Shown here one piece after another: positions 1-60,966 of a stretch of 60,966 nucleotides of DNA. Position numbers and translations under genes: made by a program. The first letter of the stretch is position 1. Every line of letters begins with the position of its first letter. Below the pieces are notes generated by a model, which saw only the letters and a program-made list of their open reading frames with translations, ran no database searches and was not told the DNA's origin. Origin of the DNA: Rhodocyclaceae bacterium (GTDB lineage Bacteria; Pseudomonadota; Gammaproteobacteria; Burkholderiales; Rhodocyclaceae); the NCBI GenBank assembly GCA_026415155.1, contig JAOAHQ010000001.1:1-60966 (forward strand), written 5' to 3'.

Positions 1-164
1 CGACGAGTCCATAGCGGTGCCTCTGGACGAGGAGCACGGGCGCGCGGATGCCGCCCGCAGCCCGAGCGCCGCCGCGTAGGGCACCGTGAAAGTCGTGGAG
101 TCTCTTCATGGATCATCTGTCCGATCTAATGGACAATCTGGGATCATCATAACCGCCCGCCCCC
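1..164. other. Left-edge segment with no confident gene
   Basis: The plus strand has stop codons in this stretch, and no plausible gene runs into kdsD. On the minus strand an ATG at 109-107 opens a frame of about 36 codons that runs off the left edge. It could be the start of a divergently transcribed gene. I do not recognise the peptide and no clear ribosome-binding site precedes it. A promoter for kdsD is expected here, but no convincing hexamers are visible. Confidence 0.2.
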
Positions 165-1148
165 ATGGCCGCCATTCCCGCCTCTGACCATCTCATCGAG
201 CTCGCACGCCGCGTGCTGGCGATCGAAGCCGCGGCGATCACTCAGCTCGCCGCGCGGCTCACCGAAGATTTCGCGCGCGCCGTCGAGCTCATCTTCGGCT
301 GTCATGGGCGCGTGATCGTCAGCGGGCTCGGCAAATCGGGCCACATCGGCCGCAAGATTGCCGCAACGATGGCCTCGACCGGCACGCCGGCCTATTTCGT
401 CCATGCCGCCGAGGCCGTGCATGGCGATCTGGGCATGATCACGCGCGAAGACGTGCTCATTGCGATCTCGAACTCGGGCGAGACTGAGGAACTGCTCACC
501 ATCGTGCCGCTCTTCAAGCGCCAGGGCGGGCGGCTCATCGCGATCACCGGCAATCCCGCCTCCTCGCTCGCAAAGGAGGCCGACGTGCATCTCGATGCGC
601 GCGTCGAGGAGGAAGCCTGCCCCTTGAACCTCGCCCCGACGGCGAGCACCACGGCCACCCTCGCCTTGGGCGATGCGCTCGCCGTGGCTTTGCTCGATGC
701 GCGGGGTTTCTCCGCCGCCGATTTCGCGCGTTCCCATCCGGGCGGCGCGCTGGGCCGGCGGCTCTTGACTCACGTGAGAGACGTCATGCAGCCGGCGGAC
801 AAAGTGCCCCAGGTGGGGCCGGCCGCCCTCGTGCCCGAGGCGCTTGCGGCCATCTCGCGCGGCAAGCTCGGCATGGCCGTCGTCGTCGATGCCGCGGGCG
901 CGATCCTGGGCATCTTCACCGATGGCGATCTGCGCCGCGCCATGGAACGCTTAGGCGATTTGCGCCAGGTGGCGGTCGGGGATCTCATGAGCCGCTCGCC
1001 GCGCACGATCGGCCCGGAGCGGCTCGCCGTCGAGGCGGTCGAGATGATGGAAGCGCACAAGATCAACCAGCTCCTCGTCGTGGATGAAACTGGCGCTCTG
1101 CTCGGCGCCCTCAACATGCACGATCTTTTCCGCGCCAAGGTGGTGTGA
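165..1148 (+). CDS. kdsD: D-arabinose 5-phosphate isomerase (KdsD/KpsF/GutQ family)
   Basis: Cytoplasmic enzyme that converts D-ribulose 5-phosphate to D-arabinose 5-phosphate, the first step towards Kdo of lipopolysaccharide. The 327 residues show the family layout: an N-terminal SIS domain (about 35-170, with GLGKSGHIGRKIAATMAS and the SNSGETEE phosphate-sugar loop) followed by two CBS domains (about 205-260 and 270-325, the first with GIFTDGDLRRA). The length matches E. coli KdsD (328). It is the first gene of a tight kdsD-kdsC-lptC-lptA cluster, and its TGA overlaps the kdsC start by one base. The start was taken as the first ATG. No strong Shine-Dalgarno sequence is visible ahead of it. 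Confidence 0.95.
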   Translation: MAAIPASDHLIELARRVLAIEAAAITQLAARLTEDFARAVELIFGCHGRVIVSGLGKSGHIGRKIAATMASTGTPAYFVHAAEAVHGDLGMITREDVLIAISNSGETEELLTIVPLFKRQGGRLIAITGNPASSLAKEADVHLDARVEEEACPLNLAPTASTTATLALGDALAVALLDARGFSAADFARSHPGGALGRRLLTHVRDVMQPADKVPQVGPAALVPEALAAISRGKLGMAVVVDAAGAILGIFTDGDLRRAMERLGDLRQVAVGDLMSRSPRTIGPERLAVEAVEMMEAHKINQLLVVDETGALLGALNMHDLFRAKVV

Positions 1149-1681
1149 TGAACTGCTTCGAGCGCGCCGCAAACGTCCGCCTGATGGGGTTTGACATCGA
1201 CGGCGTGATGACCGACGGCCGGCTCTATTTCGGGCCGTCCGGCGATTACATGAAGGCCTTTTTCAGCCGCGACGGCTTTGGCTTGAAGCTCCTCGCCAAG
1301 TCCGGCGTGAAACTCGCGATCATCACCGGCCGCGACTCGCCGATCGTCACGACGCGCGCCGCCAATCTCGGCATCGAGCTCGTCTTGCAAGGCGTCGAGG
1401 ACAAGCATGCGGCGATGGCCAAATTGCTCGCGGAGACTGGGCTTTCCTGGGAGGCGGCCGGCTACATGGGCGATGACGTCATCGACTTGCCATTGCTCAA
1501 GGCCTGCGGCTTCTCGGCGACGGTGCCGGATTGCCACGACCTCGTGCGCCGCCAGGCCTGCTATGTCGCCCAGGCGCCGGCGGGCCGCGGCGCCGTGCGC
1601 GAAGTCTGCGAGCTGATCTTACGCGCCCAAGGCAATTGGGAGCGCGTCATGGCCCCTTATCTCGGAACTCCCACGCCGTGA
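1148..1681 (+). CDS. kdsC: 3-deoxy-D-manno-octulosonate 8-phosphate phosphatase
   Basis: HAD-superfamily phosphatase (C0 type, no cap) that hydrolyses Kdo 8-phosphate to Kdo. The catalytic motif I is FDIDGVMTDG near the N-terminus, followed by the ITGRDS motif and a C-terminal MGDDVIDLP acidic motif. The 177-residue length fits tetrameric KdsC proteins. The start is the ATG at 1148, which overlaps the kdsD stop as TGATG. A GTG one codon upstream (1145) is an alternative. The stop overlaps the GTG start of lptC, so translation of the three genes is probably coupled. Confidence 0.94.
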   Translation: MNCFERAANVRLMGFDIDGVMTDGRLYFGPSGDYMKAFFSRDGFGLKLLAKSGVKLAIITGRDSPIVTTRAANLGIELVLQGVEDKHAAMAKLLAETGLSWEAAGYMGDDVIDLPLLKACGFSATVPDCHDLVRRQACYVAQAPAGRGAVREVCELILRAQGNWERVMAPYLGTPTP

Positions 1682-2373
1682 GCGCCTCCTTGCGGGTTAC
1701 CGAATCGTCCGTGCTGTTTCCGCTGCTCGTCGCCGGCGTGCTGGCCGCCTTGAGCTATTGGCTCGAAATCGCCTCGCGCCAGCCGCTCATGCCGGAAGGC
1801 CGCGCGCGCCACGACCCGGACTACCTCATCGAGGACTTCGAGCTGCGGCGTTATTCGGCCGAGGGCCTGCTTCAGCACACGCTGCGCGCGCGGCAGCTCC
1901 TGCATTTTCCCGATGACGACAGCACGGAAGTGCTCTCCCCCCTGATGATCTGGCACCGCACGCCGCCGACCACCGTTTCGGCGCAGAAGGCACGGATGGA
2001 CGGCGAAGGCAAGCATATCCTCTTGCAAGAGGACGTGCGCGTCGTGCGCGGCGCGGCCCATGGCAAGGAGGAGACGGTGCTTCTGACCTCGTCGCTCGAC
2101 GTCTATCCCGACGACGAGATCGTCCGCACCCGTGAGGCGGTGACGATCCGCCAAGGCGCCTCGGTCGTCACGGGCGTCGGGCTCGAAGCCAACCATCAGA
2201 CCGGCCTCGCCGTGCTCGATGGCCCGGTGCGCGGCACTTTCCATCGCTCGCGCTCCCAGAGCTCCGCTGCCCGTCCGCGCGAGCAGGCCACCCAAGCCGC
2301 GCCGAACCAGGCAAAATCCACGGCCCGCTTTACAGCGCGCACCGCGCCCAAGCGCAGCCAACACGCAAGGTGA
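1678..2373 (+). CDS. lptC: LPS export ABC transporter periplasmic protein LptC
   Basis: Bitopic inner-membrane protein that takes LPS from the LptB2FG transporter and passes it to LptA. The GTG start overlaps the kdsC stop (GTGA). This start is needed to include the single N-terminal membrane segment (about residues 10-30, VLFPLLVAGVLAAL), which is followed by a periplasmic beta-jellyroll. At 231 residues it is longer than typical LptC (about 190). The extra length is a C-terminal tail of about 50 residues rich in Ser, Ala, Arg and Gln, which looks disordered. Identification rests on position between kdsC and lptA plus the membrane anchor and jellyroll pattern. Confidence 0.88.
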   Translation: MSASLRVTESSVLFPLLVAGVLAALSYWLEIASRQPLMPEGRARHDPDYLIEDFELRRYSAEGLLQHTLRARQLLHFPDDDSTEVLSPLMIWHRTPPTTVSAQKARMDGEGKHILLQEDVRVVRGAAHGKEETVLLTSSLDVYPDDEIVRTREAVTIRQGASVVTGVGLEANHQTGLAVLDGPVRGTFHRSRSQSSAARPREQATQAAPNQAKSTARFTARTAPKRSQHAR

Positions 2374-2377
2374 TGAC

Positions 2378-2968
2378 ATGAAATCCTCCGCCTCCTACTA
2401 CGCCCTCCTCTTGGCCGCCGGCAGCCTGTTCGCTTTGCCTGCCCGAGCCGAGCGCGCCGACCGCGACAAGCCCGTGCATCTCGAAGCAGCGCGCGTCAGC
2501 GTCGATGACCAAAAGCGCGTGCATGTCTTCGAAGGCAACGTCATCCTCACCCAGGGCACGCTCTCGATCAGGAGCGCCAAGCTCGTCGTGACGCAAGACG
2601 CCGAGGGCTTCCAGAAAGGGGTGGCGACGGGCGGCGAAGGGGGCCTGGCGCGCTTTCGCCAGAAGCGCGAAGGCAAGGACGAATGGGTCGAGGGCGAAGC
2701 CGAGCGCATCGAATACGACGCGAAGACCGAAAAGGCGGAATTCTTCAACCGCGCCTATGTCAAGAGCGGCGTCGATGAAGTGCGCGGCAACTACATCTTT
2801 TACGACGGCCTCACCGAGCAATACCTCGTGACCGCCGCGCCCGGCGCCAAGCCCGGCTCGCCGCAAGGGCGCGTCCAGGCGATCATCCAACCCAAGAGCG
2901 CCAAGAAGTCCGGCGCCGCCGAAAGCGCGGCCGCGGACGGCGCGAAGCCCTCTCCCGAAGCGCGTTGA
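2378..2968 (+). CDS. lptA: LPS transport periplasmic protein LptA
   Basis: Periplasmic OstA-like protein that bridges LptC and LptD for LPS transport. An N-terminal signal peptide (MKSSASYYALLLAAGSLFALPARA) is followed by the OstA fold with motifs DKPVHLEAARV, VFEGNVILTQGTL and RSAKLVV. The length of 196 residues is typical, with an Ala/Lys-rich C-terminal tail. The start is the ATG four bases after the lptC stop. In most relatives lptB and rpoN follow. Here the next gene is a phasin behind its own promoter, so lptB must be elsewhere. A small GC hairpin (2974-2989) lies just after the stop but has no T-run. Confidence 0.93.
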   Translation: MKSSASYYALLLAAGSLFALPARAERADRDKPVHLEAARVSVDDQKRVHVFEGNVILTQGTLSIRSAKLVVTQDAEGFQKGVATGGEGGLARFRQKREGKDEWVEGEAERIEYDAKTEKAEFFNRAYVKSGVDEVRGNYIFYDGLTEQYLVTAAPGAKPGSPQGRVQAIIQPKSAKKSGAAESAAADGAKPSPEAR

Positions 2969-3090
2969 AGCGCCGGCGCAGTTGCGCCGCAACAATCCTG
3001 CCCCACCGAGCCGCCGGCTTCGCCCAGCAATCGCCGCTATCGCTACAACCCGATGATTTACTTCGGGTTATCGTGCCATGAAAATATTTT

Positions 3091-3103
3091 TGCTGCGACG
3101 CAC
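3091..3103. promoter_or_regulatory. Upstream PhaR/PhbF-like site (12 of 13 match)
   Basis: The sequence TGCTGCGACGCAC fits the pattern TG-N-TGC-N3-GCAA except for the last base. That pattern is the one I recall being reported for the PHB regulator PhbF of Herbaspirillum. It lies just upstream of the -35 box of the phasin promoter. It is weaker than the downstream site. Confidence 0.45.
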
Positions 3104-3113
3104 AAAAAAGTGC

Positions 3114-3141
3114 TTGACAGAGAGAGACTCGCCCCTATAAT
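3114..3141 (+). promoter_or_regulatory. Sigma-70 promoter of the phasin gene
   Basis: A perfect -35 box TTGACA (3114-3119) is separated by 16 bases from a perfect -10 box TATAAT (3136-3141). This is the strongest promoter visible in the window, fitting a very abundant granule protein. The predicted transcription start (about 3148) abuts the operator at 3149-3165. Confidence 0.85.
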
Positions 3142-3148
3142 GCAGTTC

Positions 3149-3165
3149 ATGTTGCAGTGCAACAT
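3149..3165. promoter_or_regulatory. Perfect 17-bp palindrome, likely PhaR/PhbF operator
   Basis: ATGTTGCA-G-TGCAACAT is a perfect 8-1-8 inverted repeat. It contains TG-T-TGC-AGT-GCAA, an exact match on both strands to TG-N-TGC-N3-GCAA. It begins at the predicted transcription start, a position suited to repression. PHB-dependent derepression of phasin genes by PhaR is established in related bacteria. Its use here is inferred. Confidence 0.7.
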
Positions 3166-3233
3166 CGAAACCCGTCTCGAAACCGATTGAGTCTCACCCT
3201 GCTCGCCCACCGAACCTTTTTTAGGAGATTGCC

Positions 3234-3791
3234 ATGTACACGACCCCTGAACAATTCGCCAACGCCAACAAGGCCAATGTCGAAGCGCTGCTGACGATTG
3301 CCAACACCGCGTTCGCCAGCGCCGAGCGCCTCGCCGCCTTGAACCTCAACACCGCGCGCACGCTGCTCGAAGAGACCGTCAATACCGCCAAGGCGCTGCT
3401 CGCCGCCAAGGACATGCAAGAGCTCATGAGCCTGCAGTCCTCGCTCGCGCAGCCGGCTTTCGAAAAGGTCGTCGCCTACTCGAAGAGCGTCTATGAGATC
3501 GCGGCCCAGACGCAGGAAGAGTTCTCGAAGATCTTCGACAGCCAGTATGCCGAGCTCAACAAGAACGTCGCCTCGGTGCTCGACAAAGCCGCCAAGAACG
3601 CCCCGGCCGGCTCCGATGTCGCCGTCGCCGCGGTGAAGTCTGCGCTCGCCGCCGCCAACTCGGCCTACGAGACCATGAACAAGGCTGCCCGCCAGGTCGC
3701 CGAGATGGCCGAAGCGAACGTCGCCGCCGCGACTTCCGCGACCGTCAAGGCCGTCGGCGCCGCCGCCTCGAAGGCGAAGAAGGCCGCCTAA
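3234..3791 (+). CDS. phaP: Phasin family protein (PHA granule-associated)
   Basis: Small amphipathic helical protein that coats polyhydroxyalkanoate granules. The 185 residues start MYTTPEQFANANKANVEALL, a typical betaproteobacterial phasin N-terminus, and continue as nearly uninterrupted Ala-rich amphipathic helix. The C-terminus is a low-complexity Ala/Lys tail, as in PhaP/PhaF-type phasins. A good ribosome site (AGGAGA) lies about 7 bases before the ATG. It is a single-gene unit with its own near-consensus promoter, a palindromic operator and a strong terminator. It implies that the organism stores PHB, although no PHA synthase is in the window. Confidence 0.92.
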   Translation: MYTTPEQFANANKANVEALLTIANTAFASAERLAALNLNTARTLLEETVNTAKALLAAKDMQELMSLQSSLAQPAFEKVVAYSKSVYEIAAQTQEEFSKIFDSQYAELNKNVASVLDKAAKNAPAGSDVAVAAVKSALAAANSAYETMNKAARQVAEMAEANVAAATSATVKAVGAAASKAKKAA

Positions 3792-3816
3792 CGCGACTGA
3801 ACATTGTCTCCTCCTC

Positions 3817-3869
3817 CGGTTCCGCAACGGAACCGTTTGGCCCAGACCCTGCGGTCTGGGCTTTTTTTT
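3817..3869 (+). terminator. Double-hairpin intrinsic terminator after the phasin gene
   Basis: A first hairpin (3817-3835, CGGTTCCG/CGGAACCG) is followed by a perfect stem, GCCCAGACC/GGTCTGGGC, with a short loop (3840-3861) and eight T residues (3862-3869). This is a strong rho-independent terminator. It separates the phasin from the convergent gene at 3894-4655. Confidence 0.9.
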
Positions 3870-3871
3870 GT

Positions 3872-3891
3872 GCCGTCCCGCCAGCGCCGAA
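3872..3891 (-). repeat. Dispersed 20-bp repeat, copy 1 (intergenic)
   Basis: Exact match to NTCGGCGCTGGCRRGACGGC on the minus strand. It sits between the T-run of the phasin terminator and the stop codon of the next, convergent gene. Confidence 0.85.
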
Positions 3892-3893
3892 TT

Positions 3894-4655
3894 TCAGACC
3901 TTGAGGTCGAAGCGGTAACCGAGCGCGGCCACCCCCGCCTTGAGCGCCTCGATCGCCTTGGCGACGGCTGCCGGCTCGCCGCGCACGCCGAGCTCGACGT
4001 GACGGCGCAGCGTCTCGCTGCCCAGGAATGGCAGGCTAAAGACGGTGACGCCGGGAAAATCCGCCTCGGTCTTTCTCATGAGATCGAGCATCCTGCCCTC
4101 GAGGCCCTCCCAGACGAGGATCGCCGCCTCGGCCTCGGCCCCTTGCCGGAAATCGTCCGCATAGTAGGTGTCGAGCACCCATTCGGCCATCGGCCAGGCC
4201 ATTTGCGGAAAGCCGGGCAGGAAGTGGTGATCGCGGAAGGAAAAGCCGGGAATGCGGTTGTAGGGGTTCGGGATGATGCGGCTGCCCGCGGGCACGGTGC
4301 CCAGCTCCAGCCGCGCCGGTGTGACCGGCTCGCCGAGCTCGGCCATGCGCGCACGGATCTCGCGCTCGGCCTCTGGATTGAGCTCGAGCGGCACGCCGGC
4401 CGCCGCCGCCGCGGCCTGGCGGGTGTGGTCGTCGGGCGTGACCCCAATGCCGCCGCAGGAGAACACCACATCGCCACTCGCGAGCGTGCGGCGGAAGGTC
4501 TCGATGAGCCGCGGCCGCTCATCGCCCAGGTATTCGGCCCAGGACAGATGAAGCCCTCGCGCGGCCAGGAGCTCGATGAATTTCGCGAGATGCTTGTCCT
4601 GCCGCTTGCCGCGCAGGATTTCATCGCCGATGATGATGAGGCCATAGGTTCTCAT
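3894..4655 (-). CDS. Molybdopterin-binding (MoaB/Mog-like, CinA N-terminal type) protein
   Basis: Cytoplasmic protein of the competence/damage-inducible protein A family, containing one MoCF-binding (MoaB/MogA-like) domain. The 253 residues start with YGLIIIGDEILRGKRQDKH and carry the hallmark FSCGGIGVTPDDHT. A second part has a conserved IPNPYNRIPGFSF/LPGFPQM segment. The C-terminal CinA amidohydrolase domain is absent, as in many betaproteobacterial members. The ATG was chosen because it overlaps the stop of the upstream EI24 gene (ATGA). The function of these stand-alone proteins is not settled: a molybdopterin or nucleotide-pyrophosphatase role is possible. Confidence 0.82.
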   Translation of the reverse strand: MRTYGLIIIGDEILRGKRQDKHLAKFIELLAARGLHLSWAEYLGDERPRLIETFRRTLASGDVVFSCGGIGVTPDDHTRQAAAAAAGVPLELNPEAEREIRARMAELGEPVTPARLELGTVPAGSRIIPNPYNRIPGFSFRDHHFLPGFPQMAWPMAEWVLDTYYADDFRQGAEAEAAILVWEGLEGRMLDLMRKTEADFPGVTVFSLPFLGSETLRRHVELGVRGEPAAVAKAIEALKAGVAALGYRFDLKV

Positions 4656-5374
4656 AGCACGATTCCCTTCTCCTGCCGCAGCGCGCGCAGGGCAGTGAGG
4701 CACAGATGGACGAAGAGGAGCGCCGTGAAAGGCAAGGCGAGGAGATTGACGAGCGGCACGGCGGCCACGAGCGCGCCAAGAAGGCCGGCGAGATAAAGCG
4801 CCGGCCGCTCGCGGCGGATGAGCTCGCGGCGCTCTTGGGGCGAAGCATGCTCGGCGAGCGCATCGAAGCGGAAAGCGCGCTGGTTGAGCCAGGCCGACCA
4901 GAAGAAGGGCAGCACGACGAGCCCGCCGGGGATGAACAGAAGCGGCAGCGTGACGAGCCAGCCTGCGACGAAGATCAGTCCGGCGATGACGGTGTTGGCA
5001 AGGCTGCCCCAGAAGGCGGCCGCGCTCGATCCATGGCGCGAGACGTCTGGGTAGTCGCGCCGCGCGACGATCGCCATCATGCGCGGCAGCGCGAAGACGG
5101 CGACGAGGAGGAGCGTCGTGAAATAGATGAGTGGCGCGAAGACGAAGAACACCGCGACATGGGCAAGCCACGGCCCCAGCCAGACCAGCCATTGCCAGTC
5201 CGGCAGGTTTGCCACGATCCAGGCGGCGAGTGGCTGCCAGGCGAACCAGGCGATGACCGACCAGACGAGGAAGGCGAGCACGGGCGGCCAGAGGGCATGC
5301 CACAACATCTCCGGCCGCAAGAGATCGCGCGCGGCGCGCAGCACGGTCCTGAAAAAGCTCGCCAGTTCCATCAT
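4652..5374 (-). CDS. EI24/CysZ-like integral membrane protein
   Basis: Inner-membrane protein of about 240 residues with roughly five or six hydrophobic segments (around 28-50, 72-100, 128-165 and 195-225). It belongs to the EI24 (etoposide-induced 2.4/CysZ-like) family. CysZ imports sulfate, but the substrate of this betaproteobacterial branch is unknown. The start ATGATG overlaps the hrpA stop, and the stop overlaps the start of the MoaB-like gene. The hrpA-EI24-MoaB genes therefore form a coupled minus-strand unit. Confidence 0.75.
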   Translation of the reverse strand: MMELASFFRTVLRAARDLLRPEMLWHALWPPVLAFLVWSVIAWFAWQPLAAWIVANLPDWQWLVWLGPWLAHVAVFFVFAPLIYFTTLLLVAVFALPRMMAIVARRDYPDVSRHGSSAAAFWGSLANTVIAGLIFVAGWLVTLPLLFIPGGLVVLPFFWSAWLNQRAFRFDALAEHASPQERRELIRRERPALYLAGLLGALVAAVPLVNLLALPFTALLFVHLCLTALRALRQEKGIVL

Positions 5375-8300
5375 CCTCTCACCCGTCCCTGCCACATCTT
5401 CTGCAAGCGTTTGACCGACACCGGGCTCGGCGTCTTGAGTTCCTGCGCGAAGAGCGCGACGCGCAGCTCTTCGAGCAGCCAGCGGAATTCTTGCAGAAAG
5501 GGATCCGTCTGGCCGGCCTTTTTCATCGCGTGCCATTCGCGCGCCCAAGGCTGGGCGAGGGCCTGCCATTCCTTCATGAGCCGCTCATCGCGCGCCGGAT
5601 CGTTCCTGAGCTTGTCGAGCCGCAGGCTCGCCGCTTTCAGATAGCGCGGCAAGTGCTGCAGGCGCTCCCAGGGCGTCTCGATGAGAAAGCGCTTGGGCAA
5701 GATCTCGGCGAGTTGCGCCGCGATGTCGGCATGCACTTGCGGAAAGGTTTTTTGCACGGGGGCGAGCTTCTTTTGCAAGGCGCCGTATTCGGCGAGGATC
5801 TGACCGAGCAGCCGCACGATCTCCTGCGCGACGAGCAGCACGCGCCCCTTGGCCGCCTCGCGCCGCGCGTCGAAGCTCGCCTCGTCCGTCGGCAGGGGCG
5901 CCATCAGACAGGTGCGTTCGAGGGTGGCGGCGACGAGCTGCTCCTTGAGCTCCTTCTCCGAGCCGAAAGGCATGAACTGCAGGGCCATGGCGCGCAACTC
6001 CGGCAGTTTTTCGATGGCCTGCACTTGCGGCTTCAACTGCAGGGCAAAGAGGCGCGCAAGGCCCTTGCGGTGCTCGGCGGCCGCCTTCTCCTCGGTATCG
6101 AAGGCCGATAGCCGCACGCCGTCGCCTGCATCGACGAGCGCCGCAAAGCCGATCACGCTTCGCCCGCCGACCTCGACCTCGACGAGCTCGGGCAGCGTGC
6201 CGAAGGTCCAGGCGGTCGATTTTTGGGCCGAAGGGGCCGTCTCGCCAGCGCCGACTTTCGCCACCTCGGCGGCGGCGAACGCCTGCGCCACGCGCTCGCC
6301 GAAGCGTGCGCGCAGCTCGGCGAGATTGCGGCTCATCGCTAGTGTGGCGCCATGCTCGTCGAGCAGGCGATAGTTCATCGACAGATGCGCCGGCAGCTCG
6401 CCTGGCCGCAAGGCATCGAGCGGCAGCTTGAGCGCGATCCTCTCCTCGATCGCGCGGGTGAGCGCCTTGACGAGCGGCTCGTCCCGGTCGTGCTCGAGGG
6501 CGCAAAAGTCCTCGGCAAAGGCTTCGAGCGGCTGCACGCGGTGGCGGTATTTCTGCGGCAGGGTCTTTAGGAGCGCGACGACCTTCTCCTTGAGAAGCCC
6601 CGGCACCAGCCATTCGAGCCGCGTGGCAGGCAGCTGGTTCAAGGCCGCAAGCGGCAGAGCAAGCGTCACCCCATCGTCCGCCGCGCCGGGATCGTGCTTG
6701 TAGCTGAGCTTGAATTTCTGGCCGCGGTGCTCGAAATACGGCGGAAAGGCCGCCGTGGTGATGCCCGCCGCCTCGTGGCGCATCAGCTGGTCTTTTTCGA
6801 GGAACAGCAGCTGTGGATTTTCGCGCTCCGCCTCGCGGCGCCAATGGTCGAAGGCAGCCAGCGAATAGATGCCTGGCGGGATCCTGGCATCGAAGAAGGC
6901 GAACACGAGCGCATCATCGACCAGCACATCGGGCCGGCGCGCCTTGTGCTCAAGCCGCTCGATCTCGGCCTTGAGCCTCTGGTAGTGCTGGAGGAACTTC
7001 CACTTCTTCAGCCACTCGTCGGTGACCTGGCCTTCGACGAGCGCGCCGCGGATCATGATCTCGCGCGCGAGCTTGGGATCCTTCGGGCCAAAGTGGATGC
7101 GGCGCTTCGCGTGCAGCGTCAGGCCGTGCAGCGTCACGCGCTCGTAGGCGACGACCTGGCCGGCATTCTTCTCCCAGTGCGGCTCATAGACATAGCGGCG
7201 AATCAGATGCGCGCCGACTTCTTCCAGCCACTCGGGCTCGATCTTCGCAATGCAGCGCGCAAAGAGCCGCGAGGTCTCGACAAGCTCCGCGGCGACGATC
7301 CAGCGCCCCGCCTTTTTCGCCAGGGATGAGCTCGGATGGATCCAGAACTTGATGCCGCGCGCGCCGAGGTAGTTCTTGTCCTCTTCGTTGATGAGGCCGA
7401 TGTGGCCCAAGAGGCCCGTCAAGAGCGCCTTGTGAATGGCCTCATACGACGCGGCCACTTGATTCTCCTTCCAGCCGTGCTCGTGGGCGAGCGTCATCAG
7501 CTGGCCATGCACGTCGCGCCATTCGCGCATGCGCAGCCAGTGGAGGAAGTTTTGCCGGCACCACTGCTTTTGCTTGCTGCTGCTTTGGTGCCGCCAGACT
7601 TCATCCGCCGCGGCCCAGAGCTTCAGATACGAGAGAAACTCGGATTTCTCGTCCTTCCACTTCGCATGCGCCTGATCGGCCGCGGCGGCCTGCTCCTGCG
7701 GCCGCTCGCGCGGGTCTTGCACCGAGAGCGCCGAGGCGATGACGAGCATCTCCTTCAAGCAGCCGAAATCGCGCGCGGCGATGAGCATGCGGCCGATCTT
7801 CGGATCGAGCGGCAGCTTCGCGAGCTCGCGGCCGATCGGCGTGAGCTCCTTCGTCGCTTCATCGAGCGCGCCCAGCTCGGCGAGGAGCTGGTAACCGTCG
7901 GCGATCATGCGCGGCGCCGGCCGCTCGAGGAAGGGAAATTCCTCGACGTCGCCCAAGCGCAGCGACTTCATGCGCAAGATCACGCCGGCCAGCGACGAGC
8001 GCAGTATTTCGGGATCGGTGTAGCGCGGGCGCTTTTGAAAATCCTCTTCCGAATAGAGCCGGAAGCACACGCCCGCCGAGACCCGCCCGCAGCGCCCCGC
8101 CCGCTGGTTCGCCGCCGCCTGGGAGATCGCCTCGACCTGCAATTGCTCGACCTTGTTGCGGGGCGAGTAACGCTTGATGCGGGCTAGCCCCGTGTCGATC
8201 ACATAGCGGATGCCCGGCACGGTGAGCGAGGTCTCGGCGACGTTGGTCGCCAGCACCACGCGGCGGCCCTGATGCGGCGCGAAGACGCGCGCTTGCTCTT

Positions 8301-9111
8301 CAGCACTCTGGCGCGCATAAAGCGGCAGGATTTCGAGCCCTGGCGAGTGGTGTTTCCTGAGCGCCTCGGCCGCTTCCCTGATCTCGCGCTCGCCAGGCAG
8401 GAACACCAGCACGTCGCCGGGGCCGGTACGGTGCGCCTCCTCGAGCGCTTCGACGATCGCGTCGTTGAGATCGACGTCTTTTTTCTCGTCGAAGGGGCGG
8501 TAGCGAATCTCGATCGGATAGAGGCGGCCCGAGACTTCGATCACCGGCGCGTCATCGAAATGTTTCGAGAAGCGCTCGGCATCGAGGGTCGCCGAGGTGA
8601 TGATCAGTTTCAGGTCGTGCCGTCTCGCCAGCACCGACTTCAAATAGCCGAGCAGGAAGTCGATGTTGAGGCTCCGCTCGTGCGCTTCATCAATGATCAG
8701 CGTGTCGTAGGCTTTGAGCAGCGGATCATTCTGCGTCTCGGCGAGCAAAATGCCATCCGTCATCAGCTTGATGAAACTTTCGGGTGAGGTGCGGTCGGTG
8801 AAGCGGATCTTGTAGCCGACATAGCGGCCAAGCTCCGATTTCAGTTCCTGCGCAATGCGGCTGGCGGTCGCGCGCGCGGCGATGCGCCGCGGCTGGGTGT
8901 GGCCGATGTAGCCTTTGAGCCCCCGGCCGATGTCGAGGCAGATCTTCGGCAATTGCGTGGTCTTGCCCGAGCCGGTCTCGCCGCAGACGACGACGACCGG
9001 GTGCTGCGCGATCGCCTGCGCGATCTCGGCCCGGCGGAGATTGACGGGCAGATTCTCGTCAAAAGAGATGGGCGGGAGAGCGGCGCGGCGGGCCTCAAAA
9101 TCGAAACGCAT
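5371..9111 (-). CDS. hrpA: ATP-dependent RNA helicase HrpA (DEAH family)
   Basis: Superfamily 2 DEAH-box helicase implicated in mRNA processing and resolving stalled ribosomes. The 1246-residue protein shows Walker A GETGSGKTTQ, the DEAH box in IIDEAHERSLN, ITSATLD (motif III) and QRAGRCGR (motif VI). The helicase-associated and OB-fold regions follow, and then the long DUF3418 C-terminal region typical of HrpA (E. coli is about 1300). It is intact and first in a three-gene unit. Two copies of the dispersed 20-bp repeat lie inside it (6236-6255 and 8619-8638), in two different reading frames. Confidence 0.95.
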   Translation of the reverse strand: MRFDFEARRAALPPISFDENLPVNLRRAEIAQAIAQHPVVVVCGETGSGKTTQLPKICLDIGRGLKGYIGHTQPRRIAARATASRIAQELKSELGRYVGYKIRFTDRTSPESFIKLMTDGILLAETQNDPLLKAYDTLIIDEAHERSLNIDFLLGYLKSVLARRHDLKLIITSATLDAERFSKHFDDAPVIEVSGRLYPIEIRYRPFDEKKDVDLNDAIVEALEEAHRTGPGDVLVFLPGEREIREAAEALRKHHSPGLEILPLYARQSAEEQARVFAPHQGRRVVLATNVAETSLTVPGIRYVIDTGLARIKRYSPRNKVEQLQVEAISQAAANQRAGRCGRVSAGVCFRLYSEEDFQKRPRYTDPEILRSSLAGVILRMKSLRLGDVEEFPFLERPAPRMIADGYQLLAELGALDEATKELTPIGRELAKLPLDPKIGRMLIAARDFGCLKEMLVIASALSVQDPRERPQEQAAAADQAHAKWKDEKSEFLSYLKLWAAADEVWRHQSSSKQKQWCRQNFLHWLRMREWRDVHGQLMTLAHEHGWKENQVAASYEAIHKALLTGLLGHIGLINEEDKNYLGARGIKFWIHPSSSLAKKAGRWIVAAELVETSRLFARCIAKIEPEWLEEVGAHLIRRYVYEPHWEKNAGQVVAYERVTLHGLTLHAKRRIHFGPKDPKLAREIMIRGALVEGQVTDEWLKKWKFLQHYQRLKAEIERLEHKARRPDVLVDDALVFAFFDARIPPGIYSLAAFDHWRREAERENPQLLFLEKDQLMRHEAAGITTAAFPPYFEHRGQKFKLSYKHDPGAADDGVTLALPLAALNQLPATRLEWLVPGLLKEKVVALLKTLPQKYRHRVQPLEAFAEDFCALEHDRDEPLVKALTRAIEERIALKLPLDALRPGELPAHLSMNYRLLDEHGATLAMSRNLAELRARFGERVAQAFAAAEVAKVGAGETAPSAQKSTAWTFGTLPELVEVEVGGRSVIGFAALVDAGDGVRLSAFDTEEKAAAEHRKGLARLFALQLKPQVQAIEKLPELRAMALQFMPFGSEKELKEQLVAATLERTCLMAPLPTDEASFDARREAAKGRVLLVAQEIVRLLGQILAEYGALQKKLAPVQKTFPQVHADIAAQLAEILPKRFLIETPWERLQHLPRYLKAASLRLDKLRNDPARDERLMKEWQALAQPWAREWHAMKKAGQTDPFLQEFRWLLEELRVALFAQELKTPSPVSVKRLQKMWQGRVRG
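6236..6255 (-). repeat. Dispersed 20-bp repeat, copy 2 (inside hrpA)
   Basis: Exact match to the consensus on the coding strand of hrpA, preceded by GAAA. It is read as KVGAGETA. Confidence 0.85.
8619..8638 (-). repeat. Dispersed 20-bp repeat, copy 3 (inside hrpA)
   Basis: One mismatch to the consensus (TCGGTGCT for TCGGCGCT), on the coding strand. It is read as KSVLARRH, a different frame from the other hrpA copy. The surrounding residues align to the conserved helicase segment before ITSAT without a length change. Confidence 0.7.
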
Positions 9112-9122
9112 GGCGCATTATC

Positions 9123-9153
9123 CCACGAAGCTCGTGCTACACTGGATTCGTGG
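9123..9153. promoter_or_regulatory. Probable autoregulatory operator/promoter of the VapBC-type pair
   Basis: A 7-bp inverted repeat CCACGAA (9123-9129) / TTCGTGG (9147-9153) brackets a -10-like TACACT (9138-9143), about 30 bases before the antitoxin start. Toxin-antitoxin operons commonly bind their own promoter at such sites. Its use here is inferred. Confidence 0.45.
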
Positions 9154-9173
9154 ATCAAGATGGAGATGGTGCC

Positions 9174-9434
9174 ATGCCCAATCTGACCATTACGACCGAT
9201 GAGGAAACCCTGCGCTGGGCGCGTATCGAGGCCGCCAAGCGTGGCATCAGCGTCTCGAAACTCGTCGGGGAGCTGCTCGCCGAGCAGCGCAAGAAAAGCG
9301 AGGAGTATCAGCGCGCGCTCGCGGAATATTTGGCAAGCCCCCCTTGGCCCCTGCCGGAAGAACCGCCGCGTGCCGATGGGCGGCTCTGGCCGACGCGCGA
9401 GGAAATTTATGATCGCGCCATCTTCAAGAAATGA
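9174..9434 (+). CDS. Antitoxin of a PIN-domain toxin-antitoxin pair
   Basis: Protein of 86 residues directly upstream of a PIN-domain toxin, which it overlaps by 4 bases (ATGA). The N-terminus (MPNLTITTDEETLRWARIEA) and RGISVSKLVGELL resemble a ribbon-helix-helix DNA-binding domain. The C-terminal half is a flexible toxin-binding tail with Trp and Pro. The ATG at 9174 is chosen because a GGAGATGG ribosome site precedes it. A GTG at 9150 would add eight residues. It should neutralise the toxin and repress its own promoter, where an inverted repeat is present. Confidence 0.8.
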   Translation: MPNLTITTDEETLRWARIEAAKRGISVSKLVGELLAEQRKKSEEYQRALAEYLASPPWPLPEEPPRADGRLWPTREEIYDRAIFKK

Positions 9435-9879
9435 ACCTCGTCTTTCTCGACACCAACATCCTGATCTACCGGCGTGACCCGCGTCACCAGGAAAAACAGC
9501 GCATCGCCTATGCCTGGATTGCGGCGCTCGGCAAGCAATTTCGCGGCCGGCTCTCTTGGCAGGTGCTGCAGGAATTCTACAGCGTCGCCACCCGGAAACT
9601 CGCCGCCCTGGGCCTCGACCCCCAACTTGCCCAATCCGATGTACGCCTGCTTTCCCGCTGGCAGCCGGCCGAACCCGACCTCTTGCTCTGCGAATCCGCC
9701 TGGTCGCTCGCCGACCGCTATGGCTTCGCCTGGTGGGATGCGCTGATCGTTGCCGCCGCGCTGCGCCAGGAATGCACGCTTTTACTTTCCGAAGACTTGC
9801 AACACAATCTCGTCGTGGACGGGCGCCTGACGATCATCAACCCCTTCGCGCCCGACGCCCCCTTGCCTCCAGACGCATC

Positions 9880-9883
<4 letters not shown>
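9431..9883 (+). CDS. vapC: PIN-domain ribonuclease toxin (VapC family)
   Basis: A 150-residue PIN-domain protein with acidic residues at the expected places: FLDTNILIY at the N-terminus, the central conserved Glu in LQEFYSV, and [10 protein letters not shown] plus LLSEDLQ near the C-terminus. Family members cleave specific RNAs, often tRNA. All four acidic positions look present, so the nuclease appears active. Its TGA overlaps the ATG of glnS, which places an essential aminoacyl-tRNA synthetase gene in the same translational chain as the toxin. Confidence 0.87.
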
Positions 9884-11553
<1,670 letters not shown>

Positions 11554-11558
11554 GGGAA

Positions 11559-12386
11559 ATGAAATTCACCGAACTGCTCGCCGGCGCCTGGGCGAAGAAC
11601 GATTCGCTCCTGTGCGTCGGCCTCGATCCGGATCCGGCGAAATTCCCGCCGCACCTCAAGGACAAGCCCGACCGCATCTATCGCTTTTGCACCGCGATCG
11701 TCGATGCCACGGCCGATCTCGTCTGCGCCTTCAAACCCCAGATCGCCTACTTCGCCGCGCGCCGCGCCGAAGCCGAGCTCGAGGCGATCATCCATCACAT
11801 CCACGAATTCCATCCCGGCATTCCGGTGATCCTCGATGCCAAGCGCGGCGACATCGGCCCCACCGCCGAGCAGTATGCGATCGAAGCCTTCGAGCGCTAC
11901 AAGGCCGACGCGGTGACCGTGAACCCCTACATGGGCCGCGACTCGCTCGAGCCTTGGCTTGCCTACGCAGACAAAGGGGTGATCCTGTTGTGCCGCACCT
12001 CCAACCCTGGCGGCAGCGACCTCCAAGCCCTCGAAGTCGGCGCCAGCAGGACGGCACTCTTCGAGCGCGTCGCCGAGAAAGTCGCCAAAGAATGGAACAC
12101 GACAGGGCAGTGCGGCCTCGTCGTCGGCGCGACCTTCCCCCAGGAGCTCGCCCGCGTGCGCGCGATCGTCGGCGACATGCCGCTCCTCGTGCCCGGCATC
12201 GGCGCGCAAGGCGGCGACATCTCAGCGACCGTGAAGGCCGGCCAGACGGCGGCCGGCACCGGGCTCATCATCAATTCCTCGCGCGCCATCCTCTATGCCG
12301 GGCAAGGCGAAGATTTCGCGCAGGCCGCGCGCGGGGCCGCGCTGGAAACCCGTGACACGATCAACCGTTACCGCAAGGAGACATGA
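11559..12386 (+). CDS. pyrF: Orotidine 5'-phosphate decarboxylase (type 2)
   Basis: Converts OMP to UMP, the last step of pyrimidine synthesis. The 275-residue length and motifs ([18 protein letters not shown], the catalytic [40 protein letters not shown]) identify the longer type 2 enzyme. AAGGGA just before the ATG serves as the ribosome site. The segment [13 protein letters not shown] (12036-12055) is encoded by a diverged copy of the dispersed 20-bp repeat. Confidence 0.96.
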
Positions 12387-12387
12387 A

Positions 12388-12591
12388 ATGGCTGGCGGCT
12401 GGGGATGCCCGCACGAAGTGAATGACCGCTGCACGAAGATCCAGAACCTGCCCTGCGATCCCGGCATGAAGGGCTGCGTGCTCGCCGGGCGTTTCGTCTT
12501 CGCCAATGAAGAGAAGAACCAGCGCCTGCGCGAGAAAGCAGCGCGCCAAACCAAGACCGCGAACGATGACGAATCAGCAATGCATCCATGA
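12388..12591 (+). CDS. Small cysteine-containing conserved protein, function unknown
   Basis: A 67-residue protein one base after pyrF and overlapping the ppk2 start by 4 bases (ATGA). Four cysteines lie in the first half (WGCPHE, DRC, LPC, KGC), a pattern that could bind a metal. The second half is a basic, charged helix. There is no signal peptide or membrane segment. I do not recognise a family with a known function. Tight packing in the operon and the ordered Cys pattern support it being a real gene. Confidence 0.65.
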   Translation: MAGGWGCPHEVNDRCTKIQNLPCDPGMKGCVLAGRFVFANEEKNQRLREKAARQTKTANDDESAMHP

Positions 12592-13724
12592 AACCCACCG
12601 CGAAACCTTCCTCCGTTGCCACTGACAAACCGCGCCGGCCGCGCCGCGCGAGCGATCCAGGCACGCCCGCGGCGCGCGAGGCCCCTCGGCCGGTGAGCGC
12701 CGGCGACATCGGCCCGACCGACTCGCAAGCCCACATCGAGGCCCACGCCGTCAGCGAGGCCGTCGATGCCGCGCAAACGGCGCGGCTTGCGGCAATGCGC
12801 GATCTGCTCTCGGGGCTCGAGCCCAAGGAGGCGAGAAGCCTCTTGCGCGTGCTCCTCAAGGAAAAGCAGCTCGAAATCGACCAGGCGGGCAATCCCGACC
12901 TCGAGCTGTCTCCCGACTGGCGCGAGGGCGGCTACCCTTACAAGAACCTGATGACGCGCCGCAATTACGAGCGGCAGAAATACCGCCTGCAGGTCGAGCT
13001 CCTGAAGCTCCAGGCCTGGGTCAAGGAAACAGGCCAGCGCGTCGTGATCCTGTTCGAAGGCCGCGATGCGGCTGGCAAGGGCGGCACGATCAAGCGCTTC
13101 ATGGAGCACCTGAACCCGCGCGGCGCGCGCGTCGTGGCGCTCGAAAAGCCGTCCGAGATCGAGCGCGGCCAGTGGTATTTCCAGCGCTATGTGCAGCACC
13201 TGCCGACCGCCGGCGAAATCGTGCTGTTCGACCGTTCCTGGTACAACCGCGCCGGGGTGGAGCGCGTCATGGGCTTTTGCACCGAGGCCGAATACCAGGA
13301 ATTCATGCGCCAATGCCCGGAATTCGAGCGCATGCTGGTACGGCAGGGCATTCACCTGATCAAGTTCTGGTTCTCGGTCTCGCGCGAGGAGCAGCGCCGC
13401 CGCTTCAAGGAGCGGCGCGTGCACCCCCTGAAACAGTGGAAGCTTTCGCCGATCGATCTCGCCTCGCTCGACAAGTGGGACGAATACACCAAGGCGAAGG
13501 AGGCGATGTTCTTCTATACCGACACCGCCGATGCGCCTTGGACGGTGATCAAGTCCGACTGCAAGAAGCGCGCGCGGCTGCAGGCAATGCGCTACGTGCT
13601 GCATCGCCTGCCCTACACGAACAAGGATCCCGAACGCATCGGGCCGCTCGATCCCCTGATCGTCGGCCGCGCCAACGTGGTCTATGAGCGCGGCGAGCAT
13701 CAACTCAACGTTCCCATCCTTTGA
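12588..13724 (+). CDS. ppk2: Polyphosphate kinase 2 family protein
   Basis: PPK2 enzymes transfer phosphate between polyphosphate and nucleotides, usually favouring nucleotide phosphorylation. After about 80 residues of Pro/Ala-rich N-terminus, the catalytic domain shows Walker A FEGRDAAGKGGTIKR, Walker B with lid FDRSWYNRAGVERVMGF, and the conserved KFWFSVSREEQRRRF and SPIDLASLDKWDEYTKAKE. The layout fits class I PPK2 (378 residues). Together with the phasin it suggests a storage lifestyle with both PHA and polyphosphate (inference). Start ATG overlaps the preceding gene. Confidence 0.93.
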   Translation: MKPTAKPSSVATDKPRRPRRASDPGTPAAREAPRPVSAGDIGPTDSQAHIEAHAVSEAVDAAQTARLAAMRDLLSGLEPKEARSLLRVLLKEKQLEIDQAGNPDLELSPDWREGGYPYKNLMTRRNYERQKYRLQVELLKLQAWVKETGQRVVILFEGRDAAGKGGTIKRFMEHLNPRGARVVALEKPSEIERGQWYFQRYVQHLPTAGEIVLFDRSWYNRAGVERVMGFCTEAEYQEFMRQCPEFERMLVRQGIHLIKFWFSVSREEQRRRFKERRVHPLKQWKLSPIDLASLDKWDEYTKAKEAMFFYTDTADAPWTVIKSDCKKRARLQAMRYVLHRLPYTNKDPERIGPLDPLIVGRANVVYERGEHQLNVPIL

Positions 13725-13736
13725 GAGGAATCTCCC

Positions 13737-14840
13737 ATGGCCGACTTGCTCGCCCTCTTGCAGCCGCGCGTCCATGACCGCGACAGCCTGCAGGAATTCA
13801 TCGAGGACCTCGAAGACCAGACGCCCGGCATCGAGCGCGACATCGCCGCCTTGCGCCGCGATCCCACCGATCGGGCGCTGATCGCGCGGCTGTTCCGCGC
13901 CATTCACACGATCAAGGGCGATGCCGCGATCACCAAGGTCGAGGTCGGCGTGATGATCTGCCATCCGATCGAATCCCTGCTGGCGCGCTGCCGCGATGGC
14001 GAGATCGTCTTCTCGAACCTGCTCGCCGAGGCGATCCTGCTCGCGCTCGACCGGCTCGAGCTGACCACCGAGGCGCTGGCCTCCGGCCGGCCGGTCGAAC
14101 ACCTCAAGCTGCCCGAACTCGTCGGCGGGCTCGAAGGCATGGCCAAAGCGCCGGCCGAAGAACTCGCCGCACGCGCCGCCCGCACCATCGAAGCCGTGAC
14201 GGGCTTCAAGCCGCTCGTGACCGACAGCGAAACCGCCCTGGCCGCCGTGCCGCAAGCGACGCCCACCGATCGCGCCGGCGACCTGCGCTTCTTCCATGCG
14301 CTTGCCTTGCAGCTCGAAGCGCGCTCGCCGCTCTTCAAGGGCCGCACCGAGCGCATCCTGAAGCTTGCGCTCGACACCAATGCCGCGGCCGGCCACCCCG
14401 TCGATCCGGTACAGCTCGAAGCGGCCGTCTATATGCACGACGTCGGCATGATGTTCGCGCCCGAATCGGTCTGGCTCAAGGTCGGCAAACTGAGCGACGA
14501 GGATCGCCGGCAGCTCCACGAACACCCCGGCCAGGCGGCCGGCCTGCTCGTGCGCATGCCTGGCTGGCAGCCCGCAGCCGAGATGGTGTTGCAACACCAC
14601 GAAATGCCGGATGGCGGCGGCTATCCGGCCGGGCTCAAGGCCGAGGCGATCTGCCCGGGCGCGAAGATTCTCGCCATCGTCGATGCCTTCGAGGCCGTCA
14701 CCTTGAAGCACAGCCATCGCGGCGAGAACCGCTCCTTGATCCGCGCCATCGCCGAAATCAACGCCTGCGACAACCAGTTTGCCGCCGAGTGGATCGGCCC
14801 TTTCAATGCGGTGATTCGCAAGATGGTCGAGGCGGGCTAA
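13737..14840 (+). CDS. Hpt domain plus HD-GYP phosphodiesterase-type protein
   Basis: A 367-residue signalling protein. Residues about 20-110 look like a histidine phosphotransfer (Hpt) domain, with the phospho-acceptor segment LFRAIHTIKGDAA. Residues about 185-350 form an HD-GYP domain with the HD motif YMHDVGM and the GYP motif in DGGGYPAGLK, so c-di-GMP hydrolysis is plausible. There is no receiver domain, which is usually the partner of HD-GYP, so phosphate must arrive from another protein. Just upstream GAGAGGAA gives a good ribosome site. The stop codon is also the left target duplication of the element that follows. Confidence 0.85.
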   Translation: MADLLALLQPRVHDRDSLQEFIEDLEDQTPGIERDIAALRRDPTDRALIARLFRAIHTIKGDAAITKVEVGVMICHPIESLLARCRDGEIVFSNLLAEAILLALDRLELTTEALASGRPVEHLKLPELVGGLEGMAKAPAEELAARAARTIEAVTGFKPLVTDSETALAAVPQATPTDRAGDLRFFHALALQLEARSPLFKGRTERILKLALDTNAAAGHPVDPVQLEAAVYMHDVGMMFAPESVWLKVGKLSDEDRRQLHEHPGQAAGLLVRMPGWQPAAEMVLQHHEMPDGGGYPAGLKAEAICPGAKILAIVDAFEAVTLKHSHRGENRSLIRAIAEINACDNQFAAEWIGPFNAVIRKMVEAG

Positions 14841-14984
14841 GGAAACGCTGAATAAATCTGCTGCGCGGTCAGATGGCTGCGTTCTCCGGTGCTCGCTCCC
14901 TCGCCTAACTCCTGTTATGTCTCGGTCGCTGCGCTCCGTGCGCCTTGCCCTCCGCCCGCTCGCGACGATTTCTTCAGCATTTCC
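14841..14984. mobile_element. 144-bp MITE-like element with 18-bp terminal inverted repeats
   Basis: The left end GGAAACGCTGAATAAATC (14841-14858) is matched by the inverted right end at 14967-14984 (16 of 18 identical). Both ends are flanked by the tetranucleotide CTAA (14837-14840 and 14985-14988), a likely target duplication. No coding sequence lies inside. The size and ends fit a non-autonomous miniature transposable element. It inserted exactly at the end of the HD-GYP gene, whose TAA lies in the duplication. Confidence 0.75.
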
Positions 14985-14995
14985 CTAAGGCGCGT

Positions 14996-15015
14996 GCCGT
15001 CCCGCCAGCGCCGAT
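14996..15015 (-). repeat. Dispersed 20-bp repeat, copy 4 (intergenic)
   Basis: Exact consensus match, preceded by AAAA on its own strand. It lies 11 bases beyond the MITE and just before the ccdAB promoter. Confidence 0.85.
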
Positions 15016-15028
15016 TTTTATCGCTGCT

Positions 15029-15071
15029 TTGACGCGCATTATGAATGCGCGTAAACTTTGCGCATTCATAA
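15029..15071 (+). promoter_or_regulatory. ccdAB promoter with overlapping operator
   Basis: A -35 box TTGACG (15029-15034) and a -10 box TAAACT (15052-15057) are 17 bases apart. A perfect 12-bp inverted repeat, TTATGAATGCGC (15039-15050) and GCGCATTCATAA (15060-15071), flanks the -10 box. This arrangement fits autorepression by the antitoxin-toxin complex, as established for ccd operons. Confidence 0.7.
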
Positions 15072-15091
15072 CGCAGATGGAGGAAGGGCTC

Positions 15092-15343
15092 ATGTCCGCA
15101 ACCAAGAAAGCCGCCAATCTGAGCATCCGCGCCGACCTGCTCGAAGAGGCGCGCGCCTACAAGATCAACCTCTCGCAGACGCTCGAAGCCGCGTTGGCGG
15201 CCGAGATCAAGAAGGAAAAAGAGCGCCGCTGGCTCGAGGAAAACCGCGCCGCCATCGAGGCGTATAACCGCGAGGTGGCCGAGCATGGCTTGTTCAGCGA
15301 CCGGTTTCGCACTTTCTGCCGCGAGAACGTCGAAGCCGACTGA
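15092..15343 (+). CDS. ccdA: Antitoxin CcdA
   Basis: An 83-residue antitoxin: ribbon-helix-helix N-terminus (NLSIRADLLEEARAYKINLSQ) and a C-terminal tail ending NREVAEHGLFSDRFRTF, which is the typical CcdB-binding segment of CcdA. The ATG is preceded by GGAGGAAGGG. It should bind the inverted repeat around its promoter. The toxin gene starts ten bases after its stop. The pair sits just beyond a MITE-like element between an HD-GYP gene and ettA, suggesting acquisition. Confidence 0.92.
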   Translation: MSATKKAANLSIRADLLEEARAYKINLSQTLEAALAAEIKKEKERRWLEENRAAIEAYNREVAEHGLFSDRFRTFCRENVEAD

Positions 15344-15352
15344 AATCGCCTC

Positions 15353-15670
15353 ATGCCGCAATTCGACGTTTATCGCAATCCCGACCGGGAAACGCAGGCA
15401 CGCATGCCGTATGTGGTCACCCTGCAATCGAGCCTCCTGTCAGATCTCGACCATCACGTCGTCGCTCCCTTGCGCATTGCCGAGGATGACTCCGTCGTTC
15501 CCATGTTGCGCCTGAACCCGATCGTCCTCATCGACGGGCAGCGCTTTCATCTTCGCATTCAGGACATTGCCGCCGTCCCGCGCCGCCTGCTCAAGACGCC
15601 TGTCGCCAACCTTTCATCTCAGCGCGAGGAAATCCTCGCCGCGATCGATTTTCTTTTCACTGGATTTTGA
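15353..15670 (+). CDS. ccdB: Gyrase-poisoning toxin CcdB
   Basis: A 105-residue CcdB homologue. Known CcdB traps DNA gyrase on cleaved DNA. Visible family features are the start MPQFDVYRNP, the strand PYVVTLQSSLL, LNPIVLIDGQRF and the C-terminal helix EEILAAIDFLFTGF ending in the residues that contact gyrase. Length and ends match F-plasmid CcdB (101), so it looks intact. It is followed three bases later by ettA. Confidence 0.92.
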   Translation: MPQFDVYRNPDRETQARMPYVVTLQSSLLSDLDHHVVAPLRIAEDDSVVPMLRLNPIVLIDGQRFHLRIQDIAAVPRRLLKTPVANLSSQREEILAAIDFLFTGF

Positions 15671-15673
15671 AAA

Positions 15674-17341
15674 ATGGCCCAATACGTCATGTCGATGCTC
15701 CGCGTGAGCAAAATCGTTCCCCCGAAGCGTCAGATCATCAAGGACATTTCGCTCTCCTTCTTCCCCGGCGCCAAGATCGGCCTGTTGGGCTTGAATGGCG
15801 CCGGCAAGTCGACGGTGCTCCGCATCATGGCCGGCGTCGACAAGGAATTCGAAGGCGAGGTGCAATGGCAGCCGGGCATCTCGATCGGCTATCTGCCCCA
15901 GGAGCCCGAGCTCGATCCCGACAAGACCGTGCGTCAGGAAGTCGAGGCGGGCCTGGGCGCAATCGTCGAGGCGCAGAAGAAGCTCGAAGAGATCTACGCC
16001 GCCTATGCCGAGCCCGATGCCGACTTCGACAAGCTCGCCGAAGAGCAGGCCAAATACGAGGCCATCCTCGCCACGGCGGGGGCGGACGTCGAAAACCAGA
16101 TGGAGATCGCCGCCGATGCCTTACGCCTGCCGCCGTGGGATGCCGTGATCAAGAACCTCTCGGGCGGCGAGAAGCGCCGTGTCGCGCTGTGCAAGCTCCT
16201 CCTGCAAAAGCCCGACATGCTGCTTTTGGATGAACCGACCAACCACCTCGACGCCGAGTCGGTCGAGTGGCTCGAGCAGTTCCTCGTGCGCTTTCCCGGC
16301 ACCGTGGTCGCGGTGACGCACGATCGCTACTTTCTGGATAACGCCGCCGAGTGGATTTTGGAGCTCGACCGCGGACAAGGCATTCCCTGGAAGGGCAACT
16401 ACTCCTCGTGGCTTGAGCAGAAGGAAGCGCGCCTTGAGCAGGAGCAAAAGCAGCTCGACGCGCACATGAAGGCGATGAAGCAGGAGCTCGAATGGGTGCG
16501 CTCGAACCCCAAGGCGCGCCAGGCCAAGTCCAAGGCGCGTCTGGCGCGCTACGAGGAGATGGCGAGCTTCGAGTATCAGAAGCGCAACGAAACGCAGGAG
16601 ATCTTCATCCCGCCCGGCGAGCGGCTCGGCAACGAGGTGATCGAGTTCAAGAACGTTAGCAAGGCCTACGGCGATCGCTTGCTGATCGACAACCTGTCGT
16701 TTCGCGTGCCGCCGGGCGCCATCGTCGGCATCATCGGCCCGAACGGCGCCGGCAAGTCGACGCTGTTTCGTATGATCCAGGGCCGCGAAAAACCCGATGC
16801 CGGCGAAATCGTCATCGGCCCGACGGTGAAGATCGCCGCGGTGGATCAATCGCGCGAAGGCTTGCCGAATGACAAGACCGTCTGGGAGGCGGTCTCGAAC
16901 GGCCAGGACATCCTCACCGTCGGCCGCTTCGAGATGAACTCGCGCGCTTATCTGTCGCGCTTCAACTTCAAGGGGGCGGATCAGCAAAAGATCGTCGGCA
17001 AGCTCTCGGGCGGCGAGCGCGGCCGGCTGCATCTGGCGAAGACCCTGATCCAGGGCGGCAACGTGCTCTTGCTGGATGAGCCCTCGAACGACCTCGACGT
17101 CGAAACCCTGCGCGCCTTGGAAGATGCCTTGCTCGAATTCGCCGGCAGCGTGCTGGTCATCTCGCACGATCGCTGGTTCCTCGACCGCATCGCGACGCAC
17201 ATCCTCGCCGCCGAAGGGGATTCGCAGTGGTTCTTCTTCGAGGGCAACTACCGCGAGTATGAGGAGGACAAGAAAAAGCGCCTCGGCGAAGAAGGCGCCA
17301 AGCCCCGCCGCCTGCGTTACAAGCCGATCAGCCGCGGATGA
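15674..17341 (+). CDS. ettA: Energy-dependent translational throttle protein EttA (ABC-F)
   Basis: Cytoplasmic ABC-F ATPase that binds the ribosomal E site and gates the first peptide bond according to energy charge. The 555 residues have two nucleotide-binding domains: Walker [10 protein letters not shown] and GPNGAGKST, signatures LSGGEKRR and LSGGERGR, and Walker [12 protein letters not shown] and [12 protein letters not shown] charged linker carrying the EttA-type arm lies between them (about 240-310). The length equals E. coli EttA (555). The stop overlaps the next start (ATGA). Confidence 0.96.
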
Positions 17342-18957
17342 ACCTCTCGGGCCTTACGGGGCTGCTCATCGACGACAACAACGACATGCGCGCCGCCTTG
17401 CGCGCGCAGCTGTCGGCGGCCGGCCTCGAGCGCTGCGACACGGCACGCAATGTCAAAGAAGCCGTCGATCGCGTCTCGCGCCAGCGCTATGACCTGATCG
17501 TCTGCGACTATAACCTCGGCCAGGGCGCCGATGGCCAGCAGTTCCTCGAACTGGTGCGCAGGAAGCAGCTTTTGCCGCTCTCCTGCGCCTTTTTGATGGT
17601 CACCGGCGAAAATGGCTACGAGCAGGTTGCCACGAGCGCCGAATACGCGCCTGATGACTACCTGCTCAAGCCCTTCACCGCGGATACGCTCGCCACGCGG
17701 CTTACCCGCATCCTCGACAAGAAAGCGGCCTTGCAGCCCATCTACCGCTGGCTCGGCAAAAAGCCCGATCACACCAAGGCCATCGCCGCCTGCGACGAGC
17801 TCCTCGCCGCGGGCGGCCGCTACAGCCTCGACGCGCTGCGCCTGAAGGGCGAGCTCTTGCTCGCCGCGCATCGCGCCGAAGAAGCGCGCGCGCTCTATGC
17901 AAGCGTGCTTGCCCAGCGCGCCACCCCCTGGGCGAGCGTTGGTGAGGCGCGCGCACTCATCGCGCTCGGCGAGGAAGCAGCGGCGCGTGAGCGGCTCGAA
18001 CGCGCAATCGAGGCCTATCCGAATTATCTTGCCGCCTATGATGCGCTGGCGCAGATCCTCCTCAAGGCGGACAAGGCCGCGGCCCAGGCCGTCATGGAGC
18101 AGGCGCTCAAGGTCGCGCCATCGACGCAGCGCACGCGCGAGGTGGGGACGCTTGCCTTCGAGATGGGCGACTACGCACGCGCCGAAGCCGCCTACCAGCG
18201 CGTCGTCGACAAAGACCGCACGGGCTTTTTCAAGAGCCACGACGACTATGCGCTGCTCGCCAAAAGCCGCCTCGAGCAGGGCAAGACCGCCGAGGCGCTC
18301 GCCGCCGTCAAGGACATGGGCGCGGCCTTCGCGCGCTCGCCCGAGCTCGAAGCGCGCCAGGCCGCGCTCGAATGCCAGGCCCACGCCAAGGCCGGTAATG
18401 GAGCCGCCGCCCAAGCAGCCCTCGAGCGCGCGCTCGTCATCCAAGCGGCCTCCTCCCTCGATCCGCACGCCGCGCTCGAGGTTGCCCAGGCCTGCTTTGC
18501 CGGCGGCAAGCCCGAGGATGCCAAGGAGATCATCCGCCATGTCGCCGAAAACCACCACGAGGACGACGCGATGCTCGCCCGCGCCCAGGCCGTCTTCGCG
18601 CGCGCCGGCCTGCACGACGAAGGCACGCTCTTCCTCGAGGCGACCAAGAAGCGCATGATCAAGCTCAACAACGACGCCGTGGCGCTCGCCAAGAGCGGCC
18701 AGCTCGACGAAGCGATCGCGATGCTCACCGAAGCGGCCGACCGGCTCACCAACAATGCCCAGATCGCCTTGAATGCGGCGCTGGCCCTCCTCATGCACGT
18801 GCAGCGCGCCGGCGGCGATGAGATGGCGCTTGCCCGCGCGCGCGGCTACATCGCGCAGGCAAAGGCGGCCAATCCCGAGCATCCGCGCCTCATTGAACTT
18901 ACAAACCTTTACCGCAAGCTTGCCCCGCCTGACGCCCCGCCGCTCGAGGAAGCCTAA
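17338..18957 (+). CDS. Response regulator with receiver domain and TPR array
   Basis: A 539-residue protein. Residues 5-125 form a receiver domain (acidic pocket in LLIDDNNDM, phospho-acceptor Asp in LIVCDYNLG, then MVTGENG and the conserved Lys in YLLKPF). The rest (about 140-530) is a string of Ala-rich helical tetratricopeptide-type repeats, with no DNA-binding or enzymatic output domain. It probably works by protein-protein contact. It is coupled to ettA upstream and to the small histidine kinase downstream (TAATG), so the two likely form a pair. Confidence 0.85.
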   Translation: MNLSGLTGLLIDDNNDMRAALRAQLSAAGLERCDTARNVKEAVDRVSRQRYDLIVCDYNLGQGADGQQFLELVRRKQLLPLSCAFLMVTGENGYEQVATSAEYAPDDYLLKPFTADTLATRLTRILDKKAALQPIYRWLGKKPDHTKAIAACDELLAAGGRYSLDALRLKGELLLAAHRAEEARALYASVLAQRATPWASVGEARALIALGEEAAARERLERAIEAYPNYLAAYDALAQILLKADKAAAQAVMEQALKVAPSTQRTREVGTLAFEMGDYARAEAAYQRVVDKDRTGFFKSHDDYALLAKSRLEQGKTAEALAAVKDMGAAFARSPELEARQAALECQAHAKAGNGAAAQAALERALVIQAASSLDPHAALEVAQACFAGGKPEDAKEIIRHVAENHHEDDAMLARAQAVFARAGLHDEGTLFLEATKKRMIKLNNDAVALAKSGQLDEAIAMLTEAADRLTNNAQIALNAALALLMHVQRAGGDEMALARARGYIAQAKAANPEHPRLIELTNLYRKLAPPDAPPLEEA

Positions 18958-19589
18958 TGGACGCGCTCGTCGCCGCTGTAATTCACGATGCCAAGAACGC
19001 GCTGATGGCGCTCGATGCGCGGCTTGCCGAGGCAGAGAGCCGTCCTGTCAGCACCGACTTTGCCACCTTACGCGGCAGCCTCGCGCGCATCGCCCAAGAA
19101 CTTGCCGAACTGCTGACACTCTACCGCGCGCAGCAGGGCGCCTTGCGGCTTGCCATCGACGACCACGACCTCCTCGACTTCCTCGACGAGCTTGCCCTCG
19201 AACTCGGGCCGCCGCCGGAAGGCATTGCGCTTAAGCTCGATCGCGCCGCCGCGCAACGCATTGGCGCCTGGGCCTTCGACGCCCATCTCGTCAGGCTCGC
19301 CCTCGCCGATGCGCTGAGAAATGCCTTGCGCCATGCCAAGACGCGCGTCACGCTCTCACTCGATCAGCCCGCCGGGGGCGGCATTCGTTTCATCGTGCAG
19401 GATGACGGCCCCGGCTTTCCTGCGCCGCTTTTGGCGGGTGAAGAACAAGTCGCCTCTGCCGGCGGCACGGGGCTGGGGCTTCTTTTCGCCCGCCTGATCG
19501 CCGCCCATCACGCCACACCCGATGGCCGGCACGGCCGCCTCGAGCTTGCCAACGACGGCGGGGCGGTCTTCAGCTTGTATCTACCCTGA
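18957..19589 (+). CDS. Small soluble sensor histidine kinase
   Basis: A 210-residue kinase with only a dimerisation/phosphoacceptor helix (AAVIHDAKNALMALDARL, His at about residue 9) and a HATPase domain (N box ALRNALRHA, G1 DDGPGFP, G2 GTGLGL). There is no membrane segment and no sensor domain, so the input must come from a partner, perhaps the TPR part of the upstream regulator (inference). The start overlaps the regulator stop by one base. The region 19039-19058 carries a weak copy of the dispersed repeat (two mismatches, antisense). Confidence 0.85.
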   Translation: MDALVAAVIHDAKNALMALDARLAEAESRPVSTDFATLRGSLARIAQELAELLTLYRAQQGALRLAIDDHDLLDFLDELALELGPPPEGIALKLDRAAAQRIGAWAFDAHLVRLALADALRNALRHAKTRVTLSLDQPAGGGIRFIVQDDGPGFPAPLLAGEEQVASAGGTGLGLLFARLIAAHHATPDGRHGRLELANDGGAVFSLYLP

Positions 19590-19605
19590 GCGCGCAGCGC
19601 CTCCT

Positions 19606-19638
19606 TTGGTGCACTATCGTGCACCAATGCGTTACAAT
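19606..19638. promoter_or_regulatory. Inverted repeat and -10 box ahead of the Y-family polymerase gene
   Basis: TTGGTGCAC-TATC-GTGCACCAA (19606-19627) is a perfect 9-4-9 inverted repeat. A -10-like TACAAT follows at 19633-19638, only seven bases before the ATG. No T-run follows, so it is not an ordinary terminator. It does not match the CTGT-N8-ACAG LexA box. It is probably an operator. Confidence 0.5.
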
Positions 19639-19645
19639 CGGCGGC

Positions 19646-20884
19646 ATGGAGCCCCTGCCGCTGCGCGCGCTTTACGTCGATTTCAACGCCTACTTCGCTT
19701 CGGTCGAACAGCAGCTGCGCCCCGAGCTGCGCGGCCGGCCCGTCGGCGTGCTGCCGGTGCTGGCCGAGACGACCTGCTGCATCGCGGCAAGCTACGAGGC
19801 CAAGGCCTGCGGGGTCTCGACCGGCACGCCGGTCAGAGAAGCGCGCCGGCGCTGCCGCGACATCGTCTTCGTCGAGGCGCGCCCGGCCGTCTATGTCGAG
19901 ATGCACCATCGGCTTATCCAGGCAGTCGAATCCTGCACGCCGGTCGGCCGCGTGCTCTCGATCGACGAGATGGTCTGCCCGCTGATGGGTTCCGAGCAGC
20001 AGCGCGACAAGGCGATCGCGCTCGCCCGCCAGATCAAGGCGACGATCGCCCGCGAGGTCGGCGCCCATCTCAAGAGCTCGATCGGCATCGCGCCCAACAC
20101 CTTTCTGGCCAAGATCGCCTCGGAGATGCAAAAGCCCGACGGCCTCACGGTCATCGAAGCCGCCGACCTGCCGCAGGCGCTCTTTCGCCTCGAACTCTCC
20201 GACATCCCGGGCATCGGCCGGGCCATGGAAGGCCGGCTCGCGCGTTACGGCATCACGACGGTCGAGCAGCTATGCCGGGCCAGGCCCGAGGAGCTGCGCA
20301 TCGCCTGGGGCAGCATCGAGGGCGAGCGCATGCACGCGCGGCTCATGGGCGCCGAGATCGGCCCCACCGACAGCCAGCGCGCCTCGGTGAGCCACTCCCA
20401 CGTGCTGCCGCCCGAGCTGCGCCACGAATCGGCCGCCTGGTCGGTGCTGCACCGCCTCCTGCAGAAGGCCGCGATGCGCTTGAGAAGCTATGCCCTCGTC
20501 GCGGGCCACCTGCATCTGCGCGTCTCTTTCCGCCAGCAAGGCCACTCATGGGACTGGCGCGCCGACCGGCGCCTCGATCCGACCGCCGATACGCGCACGC
20601 TGCTCGCCGCACTCGAAGCGCTCTGGCGCCAGCGGCCCAAGACGCGCGCCGAGCCCTTCGCCGTCGGCGTCGCGCTCACGCAGCTTGCCAGCGCCGCGAG
20701 CCGCTCGGGCGACCTCTTCGCCGACACGGCGAAAAACGAGCGGCTCGATGCGGCCCTCGATGCGATCAACCGGCGCTTCGGCAAAAAGTCGCTCTATTTC
20801 GGCGGCGCGCATGAAGCGCTGTCGGCCGCGCCGATGCGGATTGCCTTCCAGCACATTCCCGACCTCTCGCTCGAGGCGGACTGA
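19646..20884 (+). CDS. Y-family DNA polymerase (DinB/Pol IV-like)
   Basis: Translesion DNA polymerase of the UmuC/DinB family, 412 residues from the ATG at 19646. The catalytic pieces are LYVDFNAYFASVEQQ (first metal-binding Asp and steric gate region), SYEAKACGV, the second acidic motif SIDEMVC, and SSIGIAPNTFLAKIASEMQKPDG. A helix-hairpin-helix (DIPGIGRAMEGRL) and a little-finger domain follow. It is longer than E. coli Pol IV (351) and lacks an obvious clamp-binding C-terminus. No ribosome site is seen before the ATG. A GTG at 19619 is possible but lies inside the inverted repeat. Confidence 0.88.
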   Translation: MEPLPLRALYVDFNAYFASVEQQLRPELRGRPVGVLPVLAETTCCIAASYEAKACGVSTGTPVREARRRCRDIVFVEARPAVYVEMHHRLIQAVESCTPVGRVLSIDEMVCPLMGSEQQRDKAIALARQIKATIAREVGAHLKSSIGIAPNTFLAKIASEMQKPDGLTVIEAADLPQALFRLELSDIPGIGRAMEGRLARYGITTVEQLCRARPEELRIAWGSIEGERMHARLMGAEIGPTDSQRASVSHSHVLPPELRHESAAWSVLHRLLQKAAMRLRSYALVAGHLHLRVSFRQQGHSWDWRADRRLDPTADTRTLLAALEALWRQRPKTRAEPFAVGVALTQLASAASRSGDLFADTAKNERLDAALDAINRRFGKKSLYFGGAHEALSAAPMRIAFQHIPDLSLEAD

Positions 20885-23143
20885 TCACAGCCCCGCTGGC
20901 GCGAAGATCGCGGCCTCTTGCGCTGCCGGCTGCGGCCGCGCGAAGAGATAGCCATGGAAGCGCCGGCAACCCAAGGCGATCAGCGCATCGCGCTGGGCGG
21001 CGGTCTCGACGCCTTCGGCGAGCATGTCGAGCCCCAGGCCGCGCGCGAGCCCCACGATCGCGGCGACGATCGCCGCGTCTTCGGGGTCCTCGCACAGATC
21101 GCGCACGAAGCTGCGGTCGATCTTGAGCTTATCGACCGGAAAGCGCTTCAAGGCGAGCAGGTTCGAGTAGCCGGTGCCGAAGTCATCGATGGCAAGCCGC
21201 ACGCCGAGGCCCGCGAGTTCCTCGAGGCGCGCGCGTGCCGTCTCGACATCGTGAGCAAGCGTCGATTCGGTGATCTCGAGCTCCAAGAGGCGCGCCGGCT
21301 GGCCGGTCTCGGCCAGAATCGCGCGGATGCTGTCGACGAGGTGGCGGTGGCGAAACTGGCGCGGCGAGAGATTGACCGACACCGGCACGAGCGGCCGGCC
21401 CGCCTCCTGCCAGCGGCGGTTTTGCTGCAACGCCGTGCGCAGCACCCATTCGCCGAGCGGCTGGATGAGGTCGGAATCCTCGGCGATCGGGATGAATTCG
21501 GCCGGCGGAATCTCGCCTTCCTCGGGATCGTGCCAGCGCAAGAGCGCCTCCATGCCGCAGACGGCGCGCGCCTCATAATCGATGAGCGGCTGATAGACGA
21601 GTGACAGCCACCCCTTTTCGAGCGCGGCAGCCAGCCGATGCTCGATGTGAAAGGCGCGCCGCGCGCTCTCGGAGAGCCGCGCCGAGAAGAAGTGGAACTG
21701 GTTGCGGCCGCTGCGCTTGGCTTGGTACATCGCCGTGTCGGCGTGCCGCATCAGCGTGTAGGCATCCTCGCCATCCTCGGGAAAGAGCGCGATGCCGATC
21801 GAGGTCGAGCTGCGCAGCTCGTGCGGGCCGATCTTCACCGGCGGCGCGAAGGCGGCGATGATCTTCTCGGCCACCCGTGCCGCGTCTTCTGGATCGGTAA
21901 TGTCCTGCAGCAAGACGACGAACTCATCGCCCCCTAAGCGCGCCACGGTATCGGCGGCGCGCACCGCGCCCTTCAGGCGCTGCGCGATCTCCTTCAAGAG
22001 TTCGTCGCCGACCTCATGGCCGAGCGTGTCGTTGATGCTCTTGAAGCGGTCGAGGTCGAGGAACATCACGGCGACGCGGTCGGCCGAGCGCGTCGCCTGC
22101 GCAAGCGCCTGCTCGAGGCGGTCGGTGAGGAGCGCCCGGTTGGGCAGCCCGGTGAGCGCGTCGTGGTGGGCGATGTGCCAGATGCGCTGCTCGGCCTGCA
22201 TGCGCTCGAAGATCTGGTCCTGCAGCTTGGCATTGGCGGCGGAAAGCTCGGCGGTACGCTCGATGACGCGCTGCTCGAGCTCAAGATGAATGCGGCGCAA
22301 TTCCTCCTGGACGCTGCGCTGCTCGGTGATGTCCTCGAAGATCCAGACGACGTCGAAGCGCTCGCCGGCGTTCGCCTCGCGATGCCCGGTGAGACGTACC
22401 CAGAATTCGCTGCCGTCCTTGCGCTTGGCCGGCCACTCGGTGACGAAGGTCTCGCCGCGCCAGAGCGTTTCGCGCGCCAATTCGGCCAAGCGCAGGAAAG
22501 ATTCTTCGCTGACGTGGAAATCCCGCGCCGAGCGGCCGAGCATCTCGCCGGGGCCATAGCCGAAGAGCTCCTCGAGCTTGCGGTTGGCGCGCACGACGAC
22601 GCGCTCCTTGACATACATGATGCCGACCGCCGCATTGTTGAAGATGGTCTCCTGGTCGGCAAGCGCCTGCTTGAGCCGCTCGGCCGTCTCGCGCTCATCA
22701 GTCACGTCCTCCATGATCCAGATCGTGCCTTCCTGCGGCGCCTGCGGATTGACGGCTTTCGCCGACAAGCGGCACCAAAAGAGCGTGCCATCCTTGCGGC
22801 GCATCTGGATTTCGCCGCGGAAGGGCTTACCGGCGGCGAGCAAGGGGCCCGCCTCGCGGCCCAAGGCCTCGTAGGCCTCCTGGCTCGGATAGAGGATGAC
22901 GCCGGGCTGGCCGATCACCTCCTCGACCGAGGCAAAGCCGAACATCTGCAAAAACTGCGGATTGGCCTGCACGAGGCGGCGGTTTTTCGAAAACAGGATG
23001 CCGACCGTCGCGTTTTCCAGGATCGCGCGCAGATCGCGCACCGCCTCAGGGAGCGGCGTTTCGCCGACGCGGTCGGCCAGGCGCCGCACGCTGTGGCGCC
23101 GCTCGCCCGTCTCGGCCAGCGACCGCGGCGCTCCCTCGCTCAT
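20885..23143 (-). CDS. PAS-PAS-GGDEF-EAL cyclic-di-GMP signalling protein
   Basis: Cytoplasmic protein of about 752 residues: two PAS domains (about 40-150 and 165-280), a short coiled coil, a GGDEF domain (RLGGDEFVVL intact, so cyclase activity is possible) and an EAL domain (MEALLRW, with later motifs NLSPRQF, ESTLAHD and DDFGTGYSNL intact). Both output domains look catalytically competent. No membrane segment is seen. The ATG overlaps the stop of the upstream dehydrogenase (ATGA). It is the last gene of the six-gene minus-strand signalling operon. Confidence 0.93.
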   Translation of the reverse strand: MSEGAPRSLAETGERRHSVRRLADRVGETPLPEAVRDLRAILENATVGILFSKNRRLVQANPQFLQMFGFASVEEVIGQPGVILYPSQEAYEALGREAGPLLAAGKPFRGEIQMRRKDGTLFWCRLSAKAVNPQAPQEGTIWIMEDVTDERETAERLKQALADQETIFNNAAVGIMYVKERVVVRANRKLEELFGYGPGEMLGRSARDFHVSEESFLRLAELARETLWRGETFVTEWPAKRKDGSEFWVRLTGHREANAGERFDVVWIFEDITEQRSVQEELRRIHLELEQRVIERTAELSAANAKLQDQIFERMQAEQRIWHIAHHDALTGLPNRALLTDRLEQALAQATRSADRVAVMFLDLDRFKSINDTLGHEVGDELLKEIAQRLKGAVRAADTVARLGGDEFVVLLQDITDPEDAARVAEKIIAAFAPPVKIGPHELRSSTSIGIALFPEDGEDAYTLMRHADTAMYQAKRSGRNQFHFFSARLSESARRAFHIEHRLAAALEKGWLSLVYQPLIDYEARAVCGMEALLRWHDPEEGEIPPAEFIPIAEDSDLIQPLGEWVLRTALQQNRRWQEAGRPLVPVSVNLSPRQFRHRHLVDSIRAILAETGQPARLLELEITESTLAHDVETARARLEELAGLGVRLAIDDFGTGYSNLLALKRFPVDKLKIDRSFVRDLCEDPEDAAIVAAIVGLARGLGLDMLAEGVETAAQRDALIALGCRRFHGYLFARPQPAAQEAAIFAPAGL

Positions 23144-24003
23144 GCCTGCCCGCTCCGTTCGAGCACGCTCAATAGCCGCGCGGTATCTTCCCTGCCCCAG
23201 CCGGCGGCCATCAAGGCATTGAGCTGCTGCATCACCGCCGCGGCGACCGGCAGCGGAAGCCCCGCGGCGGCGGCCTCGGCGAGGATCATCACGAAGTCCT
23301 TGTGGTGGAGCCGTGCCTCGACGCCGGCGGCAAAGTCGCGCGCGAGCATCTTGCCGCCGAAGACGTCGAGCACGCGCGAGGCGGCCGAGCCGCCTTGCAT
23401 CGCAGCCCGCACGCGCGCGAAATCGACGCCGCAAGCGGCGGCAAGCCGCGCCGCCTCGGCACAGGCTTCGATGGCGGCGACCATGACGAGCTGATTACAG
23501 GCCTTGGCCACCTGGCCGGCGCCAGCCTCGCCGACATGGACGATCGTCTTGCCGAGGCAAGCAAAGAGCGGATCAAGCCGTCCCGCCAGCGCCGAGTTTC
23601 CGCCCCACATGATCGACAAGCTGCCCGCCCGCGCACCCGTCGTGCCGCCCGAGACCGGCGCATCGACGAAATGGCAGCCGCGCCGCTCATGAAGATGCGC
23701 GAGCTCACGTGCGGTCGAGGGCGCGATCGTCGAGAAATCGACGTGGATGGCCTCAGGCGCCAGCCCCTCGCTGAGCCGCTCGGCGAGCATCACGACATCG
23801 GCATCGGCCGTGACATTGGTGCAGACGATCTCGGCCCGTCGCGCCAGCGCCGCCGGATGCTCCGCCCAGGCGGCGCCCAGAGCGAGCAGCGGATCGGCCG
23901 CTTCGGGGCGGCGCGCCCAGACGACGAGCTCATGACCGGCGGCCAGGAGGCGCTCGGCCATCGGCCGCCCCATCCCCCCAAGGCCGATGAAGCCGATCCT
24001 CAT
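23140..24003 (-). CDS. NAD(P)-dependent beta-hydroxyacid dehydrogenase (HIBADH/GarR family)
   Basis: A 287-residue oxidoreductase. The Rossmann N-terminus is MRIGFIGLGGMGRPMAERL. The substrate-binding segment is FVDAPVSGGTTGARAG and the catalytic Lys is in GAGQVAKACNQL. Relatives act on 3-hydroxyisobutyrate, tartronate semialdehyde or glyoxylate/succinic semialdehyde, and the substrate cannot be fixed from sequence. The segment GGNSALAGRL is encoded by an exact copy of the dispersed 20-bp repeat, with no length change against the usual family pattern. A metabolic enzyme inside a signalling operon is unexpected. Confidence 0.88.
   Translation of the reverse strand: MRIGFIGLGGMGRPMAERLLAAGHELVVWARRPEAADPLLALGAAWAEHPAALARRAEIVCTNVTADADVVMLAERLSEGLAPEAIHVDFSTIAPSTARELAHLHERRGCHFVDAPVSGGTTGARAGSLSIMWGGNSALAGRLDPLFACLGKTIVHVGEAGAGQVAKACNQLVMVAAIEACAEAARLAAACGVDFARVRAAMQGGSAASRVLDVFGGKMLARDFAAGVEARLHHKDFVMILAEAAAAGLPLPVAAAVMQQLNALMAAGWGREDTARLLSVLERSGQA
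23577..23596 (-). repeat. Dispersed 20-bp repeat, copy 5 (inside the dehydrogenase gene)
   Basis: Exact consensus match on the coding strand, preceded by GAAA, read as NSALAGRL. Confidence 0.85.
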
Positions 24004-24016
24004 GGCATCGATCGCT

Positions 24017-24619
24017 TCAGCCCGAGATCGCCTTGGTGATCAAGGGCACGAGCGGTTCGGGCAGTTTCAGCTTGCCGGAAAGCGCAAAGGCATGCGCCCG
24101 CTCGGACATCTTCTTCCAGGTCTTCCTGATGATGTCGAGCCACTTCTCCTCGCTGTAATCGGGCTTTTGCTGGGCGAAGGCGAGCATGTAGTGCTCGATG
24201 AAGACGAGATCGGCGACATCCTCCAAAAGCTGCGTATCGGGATTGACCTTGAGGCCGCGCTTGCCGACGGCTTGCTTGACGCGCTCGACGGCGGCGTCGT
24301 CGTACCCGGCCTCCTTGTCGAGGCGGCCGGCCAGCTCGGCGTGAAACTTGTATAGCCCCGTGCGCCACTGCAGATAGCCCTCGCGCGTCATCGGGTAGGA
24401 CTCGCGCGGCGTCTTCCAGCGCTGGATGTGCTGGGCGCGCACGGCGAGCTTCATGACCTCGTCGGCCTCGGGCGCGAAGCGCTCGAGCATCTCGACCATG
24501 CGCCGACCATAGAGGAGTTCGCGCGGCACGGGCTGGCCATCATAGTCGGTATCCATGCGCGGGTCTTCGGCATTGGCGGCGTCGATCAGCGCGACGGCGC
24601 GCTCATAGGCAGTCGTCAT
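24017..24619 (-). CDS. DUF4202 family protein
   Basis: A 200-residue soluble protein. The sequence (ERAVALIDAANAEDP, VRAQHIQRWKTPRESYPMTREGYLQWRTGL, and LVFIEHYMLAFA) matches the pattern I know as DUF4202, an all-helical family with several conserved His, Arg and Trp residues and no assigned function. The conserved HIQRW and EHY residues hint at an HD-like metal site, which is inference only. The start overlaps the stop of the upstream REC-PAS-phosphatase gene (ATGA). Confidence 0.8.
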   Translation of the reverse strand: MTTAYERAVALIDAANAEDPRMDTDYDGQPVPRELLYGRRMVEMLERFAPEADEVMKLAVRAQHIQRWKTPRESYPMTREGYLQWRTGLYKFHAELAGRLDKEAGYDDAAVERVKQAVGKRGLKVNPDTQLLEDVADLVFIEHYMLAFAQQKPDYSEEKWLDIIRKTWKKMSERAHAFALSGKLKLPEPLVPLITKAISG

Positions 24620-26211
24620 GATGGGCTCTCCTGTCGTGAGGTCGGAAGGGTGGGCAAATCAAGAAACAGCACCGTCATGTCGTCATGGGCGGGCATCTCG
24701 CCCAGATGCTGAAGCATCGCATCCTTGACGGCATCGAGACGCGCCTGGGGCGGCACATCGGCGAGGCAGGCCAAGAGGCGAGCAAGGCCAAACGCTTCGC
24801 CCTGGGCATTCTGGGCCTCGACGAGGCCATCGGAATACACCATCAGTTGCGCACCGGGCGGATACCCCGCCAATGGCACGGTCTGCACCGCCTCGGCCGA
24901 GAGCGCTTCGATGCCGAGCGGCAGATTGACCGATTCGAGAGTCTGCAGCAGCCGGCCGTCCGGCCCGATCACATGGGCCGCCGGCAGGCCGCCGACCCAG
25001 ATTTCCGAGGCACTCCCCGTCTCGTCGAGGCAGACGAAGGTGGCGGCGACGAAGCGGCCCACTGGCAGCGAGGCGTTGAGCTGGGTATTGATGCGATGGA
25101 TGATGCGCGAAAGCGGCACGCCGGCGCCGGCGCTATCGTAAAACTGGGTCAAGAGCGGCAGCACGCAGATCGCCGCGGCGAGGCCATGCCCCGTCGCGTC
25201 GGCAAGCAGCACGTAGTAGCGGCCATTGGCAGCGCGCGCCGCGGCGATGATGTCGCCGGAAAAATGCGCTTCGGCCGGCGCCATCCAATACTTGAGGCGG
25301 GGATCGGCAAGGCCCGGCCGTTGCAGCAGCTGATCGAGGATTTCGGCAGCGAGCCGGTTTTCGGCCTCGCGCTCGTCGTGATAAAGCTGCAAGACCTGGG
25401 CGGTCTCGCGCAAGCGGCGCTCCGCCTCCTTCTCGCGCGTGATGTCGCGCAAGGCGCCGACGAACATGCGCCGCCCCTGGTCGCGGAATTCGCTGACCGA
25501 GAGCGCAAGCGGAAACACACTGCCATCCTTCCGGCGCCCTTCGACCTCGCAGCCTAGCGTGCCAATCACCTTCGGCGCGCCGCCCGCGAGATAGGCCCGG
25601 ATATAGCCATCATGACGCGATGCATAGGGTTCCGGCATTAATAGACTGATGTTCTGGCCGATCATCTCGTTGGCGGCGTAGCCAAAGATATGGCAGCAGG
25701 CCGGATTGACGGCCTCGATGCGGCCATGCTCATCGATGGTGACGACGGCATCGAGCAGATTGTCGGTGACCGCCTGGCTGAAGCGGCGCGCATCCTCAAG
25801 CTCGCGGCGCAGGAGCAAGGCGCGCGAGAGCGAGCGCAGTTTGGCTTCCAAGACGACGAAGTTGACCGGCTTGGCGAGGTAGTCATCGCCGCCTGCCTCG
25901 AGGCCGGCAACGAGATTCTCGTCCTTGTCGAGCGCTGACAAGAAGATCACCGGTACCCAGCGCTCACCGCACATCGCCTTGATGCGCCGCGTCGCCTCGT
26001 AGCCGTCCATGACCGGCATCATCACGTCCATGATGACGAGATCGTAAGGGCGCGCGGCGAACATCGCGACGGCCTTGGCGCCGTCTTCGGCCAGATCGAC
26101 CGTATGACCCATCTTCTTGAGAAAGACGGCGAGGATCTGGCGATTGGTGGCGGTGTCATCGACCACCAGCACGTGGTGGGAGGAAGGCGGCGCGTCGGCA
26201 GGGGGGCTCAT
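24616..26211 (-). CDS. Response regulator with PAS and PP2C-type (RsbU/SpoIIE) phosphatase domains
   Basis: A 531-residue protein with a receiver domain (about 12-130: VLVVDDTATN, Asp in LVIMDVMMPV, Lys in YLAKPV), a PAS domain (about 150-260) and a PP2C-like SpoIIE phosphatase domain (about 320-520: SGDIIAAARAANGRYYVLLADATGHG and MVYSDGLVEAQN). Such proteins usually dephosphorylate an anti-anti-sigma factor. No partner STAS or anti-sigma gene is nearby. It lies 24 bases after the single-receiver gene. Confidence 0.92.
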   Translation of the reverse strand: MSPPADAPPSSHHVLVVDDTATNRQILAVFLKKMGHTVDLAEDGAKAVAMFAARPYDLVIMDVMMPVMDGYEATRRIKAMCGERWVPVIFLSALDKDENLVAGLEAGGDDYLAKPVNFVVLEAKLRSLSRALLLRRELEDARRFSQAVTDNLLDAVVTIDEHGRIEAVNPACCHIFGYAANEMIGQNISLLMPEPYASRHDGYIRAYLAGGAPKVIGTLGCEVEGRRKDGSVFPLALSVSEFRDQGRRMFVGALRDITREKEAERRLRETAQVLQLYHDEREAENRLAAEILDQLLQRPGLADPRLKYWMAPAEAHFSGDIIAAARAANGRYYVLLADATGHGLAAAICVLPLLTQFYDSAGAGVPLSRIIHRINTQLNASLPVGRFVAATFVCLDETGSASEIWVGGLPAAHVIGPDGRLLQTLESVNLPLGIEALSAEAVQTVPLAGYPPGAQLMVYSDGLVEAQNAQGEAFGLARLLACLADVPPQARLDAVKDAMLQHLGEMPAHDDMTVLFLDLPTLPTSRQESPS

Positions 26212-26235
26212 GATCGGAAAATTATAGCGAGGGGG

Positions 26236-26634
26236 CTACGTGCTCAAAGGCGCTTCTGGCGCTAGGGCCAGCGCCTGCCGGACGACGGCGAGCAAGGTGT
26301 CCGCCTCGAAGGGTTTGACGAGGTAATGGCTCGCGCCGGCGGCGCGCGCCGCCTCGATCTGCTCGGGGTGGCTTGCCGCCGTCTGGATCACCACCGGCAG
26401 CGCGGCATGCCGGATGTCGGCCCGGATGCGCCGCAAAAGCTCGAGCCCATCGAGGCCCGGCATCATCAGATCGAGGATTGCGAGGTCGTAACGCTCCCCC
26501 GCTGCAAGCTTCTCCCAAGCCGCTTCGCTGCTCGTTTGGCATTCGAGCGTCCAGGCCGGATCGTCGAGGAACTCGCGCAGGATCTCGAGATTCATCGGCT
26601 CATCATCGACGACGAGGATGCGCCGCGGCCTCAT
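26236..26634 (-). CDS. Single-domain response regulator
   Basis: A 132-residue receiver-only protein (ILVVDDEPMN, phospho-acceptor Asp in LAILDLMMPGLDG, Thr in IQTAASH, Lys in YLVKPF). The ATG at 26634 overlaps the stop of the histidine kinase gene (ATGA), which marks the kinase as its likely partner. With no output domain it may act as a phosphate shuttle or sink, for example towards the receiver of the next gene (inference). Confidence 0.9.
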   Translation of the reverse strand: MRPRRILVVDDEPMNLEILREFLDDPAWTLECQTSSEAAWEKLAAGERYDLAILDLMMPGLDGLELLRRIRADIRHAALPVVIQTAASHPEQIEAARAAGASHYLVKPFEADTLLAVVRQALALAPEAPLST

Positions 26635-27836
26635 GCGAATTCCTCGCTGCGGCGCGGCAGCAATACATCGAAGGCCGCGCCGCCGCCTGCGAGATTGCGC
26701 GCGCGAATCTCGCCGCGATGATCGCGCACGATCTGCCGGCAAATCGCGAGCCCCAGGCCGCTGCCGCCGGCGCCAGGCTTATTGCGGCTGCTCTGCACGA
26801 ACTTCTCGAAGACCGCTTCGAGCTCGTCCTCGGGGATGCCAGGCCCTGAATCGCTCACCGAAAGCCGCAAACCCGGCACGAGGTGGTGCGCGTCTTCGGC
26901 GCGCCGGCCGGCCGGCACTGTGACGGCGGCGATCTCGAGCTTCACTTCGCTTGCAGGCGGCGAGAATTTGATCGCATTGCCGAGGAGATTGCGCACGACT
27001 TGCTCGATGTGCGGCCGGTCGCAGACGAGGCGGCCATCTTCCACCGTCGCCGCGACCGCGCAGCGCAAACCTTTGCTCGCCAGGAGCGGGGAGAGCTCCT
27101 CTACGACCGCCGCCACGCACTCGCGCAAGTCGTGGGGCGCAAAGTCATAGCGCATGCGCCCGGCCTCGAGGCGCGAGAGATCGAGCAAGTCATTGATCAT
27201 CTTGAGGAGCCGCTCGCCGCCTTCCTGGATGCGAAGGAAGAAATCCTGCAGCTTTTCCGGCGGGGCCATCGCGGCCTTGTCATGGCCAAGCCGCGCGAAG
27301 GAGAGGATCGCATGCATCGGCGTGCGCAGCTCATGGCTCATCTGGGCGAGGAACTCCGCCTTCATGGCCGCGGCGCGCTCGGCGGCTTCCTTGGCGGCGA
27401 TCAATTCGGCGGTGCGGGCGCGGACGAGCTCTTCGAGATGGTCGCGGTGCTGCCGCAGCTCCTGTTCGAGCGCTTTTTGCGCCGTGATATCGACGCCCAT
27501 CGCGACGATCTCGCCATCGCTGAGCGGATAGAGGCTCAATAAGAGCCAGCGCAGGCCGTCGGCCATCGTGATGCCGAACTCGCGCGGCCCGCAGGGAAGA
27601 CCGCTTGCCGTGCAGCGCTCGATGAGCGCGATGAGTTCCTCGCCCTCCTCGGGCACGAGAAAGAGATCGAAGAGCCGCCGCCCCCGCGCTTGGTGCGTAG
27701 AAAGCCCAAAGAAGCGCTCGGCGGCCCGGTTCCAGAGCCGCACTTCGTGCGCGCGGTCGAAGCCGAGCACGATCGCGAGCGGCGTGTGCTGGATCAGCTC
27801 CTCGAAACAGTGGGCGGGCGGGGCGAGGGCAGCCAT
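26631..27836 (-). CDS. PAS sensor histidine kinase
   Basis: A 401-residue kinase and first gene of the minus-strand signalling operon. A PAS domain (about 10-115) is followed by a coiled coil, HisKA (AQMSHELRTPMHAILSFARLG) and HATPase with N box VRNLLGNAIKF, G1 DSGPGIP and G2 GGSGLGLAI. There are no membrane segments, so it senses an internal signal through PAS. Its partner is probably the single receiver immediately downstream. Confidence 0.93.
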   Translation of the reverse strand: MAALAPPAHCFEELIQHTPLAIVLGFDRAHEVRLWNRAAERFFGLSTHQARGRRLFDLFLVPEEGEELIALIERCTASGLPCGPREFGITMADGLRWLLLSLYPLSDGEIVAMGVDITAQKALEQELRQHRDHLEELVRARTAELIAAKEAAERAAAMKAEFLAQMSHELRTPMHAILSFARLGHDKAAMAPPEKLQDFFLRIQEGGERLLKMINDLLDLSRLEAGRMRYDFAPHDLRECVAAVVEELSPLLASKGLRCAVAATVEDGRLVCDRPHIEQVVRNLLGNAIKFSPPASEVKLEIAAVTVPAGRRAEDAHHLVPGLRLSVSDSGPGIPEDELEAVFEKFVQSSRNKPGAGGSGLGLAICRQIVRDHRGEIRARNLAGGGAAFDVLLPRRSEEFA

Positions 27837-27863
27837 GCCCCGATTATGCCTGCCCCGGCAGGC

Positions 27864-28097
27864 TTACGCACAGCCTTTGCCGCAGTCGGCCGTCTCGGGA
27901 ACGCCGAGTTTCTTGAGGATGGTATCGAGCGGGCAAAACTGCGTGAAGCCGCTCTGAAAGAGGTTCGCGCCGACGAAGAGCGTGAACCACAGCCAGCTCA
28001 TCTGCGAAAGATCCACCTGGCCCATGGCATGGGCAAGGCCCAGTGAAAGCAGGATGAAGAAGCCGGCGACGATGCGGACGATGCGATTGACGGTCAT
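27864..28097 (-). CDS. DUF2892 (YgaP-type membrane) protein
   Basis: A 77-residue membrane protein with two hydrophobic helices (about 8-28 and 34-52) and a C-terminal Cys-containing tail (QFCPLDTILKKLGV and CGKGC). It matches the DUF2892 family, often found with rhodanese, ArsR/BigR regulators and RND or MFP genes in sulfide- or thiol-related operons. It lies three bases after the RND permease gene and is probably the last gene of that operon. Confidence 0.85.
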   Translation of the reverse strand: MTVNRIVRIVAGFFILLSLGLAHAMGQVDLSQMSWLWFTLFVGANLFQSGFTQFCPLDTILKKLGVPETADCGKGCA

Positions 28098-28100
28098 GTT

Positions 28101-31100
28101 TCAAGCTCCTTGGGGTTGGATGCGGCGCTTCATGGCCGCGTAATAGAGCACCGGGATCACCACGAGGGTGAGCAAGGTGGAAACGAAGATGCCGAAGATG
28201 AGGGAGAGCGCAAGGCCCGAGAAGATCGGGTCATCGAGGATGAACAAGGCGCCCAGCATCGCAGCAAGCCCCGTGAGCGCAATCGGTTTCGCGCGGATCG
28301 CGGCGGACTGGATCACGGCTTCGGCAAAACTCATGCCTTCGGCCACCTGCTGGTTGATGAAGTCGACGAGCAGGATCGAGTTCCTCACGATGATGCCGGC
28401 GAGCGCGATCATGCCGATCATCGAGGTGGCGGTAAATTGCGCGCCGAGCAAGGCATGGCCGGGCATGACGCCGATGATGGTAAGCGGGATCGGCGCCATG
28501 ATGATGAGCGGCACGAGATAGCTCTTGAACTGGGCGACCACCAGCAGGTAGATGAGCACCAGGCCGACGGCGTAGGCAGCGCCCATGTCGCGGAAGGTTT
28601 CATAAGTCACCTGCCACTCGCCGTCCCATTTGATGGCATAGCCCGCATAAGGGTCGGAAGGCTGGCGGATGAAGTATTCGCCGAGCGTGCCGCCCTGCTC
28701 GAGCTTGAGCTCCTTGAGCTTTTCGCGGATCGCGAACATGCCATACAAGGGCGAATCGAGCGCTCCACCCATGTCGCCGACGACATAGACGACCGGCAAG
28801 AGGTCCTTGTGATAGACGACCTTCTCGCGGCTTGCCGGCCGCACTTCGACGAGCTCGGAAATCGGCACGAGCTGTCCGCCATAGGCCGGCAGCGCGCGCA
28901 CCTTGAGCTTGAGCAGGGTATCGAGGTTCGACTGGCGCTCGGCCGGCAAGGTGATCTTGACCGGAATCTCGTATTTCGCTTCGCCATCATGCAAGGGGGT
29001 GACGTCTTCGCCCGAGAGCCCCAGCCGCACCGTCTCGACGATGTCCTTCTGCGCCACCCCCAAGAGCGCCGCCTTGGCCTGATTGACGCGCAAGACGACC
29101 TTTTCGGCATCCGCTGACACACTATCGTCGACACCGAGGATGTCGGCCGTACCCTCGAAGGCCGCGCGCACCTCTTTGGCCACGGCGATCTGGCCGGCGT
29201 AATCGGGACCATAGACCTCGGCGACGATCGGCGAGAGCACCGGCGGCCCGGGCGGCACCTCGACGACCTTGGCATTGCCGCCGTTGCGCTTCGCGACGGC
29301 CATCAAGCGCTCGCGGATGGAGACGGCGATCTCGTGGCTTTGCCGGTCGCGGTGCTTCTTGTCGACGAGATTGACCTGGATGTCGCCCATCTCGGGATTG
29401 GCGCGCAGGTAGTACTGGCGCACGAGGCCGTTGAAGTTGATCGGGCTCGCCGTGCCCGCGTAGGCCTGGTAATGCTCGACTTCAGGCACGTCCTTGAGCT
29501 CGGCGGCCATCTCGGCCAAGACGCGCGCCGTCTCTTCGACCGGCGTGCCGACCGGCATGTCGAGCACGACCTGGAATTCGCTTTTGTTGTCGAAGGGCAG
29601 CATCTTCAGGACGACGAGCTTGAAGTAACCGAGCGAGACCGAGGCGAGGATCGCGGCAACGACACCAATCCAGAGCATCGAGCGCGCCTTGCGGCCGGTC
29701 ACAGGATGCAGGAAGGGCGAGAGCGCCCCGCGGAAGAAGGCTTCGAGCTTCTGATCGACTGCCGTCGGCCCGCCATGCGCATGCGGTGCGGGTTTCATGA
29801 GCTTGTTGGCAAGCCAAGGCGTCACGATAAAGGCGATCGCCAGCGATAAAAACATGCCCATCGAGGCATTGATCGGGATCGGGCTCATGTAGGGGCCCAT
29901 GAGGCCGGTGACGAAGGCCATTGGCAAGAGCGCGGCGATGACGGTGAACGTGGCGAGGATGGTCGGCCCGCCGACTTCATCGACCGCGCCGGGGATGATC
30001 TCCCAGAGCTTCTTCTCGGGGTAGAGCGTATGCCAGCGGTGGATGTTCTCGACGACGACGATCGCATCGTCGACCAGGATGCCGATCGAGAAGATGAGGG
30101 CAAAGAGTGAGACGCGGTTGAGCGTAAAGCCCCAGGCCCAGGAGGCGAACAGCGTGGCGGCGAGCGTCAAGGTCACCGCCGCGCCGACGATCACGGCCTC
30201 GCGGCGGCCGAGCGCAACGAGCACGAGCAGCACGACGAAGGCGGTGGCGAAGACGAGCTTGCCAATGAGTTTCTGCGCCTTCTCGGTCGCCGTCTCGCCG
30301 TAGTTCCTCGTCACCGTGTATTCGACGCCTTCGGGAATCACCGTGCCTTTCAAGGATTCCATGCGGCGGATCACGCCTTCGGCGACGTCGGCGGCATTCA
30401 CACCCGGCTTTTTCGAAATGGCCAGCGTCACCGCCGGATATTCGCCGTGCCGGTCGCCATGCCAGACGTAGCGCGAGGGTTGATCCGGGCCATCGACGAC
30501 TTCGGCGACGTCTTCCATGAAAACGGGCTTCTTGTCATAAACGCCGACGACGAGCCGCTTCACATCCGCCGCCGTCTCGAGATAGGTGCCGGTCTGCACG
30601 AGCAGTTCGCGGTTGCCGGCCACGAGGCTGCCGGCGGGCTGCGAGGCATTCGAAACCTGCAAGGCGGCCTTCAAATCTTGCGCCGTGATGCCGCGCGCGG
30701 CCATTTTCTCGGCATCCATCAAGACGCGCACGACATGGCCCGGCCCGCCGATCGTGACGACGTCGCGCGTGCCGGGGATGCGCTTCAACTCGATCTCGAC
30801 GGCGCGCGCGATCTGTTGCATCTCGAAGGCCGACTTGTCGGGCTCCTTCGACCAGAAGGTGAGCGCGACGATCGGCACGTCGTCGATGCCCTTGGGCTTG
30901 ACGATCGGCTGGCCGACGCCGAGGTTCGGCGAGACCCAGTCGCTGTGGGCGTTGATCGTGTCGTAGAGGCGCACGAGGGCCTGGATCGGGTCCTCGCCGA
31001 CCTGGTATTGCACGGTGATCACCGCCATGCCGGGCCGCGAGACCGAATAGACGTGCTCGATGCCGGAAATGCGCGCGAGCACCTGCTCGGCCGGCCGTGC

Positions 31101-31298
31101 GACGAGGTTCTCGACGTCCTTCACCGTCGCCCCCGGGAAGGGGATGAAGACGTTGGCCATCGTCACGTTGATCTGCGGCTCCTCCTCGCGCGGCGTGATC
31201 AAGGTGGCGAATACACCCAAGAGCAGCGCGATCAGCGCGATCAGCGGAGTGAGCGAGTTGCGGAGGAAATACTCCGCGATGCGGCCCGAGATGCCCAT
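28101..31298 (-). CDS. RND family efflux transporter permease
   Basis: A 1065-residue inner-membrane proton-driven exporter of the AcrB/MexB superfamily. It has an N-terminal helix, a large periplasmic porter domain, a block of membrane helices (about 345-545), a second porter domain and a second block (about 880-1060). The GILVDDAIVVVENIHR segment of transmembrane helix 4 carries the paired Asp residues of the proton relay. The sequence is closer to the branch often annotated as acriflavin-resistance/AcrB-like than to metal CzcA. The substrate is unknown. It is three bases after its adaptor gene. Confidence 0.93.
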   Translation of the reverse strand: MGISGRIAEYFLRNSLTPLIALIALLLGVFATLITPREEEPQINVTMANVFIPFPGATVKDVENLVARPAEQVLARISGIEHVYSVSRPGMAVITVQYQVGEDPIQALVRLYDTINAHSDWVSPNLGVGQPIVKPKGIDDVPIVALTFWSKEPDKSAFEMQQIARAVEIELKRIPGTRDVVTIGGPGHVVRVLMDAEKMAARGITAQDLKAALQVSNASQPAGSLVAGNRELLVQTGTYLETAADVKRLVVGVYDKKPVFMEDVAEVVDGPDQPSRYVWHGDRHGEYPAVTLAISKKPGVNAADVAEGVIRRMESLKGTVIPEGVEYTVTRNYGETATEKAQKLIGKLVFATAFVVLLVLVALGRREAVIVGAAVTLTLAATLFASWAWGFTLNRVSLFALIFSIGILVDDAIVVVENIHRWHTLYPEKKLWEIIPGAVDEVGGPTILATFTVIAALLPMAFVTGLMGPYMSPIPINASMGMFLSLAIAFIVTPWLANKLMKPAPHAHGGPTAVDQKLEAFFRGALSPFLHPVTGRKARSMLWIGVVAAILASVSLGYFKLVVLKMLPFDNKSEFQVVLDMPVGTPVEETARVLAEMAAELKDVPEVEHYQAYAGTASPINFNGLVRQYYLRANPEMGDIQVNLVDKKHRDRQSHEIAVSIRERLMAVAKRNGGNAKVVEVPPGPPVLSPIVAEVYGPDYAGQIAVAKEVRAAFEGTADILGVDDSVSADAEKVVLRVNQAKAALLGVAQKDIVETVRLGLSGEDVTPLHDGEAKYEIPVKITLPAERQSNLDTLLKLKVRALPAYGGQLVPISELVEVRPASREKVVYHKDLLPVVYVVGDMGGALDSPLYGMFAIREKLKELKLEQGGTLGEYFIRQPSDPYAGYAIKWDGEWQVTYETFRDMGAAYAVGLVLIYLLVVAQFKSYLVPLIIMAPIPLTIIGVMPGHALLGAQFTATSMIGMIALAGIIVRNSILLVDFINQQVAEGMSFAEAVIQSAAIRAKPIALTGLAAMLGALFILDDPIFSGLALSLIFGIFVSTLLTLVVIPVLYYAAMKRRIQPQGA

Positions 31299-31301
31299 GA
31301 T

Positions 31302-32309
31302 TTATTTGCCCGCCGCGGCCTGTTTCATCTCGATGCCGGTCTTGACCGGATCGAGGCTGATCGTCTCACCGGCCGAGAGGCCCGAGAGCACCTCGACTTC
31401 GCCATCGGCGACGGCTTCGCCCAACCGCACCTGACGCAAGACGGGCCTGCCCTCCTTGATCACATAGACGGCGGCAATCTCGCCGCGGCGCAGGATCGCA
31501 GACGGCGGCACGGTGAGCTTTTGCGCCGTACCGACGACGAAATGCACGCGTGCCGCCATGCCGGGCACGAGTCCTTCGAGCTCGGGCAGATAGACGCGCG
31601 CCGTCGCGGTGTGGCTTTGCGCGTCGATGGTCGGCAGGATCTCGATCTTCGTGCCGTCCTGCCAGCGCCGAGCCTTGTCCTCGGGAAACTCGACGCGCGC
31701 GAGTTTCGCCTGCCGCGCTTCCTTGAGCTTGTACTGCGGAATGCTCGCCACGGCGCGCAAGCCTTTCGGATCAAAAACAGTCACCAGCGGCTTGCCGGGC
31801 ATCGCGAGATCACCGAGTTCCGCATGGCGCTGGGCGACGATGCCACTGATCGGCGCGGTCACCACGGCATGCGAAGCACCGGCGCCGGCGGCCGCCGCCT
31901 GGGCGCGTGCGGATTTCAACTGCGCCTCGGCGGCATCGAGCGCGGCCTGGCTCACGAACTTCTTCTGAAAGAGGTTCAGCGTGCGCTGGTAGTTCGCCTC
32001 GGCTTCAGCAAGCCTGGCCTTCGCCGCGGCGACGTTCTCGGCCGCCTCGCGCGCATCGACGCGCATCAGGAGCTGACCCGCGGCGACTTTCTGCCCCGCT
32101 TCGGCCCTGACCTCGACGATGCGGCCGGCCACTTGCGTCGCGACGACCGCCTGCCGGGTTGCCTCGATCACGGCCTCGGCGGGCAGCGTGAGCTGGACTT
32201 CGCGCAGCTCGAGCGTGCGCGTCTGAGCCCAGGCCGGCAGGGCAAGACAAGCCGCCAGCAGCATCAGCCACGGCCTTTTTTGGGGTCGGGAAAGAAGGAG
32301 CGTTTTCAT
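31302..32309 (-). CDS. RND efflux periplasmic adaptor (membrane fusion protein)
   Basis: A 335-residue HlyD/AcrA-type adaptor. After an N-terminal signal sequence (residues 1 to about 28, ending ALPAWA) come the lipoyl half-motifs (VAGRIVEVRAEAGQKVAAGQ and VVTAPISGIVAQRHAELGD), a coiled coil between them (about 90-140) and a beta-barrel. No lipobox Cys is seen. An outer-membrane TolC-like gene is not adjacent. Residues KARRWQDGT are encoded by an exact copy of the dispersed 20-bp repeat (31653-31672). No clear ribosome site precedes the ATG, which follows an AT-rich segment. Confidence 0.92.
   Translation of the reverse strand: MKTLLLSRPQKRPWLMLLAACLALPAWAQTRTLELREVQLTLPAEAVIEATRQAVVATQVAGRIVEVRAEAGQKVAAGQLLMRVDAREAAENVAAAKARLAEAEANYQRTLNLFQKKFVSQAALDAAEAQLKSARAQAAAAGAGASHAVVTAPISGIVAQRHAELGDLAMPGKPLVTVFDPKGLRAVASIPQYKLKEARQAKLARVEFPEDKARRWQDGTKIEILPTIDAQSHTATARVYLPELEGLVPGMAARVHFVVGTAQKLTVPPSAILRRGEIAAVYVIKEGRPVLRQVRLGEAVADGEVEVLSGLSAGETISLDPVKTGIEMKQAAAGK
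31653..31672 (-). repeat. Dispersed 20-bp repeat, copy 6 (inside the adaptor gene)
   Basis: Exact consensus match on the coding strand, read in a third frame as RRWQDG. Confidence 0.75.
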
Positions 32310-32310
32310 G

Positions 32311-32332
32311 AGGTATATAAGTATATCCTAAT
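32311..32332 (-). promoter_or_regulatory. AT-rich segment before the RND operon, possible promoter/operator
   Basis: The 32-base gap between the chelatase stop and the adaptor start is strikingly AT-rich for this genome. It holds ATATA-AG-TATAT (32315-32326) and a TATACT -10-like hexamer on the minus strand. It resembles the AT-rich dyads bound by ArsR-type repressors in similar operons, but no regulator gene is nearby. No good -35 box was found. Confidence 0.35.
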
Positions 32333-32341
32333 AGACCATCT

Positions 32342-32704
32342 TCAAGTCCCGGCGACGGCGTGCGCCGCCATCGCCGCGATGACGCCTTCGACCTCGCCGA
32401 CGCACTCGGCTACCTCGAACTCGAGCTCAGGGAAGCGATCCGCGGCATTCCCCAGAAGCTGCGGCAAATCCTTGAGCACATGCCGGCCCGGCGCGAAAAA
32501 AATGGGGACGACGCGGATCGATTTCACCCCCCGCGCGACGAGCGCTTCGATGCTCGCCTCGAGCGGCGGCTGGGTGAGCTCGAGAAAGCCGATCTCGACC
32601 GGCAGGCCCGGCTGCAGGGCTTCGACACGGGCGCGGATGCGGCGGAAGGGTTCGATGTACTCAGGATTGCGGGCGCCGTGGCCGAACAGGAGGATGCCTT
32701 TCAT
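32342..32704 (-). CDS. Small CbiX/SirB-type sirohydrochlorin chelatase-like protein
   Basis: A single-domain chelatase of 120 residues (MKGILLFGHGARNPEY, then IGFLELTQPPLEASI and VVPIFFAPGRHVLKDLP). CbiX-small enzymes insert cobalt or iron into tetrapyrroles such as sirohydrochlorin. The active-site histidines in GHGAR and GRHVLKD are present. The ATG overlaps the stop of the MFS gene (ATGA). No other sirohaem or cobalamin gene is in the window, so the metal is not decided. Confidence 0.87.
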   Translation of the reverse strand: MKGILLFGHGARNPEYIEPFRRIRARVEALQPGLPVEIGFLELTQPPLEASIEALVARGVKSIRVVPIFFAPGRHVLKDLPQLLGNAADRFPELEFEVAECVGEVEGVIAAMAAHAVAGT

Positions 32705-34002
32705 GTCCTCTCCTTGGCGATTTGACTCCAAATATTGCGGCAATGCGTCTCGCGCAGCCACCAGGCCGCCGCGGCCCCCGCCCAGGCGGCCGCGGCGATC
32801 AGGAGGAGTCCCCAGCGGTAGTCCTCGGGCGCATAGACGCGCACGCCGTTCTGGAGAGTACCCTGCCAGCGCAAGTCCATGATCTTGCCAACGGCCGGCT
32901 GCAAGAGCGCCCCCATCAAAAAGCCGCCCATGTTCGCCACCGAGGTCGACATGCCCGAGAGCGCAGGGGGATTGACCTCCTTGGCGCAGGCCCAGGAGAG
33001 CGTGAAGCTCGCCGTCATGAGGCCCATGAGCCCGAAGAGCGCATAGCTGACGGGAAGCGGCAAGATAAGGCCCGAGAGCCACACCGGCCAGATGAGCGCG
33101 AGAATCGATGCGCTCGCGATGACCACTGGCTTTCTGCGCCGCAGGCGGTCGGAGAGCGTGCCGATCGCGAGGCAGCCTACCGCGAAGCCGGCGAAGTAGA
33201 GCGACAGATGCGCCGTGGCGGTGGCGCGTGTCATGCCGAGCCCCTGGGTGAGGAAAGGCGTGGCCCACAGGCCGCCGAAGGCGAAGAAGCTGCCTGAGAG
33301 CCCGGCATTGACGAACACCGCCGGCCAGGTGGCGCGGTTTTTCACGACGGCGAGGAGGCCCGAGAGGATCACCGTTCTGTCGAAAGTCGGCGCTGGCGGG
33401 ACGGCCACTTCTCGGCTCGGCGGCCGATCGCGCACGAAGAGCCAGGCAAGCACGCCAAGCAGAAGCGAAACGATGCCGACACCGACGAACACGCCGCGCC
33501 AGCCGAAGTTCTGCGCGAGCCACGACAAGGGCGAGCCGGCGAGCACCGAGCCCAAGTTGCCGATCAGCATCGAGGCACCGACCACACTCGCAAAGCGCCG
33601 CTCCTCGAACCAGACGGCGATGATCTTCAGCATCGCAATGAAGACGACGGAGACGCCCAGCCCCACGAGCGTGCGGCCGACGAGCGCCGCATCGAGGCTG
33701 CCCGCAAGGCCAAAGAGCAGGCTGCCGCCGCCGGCGACGAGTCCGCCCAAGAGCAGGATGCGGCGCGGGCCCAAGGTGTCGACGAGGATGCCGGTGGGCA
33801 CCTGCATGACCGTATAGACGTAGAAATAGGTCGCGGCCAGGACGCCCAAGGAGGCGGCGGAGGTCTGAAAGCTCGCGGCGAGATCCTGCGCGATGCCGGC
33901 GGGTGCAAAGCGCTGGAAGAACGAAAGCACATAGGCCGCGACGACGACGGCCAAGGCCAGCAATCGGCGGCGGCGCTGGGCGGGGGTCAGCGAGAGGTTC
34001 AT
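32701..34002 (-). CDS. Major facilitator superfamily transporter
   Basis: A 433-residue membrane protein with about 12 hydrophobic helices. It shows an MFS signature between helices 2 and 3 (GILVDTLGPRRILL) and a related motif in the second half (GTLSDRLRRRKP). The substrate is not evident. Similarity of the N-terminus (FFQRFAPAGIAQDLAASF) is to the OFA/NarK-like general branch. It is coupled to the chelatase gene downstream. An exact repeat copy lies antisense within it (33386-33405), encoding PPAPTF in the central loop. Confidence 0.9.
   Translation of the reverse strand: MNLSLTPAQRRRRLLALAVVVAAYVLSFFQRFAPAGIAQDLAASFQTSAASLGVLAATYFYVYTVMQVPTGILVDTLGPRRILLLGGLVAGGGSLLFGLAGSLDAALVGRTLVGLGVSVVFIAMLKIIAVWFEERRFASVVGASMLIGNLGSVLAGSPLSWLAQNFGWRGVFVGVGIVSLLLGVLAWLFVRDRPPSREVAVPPAPTFDRTVILSGLLAVVKNRATWPAVFVNAGLSGSFFAFGGLWATPFLTQGLGMTRATATAHLSLYFAGFAVGCLAIGTLSDRLRRRKPVVIASASILALIWPVWLSGLILPLPVSYALFGLMGLMTASFTLSWACAKEVNPPALSGMSTSVANMGGFLMGALLQPAVGKIMDLRWQGTLQNGVRVYAPEDYRWGLLLIAAAAWAGAAAAWWLRETHCRNIWSQIAKERT
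33386..33405 (+). repeat. Dispersed 20-bp repeat, copy 7 (antisense inside the MFS gene)
   Basis: Exact consensus match, preceded by GAAA, on the strand opposite to the gene. The coding strand reads VPPAPTF, a fourth reading of the same DNA word. Confidence 0.85.
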
Positions 34003-34032
34003 CGGCGGGATTGTAGGCCCGCCGCGGGGTTT

Positions 34033-34437
34033 TTATTGGCCCGTCAATAGACGCATCGCGCCGGCATGGCTTTTGTCGGCGGCCTGGCGCCGGGCATTGA
34101 AATAACCGCTGGTCAGGTCGGAGAGCGAGCGTCCGGCGCCTGCCTGCGCCGCCATGCCCTCGAGCGCCTCGAGAGGCAGGGCGCGTTCTTTGAGCGCATC
34201 GTAGAGGAAGCGCGCGAGCTTCATGGCGCTCGCGGCCACTTGCTCTTCCGATTCTCCAGTGACCTCGGCGATCTGCTTGAGCCAACGGCGCGCTTTTTCG
34301 ATGCGCGCATCCTCCGCCGGCAAGTCCTTGCCTGCCAAAGTCCGCGCCGGGTCTTCGCCGAGGTCGATGGGGCGCGCCAACACCCCCGTCGTGGCGAGAT
34401 AAAGTCCGGCGGCTAGTGAAAATATGAGGGTTTTCAT
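34033..34437 (-). CDS. Small exported protein, function unknown
   Basis: A 134-residue protein with a signal peptide (MKTLIFSLAAGLYLATTGVLA, cleaved before RPIDLG). The mature part is helical, with ARRWLKQIAEVTGESEEQVAASAMKLARFLYDAL and a C-terminus DLTSGYFNARRQ. There is no lipobox. A good GAGGAA ribosome site precedes the ATG. I do not recognise a family. It is preceded by the antiporter gene 61 bases upstream and followed by the MFS gene. Confidence 0.7.
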   Translation of the reverse strand: MKTLIFSLAAGLYLATTGVLARPIDLGEDPARTLAGKDLPAEDARIEKARRWLKQIAEVTGESEEQVAASAMKLARFLYDALKERALPLEALEGMAAQAGAGRSLSDLTSGYFNARRQAADKSHAGAMRLLTGQ

Positions 34438-34498
34438 GAGCGGTTCCTCGAAGCGGCCTAAGCGTAGTCGAAGCGACAGCGCACCGCCTTGCGCGGCA

Positions 34499-35842
34499 TC
34501 AAGACTTGCGCAGCAGCCAGCCGAGCACTGGCGGCGTGATCAGCGTGGTGAGGATCACCATGATGACGATCACCGAAAACATCGCTTCGTCCATCACGCC
34601 GAGCTGCTTGCCGACCATCGCGAAGATGAGGCCCACCTCGCCGCGCGGCACCATGCCCCAGCCGACGATCCAGCGGCCAGATTCACCCGCGAGCACGCCC
34701 GCGGCGAGCTTGCCGAGGACCGCCGCCGCGGCAACCCCCAGGGCGATGGCGACGATGGTCGGGTCGGTGAGCGTTCTCAAATCCACCTGCATGCCGGTGA
34801 GCACGAAGAACACCGGCACGAAGAAGTAGCCGATCGGCTCGAGCATGTGCTCGTGCTGGTGACCCGCGTGCCTGGCCAGGATCGGCAGCAGCCGATCCAT
34901 GAGCGGCCGGCTTTCAGGCTCTCTCATCAAGGGCTCGATCTCCTGGACGATCTTCGGCGTCTGGAAATCCTTGAGGAAGAGCGGCTCGAAAAGCAGCCCC
35001 GCGGCGAAGGCGCCGATGATCGGGGCCAGCCCAATCGCCTGGGCCAGCCACGCGAGCGCAAGCCCCGTGGCGAGCACCTGGGCAAAGAGCATCGACGGCC
35101 CGGCATCGAGCCGCGCAAGCCAGCGCGAGGAGTGGGGGGCGATCTTGCGGCCAAGCCAAATGCTTCCGCCGAGGAAGAGCACCGCCTCCAAGATGATCCA
35201 GCTCACTTCGGCCAGGCTCACCGAACCGGCCTGCACAAGGCTCGTCACGACGGCGAGGATCACGAGGCCCAGCACATCGTCGATGACGGCGGCGCCCAGC
35301 ACGATGCGTGCAGCCGGGGTATCGAGCTTGCCCAGATCGCGGAAGACGCGGCCCGTGATGCCCACCGAGGTGGCCGACAACGTCGCGCCGAGAAAGAGAT
35401 AGGTGTTCTGTGACAGGCCAGGCAAGAGCAACGGCCCGACGACGAAGGCGCCGAGGAGAAATGGCAGGGCGATGCCGATGACGCCGACGGCCGTCGCGCG
35501 CGCGCCGACTTTCACGAGATCGGCAAGCCGCGTCTCGAGGCCGATCTGCAGCAAGAGCACGATGACGCCGAGCTCGGCGATGAAGGCGATGATCGGGTCC
35601 TTGGCGATGGTTTCGAAGAGGCCAATGCCGAACAGCGCGAGATTGCCGAGCAAGACGCCGAGCAGGAGCTCGCCCAATACGGCCGGAAAGCCAAAGCGCG
35701 CCGCGATGGGCGAGAAAAGCCGCGCGCTCATCAAGATCAGGGCAAGCCAGAGCAGGTTTTCCCCGACCGCGCCCCCGCCCGCGGCAAGCGCAGGCAAGGG
35801 CAGGCACAGCGCCAACGCCAGCGCGATGCGCGGCATCTGCAT
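34499..35842 (-). CDS. CPA2-type cation:proton antiporter (KefB-like, no RCK domain)
   Basis: A 447-residue membrane protein that starts with a probable signal peptide or extra helix (MPRIALALALCLPLPALA). It continues with the Na+/H+ exchanger fold of about 12 helices (FGFPAVLGELLLGVLLGNLALFG, LLQIGLETRLADL, and AAVIDDVLGLVILAVV with the ion-binding Asp pair). The cytoplasmic TrkA/RCK nucleotide-binding domain of Kef proteins is absent. It follows the NhaD/citrate-type transporter by two bases, suggesting joint use. A diverged repeat copy (35490-35509, three mismatches) encodes KVGARATA. Confidence 0.88.
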   Translation of the reverse strand: MQMPRIALALALCLPLPALAAGGGAVGENLLWLALILMSARLFSPIAARFGFPAVLGELLLGVLLGNLALFGIGLFETIAKDPIIAFIAELGVIVLLLQIGLETRLADLVKVGARATAVGVIGIALPFLLGAFVVGPLLLPGLSQNTYLFLGATLSATSVGITGRVFRDLGKLDTPAARIVLGAAVIDDVLGLVILAVVTSLVQAGSVSLAEVSWIILEAVLFLGGSIWLGRKIAPHSSRWLARLDAGPSMLFAQVLATGLALAWLAQAIGLAPIIGAFAAGLLFEPLFLKDFQTPKIVQEIEPLMREPESRPLMDRLLPILARHAGHQHEHMLEPIGYFFVPVFFVLTGMQVDLRTLTDPTIVAIALGVAAAAVLGKLAAGVLAGESGRWIVGWGMVPRGEVGLIFAMVGKQLGVMDEAMFSVIVIMVILTTLITPPVLGWLLRKS

Positions 35843-35844
35843 CT

Positions 35845-37134
35845 TTACTGATAGCCCGGCGCGCCGACCGCTGGCGGGGCCGTCTGCTCGATCAGAGCCG
35901 GCGCATCGAGCGCTGCCTTACCCTCCTTGTGCGGCGCATGGGGCTGCCAGCCCAAGAAGACGAGCATCGCAAAGAAGCCGGCGACATAGCCCACCGGCAC
36001 GAACCAGCCGTGACGCAGCCACTGGATCGCCGACTTCGCCTCGGGGAAAAGGTTCGAGACCGCCACGCCGGCAGATGAGCCGAACCAAAGCATCGAGCCG
36101 CCAAAGCCCACCGCATAGGCGAGGAAGCCCCAGTCATAGCCGCCTTGCTTTAAGGCGAGCGCCGTCAGGGGGATGTTGTCGAACACGGCCGAGACGAAGC
36201 CGAGTGAGAGCGCCGTCGGCCAGGAGGCAGGCGGCAGCTTTTCGACCGGCATCATCGAGGCGCAGGTGACGAGCGCCAAGAGGAAAATCGAGCCCTTCAC
36301 GGCATCCGGCACCAGGCTCCATTCAGGTTTTCTGAGCGGCACGGCCAAAAGCAGCGCGACCCAGACCGCCACGCCGAGGAAGGGAAAGTGATCGGCCGCC
36401 GCGGGGAACTTGAGATTGACCGTGACGTTGGTGGCGATCGCAGCGACGAGGATGAAACCGACGATGCCGACGCGCACCCAGTCGATGCGGTGAGCGGCAT
36501 GGTAGTGCTTCTCGATCGGCATGTGCTTGTGCTGTAAGAGCGCGGCGGGAACGCCGAAGACGATGAGCGCCACGGCCGCGGCGAGATAGGCGTGCAGCAC
36601 GTCCATGGGGCTCACGCCGTCGATCCACATCATCGTCGTCGTCGTATCGCCCACGACAGAGCCAGCCCCGCCAGCGTTCGAGGCGGCGACGATCGCGGCG
36701 AGATAGCCGATATGCACCTTGCGCTTGAAGACGCTCGCCGCCACCGTCGCGCCGATCAAGGCCGCCGCGATGTTGTCGAGGAAGCCGGAGAGCAGGAAGA
36801 TGATCGCAAGCAGCGTGAAAGGGCCAAGCCAACCCTCTGGCAGCAGCCTTGGCAAAACCTCCGGCACGCCGGAATCCTCGAAGTGACGAGCAAGCAGCGC
36901 GAAGCCCACGAGGAGGCAGAACAGATTGACGAGCAGCACCCATTCGTGCGCCAGGTGGAGACCGAAACCGGCGAGCCCTGCGCCAGTCTTGAAGCCCGTG
37001 AAGAGAATCTTGTAGGTCGAGATGACGGCCAGCCCGGTGAGCGCGACCTGCAACACGTAGTGGTGAAACAGCGCCACGCCGAGCAAGGTGGCGGCGAAGA
37101 GGATGAAATCGACCGGAATGCCAAAAAGCTCCAT
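35845..37134 (-). CDS. Ion transporter superfamily protein (NhaD/ArsB/citrate-transporter type)
   Basis: A 429-residue inner-membrane protein with about 11 or 12 helices. The pseudo-repeated halves carry FLLSGFLDNIAAALIGATVA and FVSAVFDNIPLTALALKQGG, two D-N-I hairpin motifs typical of the IT superfamily (NhaD, ArsB, CitM). It also shows SNAGGAGSVVGDTTTTMMW. The D-N-I pairs and TTTTMMW segment are most like sodium:proton antiporter NhaD-type proteins. Substrate remains inferred. It precedes the CPA2 gene by two bases and is divergent from uspA. Confidence 0.85.
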   Translation of the reverse strand: MELFGIPVDFILFAATLLGVALFHHYVLQVALTGLAVISTYKILFTGFKTGAGLAGFGLHLAHEWVLLVNLFCLLVGFALLARHFEDSGVPEVLPRLLPEGWLGPFTLLAIIFLLSGFLDNIAAALIGATVAASVFKRKVHIGYLAAIVAASNAGGAGSVVGDTTTTMMWIDGVSPMDVLHAYLAAAVALIVFGVPAALLQHKHMPIEKHYHAAHRIDWVRVGIVGFILVAAIATNVTVNLKFPAAADHFPFLGVAVWVALLLAVPLRKPEWSLVPDAVKGSIFLLALVTCASMMPVEKLPPASWPTALSLGFVSAVFDNIPLTALALKQGGYDWGFLAYAVGFGGSMLWFGSSAGVAVSNLFPEAKSAIQWLRHGWFVPVGYVAGFFAMLVFLGWQPHAPHKEGKAALDAPALIEQTAPPAVGAPGYQ

Positions 37135-37248
37135 GGGCTTCTCCGCAAAAGGACGCAGCCGATTCTAGCATCGCCCCCGACGGGCTTTTGCGGCGCAACA
37201 AGCGAGTTTCGGCTAAACTGGATTGCCACAAAAACGAGGGGTTTCGCC

Positions 37249-37671
37249 ATGAAGATCTTGCTTTGCGTCGACGGTTCGAGCCATTCCGATCGCGCAACCC
37301 AGCACGTCATTGCCACGACGAAGGATTGCGAGGATCGTGAGATTTTCCTCGTCAATGTCCAGCCCCCGATCGATGCGCCCGAGGTCAGAAGCCACATGAC
37401 GGCGAGCGAAATCGAAGCAATGCAAGAGACGCGCGGCGGCGATGCGCTCGCCTCGGCGCGTGCGCTGCTCGATGCGGCTGGCGTGCGTTACACGCCCGTC
37501 GTGCTCCTGGGGCCGATCGCCGAAACCCTCGTCGAGTTCGCGCGCGAGCATGGCTGCGAGAAGATCGTCATGGGCACGCGCGGCTTAGGCGCCTTGGGCA
37601 GCGCCCTGCTCGGTTCCGTGTCACAGGACGTGCTCAGGCTTTCCCATCTGCCGGTGACGCTGGTGAAATAG
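37249..37671 (+). CDS. Universal stress protein (UspA family)
   Basis: A 140-residue single-domain Usp. The start (MKILLCVDGSSHSDRA) and ATP-binding motif GTRGLGALGSALLGSVS (G-2x-G-9x-G-S) are intact, so it is probably an ATP-binding type. A CGAGGGG ribosome site precedes the ATG. It is divergent from the NhaD-type transporter gene and 24 bases before the coiled-coil nuclease-like gene. Usp proteins are known to bind and modulate transporters, which makes its location among ion antiporters suggestive. Confidence 0.92.
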   Translation: MKILLCVDGSSHSDRATQHVIATTKDCEDREIFLVNVQPPIDAPEVRSHMTASEIEAMQETRGGDALASARALLDAAGVRYTPVVLLGPIAETLVEFAREHGCEKIVMGTRGLGALGSALLGSVSQDVLRLSHLPVTLVK

Positions 37672-37695
37672 AGATCGCATCGAGGAGCGACATCC

Positions 37696-38547
37696 ATGGG
37701 GGGACGGGACGACATTTCCTGGGATGATCTCAAGCGCATGGTGGCGGATCTCATCGCCGCCGGCCAGGAAAACGCGCGCTTGATTCAAGAACTGCGCGAA
37801 TCGGGCAAGGAAACCGACCGCCGCATGCAGGAGACCGATCGCCGCTTGCAGGAGACCGACCAGCTCATCCGCGAGCTGCGCGAATCCGGCAAGGAGACCG
37901 ACCGGCGCATGCAGGAGACCGACCGCCGCATGCAGGAGACCGACCAGCTCATCCGCGAGCTGCGCGAGTCCGGCAAGGAGACCGACCGGCGCATGCAGGA
38001 GACCTACCGCCGCATGCAGGAAACCGGGCAGCTCATCCGCGAGCTGCGCGAATCCAGCAAGGAGACGGATCGGCAGATGCAGGAGACCGCCCGGCAGATC
38101 CGCGAGCTCAAGCGCCAGCTCGGGGCCTTGGGCAACCGGCTCGGGCAATTCGTGCAGGACATGGTGCAACCCGCCGTGGTGCGGCTTTTTCAGGCACGCG
38201 GCATCCCGGTGCATCGCGTCTATCCGAACGCCTTGGCCAAGAACGACGAGGGCGAGGCGATCCTCGAGATCGACCTCTTGGTCATCAATGGCGATCATGC
38301 GATCGCCGTCGAGTGCAAGAGCCGCTTGACCAGTGAGGACGTCGATGAGCATCTCGATCGGCTTGCCCGCTTCAAGGCCTGCTTCACGGAGCACGCCGAC
38401 AAGATCTTGCATGGCGCGGTGGCGGCGATGGGCGCGCCGGAGGAAGTCATCCGCTATGCCGAGCGGCAGGGCCTCTATGTGCTCGTGCAGGCCGATGACG
38501 ACGTGGTGCTGAGAAACCGCCCCGATTTCGAGCCCAAGAGCTGGTAG
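37696..38547 (+). CDS. Coiled-coil protein with PD-(D/E)XK nuclease-like domain (DUF3782 type)
   Basis: A 283-residue protein. Residues about 33-137 are a regular coiled coil made of near-identical 28-residue units (LRESGKETDRRMQET and so on). Residues about 150-283 form a restriction-endonuclease-like fold with the motif EIDLLVINGDHAIAVECKSRL (D ... ExK). This is the layout of DUF3782 proteins, whose biological role is unknown. A GAGGAG ribosome site precedes the ATG. The catalytic residues look intact, so DNA cleavage is possible but unproven. Confidence 0.82.
   Translation: MGGRDDISWDDLKRMVADLIAAGQENARLIQELRESGKETDRRMQETDRRLQETDQLIRELRESGKETDRRMQETDRRMQETDQLIRELRESGKETDRRMQETYRRMQETGQLIRELRESSKETDRQMQETARQIRELKRQLGALGNRLGQFVQDMVQPAVVRLFQARGIPVHRVYPNALAKNDEGEAILEIDLLVINGDHAIAVECKSRLTSEDVDEHLDRLARFKACFTEHADKILHGAVAAMGAPEEVIRYAERQGLYVLVQADDDVVLRNRPDFEPKSW
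37792..38106 (+). repeat. 84-bp in-frame tandem repeat (3 full copies plus a 63-bp partial)
   Basis: Units start at 37792, 37876, 37960 and 38044, each beginning CTGCGCGA and encoding 28 residues of coiled coil. The first three are nearly identical. The fourth is diverged and shortened. The copy number probably varies between strains. Confidence 0.9.
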
Positions 38548-38560
38548 CGGACGAGTGCTC

Positions 38561-38585
38561 GCCGCTTCGTGCGGCAGCGTTTTTC
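38561..38585 (+). terminator. Weak intrinsic terminator
   Basis: A short stem, GCCGC/GCGGC with a five-base loop (38561-38575), is followed after AGCG by five T residues (38580-38584). It lies just after the nuclease-like gene. A copy of the dispersed repeat follows 12 bases later. Confidence 0.4.
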
Positions 38586-38596
38586 CTGAGCCGAAA

Positions 38597-38616
38597 CTCG
38601 GCGCTGGCGAGACGCC
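38597..38616 (+). repeat. Dispersed 20-bp repeat, copy 8 (intergenic)
   Basis: One mismatch to the consensus (GACGCC for GACGGC), preceded by GAAA. It lies between the nuclease-like gene and the next antiporter gene. Confidence 0.8.
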
Positions 38617-38646
38617 CCCCCTGCTGCAGGGCGGGGTGCCGCGGGT

Positions 38647-40395
38647 ATGATCGCGGCCATGCAAGGCAATCTGTTCGTGCTGCTGCTGCTCCTTTCGGCC
38701 GCCGTCGGCGCCGTAAGCCTCGCGCGCCGCTTGAAATTGCCGGCGATGCTCGCCTATCTGGCCGTCGGCATGCTGCTCGGGCCCCATGGCCTGCGGGCGC
38801 TCGAGGAAAGCCACACGGTCGAGGCGATCGCCGAATTCGGCGTCGTCTTCCTGATGTTCTCGATCGGCCTCGAATTCAGCCTGCAGCGGCTGCGCGCGAT
38901 GCGTTCCCTCGTGTTCGGCTTCGGCTTCGCGCAACTGGCGCTCACCGCCGGCGCGACGATGCTCGCCACCTGGTTCGGCTATGGACAAGGCTGGCGTGCC
39001 GGGCTCGCGGTGGGGCTTGCGGTCGGCATGTCCTCGACGGCGATCGTCGCCAAGATGCTCTCCGAGCGCTTCGAGCTCCATTCGCGCTCGGGCCGCCAGA
39101 CGATGGGCGTGCTCCTGTTCCAAGACTTGGCCGTCGTGCCCTGCCTGATCCTCTTTCCGGCGCTCGCACAGTCGGCCGGCGAATTGCCGCGCTCGCTCGG
39201 CATCGCGCTCATCGAGGCGGTCATCGTGCTCTCGATCCTCATCTGGGCCGGGCAAAAATGGATGCGCACGCTCTTCGACGCCATCGCGCGCCAGCGCTCG
39301 GAAGAGCTCTTCGTGCTCGCCACGCTGTGGATCGTCATCGTGCTCGCCTGGATCACGGGGCTTGCGGGCCTGTCGCTCGCCTTGGGCGCCTTCGTTGGCG
39401 GCATGCTGATCTCGGAGACGATCTACCGCCATCAGGTCGAGGCCGACATCCGCCCGTTCCGCGACATGCTGCTCGGCCTCTTTTTCGTCACGGTCGGCAT
39501 GATGCTCGACCTCGGTTTCGTCTTCGCCAATCTCGACCGCCTCCTGCTCGCCGTCGTGCTGCTCATCGCCGGCAAGGGGCTCGTCGTCTTCTTGATCGCC
39601 CTTGCCATCAAAAGCCCGCTCGACGTGGCCTTGCGCACCGCCGCGCAGCTCGCCCAGGCCGGCGAGTTCGGCCTCGTTTTGATCGGCATGGCGCACGATC
39701 TCAAGCTCATCGGCAGCGACGTCTTCCAGGTCACCCTCTCGGCGATGCTGATCTCGATGTTCGTCGCGCCGTTTCTCATCGAGCGCGCCGCACGGCTTTC
39801 GGGGGAGCTCGCCAAGGGCGACTGGGCGCACAAGGCGAAGGCGATCCACGACATTGCAGTCGCCGGCTTCGGCCTCGAGCAGCACGTCATCCTCTGCGGC
39901 TATGGCCGCACCGGCCGGCAGATCGGCGAATTCCTCGCCGCCGAGAAGATTCCCTTCCTCGCCCTCGACGTCGATCCGCAGCAGGTCAAGCGCGCCGCGC
40001 CCATTGGCGGCCGCGTTGCCTTCGGCAGCGCCGACCGGCCCGAGGTGCTCCTCGCCGCCGGGCTTTCCCGCGCGCGCGCCGTCGTCATCGCCTATCCCGA
40101 CACGCATTCGGCCGAACGCGTCGTGCGCAAGGTGCGCGAAACGCGCCCTGACGTCCCCATCATCGTGCGCGTGCCCGATGAAAGCCATGTCGCGAAGCTC
40201 AAGGCGGCTGGCGCCACCGAGGTGATCCCCGAGGTCTTCGAAGGCGGGCTCATGATCGCCGCCGAGACTTTGATCCAGCTCGGCGTGCCGATGGAACACG
40301 CGATCGAGCAGATCCGCGCCGCGCGCAGCGCGCGCTATGCTTCGCTGCGCCAGTACTATGGAACCACCCGCCACAAGAAAGGAAGCCCGTCATGA
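38647..40395 (+). CDS. CPA2 monovalent cation:proton antiporter with RCK domain (YbaL/KefB-like)
   Basis: A 582-residue protein. About 12 membrane helices span residues 5-385 (LPAMLAYLAVGMLLGPHGL, LMFSIGLEFSLQRL, and VLLFQDLAVVPCLILFPAL with the ion-site acidic residue). A cytoplasmic TrkA-N/RCK domain follows (about 418-540: VILCGYGRTGRQIGEFL). The RCK Rossmann motif G-x-G-x-x-G suggests control by NAD(H) or similar. Residues after about 540 are a short tail with no clear TrkA-C domain. An ATG at 38659 is an alternative start. The stop overlaps the next gene (ATGA). Confidence 0.92.
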   Translation: MIAAMQGNLFVLLLLLSAAVGAVSLARRLKLPAMLAYLAVGMLLGPHGLRALEESHTVEAIAEFGVVFLMFSIGLEFSLQRLRAMRSLVFGFGFAQLALTAGATMLATWFGYGQGWRAGLAVGLAVGMSSTAIVAKMLSERFELHSRSGRQTMGVLLFQDLAVVPCLILFPALAQSAGELPRSLGIALIEAVIVLSILIWAGQKWMRTLFDAIARQRSEELFVLATLWIVIVLAWITGLAGLSLALGAFVGGMLISETIYRHQVEADIRPFRDMLLGLFFVTVGMMLDLGFVFANLDRLLLAVVLLIAGKGLVVFLIALAIKSPLDVALRTAAQLAQAGEFGLVLIGMAHDLKLIGSDVFQVTLSAMLISMFVAPFLIERAARLSGELAKGDWAHKAKAIHDIAVAGFGLEQHVILCGYGRTGRQIGEFLAAEKIPFLALDVDPQQVKRAAPIGGRVAFGSADRPEVLLAAGLSRARAVVIAYPDTHSAERVVRKVRETRPDVPIIVRVPDESHVAKLKAAGATEVIPEVFEGGLMIAAETLIQLGVPMEHAIEQIRAARSARYASLRQYYGTTRHKKGSPS

Positions 40396-40623
40396 CCCCT
40401 CCTTCCAAGCCGCGGCGCGGCTTTGGCAAGAAGATCGCGCTCCTTTGCGCCGCCGGCAGTCTCACCTGCAGCATCCTGACGCTCGGGGCGACGCTATGGT
40501 TCTGGTTCATCGGCGGCCAGCCCGTCATCACCGGCAGCCTAGGTGCAACGACCTTCTTTTTCTTCAGCGCCGCCATCGTGCTCTACGAGATGAGCCGACC
40601 CCAGCCACCCCTGTCCTCCGCCG

Positions 40624-40637
<14 letters not shown>
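40392..40637 (+). CDS. Small two-helix membrane protein, function unknown
   Basis: An 81-residue protein with two hydrophobic segments (about 17-38 and 43-63) and a basic N-terminus (PPSKPRRGFGKK). It overlaps the antiporter stop by 4 bases and the P-type ATPase start by 14 bases, so it is translationally linked to both. I know no family for it. A small accessory subunit of either transporter is conceivable. Confidence 0.6.
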
Positions 40638-43308
<2,671 letters not shown>

Positions 43309-43326
43309 GGCAGGCAGCAGAGCCGC

Positions 43327-43704
43327 TTAAGTCGGCAAACGATGGTGATAGGCGCTTTTCGCGACCGGATCGCTACCGAAGCGGAACTCCATGCAGCGGT
43401 TCCATAGTTCGCTGGCGCGCCCCTTCGGCAGCCGGCCGGCAAGCTCCAGGATTTCCTTCAGTTCCGCTTCGCCGCGCGCGCGCACCTCGGGGCAGGGCGA
43501 GCGCTCGAAGAAGACGTCGTGATAAAGGCATTTCTGCCAGTAGAGCGCTTCGAGCCCCTCGCTTTCGTCGAGCGGGGTGACGACGAGCTCTTCGGCCTCG
43601 GGATGAGAGCGCCGCCAGTGCTCGACGCTCTCTTCGCGGGTATCGATCACCCAGGAATATTGCTCGCGGGAACCGGGGCTCGTGAAGTGGATGCGGGCGT
43701 ACAT
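43327..43704 (-). CDS. Conserved-looking soluble protein, function unknown
   Basis: A 125-residue protein rich in charged residues and Trp/Tyr (MYARIHFTSPGSREQYSWVIDTREE, EALYWQKCLYHDVFFERSPCPEVRARGEAELKEILELAGRLP). There is no signal peptide or membrane helix. The ATG at 43704 has a GGGAGA ribosome site about nine bases upstream. It lies 72 bases downstream of lutC on the same strand and could be the last gene of that transcript. I do not recognise a family. Confidence 0.65.
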   Translation of the reverse strand: MYARIHFTSPGSREQYSWVIDTREESVEHWRRSHPEAEELVVTPLDESEGLEALYWQKCLYHDVFFERSPCPEVRARGEAELKEILELAGRLPKGRASELWNRCMEFRFGSDPVAKSAYHHRLPT

Positions 43705-43776
43705 CGTTTTTTCTCCCTCAGCTGTTGTGTGCACTGACGGAGGTAACGCCCGCGCTTCGAAGCCGGTTGACAGCGC

Positions 43777-44439
43777 TCAAGCGCCTTCGATCAGGAGGAG
43801 ATGCACGCGCGAGGGGCCATGCGCGCCTAGCACGATGGTCTGCTCGATGTCGCCGGTGCGCGAGGGGCCCGAGACAAAATTGACTGCCCGCGGCAAGGCG
43901 CCCAACTCCGCGCGGGCGAGGGCAAAGGCCTCTTCCATGGCCGGCACGATGCGGGAAGCCGGCACGAGCGCGATGTGGGTCTCAGGCAGGAGGCTCACGG
44001 TGGCCGGCGTGGCGGGGCCGCTGCAGAGCATCAGCGTTCCCGTTTCGGCGATGGCGCAAAAACAGCCCGTGATGCCAACGCGGTCGGCATCTACGGCGCC
44101 GCGCGCTTGGATTGCCAGCCCCACGCCTGCCCAGTCCAGAGCGGCCAGCGCCGGCCAGACAACCGCCTGGGCTGGCAAGCCATTCGTCGCGAGGTAGCGC
44201 GCCACGGCCGCCGGCGCCTCGGCAAGGCTCGCCACGCAATCGACCGTGCTCGACTGAGCGAGCGACTTTTCGATGAGCCGTCCTGCCAGCGCCGACTTTT
44301 GTGTGTCGATCGCCGGGCGCGGCCCGATAGCCTTCGCGGCGAGGGTCGCCTCGAGGGCGGCGCGCGCCGCGGCAGCGTTCGCTTCGCTGCGATTTAGCCG
44401 CGCACGCAGGCGGGCCAAAATGTCCTCACGGCTCGTCAT
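43777..44439 (-). CDS. lutC: Lactate utilisation protein LutC
   Basis: A 220-residue LUD-domain protein, third subunit of the LutABC L-lactate oxidation system, which feeds electrons from lactate into metabolism. Diagnostic parts are REDILARLRARL at the N-terminus, VGITGCFCAIAETGTLML and the C-terminal SGPSRTGDIEQTIVLGAHGPSRVHLLL. Its start overlaps the lutB stop (ATGA). KSALAGRL near residue 50 is encoded by an exact copy of the dispersed 20-bp repeat (44277-44296). Confidence 0.94.
   Translation of the reverse strand: MTSREDILARLRARLNRSEANAAAARAALEATLAAKAIGPRPAIDTQKSALAGRLIEKSLAQSSTVDCVASLAEAPAAVARYLATNGLPAQAVVWPALAALDWAGVGLAIQARGAVDADRVGITGCFCAIAETGTLMLCSGPATPATVSLLPETHIALVPASRIVPAMEEAFALARAELGALPRAVNFVSGPSRTGDIEQTIVLGAHGPSRVHLLLIEGA
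44277..44296 (-). repeat. Dispersed 20-bp repeat, copy 9 (inside lutC)
   Basis: Exact consensus match on the coding strand, preceded by AAAA, read as KSALAGRL. This is the same frame as the copy in the dehydrogenase gene. Confidence 0.85.
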
Positions 44440-45842
44440 CTCGAGCGCGCCCGATAGAGTTCCCGGAAGGTCTTGCCCTCGGGCGCAGGAAAGTCGCGCC
44501 CTTGCGTCCAGCCAGGCGCGATGCCCAAAAGCGGTATGCTCTTCTGCCCACCGGCGAGCCACGCGAGATAGCGCACGCCGAACCTCGTAGCGAGCGCATA
44601 GAGGCTGGGCCTTTCCGCCACCCAGGCCCAGGCCTTGAGCGCCATGCGCTCGAACCACGGCCGCAGGTGATTCTCGAGCTGCTTCTCGCGCAGGCGGCGC
44701 AAAAGGTCCGGCAGCGGAATCTTGACCGGGCAGACGACGCCGCACTGGTTGCACAAGGTCGCCGCATGCGGCAGGTCGAGCGCGTTTTCCAGACCCGTAT
44801 AGAGCGGCGTGAGCACCGAACCCATCGGCCCCGGATAGCCCCAGCCATAGGCTTGACCGCCGATGGTCTGATAGACCGGGCAGTGGTTCATGCAGGCGCC
44901 GCAGCGGATGCAGCGCAGCATGTCCTGGAATTCCGAGCCGACGAGCCCAGCCCGGCCGCTGTCGACGAGGATGAAGTAGAGATGCTCGGGGCCGTCGGAT
45001 TCTCCCGCCGCCTTGACGCCGGTGAGCAGCGAGACGTAGTTCGAGATCGACTGGCCGGTGGCCGAGCGCGGCAGGAGGCGCATCAGCGTCGCCAAGTCTT
45101 CGAGCGTGGGGATCACCTTCTCGATGCCGGTGATCACGACATGCACGCGCGGCAGCGTGGTGACCATGCGGCCGTTGCCCTCGTTGGTGACGAGCGCCAC
45201 CGAGCCCGTTTCGGCGATCAGGAAGTTGCCGCCCGAGATGCCCATCTCGGCCGAGAGGAAGTGCTCGCGCAGCACCTCGCGCGCCTCGCGGGTGAGGGCC
45301 GGGATGTCGGTCTTGCGCGGTGTCTTGTGCGTTTTCGCGAAGAGATCGGCGACCTCGTCGAGGCTTTTGTGCACCACCGGCGCGATGATGTGCGAAGGCG
45401 GCTCGTTGTCGTTGATCTGCAGGATGTATTCGCCCAAATCGGTCTCCACCGGCCGAATGCCGGCGGCCTCCAGGGCCTGGTTGAGACCGGCTTCCTCGGA
45501 GAGCATCGACTTCGACTTGACGGCCTTCTTGACGCCATGCTGCTTGCCGATCTCGACGACGAGCCGGCAAACTTCCTCGCCATCCTTGGCCCACAAGACC
45601 TTCGCGCCGCGCGCGCAGGCCACCTCTTCGAATTTCTCCAGCCATAGATCGAGATGCTCGAGCACGCGGTTGCGGATGTCCTTCGCCGCCTCGCGGGTGG
45701 CTTCGAAGTCGTCGAGCTCCTTGATCGCGATGGCGCGTTTGTCGACGAACTTGCCCTTGGCCGTGCGCAAGTTCGCCTGCAGCACCGGATTGGCGAGCGA
45801 GGCCGCCGCGTTCTCCTTGAAGCGGTGCGCGCGCGATTTCAT
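44436..45842 (-). CDS. lutB: Iron-sulfur lactate utilisation protein LutB
   Basis: A 468-residue protein with an N-terminal LUD domain (about 60-290, with SEEAGLNQAL and GISGGNFLIAETGSVALVTNEGNGRM) and two C-terminal 4Fe-4S motifs: IRCGACMNHCPVYQ and CNQCGVVCPVKIP. It is the central electron-carrying subunit of LutABC. Length and motif spacing match the family. It overlaps lutC downstream and lutA upstream by four bases each, so the three proteins should be made together. Confidence 0.96.
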   Translation of the reverse strand: MKSRAHRFKENAAASLANPVLQANLRTAKGKFVDKRAIAIKELDDFEATREAAKDIRNRVLEHLDLWLEKFEEVACARGAKVLWAKDGEEVCRLVVEIGKQHGVKKAVKSKSMLSEEAGLNQALEAAGIRPVETDLGEYILQINDNEPPSHIIAPVVHKSLDEVADLFAKTHKTPRKTDIPALTREAREVLREHFLSAEMGISGGNFLIAETGSVALVTNEGNGRMVTTLPRVHVVITGIEKVIPTLEDLATLMRLLPRSATGQSISNYVSLLTGVKAAGESDGPEHLYFILVDSGRAGLVGSEFQDMLRCIRCGACMNHCPVYQTIGGQAYGWGYPGPMGSVLTPLYTGLENALDLPHAATLCNQCGVVCPVKIPLPDLLRRLREKQLENHLRPWFERMALKAWAWVAERPSLYALATRFGVRYLAWLAGGQKSIPLLGIAPGWTQGRDFPAPEGKTFRELYRARSR

Positions 45843-46561
45843 GACTTAGCCGTCAGCACTTCGGCGATGTGCAAGACCTGCGTCGTCTCATCACCCATAC
45901 GCCTCAACTTCCCTTCGATGTTGAGCAGACAGCCTAAATCGCCGCCGACGATCGCGGCAGCACCCGTCGCACAGGCATTCGCGCATTTGCGTTCCGCGAT
46001 TGCAGCCGAAATTTCCCCGAACTTGACCGAGAAGGTGCCGCCGAAGCCGCAGCACTCTTCGGCGCCATTCATCTCCAGCACCTCGACGCCGGCGCGTTTG
46101 AGCAGCGCGCGCGGCTGCGCCTTGATGCCGAGGCTGCGCAAGCCGGTGCAGGAATCGTGATAGGTGACGCGGCCAGCGAATCGGCCCGGCACGGCTTCCA
46201 GCCTCACGACATGGACAAGGAAGTCGGTGAGCTCATACACGCGGCGGCCGAGCGCGACGGCCCGGGCCTGCCACTCCGGCTCATCGCCGAGGATGGCCGG
46301 ATATTCGTGCTTGATGTGATCGGCGCAGGAGCCGGAAGGCACGACGACGTAGTCGAAGCCTTCGAACTCGGCGATGAGCTTTTTGGCCAGCCTGATCGCG
46401 CTGGCGCGGTCGCCCGAGTTCCAGGCCGGCTGGCCGCAGCAAGTTTGTGTCTCGGGCACCTCGACCTCGCCGCCTGCCGCTGTGAGAAGTTCGAGCGCGG
46501 CAAAGCCGACGCGCGGCCGCATCAGGTCGATAAGACAAGTGACGAAGAGGGCGACCTTCAC
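45839..46561 (-). CDS. lutA: Lactate utilisation protein LutA (CCG-domain)
   Basis: A 240-residue protein with two CCG (DUF224) cysteine motifs, TCCGQPAWNSG and ECCGFGGTFSVKFGEIS, which bind unusual iron-sulfur centres as in heterodisulfide reductase and glycolate oxidase subunits. The start is a GTG at 46561 with only a weak ribosome site. The 35 bases between this start and the endopeptidase stop are occupied by one copy of the dispersed repeat. No lactate permease or LutR-like regulator is adjacent. Confidence 0.94.
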   Translation of the reverse strand: MKVALFVTCLIDLMRPRVGFAALELLTAAGGEVEVPETQTCCGQPAWNSGDRASAIRLAKKLIAEFEGFDYVVVPSGSCADHIKHEYPAILGDEPEWQARAVALGRRVYELTDFLVHVVRLEAVPGRFAGRVTYHDSCTGLRSLGIKAQPRALLKRAGVEVLEMNGAEECCGFGGTFSVKFGEISAAIAERKCANACATGAAAIVGGDLGCLLNIEGKLRRMGDETTQVLHIAEVLTAKS

Positions 46562-46576
46562 GACAGCGGCCTAAAA

Positions 46577-46596
46577 GTCGGCGCTGGCCCGACGGC
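46577..46596 (+). repeat. Dispersed 20-bp repeat, copy 10 (intergenic, before lutA)
   Basis: Two mismatches, both at the variable RR position (GGCCCGACGGC), preceded by AAAA. It ends exactly where the endopeptidase stop codon begins and lies about 16 bases from the lutA start. Confidence 0.75.
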
Positions 46597-47568
46597 CTAG
46601 CCGCGATTCACGCCGCCGCTTGCGGCGAGGGTGGTTTCGACCCAGCGCTTGACGCGCTGGGCATCAGCGATGCGGGTAAGCTTGCCCCACGAATCGAGCA
46701 GCACGATGATCATCGGCTTGTTGGCGAGCCATGCCTGCATGACGAGGCATTTGCCCGCCTCGCTGATGAAGCCGGTCTTGGAAAGGCCGATGTTCCAATC
46801 TTCCTTCTTGACGAGCGCGTTGGTGTTGCGGAAAGTCTGCGGCCGGCCGCGGATGACGACCTGGTATTCGTCCAAGGTCGAAAACTCGCGGATGAGCGGA
46901 TAGTGGCGGTGAGCGGCATCGACGAGCTTGGCGAGATCGCGCGCCGAGGAGACGTTTTCCGGCGTCAAGCCGGTCGGATCGGCGAAGCGGGTGTCGGTGA
47001 GCCCCAGCGCGCGCGCCTTGACGTTCATCGCGGCAACGAAGGCCGCCCGCCCGCCCGGATAATGGCGCGAGAGGGCCGAGGCGGCGCGGTTTTCCGAGGA
47101 CATGAGGGCCAGCCGCAGCATGTCCTCGCGCGAAAGCCGCGTGCCGACGGCAAGCCGCGAATGCGTCCCCTTGAGGGTATCGATGTCGGCCTCATCGATC
47201 GAGAGGATTTCATGCAGGTCGAGCTGGGCATCGAGCACCACCATCGCCGTCATCAGCTTGGTGATCGAGGCGATCGGCACCACGGCATGCGGGTTCTTTT
47301 CATAGAGCACCTCGCCCGTGGACTGATCGACGATGGCGACCGCCGAGGAAGCCAGCTTGGGCACCGGCCCATCGTCGGCAGCTTCCACCGCCGCGGCCTT
47401 CGCCGGCGCCCGCTTGACGAGCCGCGGGGGTGACTTCGCGGCCTTCTTGCTCATCACCACCTTCACCTTCTTTTTCGGGGCGGCGTAGGCATCCTCCATC
47501 AGTCCGCCCTGGAAGGCCACCACCGCGCATAACAGCAACAAAGACTTGAAGATCGAGTGATTGGTCAT
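46597..47568 (-). CDS. pbpG: D-alanyl-D-alanine endopeptidase (PBP7/PbpG-like)
   Basis: Periplasmic penicillin-binding protein that cleaves D-Ala-mDAP cross-links. The 323 residues comprise a signal peptide (MTNHSIFKSLLLLCAVVAFQGG...AYA), a basic Lys/Ala-rich linker (about 32-75), and a peptidase S11 domain with SITK (catalytic Ser), SSENRAAS and KTG. The ATG at 47568 is selected because it begins the signal peptide. An in-frame extension further upstream has no such feature. A near-palindrome CTTGATTCGAATTAAG (47684-47699) lies upstream. Confidence 0.92.
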   Translation of the reverse strand: MTNHSIFKSLLLLCAVVAFQGGLMEDAYAAPKKKVKVVMSKKAAKSPPRLVKRAPAKAAAVEAADDGPVPKLASSAVAIVDQSTGEVLYEKNPHAVVPIASITKLMTAMVVLDAQLDLHEILSIDEADIDTLKGTHSRLAVGTRLSREDMLRLALMSSENRAASALSRHYPGGRAAFVAAMNVKARALGLTDTRFADPTGLTPENVSSARDLAKLVDAAHRHYPLIREFSTLDEYQVVIRGRPQTFRNTNALVKKEDWNIGLSKTGFISEAGKCLVMQAWLANKPMIIVLLDSWGKLTRIADAQRVKRWVETTLAASGGVNRG

Positions 47569-47715
47569 GCGGCGTTCCCGTTGCTGGCTAGATCGTTCGT
47601 AAAGCGGGCCAAAGTGTAACAGCCGGCCGGTTGCCAAGGCTATCCCTTCGGCCAGAATTCTCTTTTACCCAATAACGAACTTTCTTGATTCGAATTAAGT
47701 GATTGGATTAGGAAA

Positions 47716-50010
<2,295 letters not shown>

Positions 50011-50051
50011 GATGAGCTCCTTTCTCGATCTAGGCATTCTAGGCCTGATCG

Positions 50052-50065
50052 GCCGATCGATCGGC
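50052..50065. promoter_or_regulatory. 14-bp perfect palindrome between maeB and pckG
   Basis: GCCGATCGATCGGC is a perfect palindrome in the 131-base divergent intergenic region, about 40 bases from maeB and 76 from pckG. It may be an operator shared by both genes. No regulator is known to me for this exact word. Confidence 0.35.
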
Positions 50066-50141
50066 TCTATGGCAGAATGCGCCCCTTCATCAACGAGAGC
50101 GCTCCTATGACGGGCGCCGCTAAGCCAGAGTGGAGAAAACC

Positions 50142-51953
50142 ATGTCACACGCCCCGGACTACGTCCGTCACGAAAAGCTGAAAGCCTGGGTCGCCGAAGT
50201 CGCAGCCCTGACCGAGCCCGCCCGCATCCACTGGTGCGACGGTTCCCAGGAAGAATACGACCGCCTGTGCGCCGAGATGGTCGCGGCCGGCACCTTCGTC
50301 AGGCTCAACCCCGAGAAGCGGCCGAACTCGTATCTGGCCTGCTCCGACCCTCCGGATGTCGCGCGCGTCGAGGACCGCACCTTCATCTGCTCGGCCCGCC
50401 AGGAAGACGCCGGCCCCACCAACAACTGGGAAGATCCGGCGAAGATGAAGGAAACGCTCAAGGGCTTGTTCAAGGGCTCGATGCGCGGCCGCACGATGTA
50501 CGTGATCCCCTTCAGCATGGGCCCCTTGGGCTCGCCGATTTCCCAGATCGGCGTCGAGATCTCCGATTCCCCCTACGTCGTCGTCAACATGCGCATCATG
50601 ACGCGCATGGGCAAGGCCGTCTACGACATCCTGGGTACGGATGGCTTCTTCGTGCCCTGCCTGCACTCGGTCGGTGCGCCGCTCGAACCCGGCCAGAAAG
50701 ACGTCAAATGGCCCTGCAACCCGACCACCAAATACATCGTGCATTTCCCCGAGACCCGCGAGATCTGGTCTTACGGCTCGGGCTACGGCGGCAACGCATT
50801 GTTGGGCAAGAAGTGCCTGGCGCTCAGGATCGCCTCGACGATGGCGCGCGACGAGGGCTGGCTCGCCGAACACATGCTGATCCTCGGCGTCGAATCGCCG
50901 CAAGGAGAGAAGACCTATGTCGCCGCCGCCTTCCCCTCGGCCTGCGGCAAGACCAACTTCGCGATGCTGATCCCGCCGCAGAGCTTCAACGGCTGGAAGG
51001 TGACCACGGTCGGCGATGACATCGCCTGGATCAAACCCGGCCCCGACGGCCGCTTCTACGCGATCAACCCCGAGGCCGGCTACTTCGGCGTCGCCCCCGG
51101 TACGTCGGAGAAGACCAACGCCAATGCTATGGCCACCTTGAAGGAAAACGTGATCTTCACCAACGTCGCCTTGACCGACGACGGCGACGTTTGGTGGGAG
51201 GGCATGGGGCCGGCGCCGGCGCACTGCATCGACTGGCAGGGCAAGGACTGGACGCCCGAGGATGGCAAGGCGGGCAGGAAAGCCGCGCATCCGAACGCGC
51301 GCTTCACCGCGCCCGCCTCGCAATGCCCCTCGATCGACCCGGACTGGGAAAACCCGCAGGGCGTGCCGATCTCGGCCTTCATCTTCGGCGGCCGGCGCGC
51401 CACCACCGTGCCGCTCGTCTATGAAGCCTTCAACTGGAACTACGGCGTCTATATGGCGGCAACACTCGGCTCCGAGACCACCGCCGCCGCCTTCGGCCAG
51501 CAGGGCGTGGTGCGCCGCGACCCCTTCGCGATGCTGCCCTTCTGCGGCTACCACATGGGCGACTACTTCAACCACTGGCTGAAGATGGGCCACGTCGTCG
51601 AACACACGCCGCGGATCTTCTGCGTCAACTGGTTCCGCATGAACGAGAAAGGCGAATTCCTCTGGCCGGGCTTCGGCGAGAACATGCGGGTGCTCAAGTG
51701 GATCGTCGATCGCGTGCAGGGCAAAGTCGGCGCTCGCGAGACGGCATTGGGGTGGATGCCGCGTTTCGAGGACATCGACTGGACGGGCCTTCCCATCAGC
51801 CGCGCCGAGTTCGAAGCGCTCACCCAGATCGACGCTGACGCCTGGAAGCAGGAACTCGCCAGCCACAAGGAATGGTTCGACAAGCTCGGCGAGAAGCTGC
51901 CGAGACAGCTTGCCTTGAAACGCGACCTCTTTGAACTGGCGCTGATCGACTGA
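50142..51953 (+). CDS. pckG: Phosphoenolpyruvate carboxykinase (GTP)
   Basis: Interconverts oxaloacetate and PEP using GTP/GDP, the entry to gluconeogenesis. The 603 residues show [16 protein letters not shown] (P-loop with the hyper-reactive Cys), GDDIAWI, and the C-terminal [21 protein letters not shown] and [16 protein letters not shown]. The ATG is preceded by TGGAGA. Growth on lactate through LutABC would need this enzyme, so the cluster is coherent. KVGARETA is encoded by a repeat copy (51726-51745) at a place where homologues show the same length. Confidence 0.97.
51726..51745 (+). repeat. Dispersed 20-bp repeat, copy 11 (inside pckG)
   Basis: One mismatch (GCTCGC for GCTGGC) on the coding strand, preceded by CAAA, read as KVGARETA. 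It is the last copy seen before the right end of the window. Confidence 0.75.
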
Positions 51954-51984
51954 CGCCGCATTGCCGAGCGCGTTCCCTTCCATA

Positions 51985-52012
51985 GAAAACGGGGGCTATC
52001 GCCAGCCCCCGT
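51985..52012 (-). terminator. Intrinsic terminator of the histone-like gene
   Basis: ACGGGGGCT/AGCCCCCGT forms a perfect 9-bp stem with a six-base loop (51989-52012). On the minus strand it is followed by a run of T, so it terminates the minus-strand gene at 52039-52515. It may also help end pckG from the other side. Confidence 0.75.
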
Positions 52013-52038
52013 CCCAAGGCCGTCTCTTGACGGCGAGA

Positions 52039-52515
52039 TCAAGTCGGACGTGATCCGGTCGGAAACGGCCAGGCGGCTGCCGGGTTGAGCGAGGATTTCA
52101 GCCCGGGCGCCGCAGCAGTCGAGGGGGTCGGCGCAGGCGTAGAAGCCGCCGGAGCGGGGGTCGTCACCTTCTCAACCGCAGGCTTCTTCGGCGCTGCCGC
52201 CTTCTTCGTTGCAGGCTTCGCCGCCGCAGCCTTCTTCGTCGTCGCCGCCTTCTTCGCCGCGGGTTTCGCCGCCGCAGCCTTCTTGGTCGTCGCCGCCTTC
52301 TTCGCCGCGGGTTTCGCTGCCGCAGCCTTCTTCGGCGCAGCCGCCTTCTTCGCCGCGGGTTTCGCCGCCGCAGCCTTCTTGGTCGTCGCCGCCTTCTTCG
52401 CCGCGGGTTTCGCCGCCGCAGCCTTCTTCGTCGTCGCTGCCTTCTTCGCCGCCGGCTTCTCGGCGGTCGCCTTCTTCACAGCCGCCGGCTTCTTGGCCTT
52501 CTTCTCTTCAGCCAT
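52039..52515 (-). CDS. Lys/Ala-rich histone H1-like repeat protein
   Basis: A 158-residue basic protein. Residues about 19-114 are six 16-residue units of the type AKPAAKKAATTKKAAA, with variants PKK for TKK. This is like the C-terminal tail of eukaryotic histone H1 and bacterial AlgP/HU-tail or Hc1-like proteins. The remaining C-terminus is Pro/Ser/Ala-rich. It is likely to bind DNA or polyphosphate through its positive charges (inference). The ATG at 52515 has a GGAGG ribosome site. The gene has its own terminator. Confidence 0.85.
   Translation of the reverse strand: MAEEKKAKKPAAVKKATAEKPAAKKAATTKKAAAAKPAAKKAATTKKAAAAKPAAKKAAAPKKAAAAKPAAKKAATTKKAAAAKPAAKKAATTKKAAAAKPATKKAAAPKKPAVEKVTTPAPAASTPAPTPSTAAAPGLKSSLNPAAAWPFPTGSRPT
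52174..52461 (-). repeat. 48-bp in-frame tandem repeat (six units)
   Basis: Six consecutive 48-base units encode the 16-residue Lys/Ala repeats of the histone-like protein. High identity between units (for example GCCGCAGCCTTCTT on the plus strand) suggests recent expansion and possible length variation. Confidence 0.88.
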
Positions 52516-52959
52516 AGTGAACCTCCATTGCATGTTTGATGAAAGAACAATACAACCCGCCTACAACAGCACGGATTATTCAACGACGCCGGCGGACCGG
52601 AATCGATGAATTCAAGCGCTTTCATGGCCCACACCTGCGTTTGCATACCATCAGGCAAACGGAATACGACGAGCGAAAGCTGGAAACTAGAGGAAGCTGA
52701 TGCGGAGTGAAGCGCGAAGGCAGATGAGGAAAAGCTGGAGCGTCGGTCGAATCACAAATGAGTAGCATGGCAGCAGGACAGTTTGCCATCGCGCGCTTGG
52801 GCATTTCTCTCCTCGTTAATTGACGCTCTTCGCCATGACCTACTAGATGTAGTAGGTCATGATTCTTTGGCTACTAATAGTAGTAGGGCGAGAGAGGCGT
52901 GGCAAGGCAAATCACGCGCTACACGGCCAAACCCTGTTTGGCGTTGCAATCAAACCACG
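52516..52959. other. 444-bp intergenic region with strong inverted repeats, no gene seen
   Basis: This is the longest non-coding stretch in the window and looks lower in GC than the DNA to its left. Short frames exist on both strands (for example 28 codons from about 52624) but none has a ribosome site or recognisable product. It must contain the promoter of the histone-like gene. It holds GTTTGC/GCAAAC (about 52638-52661), a perfect 11-bp inverted repeat at 52835-52860, and CTACTAATAGTAGTAG just after it. Confidence 0.6.
52835..52860. promoter_or_regulatory. Perfect 11-4-11 inverted repeat of unknown role
   Basis: ATGACCTACTA-GATG-TAGTAGGTCAT is a perfect inverted repeat. A TTGACG -35-like hexamer lies at 52820-52825 just before it, and a second partial dyad CTACT-AAT-AGTAG follows at 52871-52883. 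There is no T-run on either side, so it looks more like an operator or structured RNA than a terminator. Confidence 0.45.
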
Positions 52960-53511
52960 TCAAGCGATGATGCGCGACCAGTCGAAATAAGGCCCTGGAT
53001 CAGTCTTGCGGCCGGGCGCGACATCGAGATGGCCCACGACTGCTTCGATGGGGTAAGCCGCGCGCAATGCACCGAGCAAGCGTGTGAGCGTGTCGTATTG
53101 TTGGGATGTAAATGCGTGCCAATCATCCCCCTCCAGCTCTACGCCGAGCGAATAGTCATTGCAGCGCTCGCGGCCGCGCCAGCAAGACACGCCCGCATGC
53201 CAGGCACGCGCGCGGCAGGAGACGAATTGCACGATCGCCCCTGAACGGGCGATGAAGAAATGGGCCGAGACCCGTAGCCCAGCGAGGCTGGTGTAATAGG
53301 GATGGGCATCGACGGGCAAGCGGTTCATGAAGAAGGCCCTCACCGCATCGCCGCCGAATTCGCCCGGCGGCAGACTGATAGCATGGAGAACGACCAAGCA
53401 GATCGTTTCGCCCGCTGGACGATCATCTTGGTTGGGCGAGACGCAGCGCTCGCATCCCGTCAGCCAGCCATCGGCATCGATCCGCCAGGCAGCATCACTT
53501 GAGCTCGTCAT
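52960..53511 (-). CDS. ampD: 1,6-anhydro-N-acetylmuramyl-L-alanine amidase AmpD
   Basis: Cytoplasmic zinc amidase that recycles cell-wall muropeptides. The 183 residues match E. coli AmpD (183). Visible are VVLHAISLPPGEFGG (first zinc His), VSAHFFIARSGAIVQFVSCRARAWHAGVS, RERCNDYSLGVELEG and the C-terminal zinc and catalytic motif GHLDVAPGRKTDPGPYFDW. Its start lies 17 bases inside the end of the upstream pilR gene, so the two are co-transcribed. Confidence 0.96.
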   Translation of the reverse strand: MTSSSDAAWRIDADGWLTGCERCVSPNQDDRPAGETICLVVLHAISLPPGEFGGDAVRAFFMNRLPVDAHPYYTSLAGLRVSAHFFIARSGAIVQFVSCRARAWHAGVSCWRGRERCNDYSLGVELEGDDWHAFTSQQYDTLTRLLGALRAAYPIEAVVGHLDVAPGRKTDPGPYFDWSRIIA

Positions 53512-54919
53512 TGATACCGAGCCGTTCCATGCGATAGCGTAAGGAGCGAAAGGTCACGCCGAGAATCCGCGCGGCGGCCGTTCGGTTGTAACGCGTCCGC
53601 TCGAGCACATCGAGAATCGCCCGCCGCTCCTGGGCATCGAGATAATCCTGCAGCGTCTGGTTTCTGAAGTCGATCCCCCCGCTCGCGGCCGCCTCGGTCG
53701 GGCTTGCATTGTCGACGGGTTCCGCCGCCAAGCCAAAGGCGGGCGATTGCAATTGCAAGTCGGCCACGTCAATGGCCGGGCCTTCATGCAGCGCCAATGC
53801 GCGTTCGAGGATGTTTTCGAGTTCGCGCACGTTGCCAGGAAACGCATATCTTTGTAGGGCATCGAGCGCGGCGGGTGTGAGAGAGGGTTTGGGCTGGTGA
53901 TTGGCTTGGGCAAGCCGGCTGAGGATGCTCTCGGCCAACAAGGGAATGTCCTCGCGGCACTCGCGCAAGGGTGGCATCGGAATCTCGATGACATTGATGC
54001 GAAACAGCAAGTCCTGACGAAAACGGCCCGCCTCGACCTGCCGCTTCAGATCCTTGTGGGTGGCGCAGATGATACGGACATTCACCGGCTCTTCGCTCGT
54101 CGCACCGATGCGCCGCACACGCTTTTCCTGAATTGCACGCAAGAGCTTCACTTGCATCGACAAAGGCAGGTCGGCCACCTCGTCAAGAAACAACGTGCCG
54201 CCATCCGCCGCCTGGAAGAACCCTTCGCGCTCGGTTTCCGCGCCGGTGAATGCCCCCTTGCGGTAGCCGAAAAACTCGCTTTCCATCAGGTTTTCTGGAA
54301 TGGCCCCGCAGTTGACGGCGACAAAAGGCTTGTCTCGGCGCACGCTTTCGCGGTGGATGAGGCGCGCGGCGAGTTCTTTACCACTTCCCGATTCTCCCGA
54401 GATATAGACAGGCGCTTCGCTCTTGGCGACTTTGGCGATCAAGGCGCGCACCTCGACCATCGGCGGCGAGTTGCCGAGCAGTTCGGGCATTCGCTCCTTG
54501 CTCCCCCCCTTGCCCTCAGGCAGGGCCAGGGCCGACTTGACGAGGGTACGCAATTGCATCAAAGAAACTGGCTTGGAAAGATAGTCAAAGGCACCGGCCT
54601 TGAGCGCTGCGACAGCGTTTTCCATGCTGCCGTGAGCAGTAATGACGGCAACGGGTAACTCTGGATAACGTTCGCCGATCAGCTTGACGAGTTCGAGCCC
54701 GCTGCCATCCGGCAAGCGCATGTCCGTCAAGCACAAGCCATAACGTTGGGTAAGCAAATGCTGACGCGCATCAGCGATACTCGAGGCGCAATCGCACTCA
54801 AGCCCCATGCGCGCCAGTGTCATGTCGAATAGCTCGCGGATATCGGCCTCGTCGTCTACGACGAGTACCCGCCCTTGACGATTTATTCCGCCAGCGGATC
54901 GTGATTCTCTGTGTTGCAT
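53495..54919 (-). CDS. pilR: Sigma-54-dependent response regulator (PilR/NtrC type)
   Basis: A 474-residue enhancer-binding protein: receiver (about 17-130, VLVVDDEADI, Asp in CLTDMRLPDG, Lys in YLSKPV), AAA+ domain (about 145-370) with Walker A GESGSGKE, the sigma-54 contact loop as GAFTGA in YRKGAFTGAETE, and Walker B GGTLFLDEVADLP, then a Fis-type helix-turn-helix (RTAAARILGVTFRSLRYRMERLG). Paired with the upstream six-helix kinase it fits PilR, activator of type IV pilin transcription. No pil structural genes are in the window. Its start overlaps pilS by 37 bases. Confidence 0.9.
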   Translation of the reverse strand: MQHRESRSAGGINRQGRVLVVDDEADIRELFDMTLARMGLECDCASSIADARQHLLTQRYGLCLTDMRLPDGSGLELVKLIGERYPELPVAVITAHGSMENAVAALKAGAFDYLSKPVSLMQLRTLVKSALALPEGKGGSKERMPELLGNSPPMVEVRALIAKVAKSEAPVYISGESGSGKELAARLIHRESVRRDKPFVAVNCGAIPENLMESEFFGYRKGAFTGAETEREGFFQAADGGTLFLDEVADLPLSMQVKLLRAIQEKRVRRIGATSEEPVNVRIICATHKDLKRQVEAGRFRQDLLFRINVIEIPMPPLRECREDIPLLAESILSRLAQANHQPKPSLTPAALDALQRYAFPGNVRELENILERALALHEGPAIDVADLQLQSPAFGLAAEPVDNASPTEAAASGGIDFRNQTLQDYLDAQERRAILDVLERTRYNRTAAARILGVTFRSLRYRMERLGINDELK

Positions 54920-56547
54920 GCCGCGGCAAATGATATGCAGAAATGCGCGCCAGGTGCATTGTCAAGTAGAAACAGGCGTGCCCCATTGGCTTCACACAAC
55001 TCGCGCGCGATATAAAGGCCTAGGCCGGTTCCCGTCGCGCGGGTCGTATAGAAAGGCTCGAAGATCTGGCTGCGCACCTCCGCCCCGATACCCGGTCCAT
55101 CGTCGATGACATGTAAGGCGATGCGGTTTGGCGCGCGCCCGCTCTCCCCAACGATGCGGATGGCTCCAGGCGCATCACTCGCATGACGGAGCGCATTGTC
55201 GAGCAGATTGGCAAGCACACGATAGAGATGGCTGCGATCGAAACAGACGGCAAATCCCGCTGGCAATTCAAGCCGGATGCGACTCTCGCTGAGCCGATCC
55301 CGTAAGGATAGCTCCTCAATCATCTGGCGCAGGAAATCTTTGAGATCGATCTCTTCCGGACGCGCCTGATCGCGTCGCCCGAGCTCCATGATTTCCTCCA
55401 CGATGCGATTGAGGCGCGCGACGTTGTCACCGATGATGCGCACCAGCCGCATCGTCTCATGCCTCGTCTCGTCAGCCAAATCATCTTGCAGCAATTCGGC
55501 GGCATGACTGATCGCGGAGAGCGGGTTGCGGATTTCATGCGCGATATTGGCGGTCAAACGGCCTAGGGCAGCAAGCTTGGCCTGCTGGGCCTGTTGCAGC
55601 TGGCGTCCGACATCCTCGATGAAGATCAACGTCTTGCCCCCCTCGCCGGGCGGCAGGAAACGGACACGCAATGAGCGTCCCGTCTGCGGCATTTGCACTA
55701 CCGTCTCAGACTCGATTCCCCGCTCACGCCGCCGCCGAAACTCGCGATCCAGCTCGGCGCTACAGGCGGCAAGACTTCGGGGCAGCTCACCTTGGCGCCC
55801 GAGCATCACTGCTGCCGGAGGATTGGCAAGCGCAATGTGCCCATCCATGCCAACCACCAACACACCATCATGCATCTCGCGGATGACCCGTTCGTTGATG
55901 CGAAGTTGATCCGCCAACTCGATGCCGCGACGACGCGCCAGCTCTTCGTTCGCCACCACGCGGCTTGCCAGCAGTCGGGCAGCAATTGCCACACCAAAAA
56001 AACCTACACTGGTCAGGCCAGCGCGAAAGAAATCGCCAACATCGCCAGCCAACCAGCTAACGCGGTAAGCCTGCTCGAGCAATATCGCCAAAGACGACAG
56101 TGCCGCATAAAACAACACCAGCCGCCCCTGCCCGACGAGCCCCGCCCCCATCAGAACGACGAAGAGCAACATCGGCAGCCCGCTTTTCGCGCCGCCGCTT
56201 GCATACATGAGCAGGGTTAGCGCCAAAATATCGAAACCGACTTGCAAGGTTAGCTGTCGATTGAATAACCGTTGCCAACGCGTGAGCACCACCACGGCCA
56301 AAATGCCGCCGATGAGATAGGCCGTACTCACCCAGAAAAACAGTCGGGGATTCTGCGAGCCGACGTTCTGCGCACCTTCGGTGAAAATGATGATGGCGAG
56401 AAAGATTCCCGCCACCGTGATGCGGTAATAGGAAAAAAACCTCAGGGAGCGCCAGAATGAATCGTCTGGCACAGCGTTCGTTTTCCAGAACGGCCGCGTC
56501 GCGTTAGTCGGGCCGTTGTCCATCAGCTTGCTGGCGGTGCGCTTCAC
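54883..56547 (-). CDS. pilS: Membrane sensor histidine kinase (PilS type)
   Basis: A 554-residue kinase. About six hydrophobic helices lie in the first 200 residues (from FFSYYRITVAGIFLAI on). A PAS domain (about 215-315), HisKA (ANIAHEIRNPLSAISHAAELLQDD) and HATPase (LANLLDNALRHA, DDGPGIG, GTGLGLYIA) follow. This is the PilS architecture, in which membrane helices sense pilin in the membrane. The first ATG (56547) overlaps the upstream PP0621-like gene by 44 bases. A later ATG at 56523 is an alternative start. Confidence 0.9.
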   Translation of the reverse strand: MKRTASKLMDNGPTNATRPFWKTNAVPDDSFWRSLRFFSYYRITVAGIFLAIIIFTEGAQNVGSQNPRLFFWVSTAYLIGGILAVVVLTRWQRLFNRQLTLQVGFDILALTLLMYASGGAKSGLPMLLFVVLMGAGLVGQGRLVLFYAALSSLAILLEQAYRVSWLAGDVGDFFRAGLTSVGFFGVAIAARLLASRVVANEELARRRGIELADQLRINERVIREMHDGVLVVGMDGHIALANPPAAVMLGRQGELPRSLAACSAELDREFRRRRERGIESETVVQMPQTGRSLRVRFLPPGEGGKTLIFIEDVGRQLQQAQQAKLAALGRLTANIAHEIRNPLSAISHAAELLQDDLADETRHETMRLVRIIGDNVARLNRIVEEIMELGRRDQARPEEIDLKDFLRQMIEELSLRDRLSESRIRLELPAGFAVCFDRSHLYRVLANLLDNALRHASDAPGAIRIVGESGRAPNRIALHVIDDGPGIGAEVRSQIFEPFYTTRATGTGLGLYIARELCEANGARLFLLDNAPGAHFCISFAAACNTENHDPLAE

Positions 56548-56752
56548 AGCAAAAATAACGGCCAGCCAAATTTAGCGCTTCGCTTTCGGGCACATGCATA
56601 CCGCAGACCGAGCAAGCCACGATCCTCTCCGGATTTTTGATCTCCGGATCTTTGATTAATTTCTGGCGCGACGAGGTGGTGCGTCTACAAAAGCCCCCCC
56701 ACCAACAGATGAGCCCGATTATGACGGCAATCAGCAGGATGGCCTTGAGCAC
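56504..56752 (-). CDS. PP0621 family small membrane protein
   Basis: An 82-residue protein with one N-terminal membrane helix (MLKAILLIAVIIGLICWWGGF) and a cytoplasmic Cys-rich segment (ACSVCGMHVPESEALNLAGRYFCCEAHR) that could hold a zinc ribbon-like site. I recognise this as the PP0621 family, which often precedes pilS-pilR or cytochrome assembly genes. The function is not known. Its end overlaps the pilS start, so they are probably co-transcribed. Confidence 0.78.
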   Translation of the reverse strand: MLKAILLIAVIIGLICWWGGFCRRTTSSRQKLIKDPEIKNPERIVACSVCGMHVPESEALNLAGRYFCCEAHRQQADGQRPD

Positions 56753-56821
56753 CTTCGCCTCTGAAGGTCTTGCATGACGTCCTATCGACCATTGCCTCGC
56801 CGAGGCAGGAGGCCGAAGGGC

Positions 56822-56898
<77 letters not shown>

Positions 56899-56943
56899 AA
56901 ACGCTACGAAATGCGCGGATGCTTTGCACTACAGCGCCGGCCA

Positions 56944-57945
56944 TCAGCAACGGCGCCCTACAGCAAAGTCGCATAAGTTTATCAAAGCATCACGATATTG
57001 GCTAGACGGCAAGTGACGCAAAGCTTGCTTTGCTTTCTCCGCCTCATCGACAGCGACGGCATGCGCAGCCTCGAGCGCCCCTGTCTCATTCACGACACGT
57101 AGAACGTCTGCGAACGCTTCACGCCCACCTAGCTCAAGGGTCTGCCGAACCAGATCTACTTGGTCGGGACGACCCATCTGCAAGGCGATGATCAAAGGCA
57201 AGGTGGGTTTCCCTTCCGCGAGGTCATCCCCCAAATGTTTGCCGATTTCCTCTTCCTCTCCCGTGTAGTCGAGCACATCATCAATGATCTGGAACGCCGT
57301 TCCCAAGTGCATGCCATACGCGGCGAGGCCGGCTTCCACCTCGGCTGTCGCAGTACCGAGTATTCCTCCGATACGCGCCGACGCCTCGAATAGTTTCGCC
57401 GTTTTGTAGCGAATCACCCTGAGATAGTCTTCGACTTCGATTTCGGCATTGCGGCAATTCATCAACTGCAACACCTCTCCTTCGGCAATGACGTTGGTCG
57501 CTTCGGCTAAAACTTCCATGATGCGCATACTGCCCACTTCTACCATCATCTGGAAAGCGCGCGAATAGAGAAAATCGCCTACCAGCACGCTTGCGGCATT
57601 GCCAAACAGAGCGTTCGCCGTTTCCCTGCCACGCCGCAAGGCGGATTCATCGACCACATCATCGTGAAGTAGCGTTGCTGTATGAATAAACTCCACCACC
57701 GCAGCAAGTTCATGGTGATGCTTGCCCTCATAACCCGTAGCGCCTGCCGCCAGCAGAAGCAAAGCGGGGCGCATGCGCTTGCCTCCGCTTCCAATGATGT
57801 ACTCGGCAACTTGACGGACCAGCAAAACCTCTGAATGAAGTCGCGCGCGAATCACCGCGTCAACAGCCTTCATGTCGGTTTCGATCAACGAGTAAGTGGT
57901 GGCCAGGTCCAAAACAGGCTTCCTATCAGATGACAGATGATTCAT
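56944..57945 (-). CDS. ispB: Polyprenyl (octaprenyl) diphosphate synthase
   Basis: Trans-prenyltransferase that makes the quinone side chain. From the ATG at 57945 the protein has 333 residues, with the first Asp-rich motif [15 protein letters not shown], the second motif [27 protein letters not shown] and [11 protein letters not shown]. The small residue pattern before the first motif is consistent with a long-chain product, but chain length is not certain. It is divergent from rplU, the usual arrangement in betaproteobacteria. An upstream TTG start would add 12 residues. Confidence 0.93.
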
Positions 57946-57968
57946 TTGGCAGCACAAGATTCCTTGCC

Positions 57969-57997
57969 TTGACCTCTTCAAGGCAAATCGCTATGAT
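57969..57997 (+). promoter_or_regulatory. Sigma-70 promoter of the rplU-rpmA operon
   Basis: TTGACC (57969-57974) and TATGAT (57992-57997) are separated by the ideal 17 bases. Predicted transcription begins near 58004, about 27 bases before the rplU start. Confidence 0.8.
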
Positions 57998-58030
57998 AGC
58001 GGGTTCTGCAACAAACATCGGAGTCCAACA

Positions 58031-58342
58031 ATGTATGCGGTCATAAAAACCGGCGGCAAGCAGTATCGGGTCGTCGCCGGCGAGAAAATCAAGGTAGAAC
58101 AGATACCGGCAGAAGTGGGCGCAGAAGTCTCTTTGGATCAGGTTTTGATGGTCGGCGAAGGCGAGGCCGTGAAGATCGGAACACCTCGCCTGGCAGGCGC
58201 CAACGTCACTGCCAAAGTGATTTCGCATGGCCGCCATCCCAAGGTGAAGATTTTCAAGCTGCGCCGGCGTAAGCATTACCAGAAGCACCAAGGGCATCGC
58301 CAGAACTACACCGAACTGGAAATCTGCAGCATCAACGCTTGA
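58031..58342 (+). CDS. rplU: 50S ribosomal protein L21
   Basis: A 103-residue ribosomal protein. The start [14 protein letters not shown] and the C-terminal [22 protein letters not shown] are the L21 signature. It binds 23S rRNA and contacts L20. CGGAGT upstream of the ATG is the ribosome site. rpmA follows 18 bases later, the universal L21-L27 arrangement. Confidence 0.98.
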
Positions 58343-58360
58343 ACACACTGGAGCACGATC

Positions 58361-58624
58361 ATGGCACACAAGAAAGCAGGCGGCAGTTCGCGTAACGGTC
58401 GCGACTCGGAAGCCAAACGACTCGGCGTCAAGCGTTTTGGCGGGCAAGTCGTGAGCGCAGGCAGTATCATCGTACGCCAGCGCGGCACACGCTTTCATGC
58501 GGGCGAAAATGTCGGCGTAGGCAAGGACCATACCCTCTATGCCAAGCTCGATGGTCGAGTCGAGTTCATCGTGCGCGGACCTGCGCAACGCAAATACGTC
58601 AAAATCGTGCCTTTGGCAGCATAA
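58361..58624 (+). CDS. rpmA: 50S ribosomal protein L27
   Basis: An 87-residue ribosomal protein whose N-terminus ([24 protein letters not shown]) reaches the peptidyl transferase centre. [19 protein letters not shown] is the family signature. The N-terminal Met-Ala start shows that no propeptide is present. An intrinsic terminator lies 22 bases after the stop, ahead of obgE. Confidence 0.98.
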
Positions 58625-58628
58625 TTAA

Positions 58629-60819
<2,191 letters not shown>

Positions 60820-60841
60820 AGCTCTCACTACCCTGCCAGCC

Positions 60842-60966
60842 ATCGAGTAGGGGACGGGGTCACCCCCGTCGCCCTCTCACACCACCGGACGTGCGGTTCC
60901 GCATCCGGCGGTTCATTGAAGACACTGGAGTCGTCGCATCGTATCGAGCAGCGACACCAGACCTAA
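60842..60966 (-). mobile_element. 3' end of a group II intron (domains V and VI), truncated by the window edge
   Basis: On the minus strand 60914-60881 is a 34-base domain V-like hairpin: ACCGCCGGA pairs fully with TCCGGTGGT, enclosing TGCG-GAAC-CGCA and a two-base CG bulge. It is followed by a domain VI-like stem GACGGGG-GTGA-CCCCGTC. The sequence then reads CTACTCGAT, with a candidate branch-point A (60848) seven bases from a 3' end at 60842 that ends in AT. The rest of the intron, including any reverse transcriptase, would lie to the right of the window. It sits 22 bases after the proB stop. Confidence 0.75.

What the first reader, a model, noticed from the sequence alone, without database searches (positions are those of the whole stretch)
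3872..51745. A dispersed 20-bp word with the properties of a genome-wide recognition (uptake-like) sequence
NTCGGCGCTGGCRRGACGGC, nearly always preceded by AAA, occurs at 3872, 6236, 8619, 14996, 23577, 31653, 33386, 38597, 44277, 46577 and 51726 (start of each 20-base copy). Seven copies are exact, one is exact with a weaker A-tract, and the others have one or two mismatches. Weaker copies lie at 12036, 19039, 35490 and 41731. Copies occur on both strands, between genes and inside conserved genes. A rough random expectation for such a 20-mer in 61 kb is far below one. It is not a hairpin repeat and has no terminal structure. DNA uptake sequences of Neisseriaceae and Pasteurellaceae are the closest known analogue, but this word is longer, differs from both and would be new to me. 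Other possible roles are a protein-binding chromosome-organising site or a recombination signal.
Basis: partly seen in the sequence, partly recalled or inferred. Interest (0 to 1): 0.88.

Follow-up and report, generated by a model that had tools for sequence, protein, structure and literature searches.

The report
Possible DNA-uptake word in Rhodocyclaceae bacteria
Hundreds of copies of one roughly 23-letter DNA word are scattered through the genomes of several related environmental bacteria, with species-specific spellings, and they look like a self-recognition tag for DNA uptake of a kind reported so far from only two other bacterial families.

Summary
TCGGCGCTGGCRRGACGGC occurs 237 times exactly in the window's 2.38 Mb draft genome (control 0), 539 times at up to two mismatches (control 3). 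It is dense in 6 of 68 sampled genera of the family and in none of 386 sampled genomes of other families of the order.

Features of an uptake sequence: genome-wide dialects (G016 spells ...GGCGGC, 197 copies against 3 canonical; G005 ...GACGGT, 146 against 7); gain by point changes, amino acids included, in a conserved helicase; spacing more even than chance; no orientation switch between GC-skew halves in two sampled relatives. ComEC and ComP-family pilins are present but also in word-less relatives.

The word has hitchhikers: 54-bp hairpin units lodge at words in four species, and integron arrays in two contigs carry it.

Best reading (0.72): an uptake-sequence system outside Neisseriaceae and Pasteurellaceae. 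Uptake, competence and the receptor are untested.

The parts
3872..3890 (-). word, exact (aaat upstream), between a plus-strand and a minus-strand gene (convergent)
6236..6254 (-). word, exact, inside the DEAH/DUF3418 (HrpA-type) RNA helicase gene 5371-9111 (-), sense, encodes KVGAGETA in a stretch that aligns poorly between relatives
8619..8637 (-). word, 1 mismatch, same helicase gene, from codon 159; encodes KSVLARR where genomes outside the genus and word-less G006 have KQLLPKR-like or KRLLPRR residues
12037..12055 (+). word, 2 mismatches, in OMP-decarboxylase-family gene 11541-12386 (+)
14996..15014 (-). word, exact, intergenic (13737-14840+ / 15029-15343+)
19039..19057 (-). word, 2 mismatches, antisense in histidine-kinase-like ATPase gene 18957-19589 (+)
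23577..23595 (-). word, exact, in 6-phosphogluconate / 3-hydroxyisobutyrate dehydrogenase-like gene 23140-24003 (-)
27889..27907 (-). weak word, 3 mismatches with AAAC tract, small called gene 27864-28097 (-)
31653..31671 (-). word, exact 19-mer, weak A-tract, in HlyD-type gene 31302-32309 (-)
33387..33405 (+). word, exact, antisense in MFS transporter gene 32701-34002 (-)
35490..35508 (-). weak word, 3 mismatches, in Na/H exchanger gene 34499-35842 (-)
38598..38616 (+). word, 1 mismatch, intergenic (37696-38547+ / 38647-40395+)
41732..41750 (+). word, 2 mismatches, in P-type cation ATPase gene 40624-43308 (+)
44277..44295 (-). word, exact, in called gene 43777-44439 (-); the longer ORF 43777-45645 ends in a LUD domain
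46578..46596 (+). word, 2 mismatches, between 45839-46561 (-) and 46597-47637 (-)
51727..51745 (+). word, 1 mismatch, in GTP-dependent PEP carboxykinase gene 50130-51953 (+); two relatives (L100, L203) have a sequence of the same length without the word

Best explanation
The word is a DNA uptake sequence: a tag recognised on the outside of the cell, probably by a minor type IV pilin, so that naturally competent cells preferentially take up DNA of their own kind. Fragments that gain a word, or a better one, by mutation are taken up and recombined more often, so words accumulate by point substitution at sites that tolerate them, in genes and between genes. When the receptor's preference drifts, the whole genome's set drifts with it, which gives the dialects. 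SHOWN here: genome-wide over-representation, dialects, origin by substitution at several gene sites, even spacing, no replichore orientation switch in samples of two relatives, presence of ComEC and of ComP-family and GspH/FimT-type minor pilins. INFERRED: that these species are competent, that a pilin reads the word, that uptake bias is the driving force.
For: 237 exact copies in 2.38 Mb, control 0. Dense in 6 of 68 sampled genera of the family (21 of 199 genomes). Dialects inside one genus of 19 genomes, written canonical / GGCGGC / GACGGT: G016 3/197/1, G005 7/0/146, own genome 237/1/0, G017 226/7/1. Further spellings between genera from 60 kb each: g2 mostly AGAGTCGGCGCTGGCGnnACGGCGA-like (9 copies listed), g9 with GGYGCTGG (15 copies listed), g104 with GTG after the core in 3 of 4 copies. 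Point-substitution origin with amino-acid change in a conserved helicase. Of 43 gene alignments scored as lacking the word in the relative, 25 have the same length (20 gap-free). Both orientations and mainly tolerated reading frames in genes; 27 of 106 copies intergenic against 7% non-coding DNA. Spacing CV 0.60 against a null range of 0.80-1.13. ComEC in 18 of 19 genus members; ComP_DUS-family pilin in 17 of 19; own genome has a run of three pilin genes, PF16732, GspH and one N-methylation-motif pilin, behind ispH (ispH recognised from recall). In 120 viral stretches chosen for having a word, extra copies run at 0.054 per kb against 0.25 per kb in the own genome. [quoted passage not shown]).
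Against: No functional data. The word is about 23-25 bp, longer than DUS (up to about 13) and rarer: 539 copies at up to 2 mismatches in 2.38 Mb, about 1 per 4.4 kb, against 943-5918 copies of a 10-mer per genome in Neisseriaceae. PF16732 pilins and ComEC occur in word-less relatives as well, G006 included, and GspH pilins were not found in word-rich G103, so no receptor is pinned; DprA and PilQ were not searched. The candidate pilin's best solved-structure matches are PilE and other pilins; none of the 22 listed is named ComP. Mobile units use the word as a site, so a recombination role is not excluded. 18 of 43 word-less gene alignments differ in length; 18 of the 43 are of one helicase site, three rows are the same G005 gene, and at least two of the 18 length-differing rows are words displaced by the aligner. 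A clean gap of the word's size could have split an alignment and been missed. The viral comparison has no host assignment.
Confidence: 0.72

Rival explanations
1. A binding site for a chromosome-organising or replication-linked protein (in the manner of KOPS, parS, matS or a nucleoid-occlusion site), spaced regularly around the chromosome.
For: Spacing more even than random; long, highly specified motif; dialect shifts could also follow a changing DNA-binding protein.
Against: No orientation switch with GC skew: G017 14 plus / 13 minus in the positive-skew run and 15 / 20 in the rest (20 stretches); G002 8 / 19 and 15 / 23 (19 stretches) (counted). G002 thus has a minus excess overall (42 of 65) but of the same sign in both parts. 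Copies invade conserved coding sequence with amino-acid change. G006 and most sampled genera of the family do without it.
Confidence: 0.1
2. A target or scar of mobile mini-elements: hairpin units insert at or excise from the word, and solitary words are leftover sites.
For: 54-56-bp units (half-word, loop, inverted half-word, connector) occur at words in 4 of 32 genomes searched (8, 44, 12 and 56 arm matches). At 6 of 8 unit sites with an ortholog lacking the unit, at least one relative has a solitary word. A different in-frame insert sits at the same ispH word in G008.
Against: Of the 32 genomes, 26 have no arm match and G018 and G055 have one each, not recognised as full units by the script; 24 of these 28 are word-rich. 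Solitary words in genes come from substitutions at same-length sites in the clearest cases. A 23-bp scar would shift reading frames. No search for an associated transposase or recombinase was made.
Confidence: 0.08
3. A post-uptake or general recombination signal (Chi-like), acting inside the cell on recombination rather than on uptake.
For: Would also spread by biased recombination; Chi-type signals are over-represented (recalled).
Against: Known Chi sites are about 5-8 bp and skewed to the leading strand (recalled); this word is 23-25 bp and shows no replichore switch in the samples. Sharp single-base dialects of a long word are unlike such a site.
Confidence: 0.06
4. A coding artefact: the word encodes a P-loop-like VGAGKTA or a recurrent alanine-rich stretch.
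For: One frame reads GAGKTA or GAGGTA; P-loop-like codons give scattered two-mismatch hits in other genomes.
Against: Copies lie in both orientations, several frames and between genes; codon shuffle gives 0.08 exact copies against 36; dialect differences are base-specific.
Confidence: 0.01

Closest known systems
DNA uptake sequence (DUS) of Neisseriaceae, receptor ComP
   Same: Hundreds of dispersed copies in genes and between them, dialects coherent within a species with a constant core, hairpin arrangements, a ComP_DUS-family pilin in the genome. Both lie in Betaproteobacteria (recalled for Neisseriaceae). The 3' part read on the other strand, TGCCGTC, resembles the canonical DUS (DUS letters recalled; could be chance).
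   Different: About 23-25 bp and two-part rather than 10-13 bp; different letters; lower density; other family; no receptor shown.
Uptake signal sequence (USS) of Pasteurellaceae, candidate receptor PpdA/ComN
   Same: Long multi-part motif (9-nt core plus AT-rich parts, up to 32 nt; PMC12616744 Introduction); dispersed; dialects; here too an A-tract and two G+C-rich cores.
   Different: Different core and order of parts (A-tract upstream, not two AT segments downstream); unrelated lineage.
REP/BIME-type hairpin repeats and integron cassettes
   Same: The derived 54-bp units form strong hairpins and tandem runs; some word copies sit in integron cassettes.
   Different: Most words in the samples are solitary; the solitary consensus does not fold. 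No search for an associated transposase or integrase was made.

Membership tests
Uptake sequence system (DUS/USS kind) | Short motif present in hundreds to thousands of copies, far above expectation | tested here: met
   237 exact, control 0; 539 at up to 2 mismatches, control 3; codon shuffle
Uptake sequence system (DUS/USS kind) | Both strands, inside genes and between genes | tested here: met
   121 forward, 116 reverse; 79 of 106 in genes, 27 intergenic where 7% is non-coding
Uptake sequence system (DUS/USS kind) | Dialects: coherent within a genome, different between relatives, constant core | tested here: met
Uptake sequence system (DUS/USS kind) | Copies arise by mutation in place, not by insertion | tested here: met
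   clear at the helicase site and in 20 gap-free alignments; open where length differs (18 of 43)
Uptake sequence system (DUS/USS kind) | Inverted repeats doubling as transcription terminators | tested here: inconclusive
   Hairpin composites in four species; one folded at -48.3 kcal/mol, z -5.5; termination not tested
Uptake sequence system (DUS/USS kind) | Type IV pilus and ComEC competence machinery | tested here: met
   ComEC 18 of 19, PF16732 pilin 17 of 19 genus members; not discriminating; DprA, PilQ and pilus motors not searched
Uptake sequence system (DUS/USS kind) | Word raises DNA uptake or transformation | not testable with these tools
   needs a competition uptake assay
Uptake sequence system (DUS/USS kind) | Specific receptor binds the word | not testable with these tools
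   receptor unknown; presence of pilin families does not track the word
DUS of Neisseriaceae proper | Continuous motif of up to about 13 nt related to the canonical DUS | tested here: not met
   motif is about 23-25 bp, two-part; DUS length from PMC12616744, DUS letters recalled
USS of Pasteurellaceae proper | 9-nt core AAGTGCGGT or ACAAGCGGT with downstream AT-rich segments | tested here: not met
   core TCGGCGCTGG..ACGGC with upstream A-tract; USS letters
KOPS-type strand-oriented site | Orientation switches at origin and terminus | tested here: not met
   20 stretches of G017 and 19 of G002, 62 and 65 copies; modest power
Insertion or REP-type element | Site without the copy lacks its length; copy forms a hairpin | tested here: not met
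   Solitary word: substitutions in the clearest cases, no fold. Met only by the derived 54-bp units

The most novel reading that the evidence does not exclude
A third family has its own DNA-uptake language, with an unusually long tag (23-25 bp, two cores plus an A-tract), at least six spellings across six genera, and a set of genetic parasites that use it: 54-bp hairpin units that lodge at existing words, even in frame inside ispH, and apparently gene-free integron cassettes that consist of little more than an uptake word and an attC recombination site.
Probability: 0.55. Interest if true: 0.88.

Novelty: new variant of a known kind. Interest (0 to 1): 0.82.

Why it matters
Uptake tags were described in 2025 as known only from two families (PMC12616744, Introduction read). 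A system in environmental Rhodocyclaceae-type bacteria would show that self-recognition in transformation evolved, or survived, more widely; would give a comparison point for how ComP-type pilins read DNA; and would let the old question of whether tags spread by uptake bias or by selection be tested on a natural series of sister species that differ by one base in their tag. It could also mark which DNA in these lineages came in by transformation.

Tried and rejected
Considered and put aside: simple coding or P-loop artefact (codon shuffle); transposon or REP origin of solitary words; strand-oriented replication signal; restriction to one locus. Receptor search by presence or absence led nowhere: PF16732 (185 of 199 family genomes) and GspH/FimT (29 of 31 chosen genomes, missing in word-rich G103 and word-less G028) occur with and without the word. 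No own over-represented word was seen in G006, G023 or G043, but only 60, 40 and 40 kb were looked at. The order scan asked only for this core, so unrelated words elsewhere would not show. Integron cassettes as a general explanation: the automatic test found an attC-like site within 200 bases after 2 of 177 words in viral loci (one of the two looks spurious), 1 of 209 in named loci, 0 of 261 in G000, G017 and G002 and 0 of 12 in other-family stretches; upstream mirror 1 of 209 in named loci, else 0; random positions 0. That test misses many: in L301 four of five words have an attC with exact end boxes and the fifth one by eye. One search misclassified some orthologs because overlapping matches were skipped; one search replaces its counts, and the ortholog counts in my notebook entry should be ignored. 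One search's 12-mer search found no word in 60 kb of G203 or G040; one search shows four and six varied copies there at up to five differences. Paper searches for the word's letters (18 papers, listing only, none on this subject by title), for DUS with Rhodocyclaceae (0 papers), for uptake sequences in other groups (listings and starts of abstracts) and for uptake sequences with integrons (3 papers, listing only) showed no earlier report in the held open-access library; subscription papers and preprints were not searched.
Full report
OBSERVATION. The word TCGGCGCTGGCRRGACGGC is present in the window as described: 17 matches at up to three mismatches against a shuffle mean of 0.42 and maximum of 2, seven of them exact. 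The window belongs to a draft genome of 2.38 Mb, 83.5% complete. There the exact word occurs 121 times forward and 116 times reverse; the pattern read backwards occurs 0 times. With up to two mismatches the count is 272+267, control 3.

MOTIF. From 124 copies at up to three mismatches in 424 kb of the own genome, the specified positions run from an AAA tract (A at 78%, 78% and 83%) through TCGGCGCTGGC, two purines, GACGGC. In relatives G017 and G002 two further positions (A at 85-86%, then C at 70% and 55%) follow; in the own genome they are free. So the motif is about 23 bp here and about 25 bp there: A-tract, GTCGGCGCTGG core, a looser stretch, ACGGC core.

NOT CODING BIAS. Gene calls by my own script (402 genes, 93% coding) place 79 of 106 copies at up to two mismatches in genes and 27 between genes. 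In genes both orientations are used; frames sense-1 (28), antisense-0 (26) and antisense-1 (15) dominate, sense-0 has 7 and the two phase-2 frames hold 3 of 79. Shuffling synonymous codons gives 0.08 exact and 2.6 one-mismatch copies against 36 and 28 observed (60 shuffles); G017 gives 0.13 and 0.33 against 15 and 13 (30 shuffles). At two and three mismatches the own genome shows no excess (14 vs 10.5, 15 vs 23.8), probably since the shuffle keeps the peptides shaped by the word.

DISTRIBUTION. In the genus, 18 of 19 genomes hold the word or a dialect in number: 16 have 105-384 exact canonical copies, G016 and G005 have dialects, and G006 has 0 canonical, 0 GGCGGC and 1 GACGGT copy. In the family sample, 21 of 199 genomes, in 6 of 68 genera, have 212-752 copies at up to two mismatches, the next highest being 41. 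In the order sample, 386 genomes of other families have at most five matches to AAGTCGGCGCTGGNNNNACGGC at up to one mismatch, and 27 of the 386 have any. Some of these few lie close together, for example three within 5 kb in G094, as pieces of transferred DNA would; their genes were not examined. A capped scan of named genomes gave 114 stretches, of which 94 are deposited under Rhodocyclaceae, Rhodocyclales or member genera such as Sulfuritalea, Sulfurisoma, Propionivibrio, Azonexus and Accumulibacter, and 20 under other names (my count of titles).

DIALECTS. Within the genus G016 spells the end GGCGGC (197 copies against 3 canonical and 1 of the third) and G005 spells it GACGGT (146 against 7 and 0), while the other 17 genomes have at most 10 and 17 copies of these spellings. 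Other genera differ in the A-tract, in C/T at one core base, in GCTGGC/GCTGGT and in the two looser bases (60 kb for each of six genomes, 4-16 copies each). Hundreds of unlinked copies that change the same base together suggest a factor that reads them all.

ORIGIN OF COPIES. In the HrpA-type helicase gene (window 5371-9111) the copy at codon 159 reads AAG TCG GTG CTG GCG AGA CGG (KSVLARR). Genomes outside the genus have residues such as KQLLPKR, KQLLPRR or KQILPKR there, mostly in the same length; this includes word-rich G019 of another genus. Word-less G006 has KRLLPRR. Genus members show graded spellings, exact in G008; G018 and G003 have a 12-base length change at the site. Over 87 own-genome words, 95 alignments span a site and 87 have flanks at least 65% identical. 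Of the 84 in genes, 41 were scored as having the word in the relative and 43 as lacking it; of these 43, 20 align without gaps, 5 more have equal length and 18 differ in length by -7 to +13. Of the 43, 18 are of this one helicase site, three rows are one G005 gene held three times, and two length-differing rows (window site 6236 against L400 and L401) are words displaced by the aligner, as one search finds exact words there. No row shows a clean loss of the word, but a clean gap of its size could have broken an alignment in two and been missed.

SPACING AND STRAND. Gaps between copies at up to two mismatches have a CV of 0.60 against 0.95 (0.80-1.13) for random placement, and 8 gaps under 1 kb against 22.5; for exact copies CV is 0.75 against 0.97 (0.76-1.24), P 0.02. 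Twenty stretches of G017 (29 plus, 33 minus) and nineteen of G002 (23 plus, 42 minus) show no orientation switch with GC skew; the minus excess in G002 has the same sign in both parts.

MACHINERY. ComEC is found in 18 of 19 genus members (also in 10 of 14 control genomes), a PF16732 (ComP_DUS) pilin in 17 of 19 and in 185 of 199 family members, control 0 of 14, GspH/FimT-type pilins in 29 of 31 chosen genomes. The own genome has ispH (recognised from recall) followed by a PF16732 pilin, a GspH pilin and a third gene with the pilin N-methylation motif. These show capacity, not linkage: word-less G006 has a ComEC, a PF16732 and a GspH match too. Solved-structure hits of the pilin are pilins such as meningococcal PilE.

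HITCHHIKERS. A 54-56-bp unit (half-word, loop, inverted half-word, connector), single or in tandem and usually ending in a full word, occurs in G000, G002, G004 and G017 (8, 44, 12 and 56 matches to its arm, 32 genomes searched; G018 and G055 have one one-mismatch match each). One composite folds at -48.3 kcal/mol, z -5.5, while a solitary consensus word has z 0.28. Of 30 distinct composites read, 8 had an orthologous site without the unit in held sequence; at 6 a relative has a solitary word, at 2 it has none. In ispH, G002 carries the unit in frame (KVGAGGNEDVPPGADSPRKVGAGGAA) where G017 has KLGAGGTA, and G008 has another in-frame insert at the same place. Two contigs hold integron arrays with words: L301, with five words, four followed by an attC with exact end boxes and the fifth by one seen by eye, and L047 from a Sulfuritalea record with nine words and at least two attC sites.

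VIRAL DNA. Beyond one copy per stretch, they have 60 more at up to two mismatches in 1.10 Mb, 0.054 per kb against 0.25 per kb in the own genome. Hosts are unknown and the stretches were chosen for having a word, so this is only consistent with depletion in phage DNA.

READING. Taken together: large copy number, in-place origin with protein change, coherent dialects and even spread. Of the processes known to me, uptake bias in transformation does this; the same traits are described for Neisseriaceae DUS (PMC3630211: abstract and section on dialects read) and summarised for both families in PMC12616744 (abstract and Introduction read), which calls those two the only families known. I therefore put an uptake sequence at 0.72, a chromosome-organising site at 0.10, a mobile-element target at 0.08, an intracellular recombination signal at 0.06. 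It works like DUS/USS; it is not a member of either by sequence or length.

NOVELTY. New variant of a known kind: the kind (uptake tag) is known; the family, the sequence, the length and the associated mobile units did not turn up in the seven paper searches made.

Noticed in passing
G002 locus L179 about 6194-6372; G000 contig C4 69477 and 82838; other places: 54-56-bp hairpin units built of half-words, single or tandem, lodged at existing words in four species of the genus; loops and connectors are alike between loci, so they look like one dispersed family.
   Followed up: partly
L265 and L260 (ispH of G002 and G008): Two different in-frame inserts (54 bp and about 87 bp) at the same word inside ispH, both leaving the frame open.
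   Followed up: partly
L301 882-2330; L047 200-5930: Integron cassette arrays, apparently without genes in the stretches read, in which words recur near attC sites, all words in one orientation within each array.
   Followed up: partly
L456 (G094), L457 (G407), L458 (G071), L459 (G387), L460 (G292): Small clusters of words in genomes of other families of the order, perhaps DNA received from word-bearing species.
   Followed up: no
L468-L471 (G016): A second repeated word, ATGCCAGACAT-like, 10 copies of an 11-mer in 80 kb, unexplained.
   Followed up: no
L175-L193 (G002): Overlapping 12-mers around CTAATGGACAATCTGGG, 10-12 copies in 380 kb, unexplained.
   Followed up: no
window 37825-38088: Five copies of ATGCAGGAGACC at spacings that are multiples of 21 bases, inside the called plus-strand gene 37696-38547.
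   Followed up: no
window 52224-52427: Five copies of AGAAGGCTGCGG (minus strand) at exact 48-base spacing, overlapping the called gene 52085-52609.
   Followed up: no
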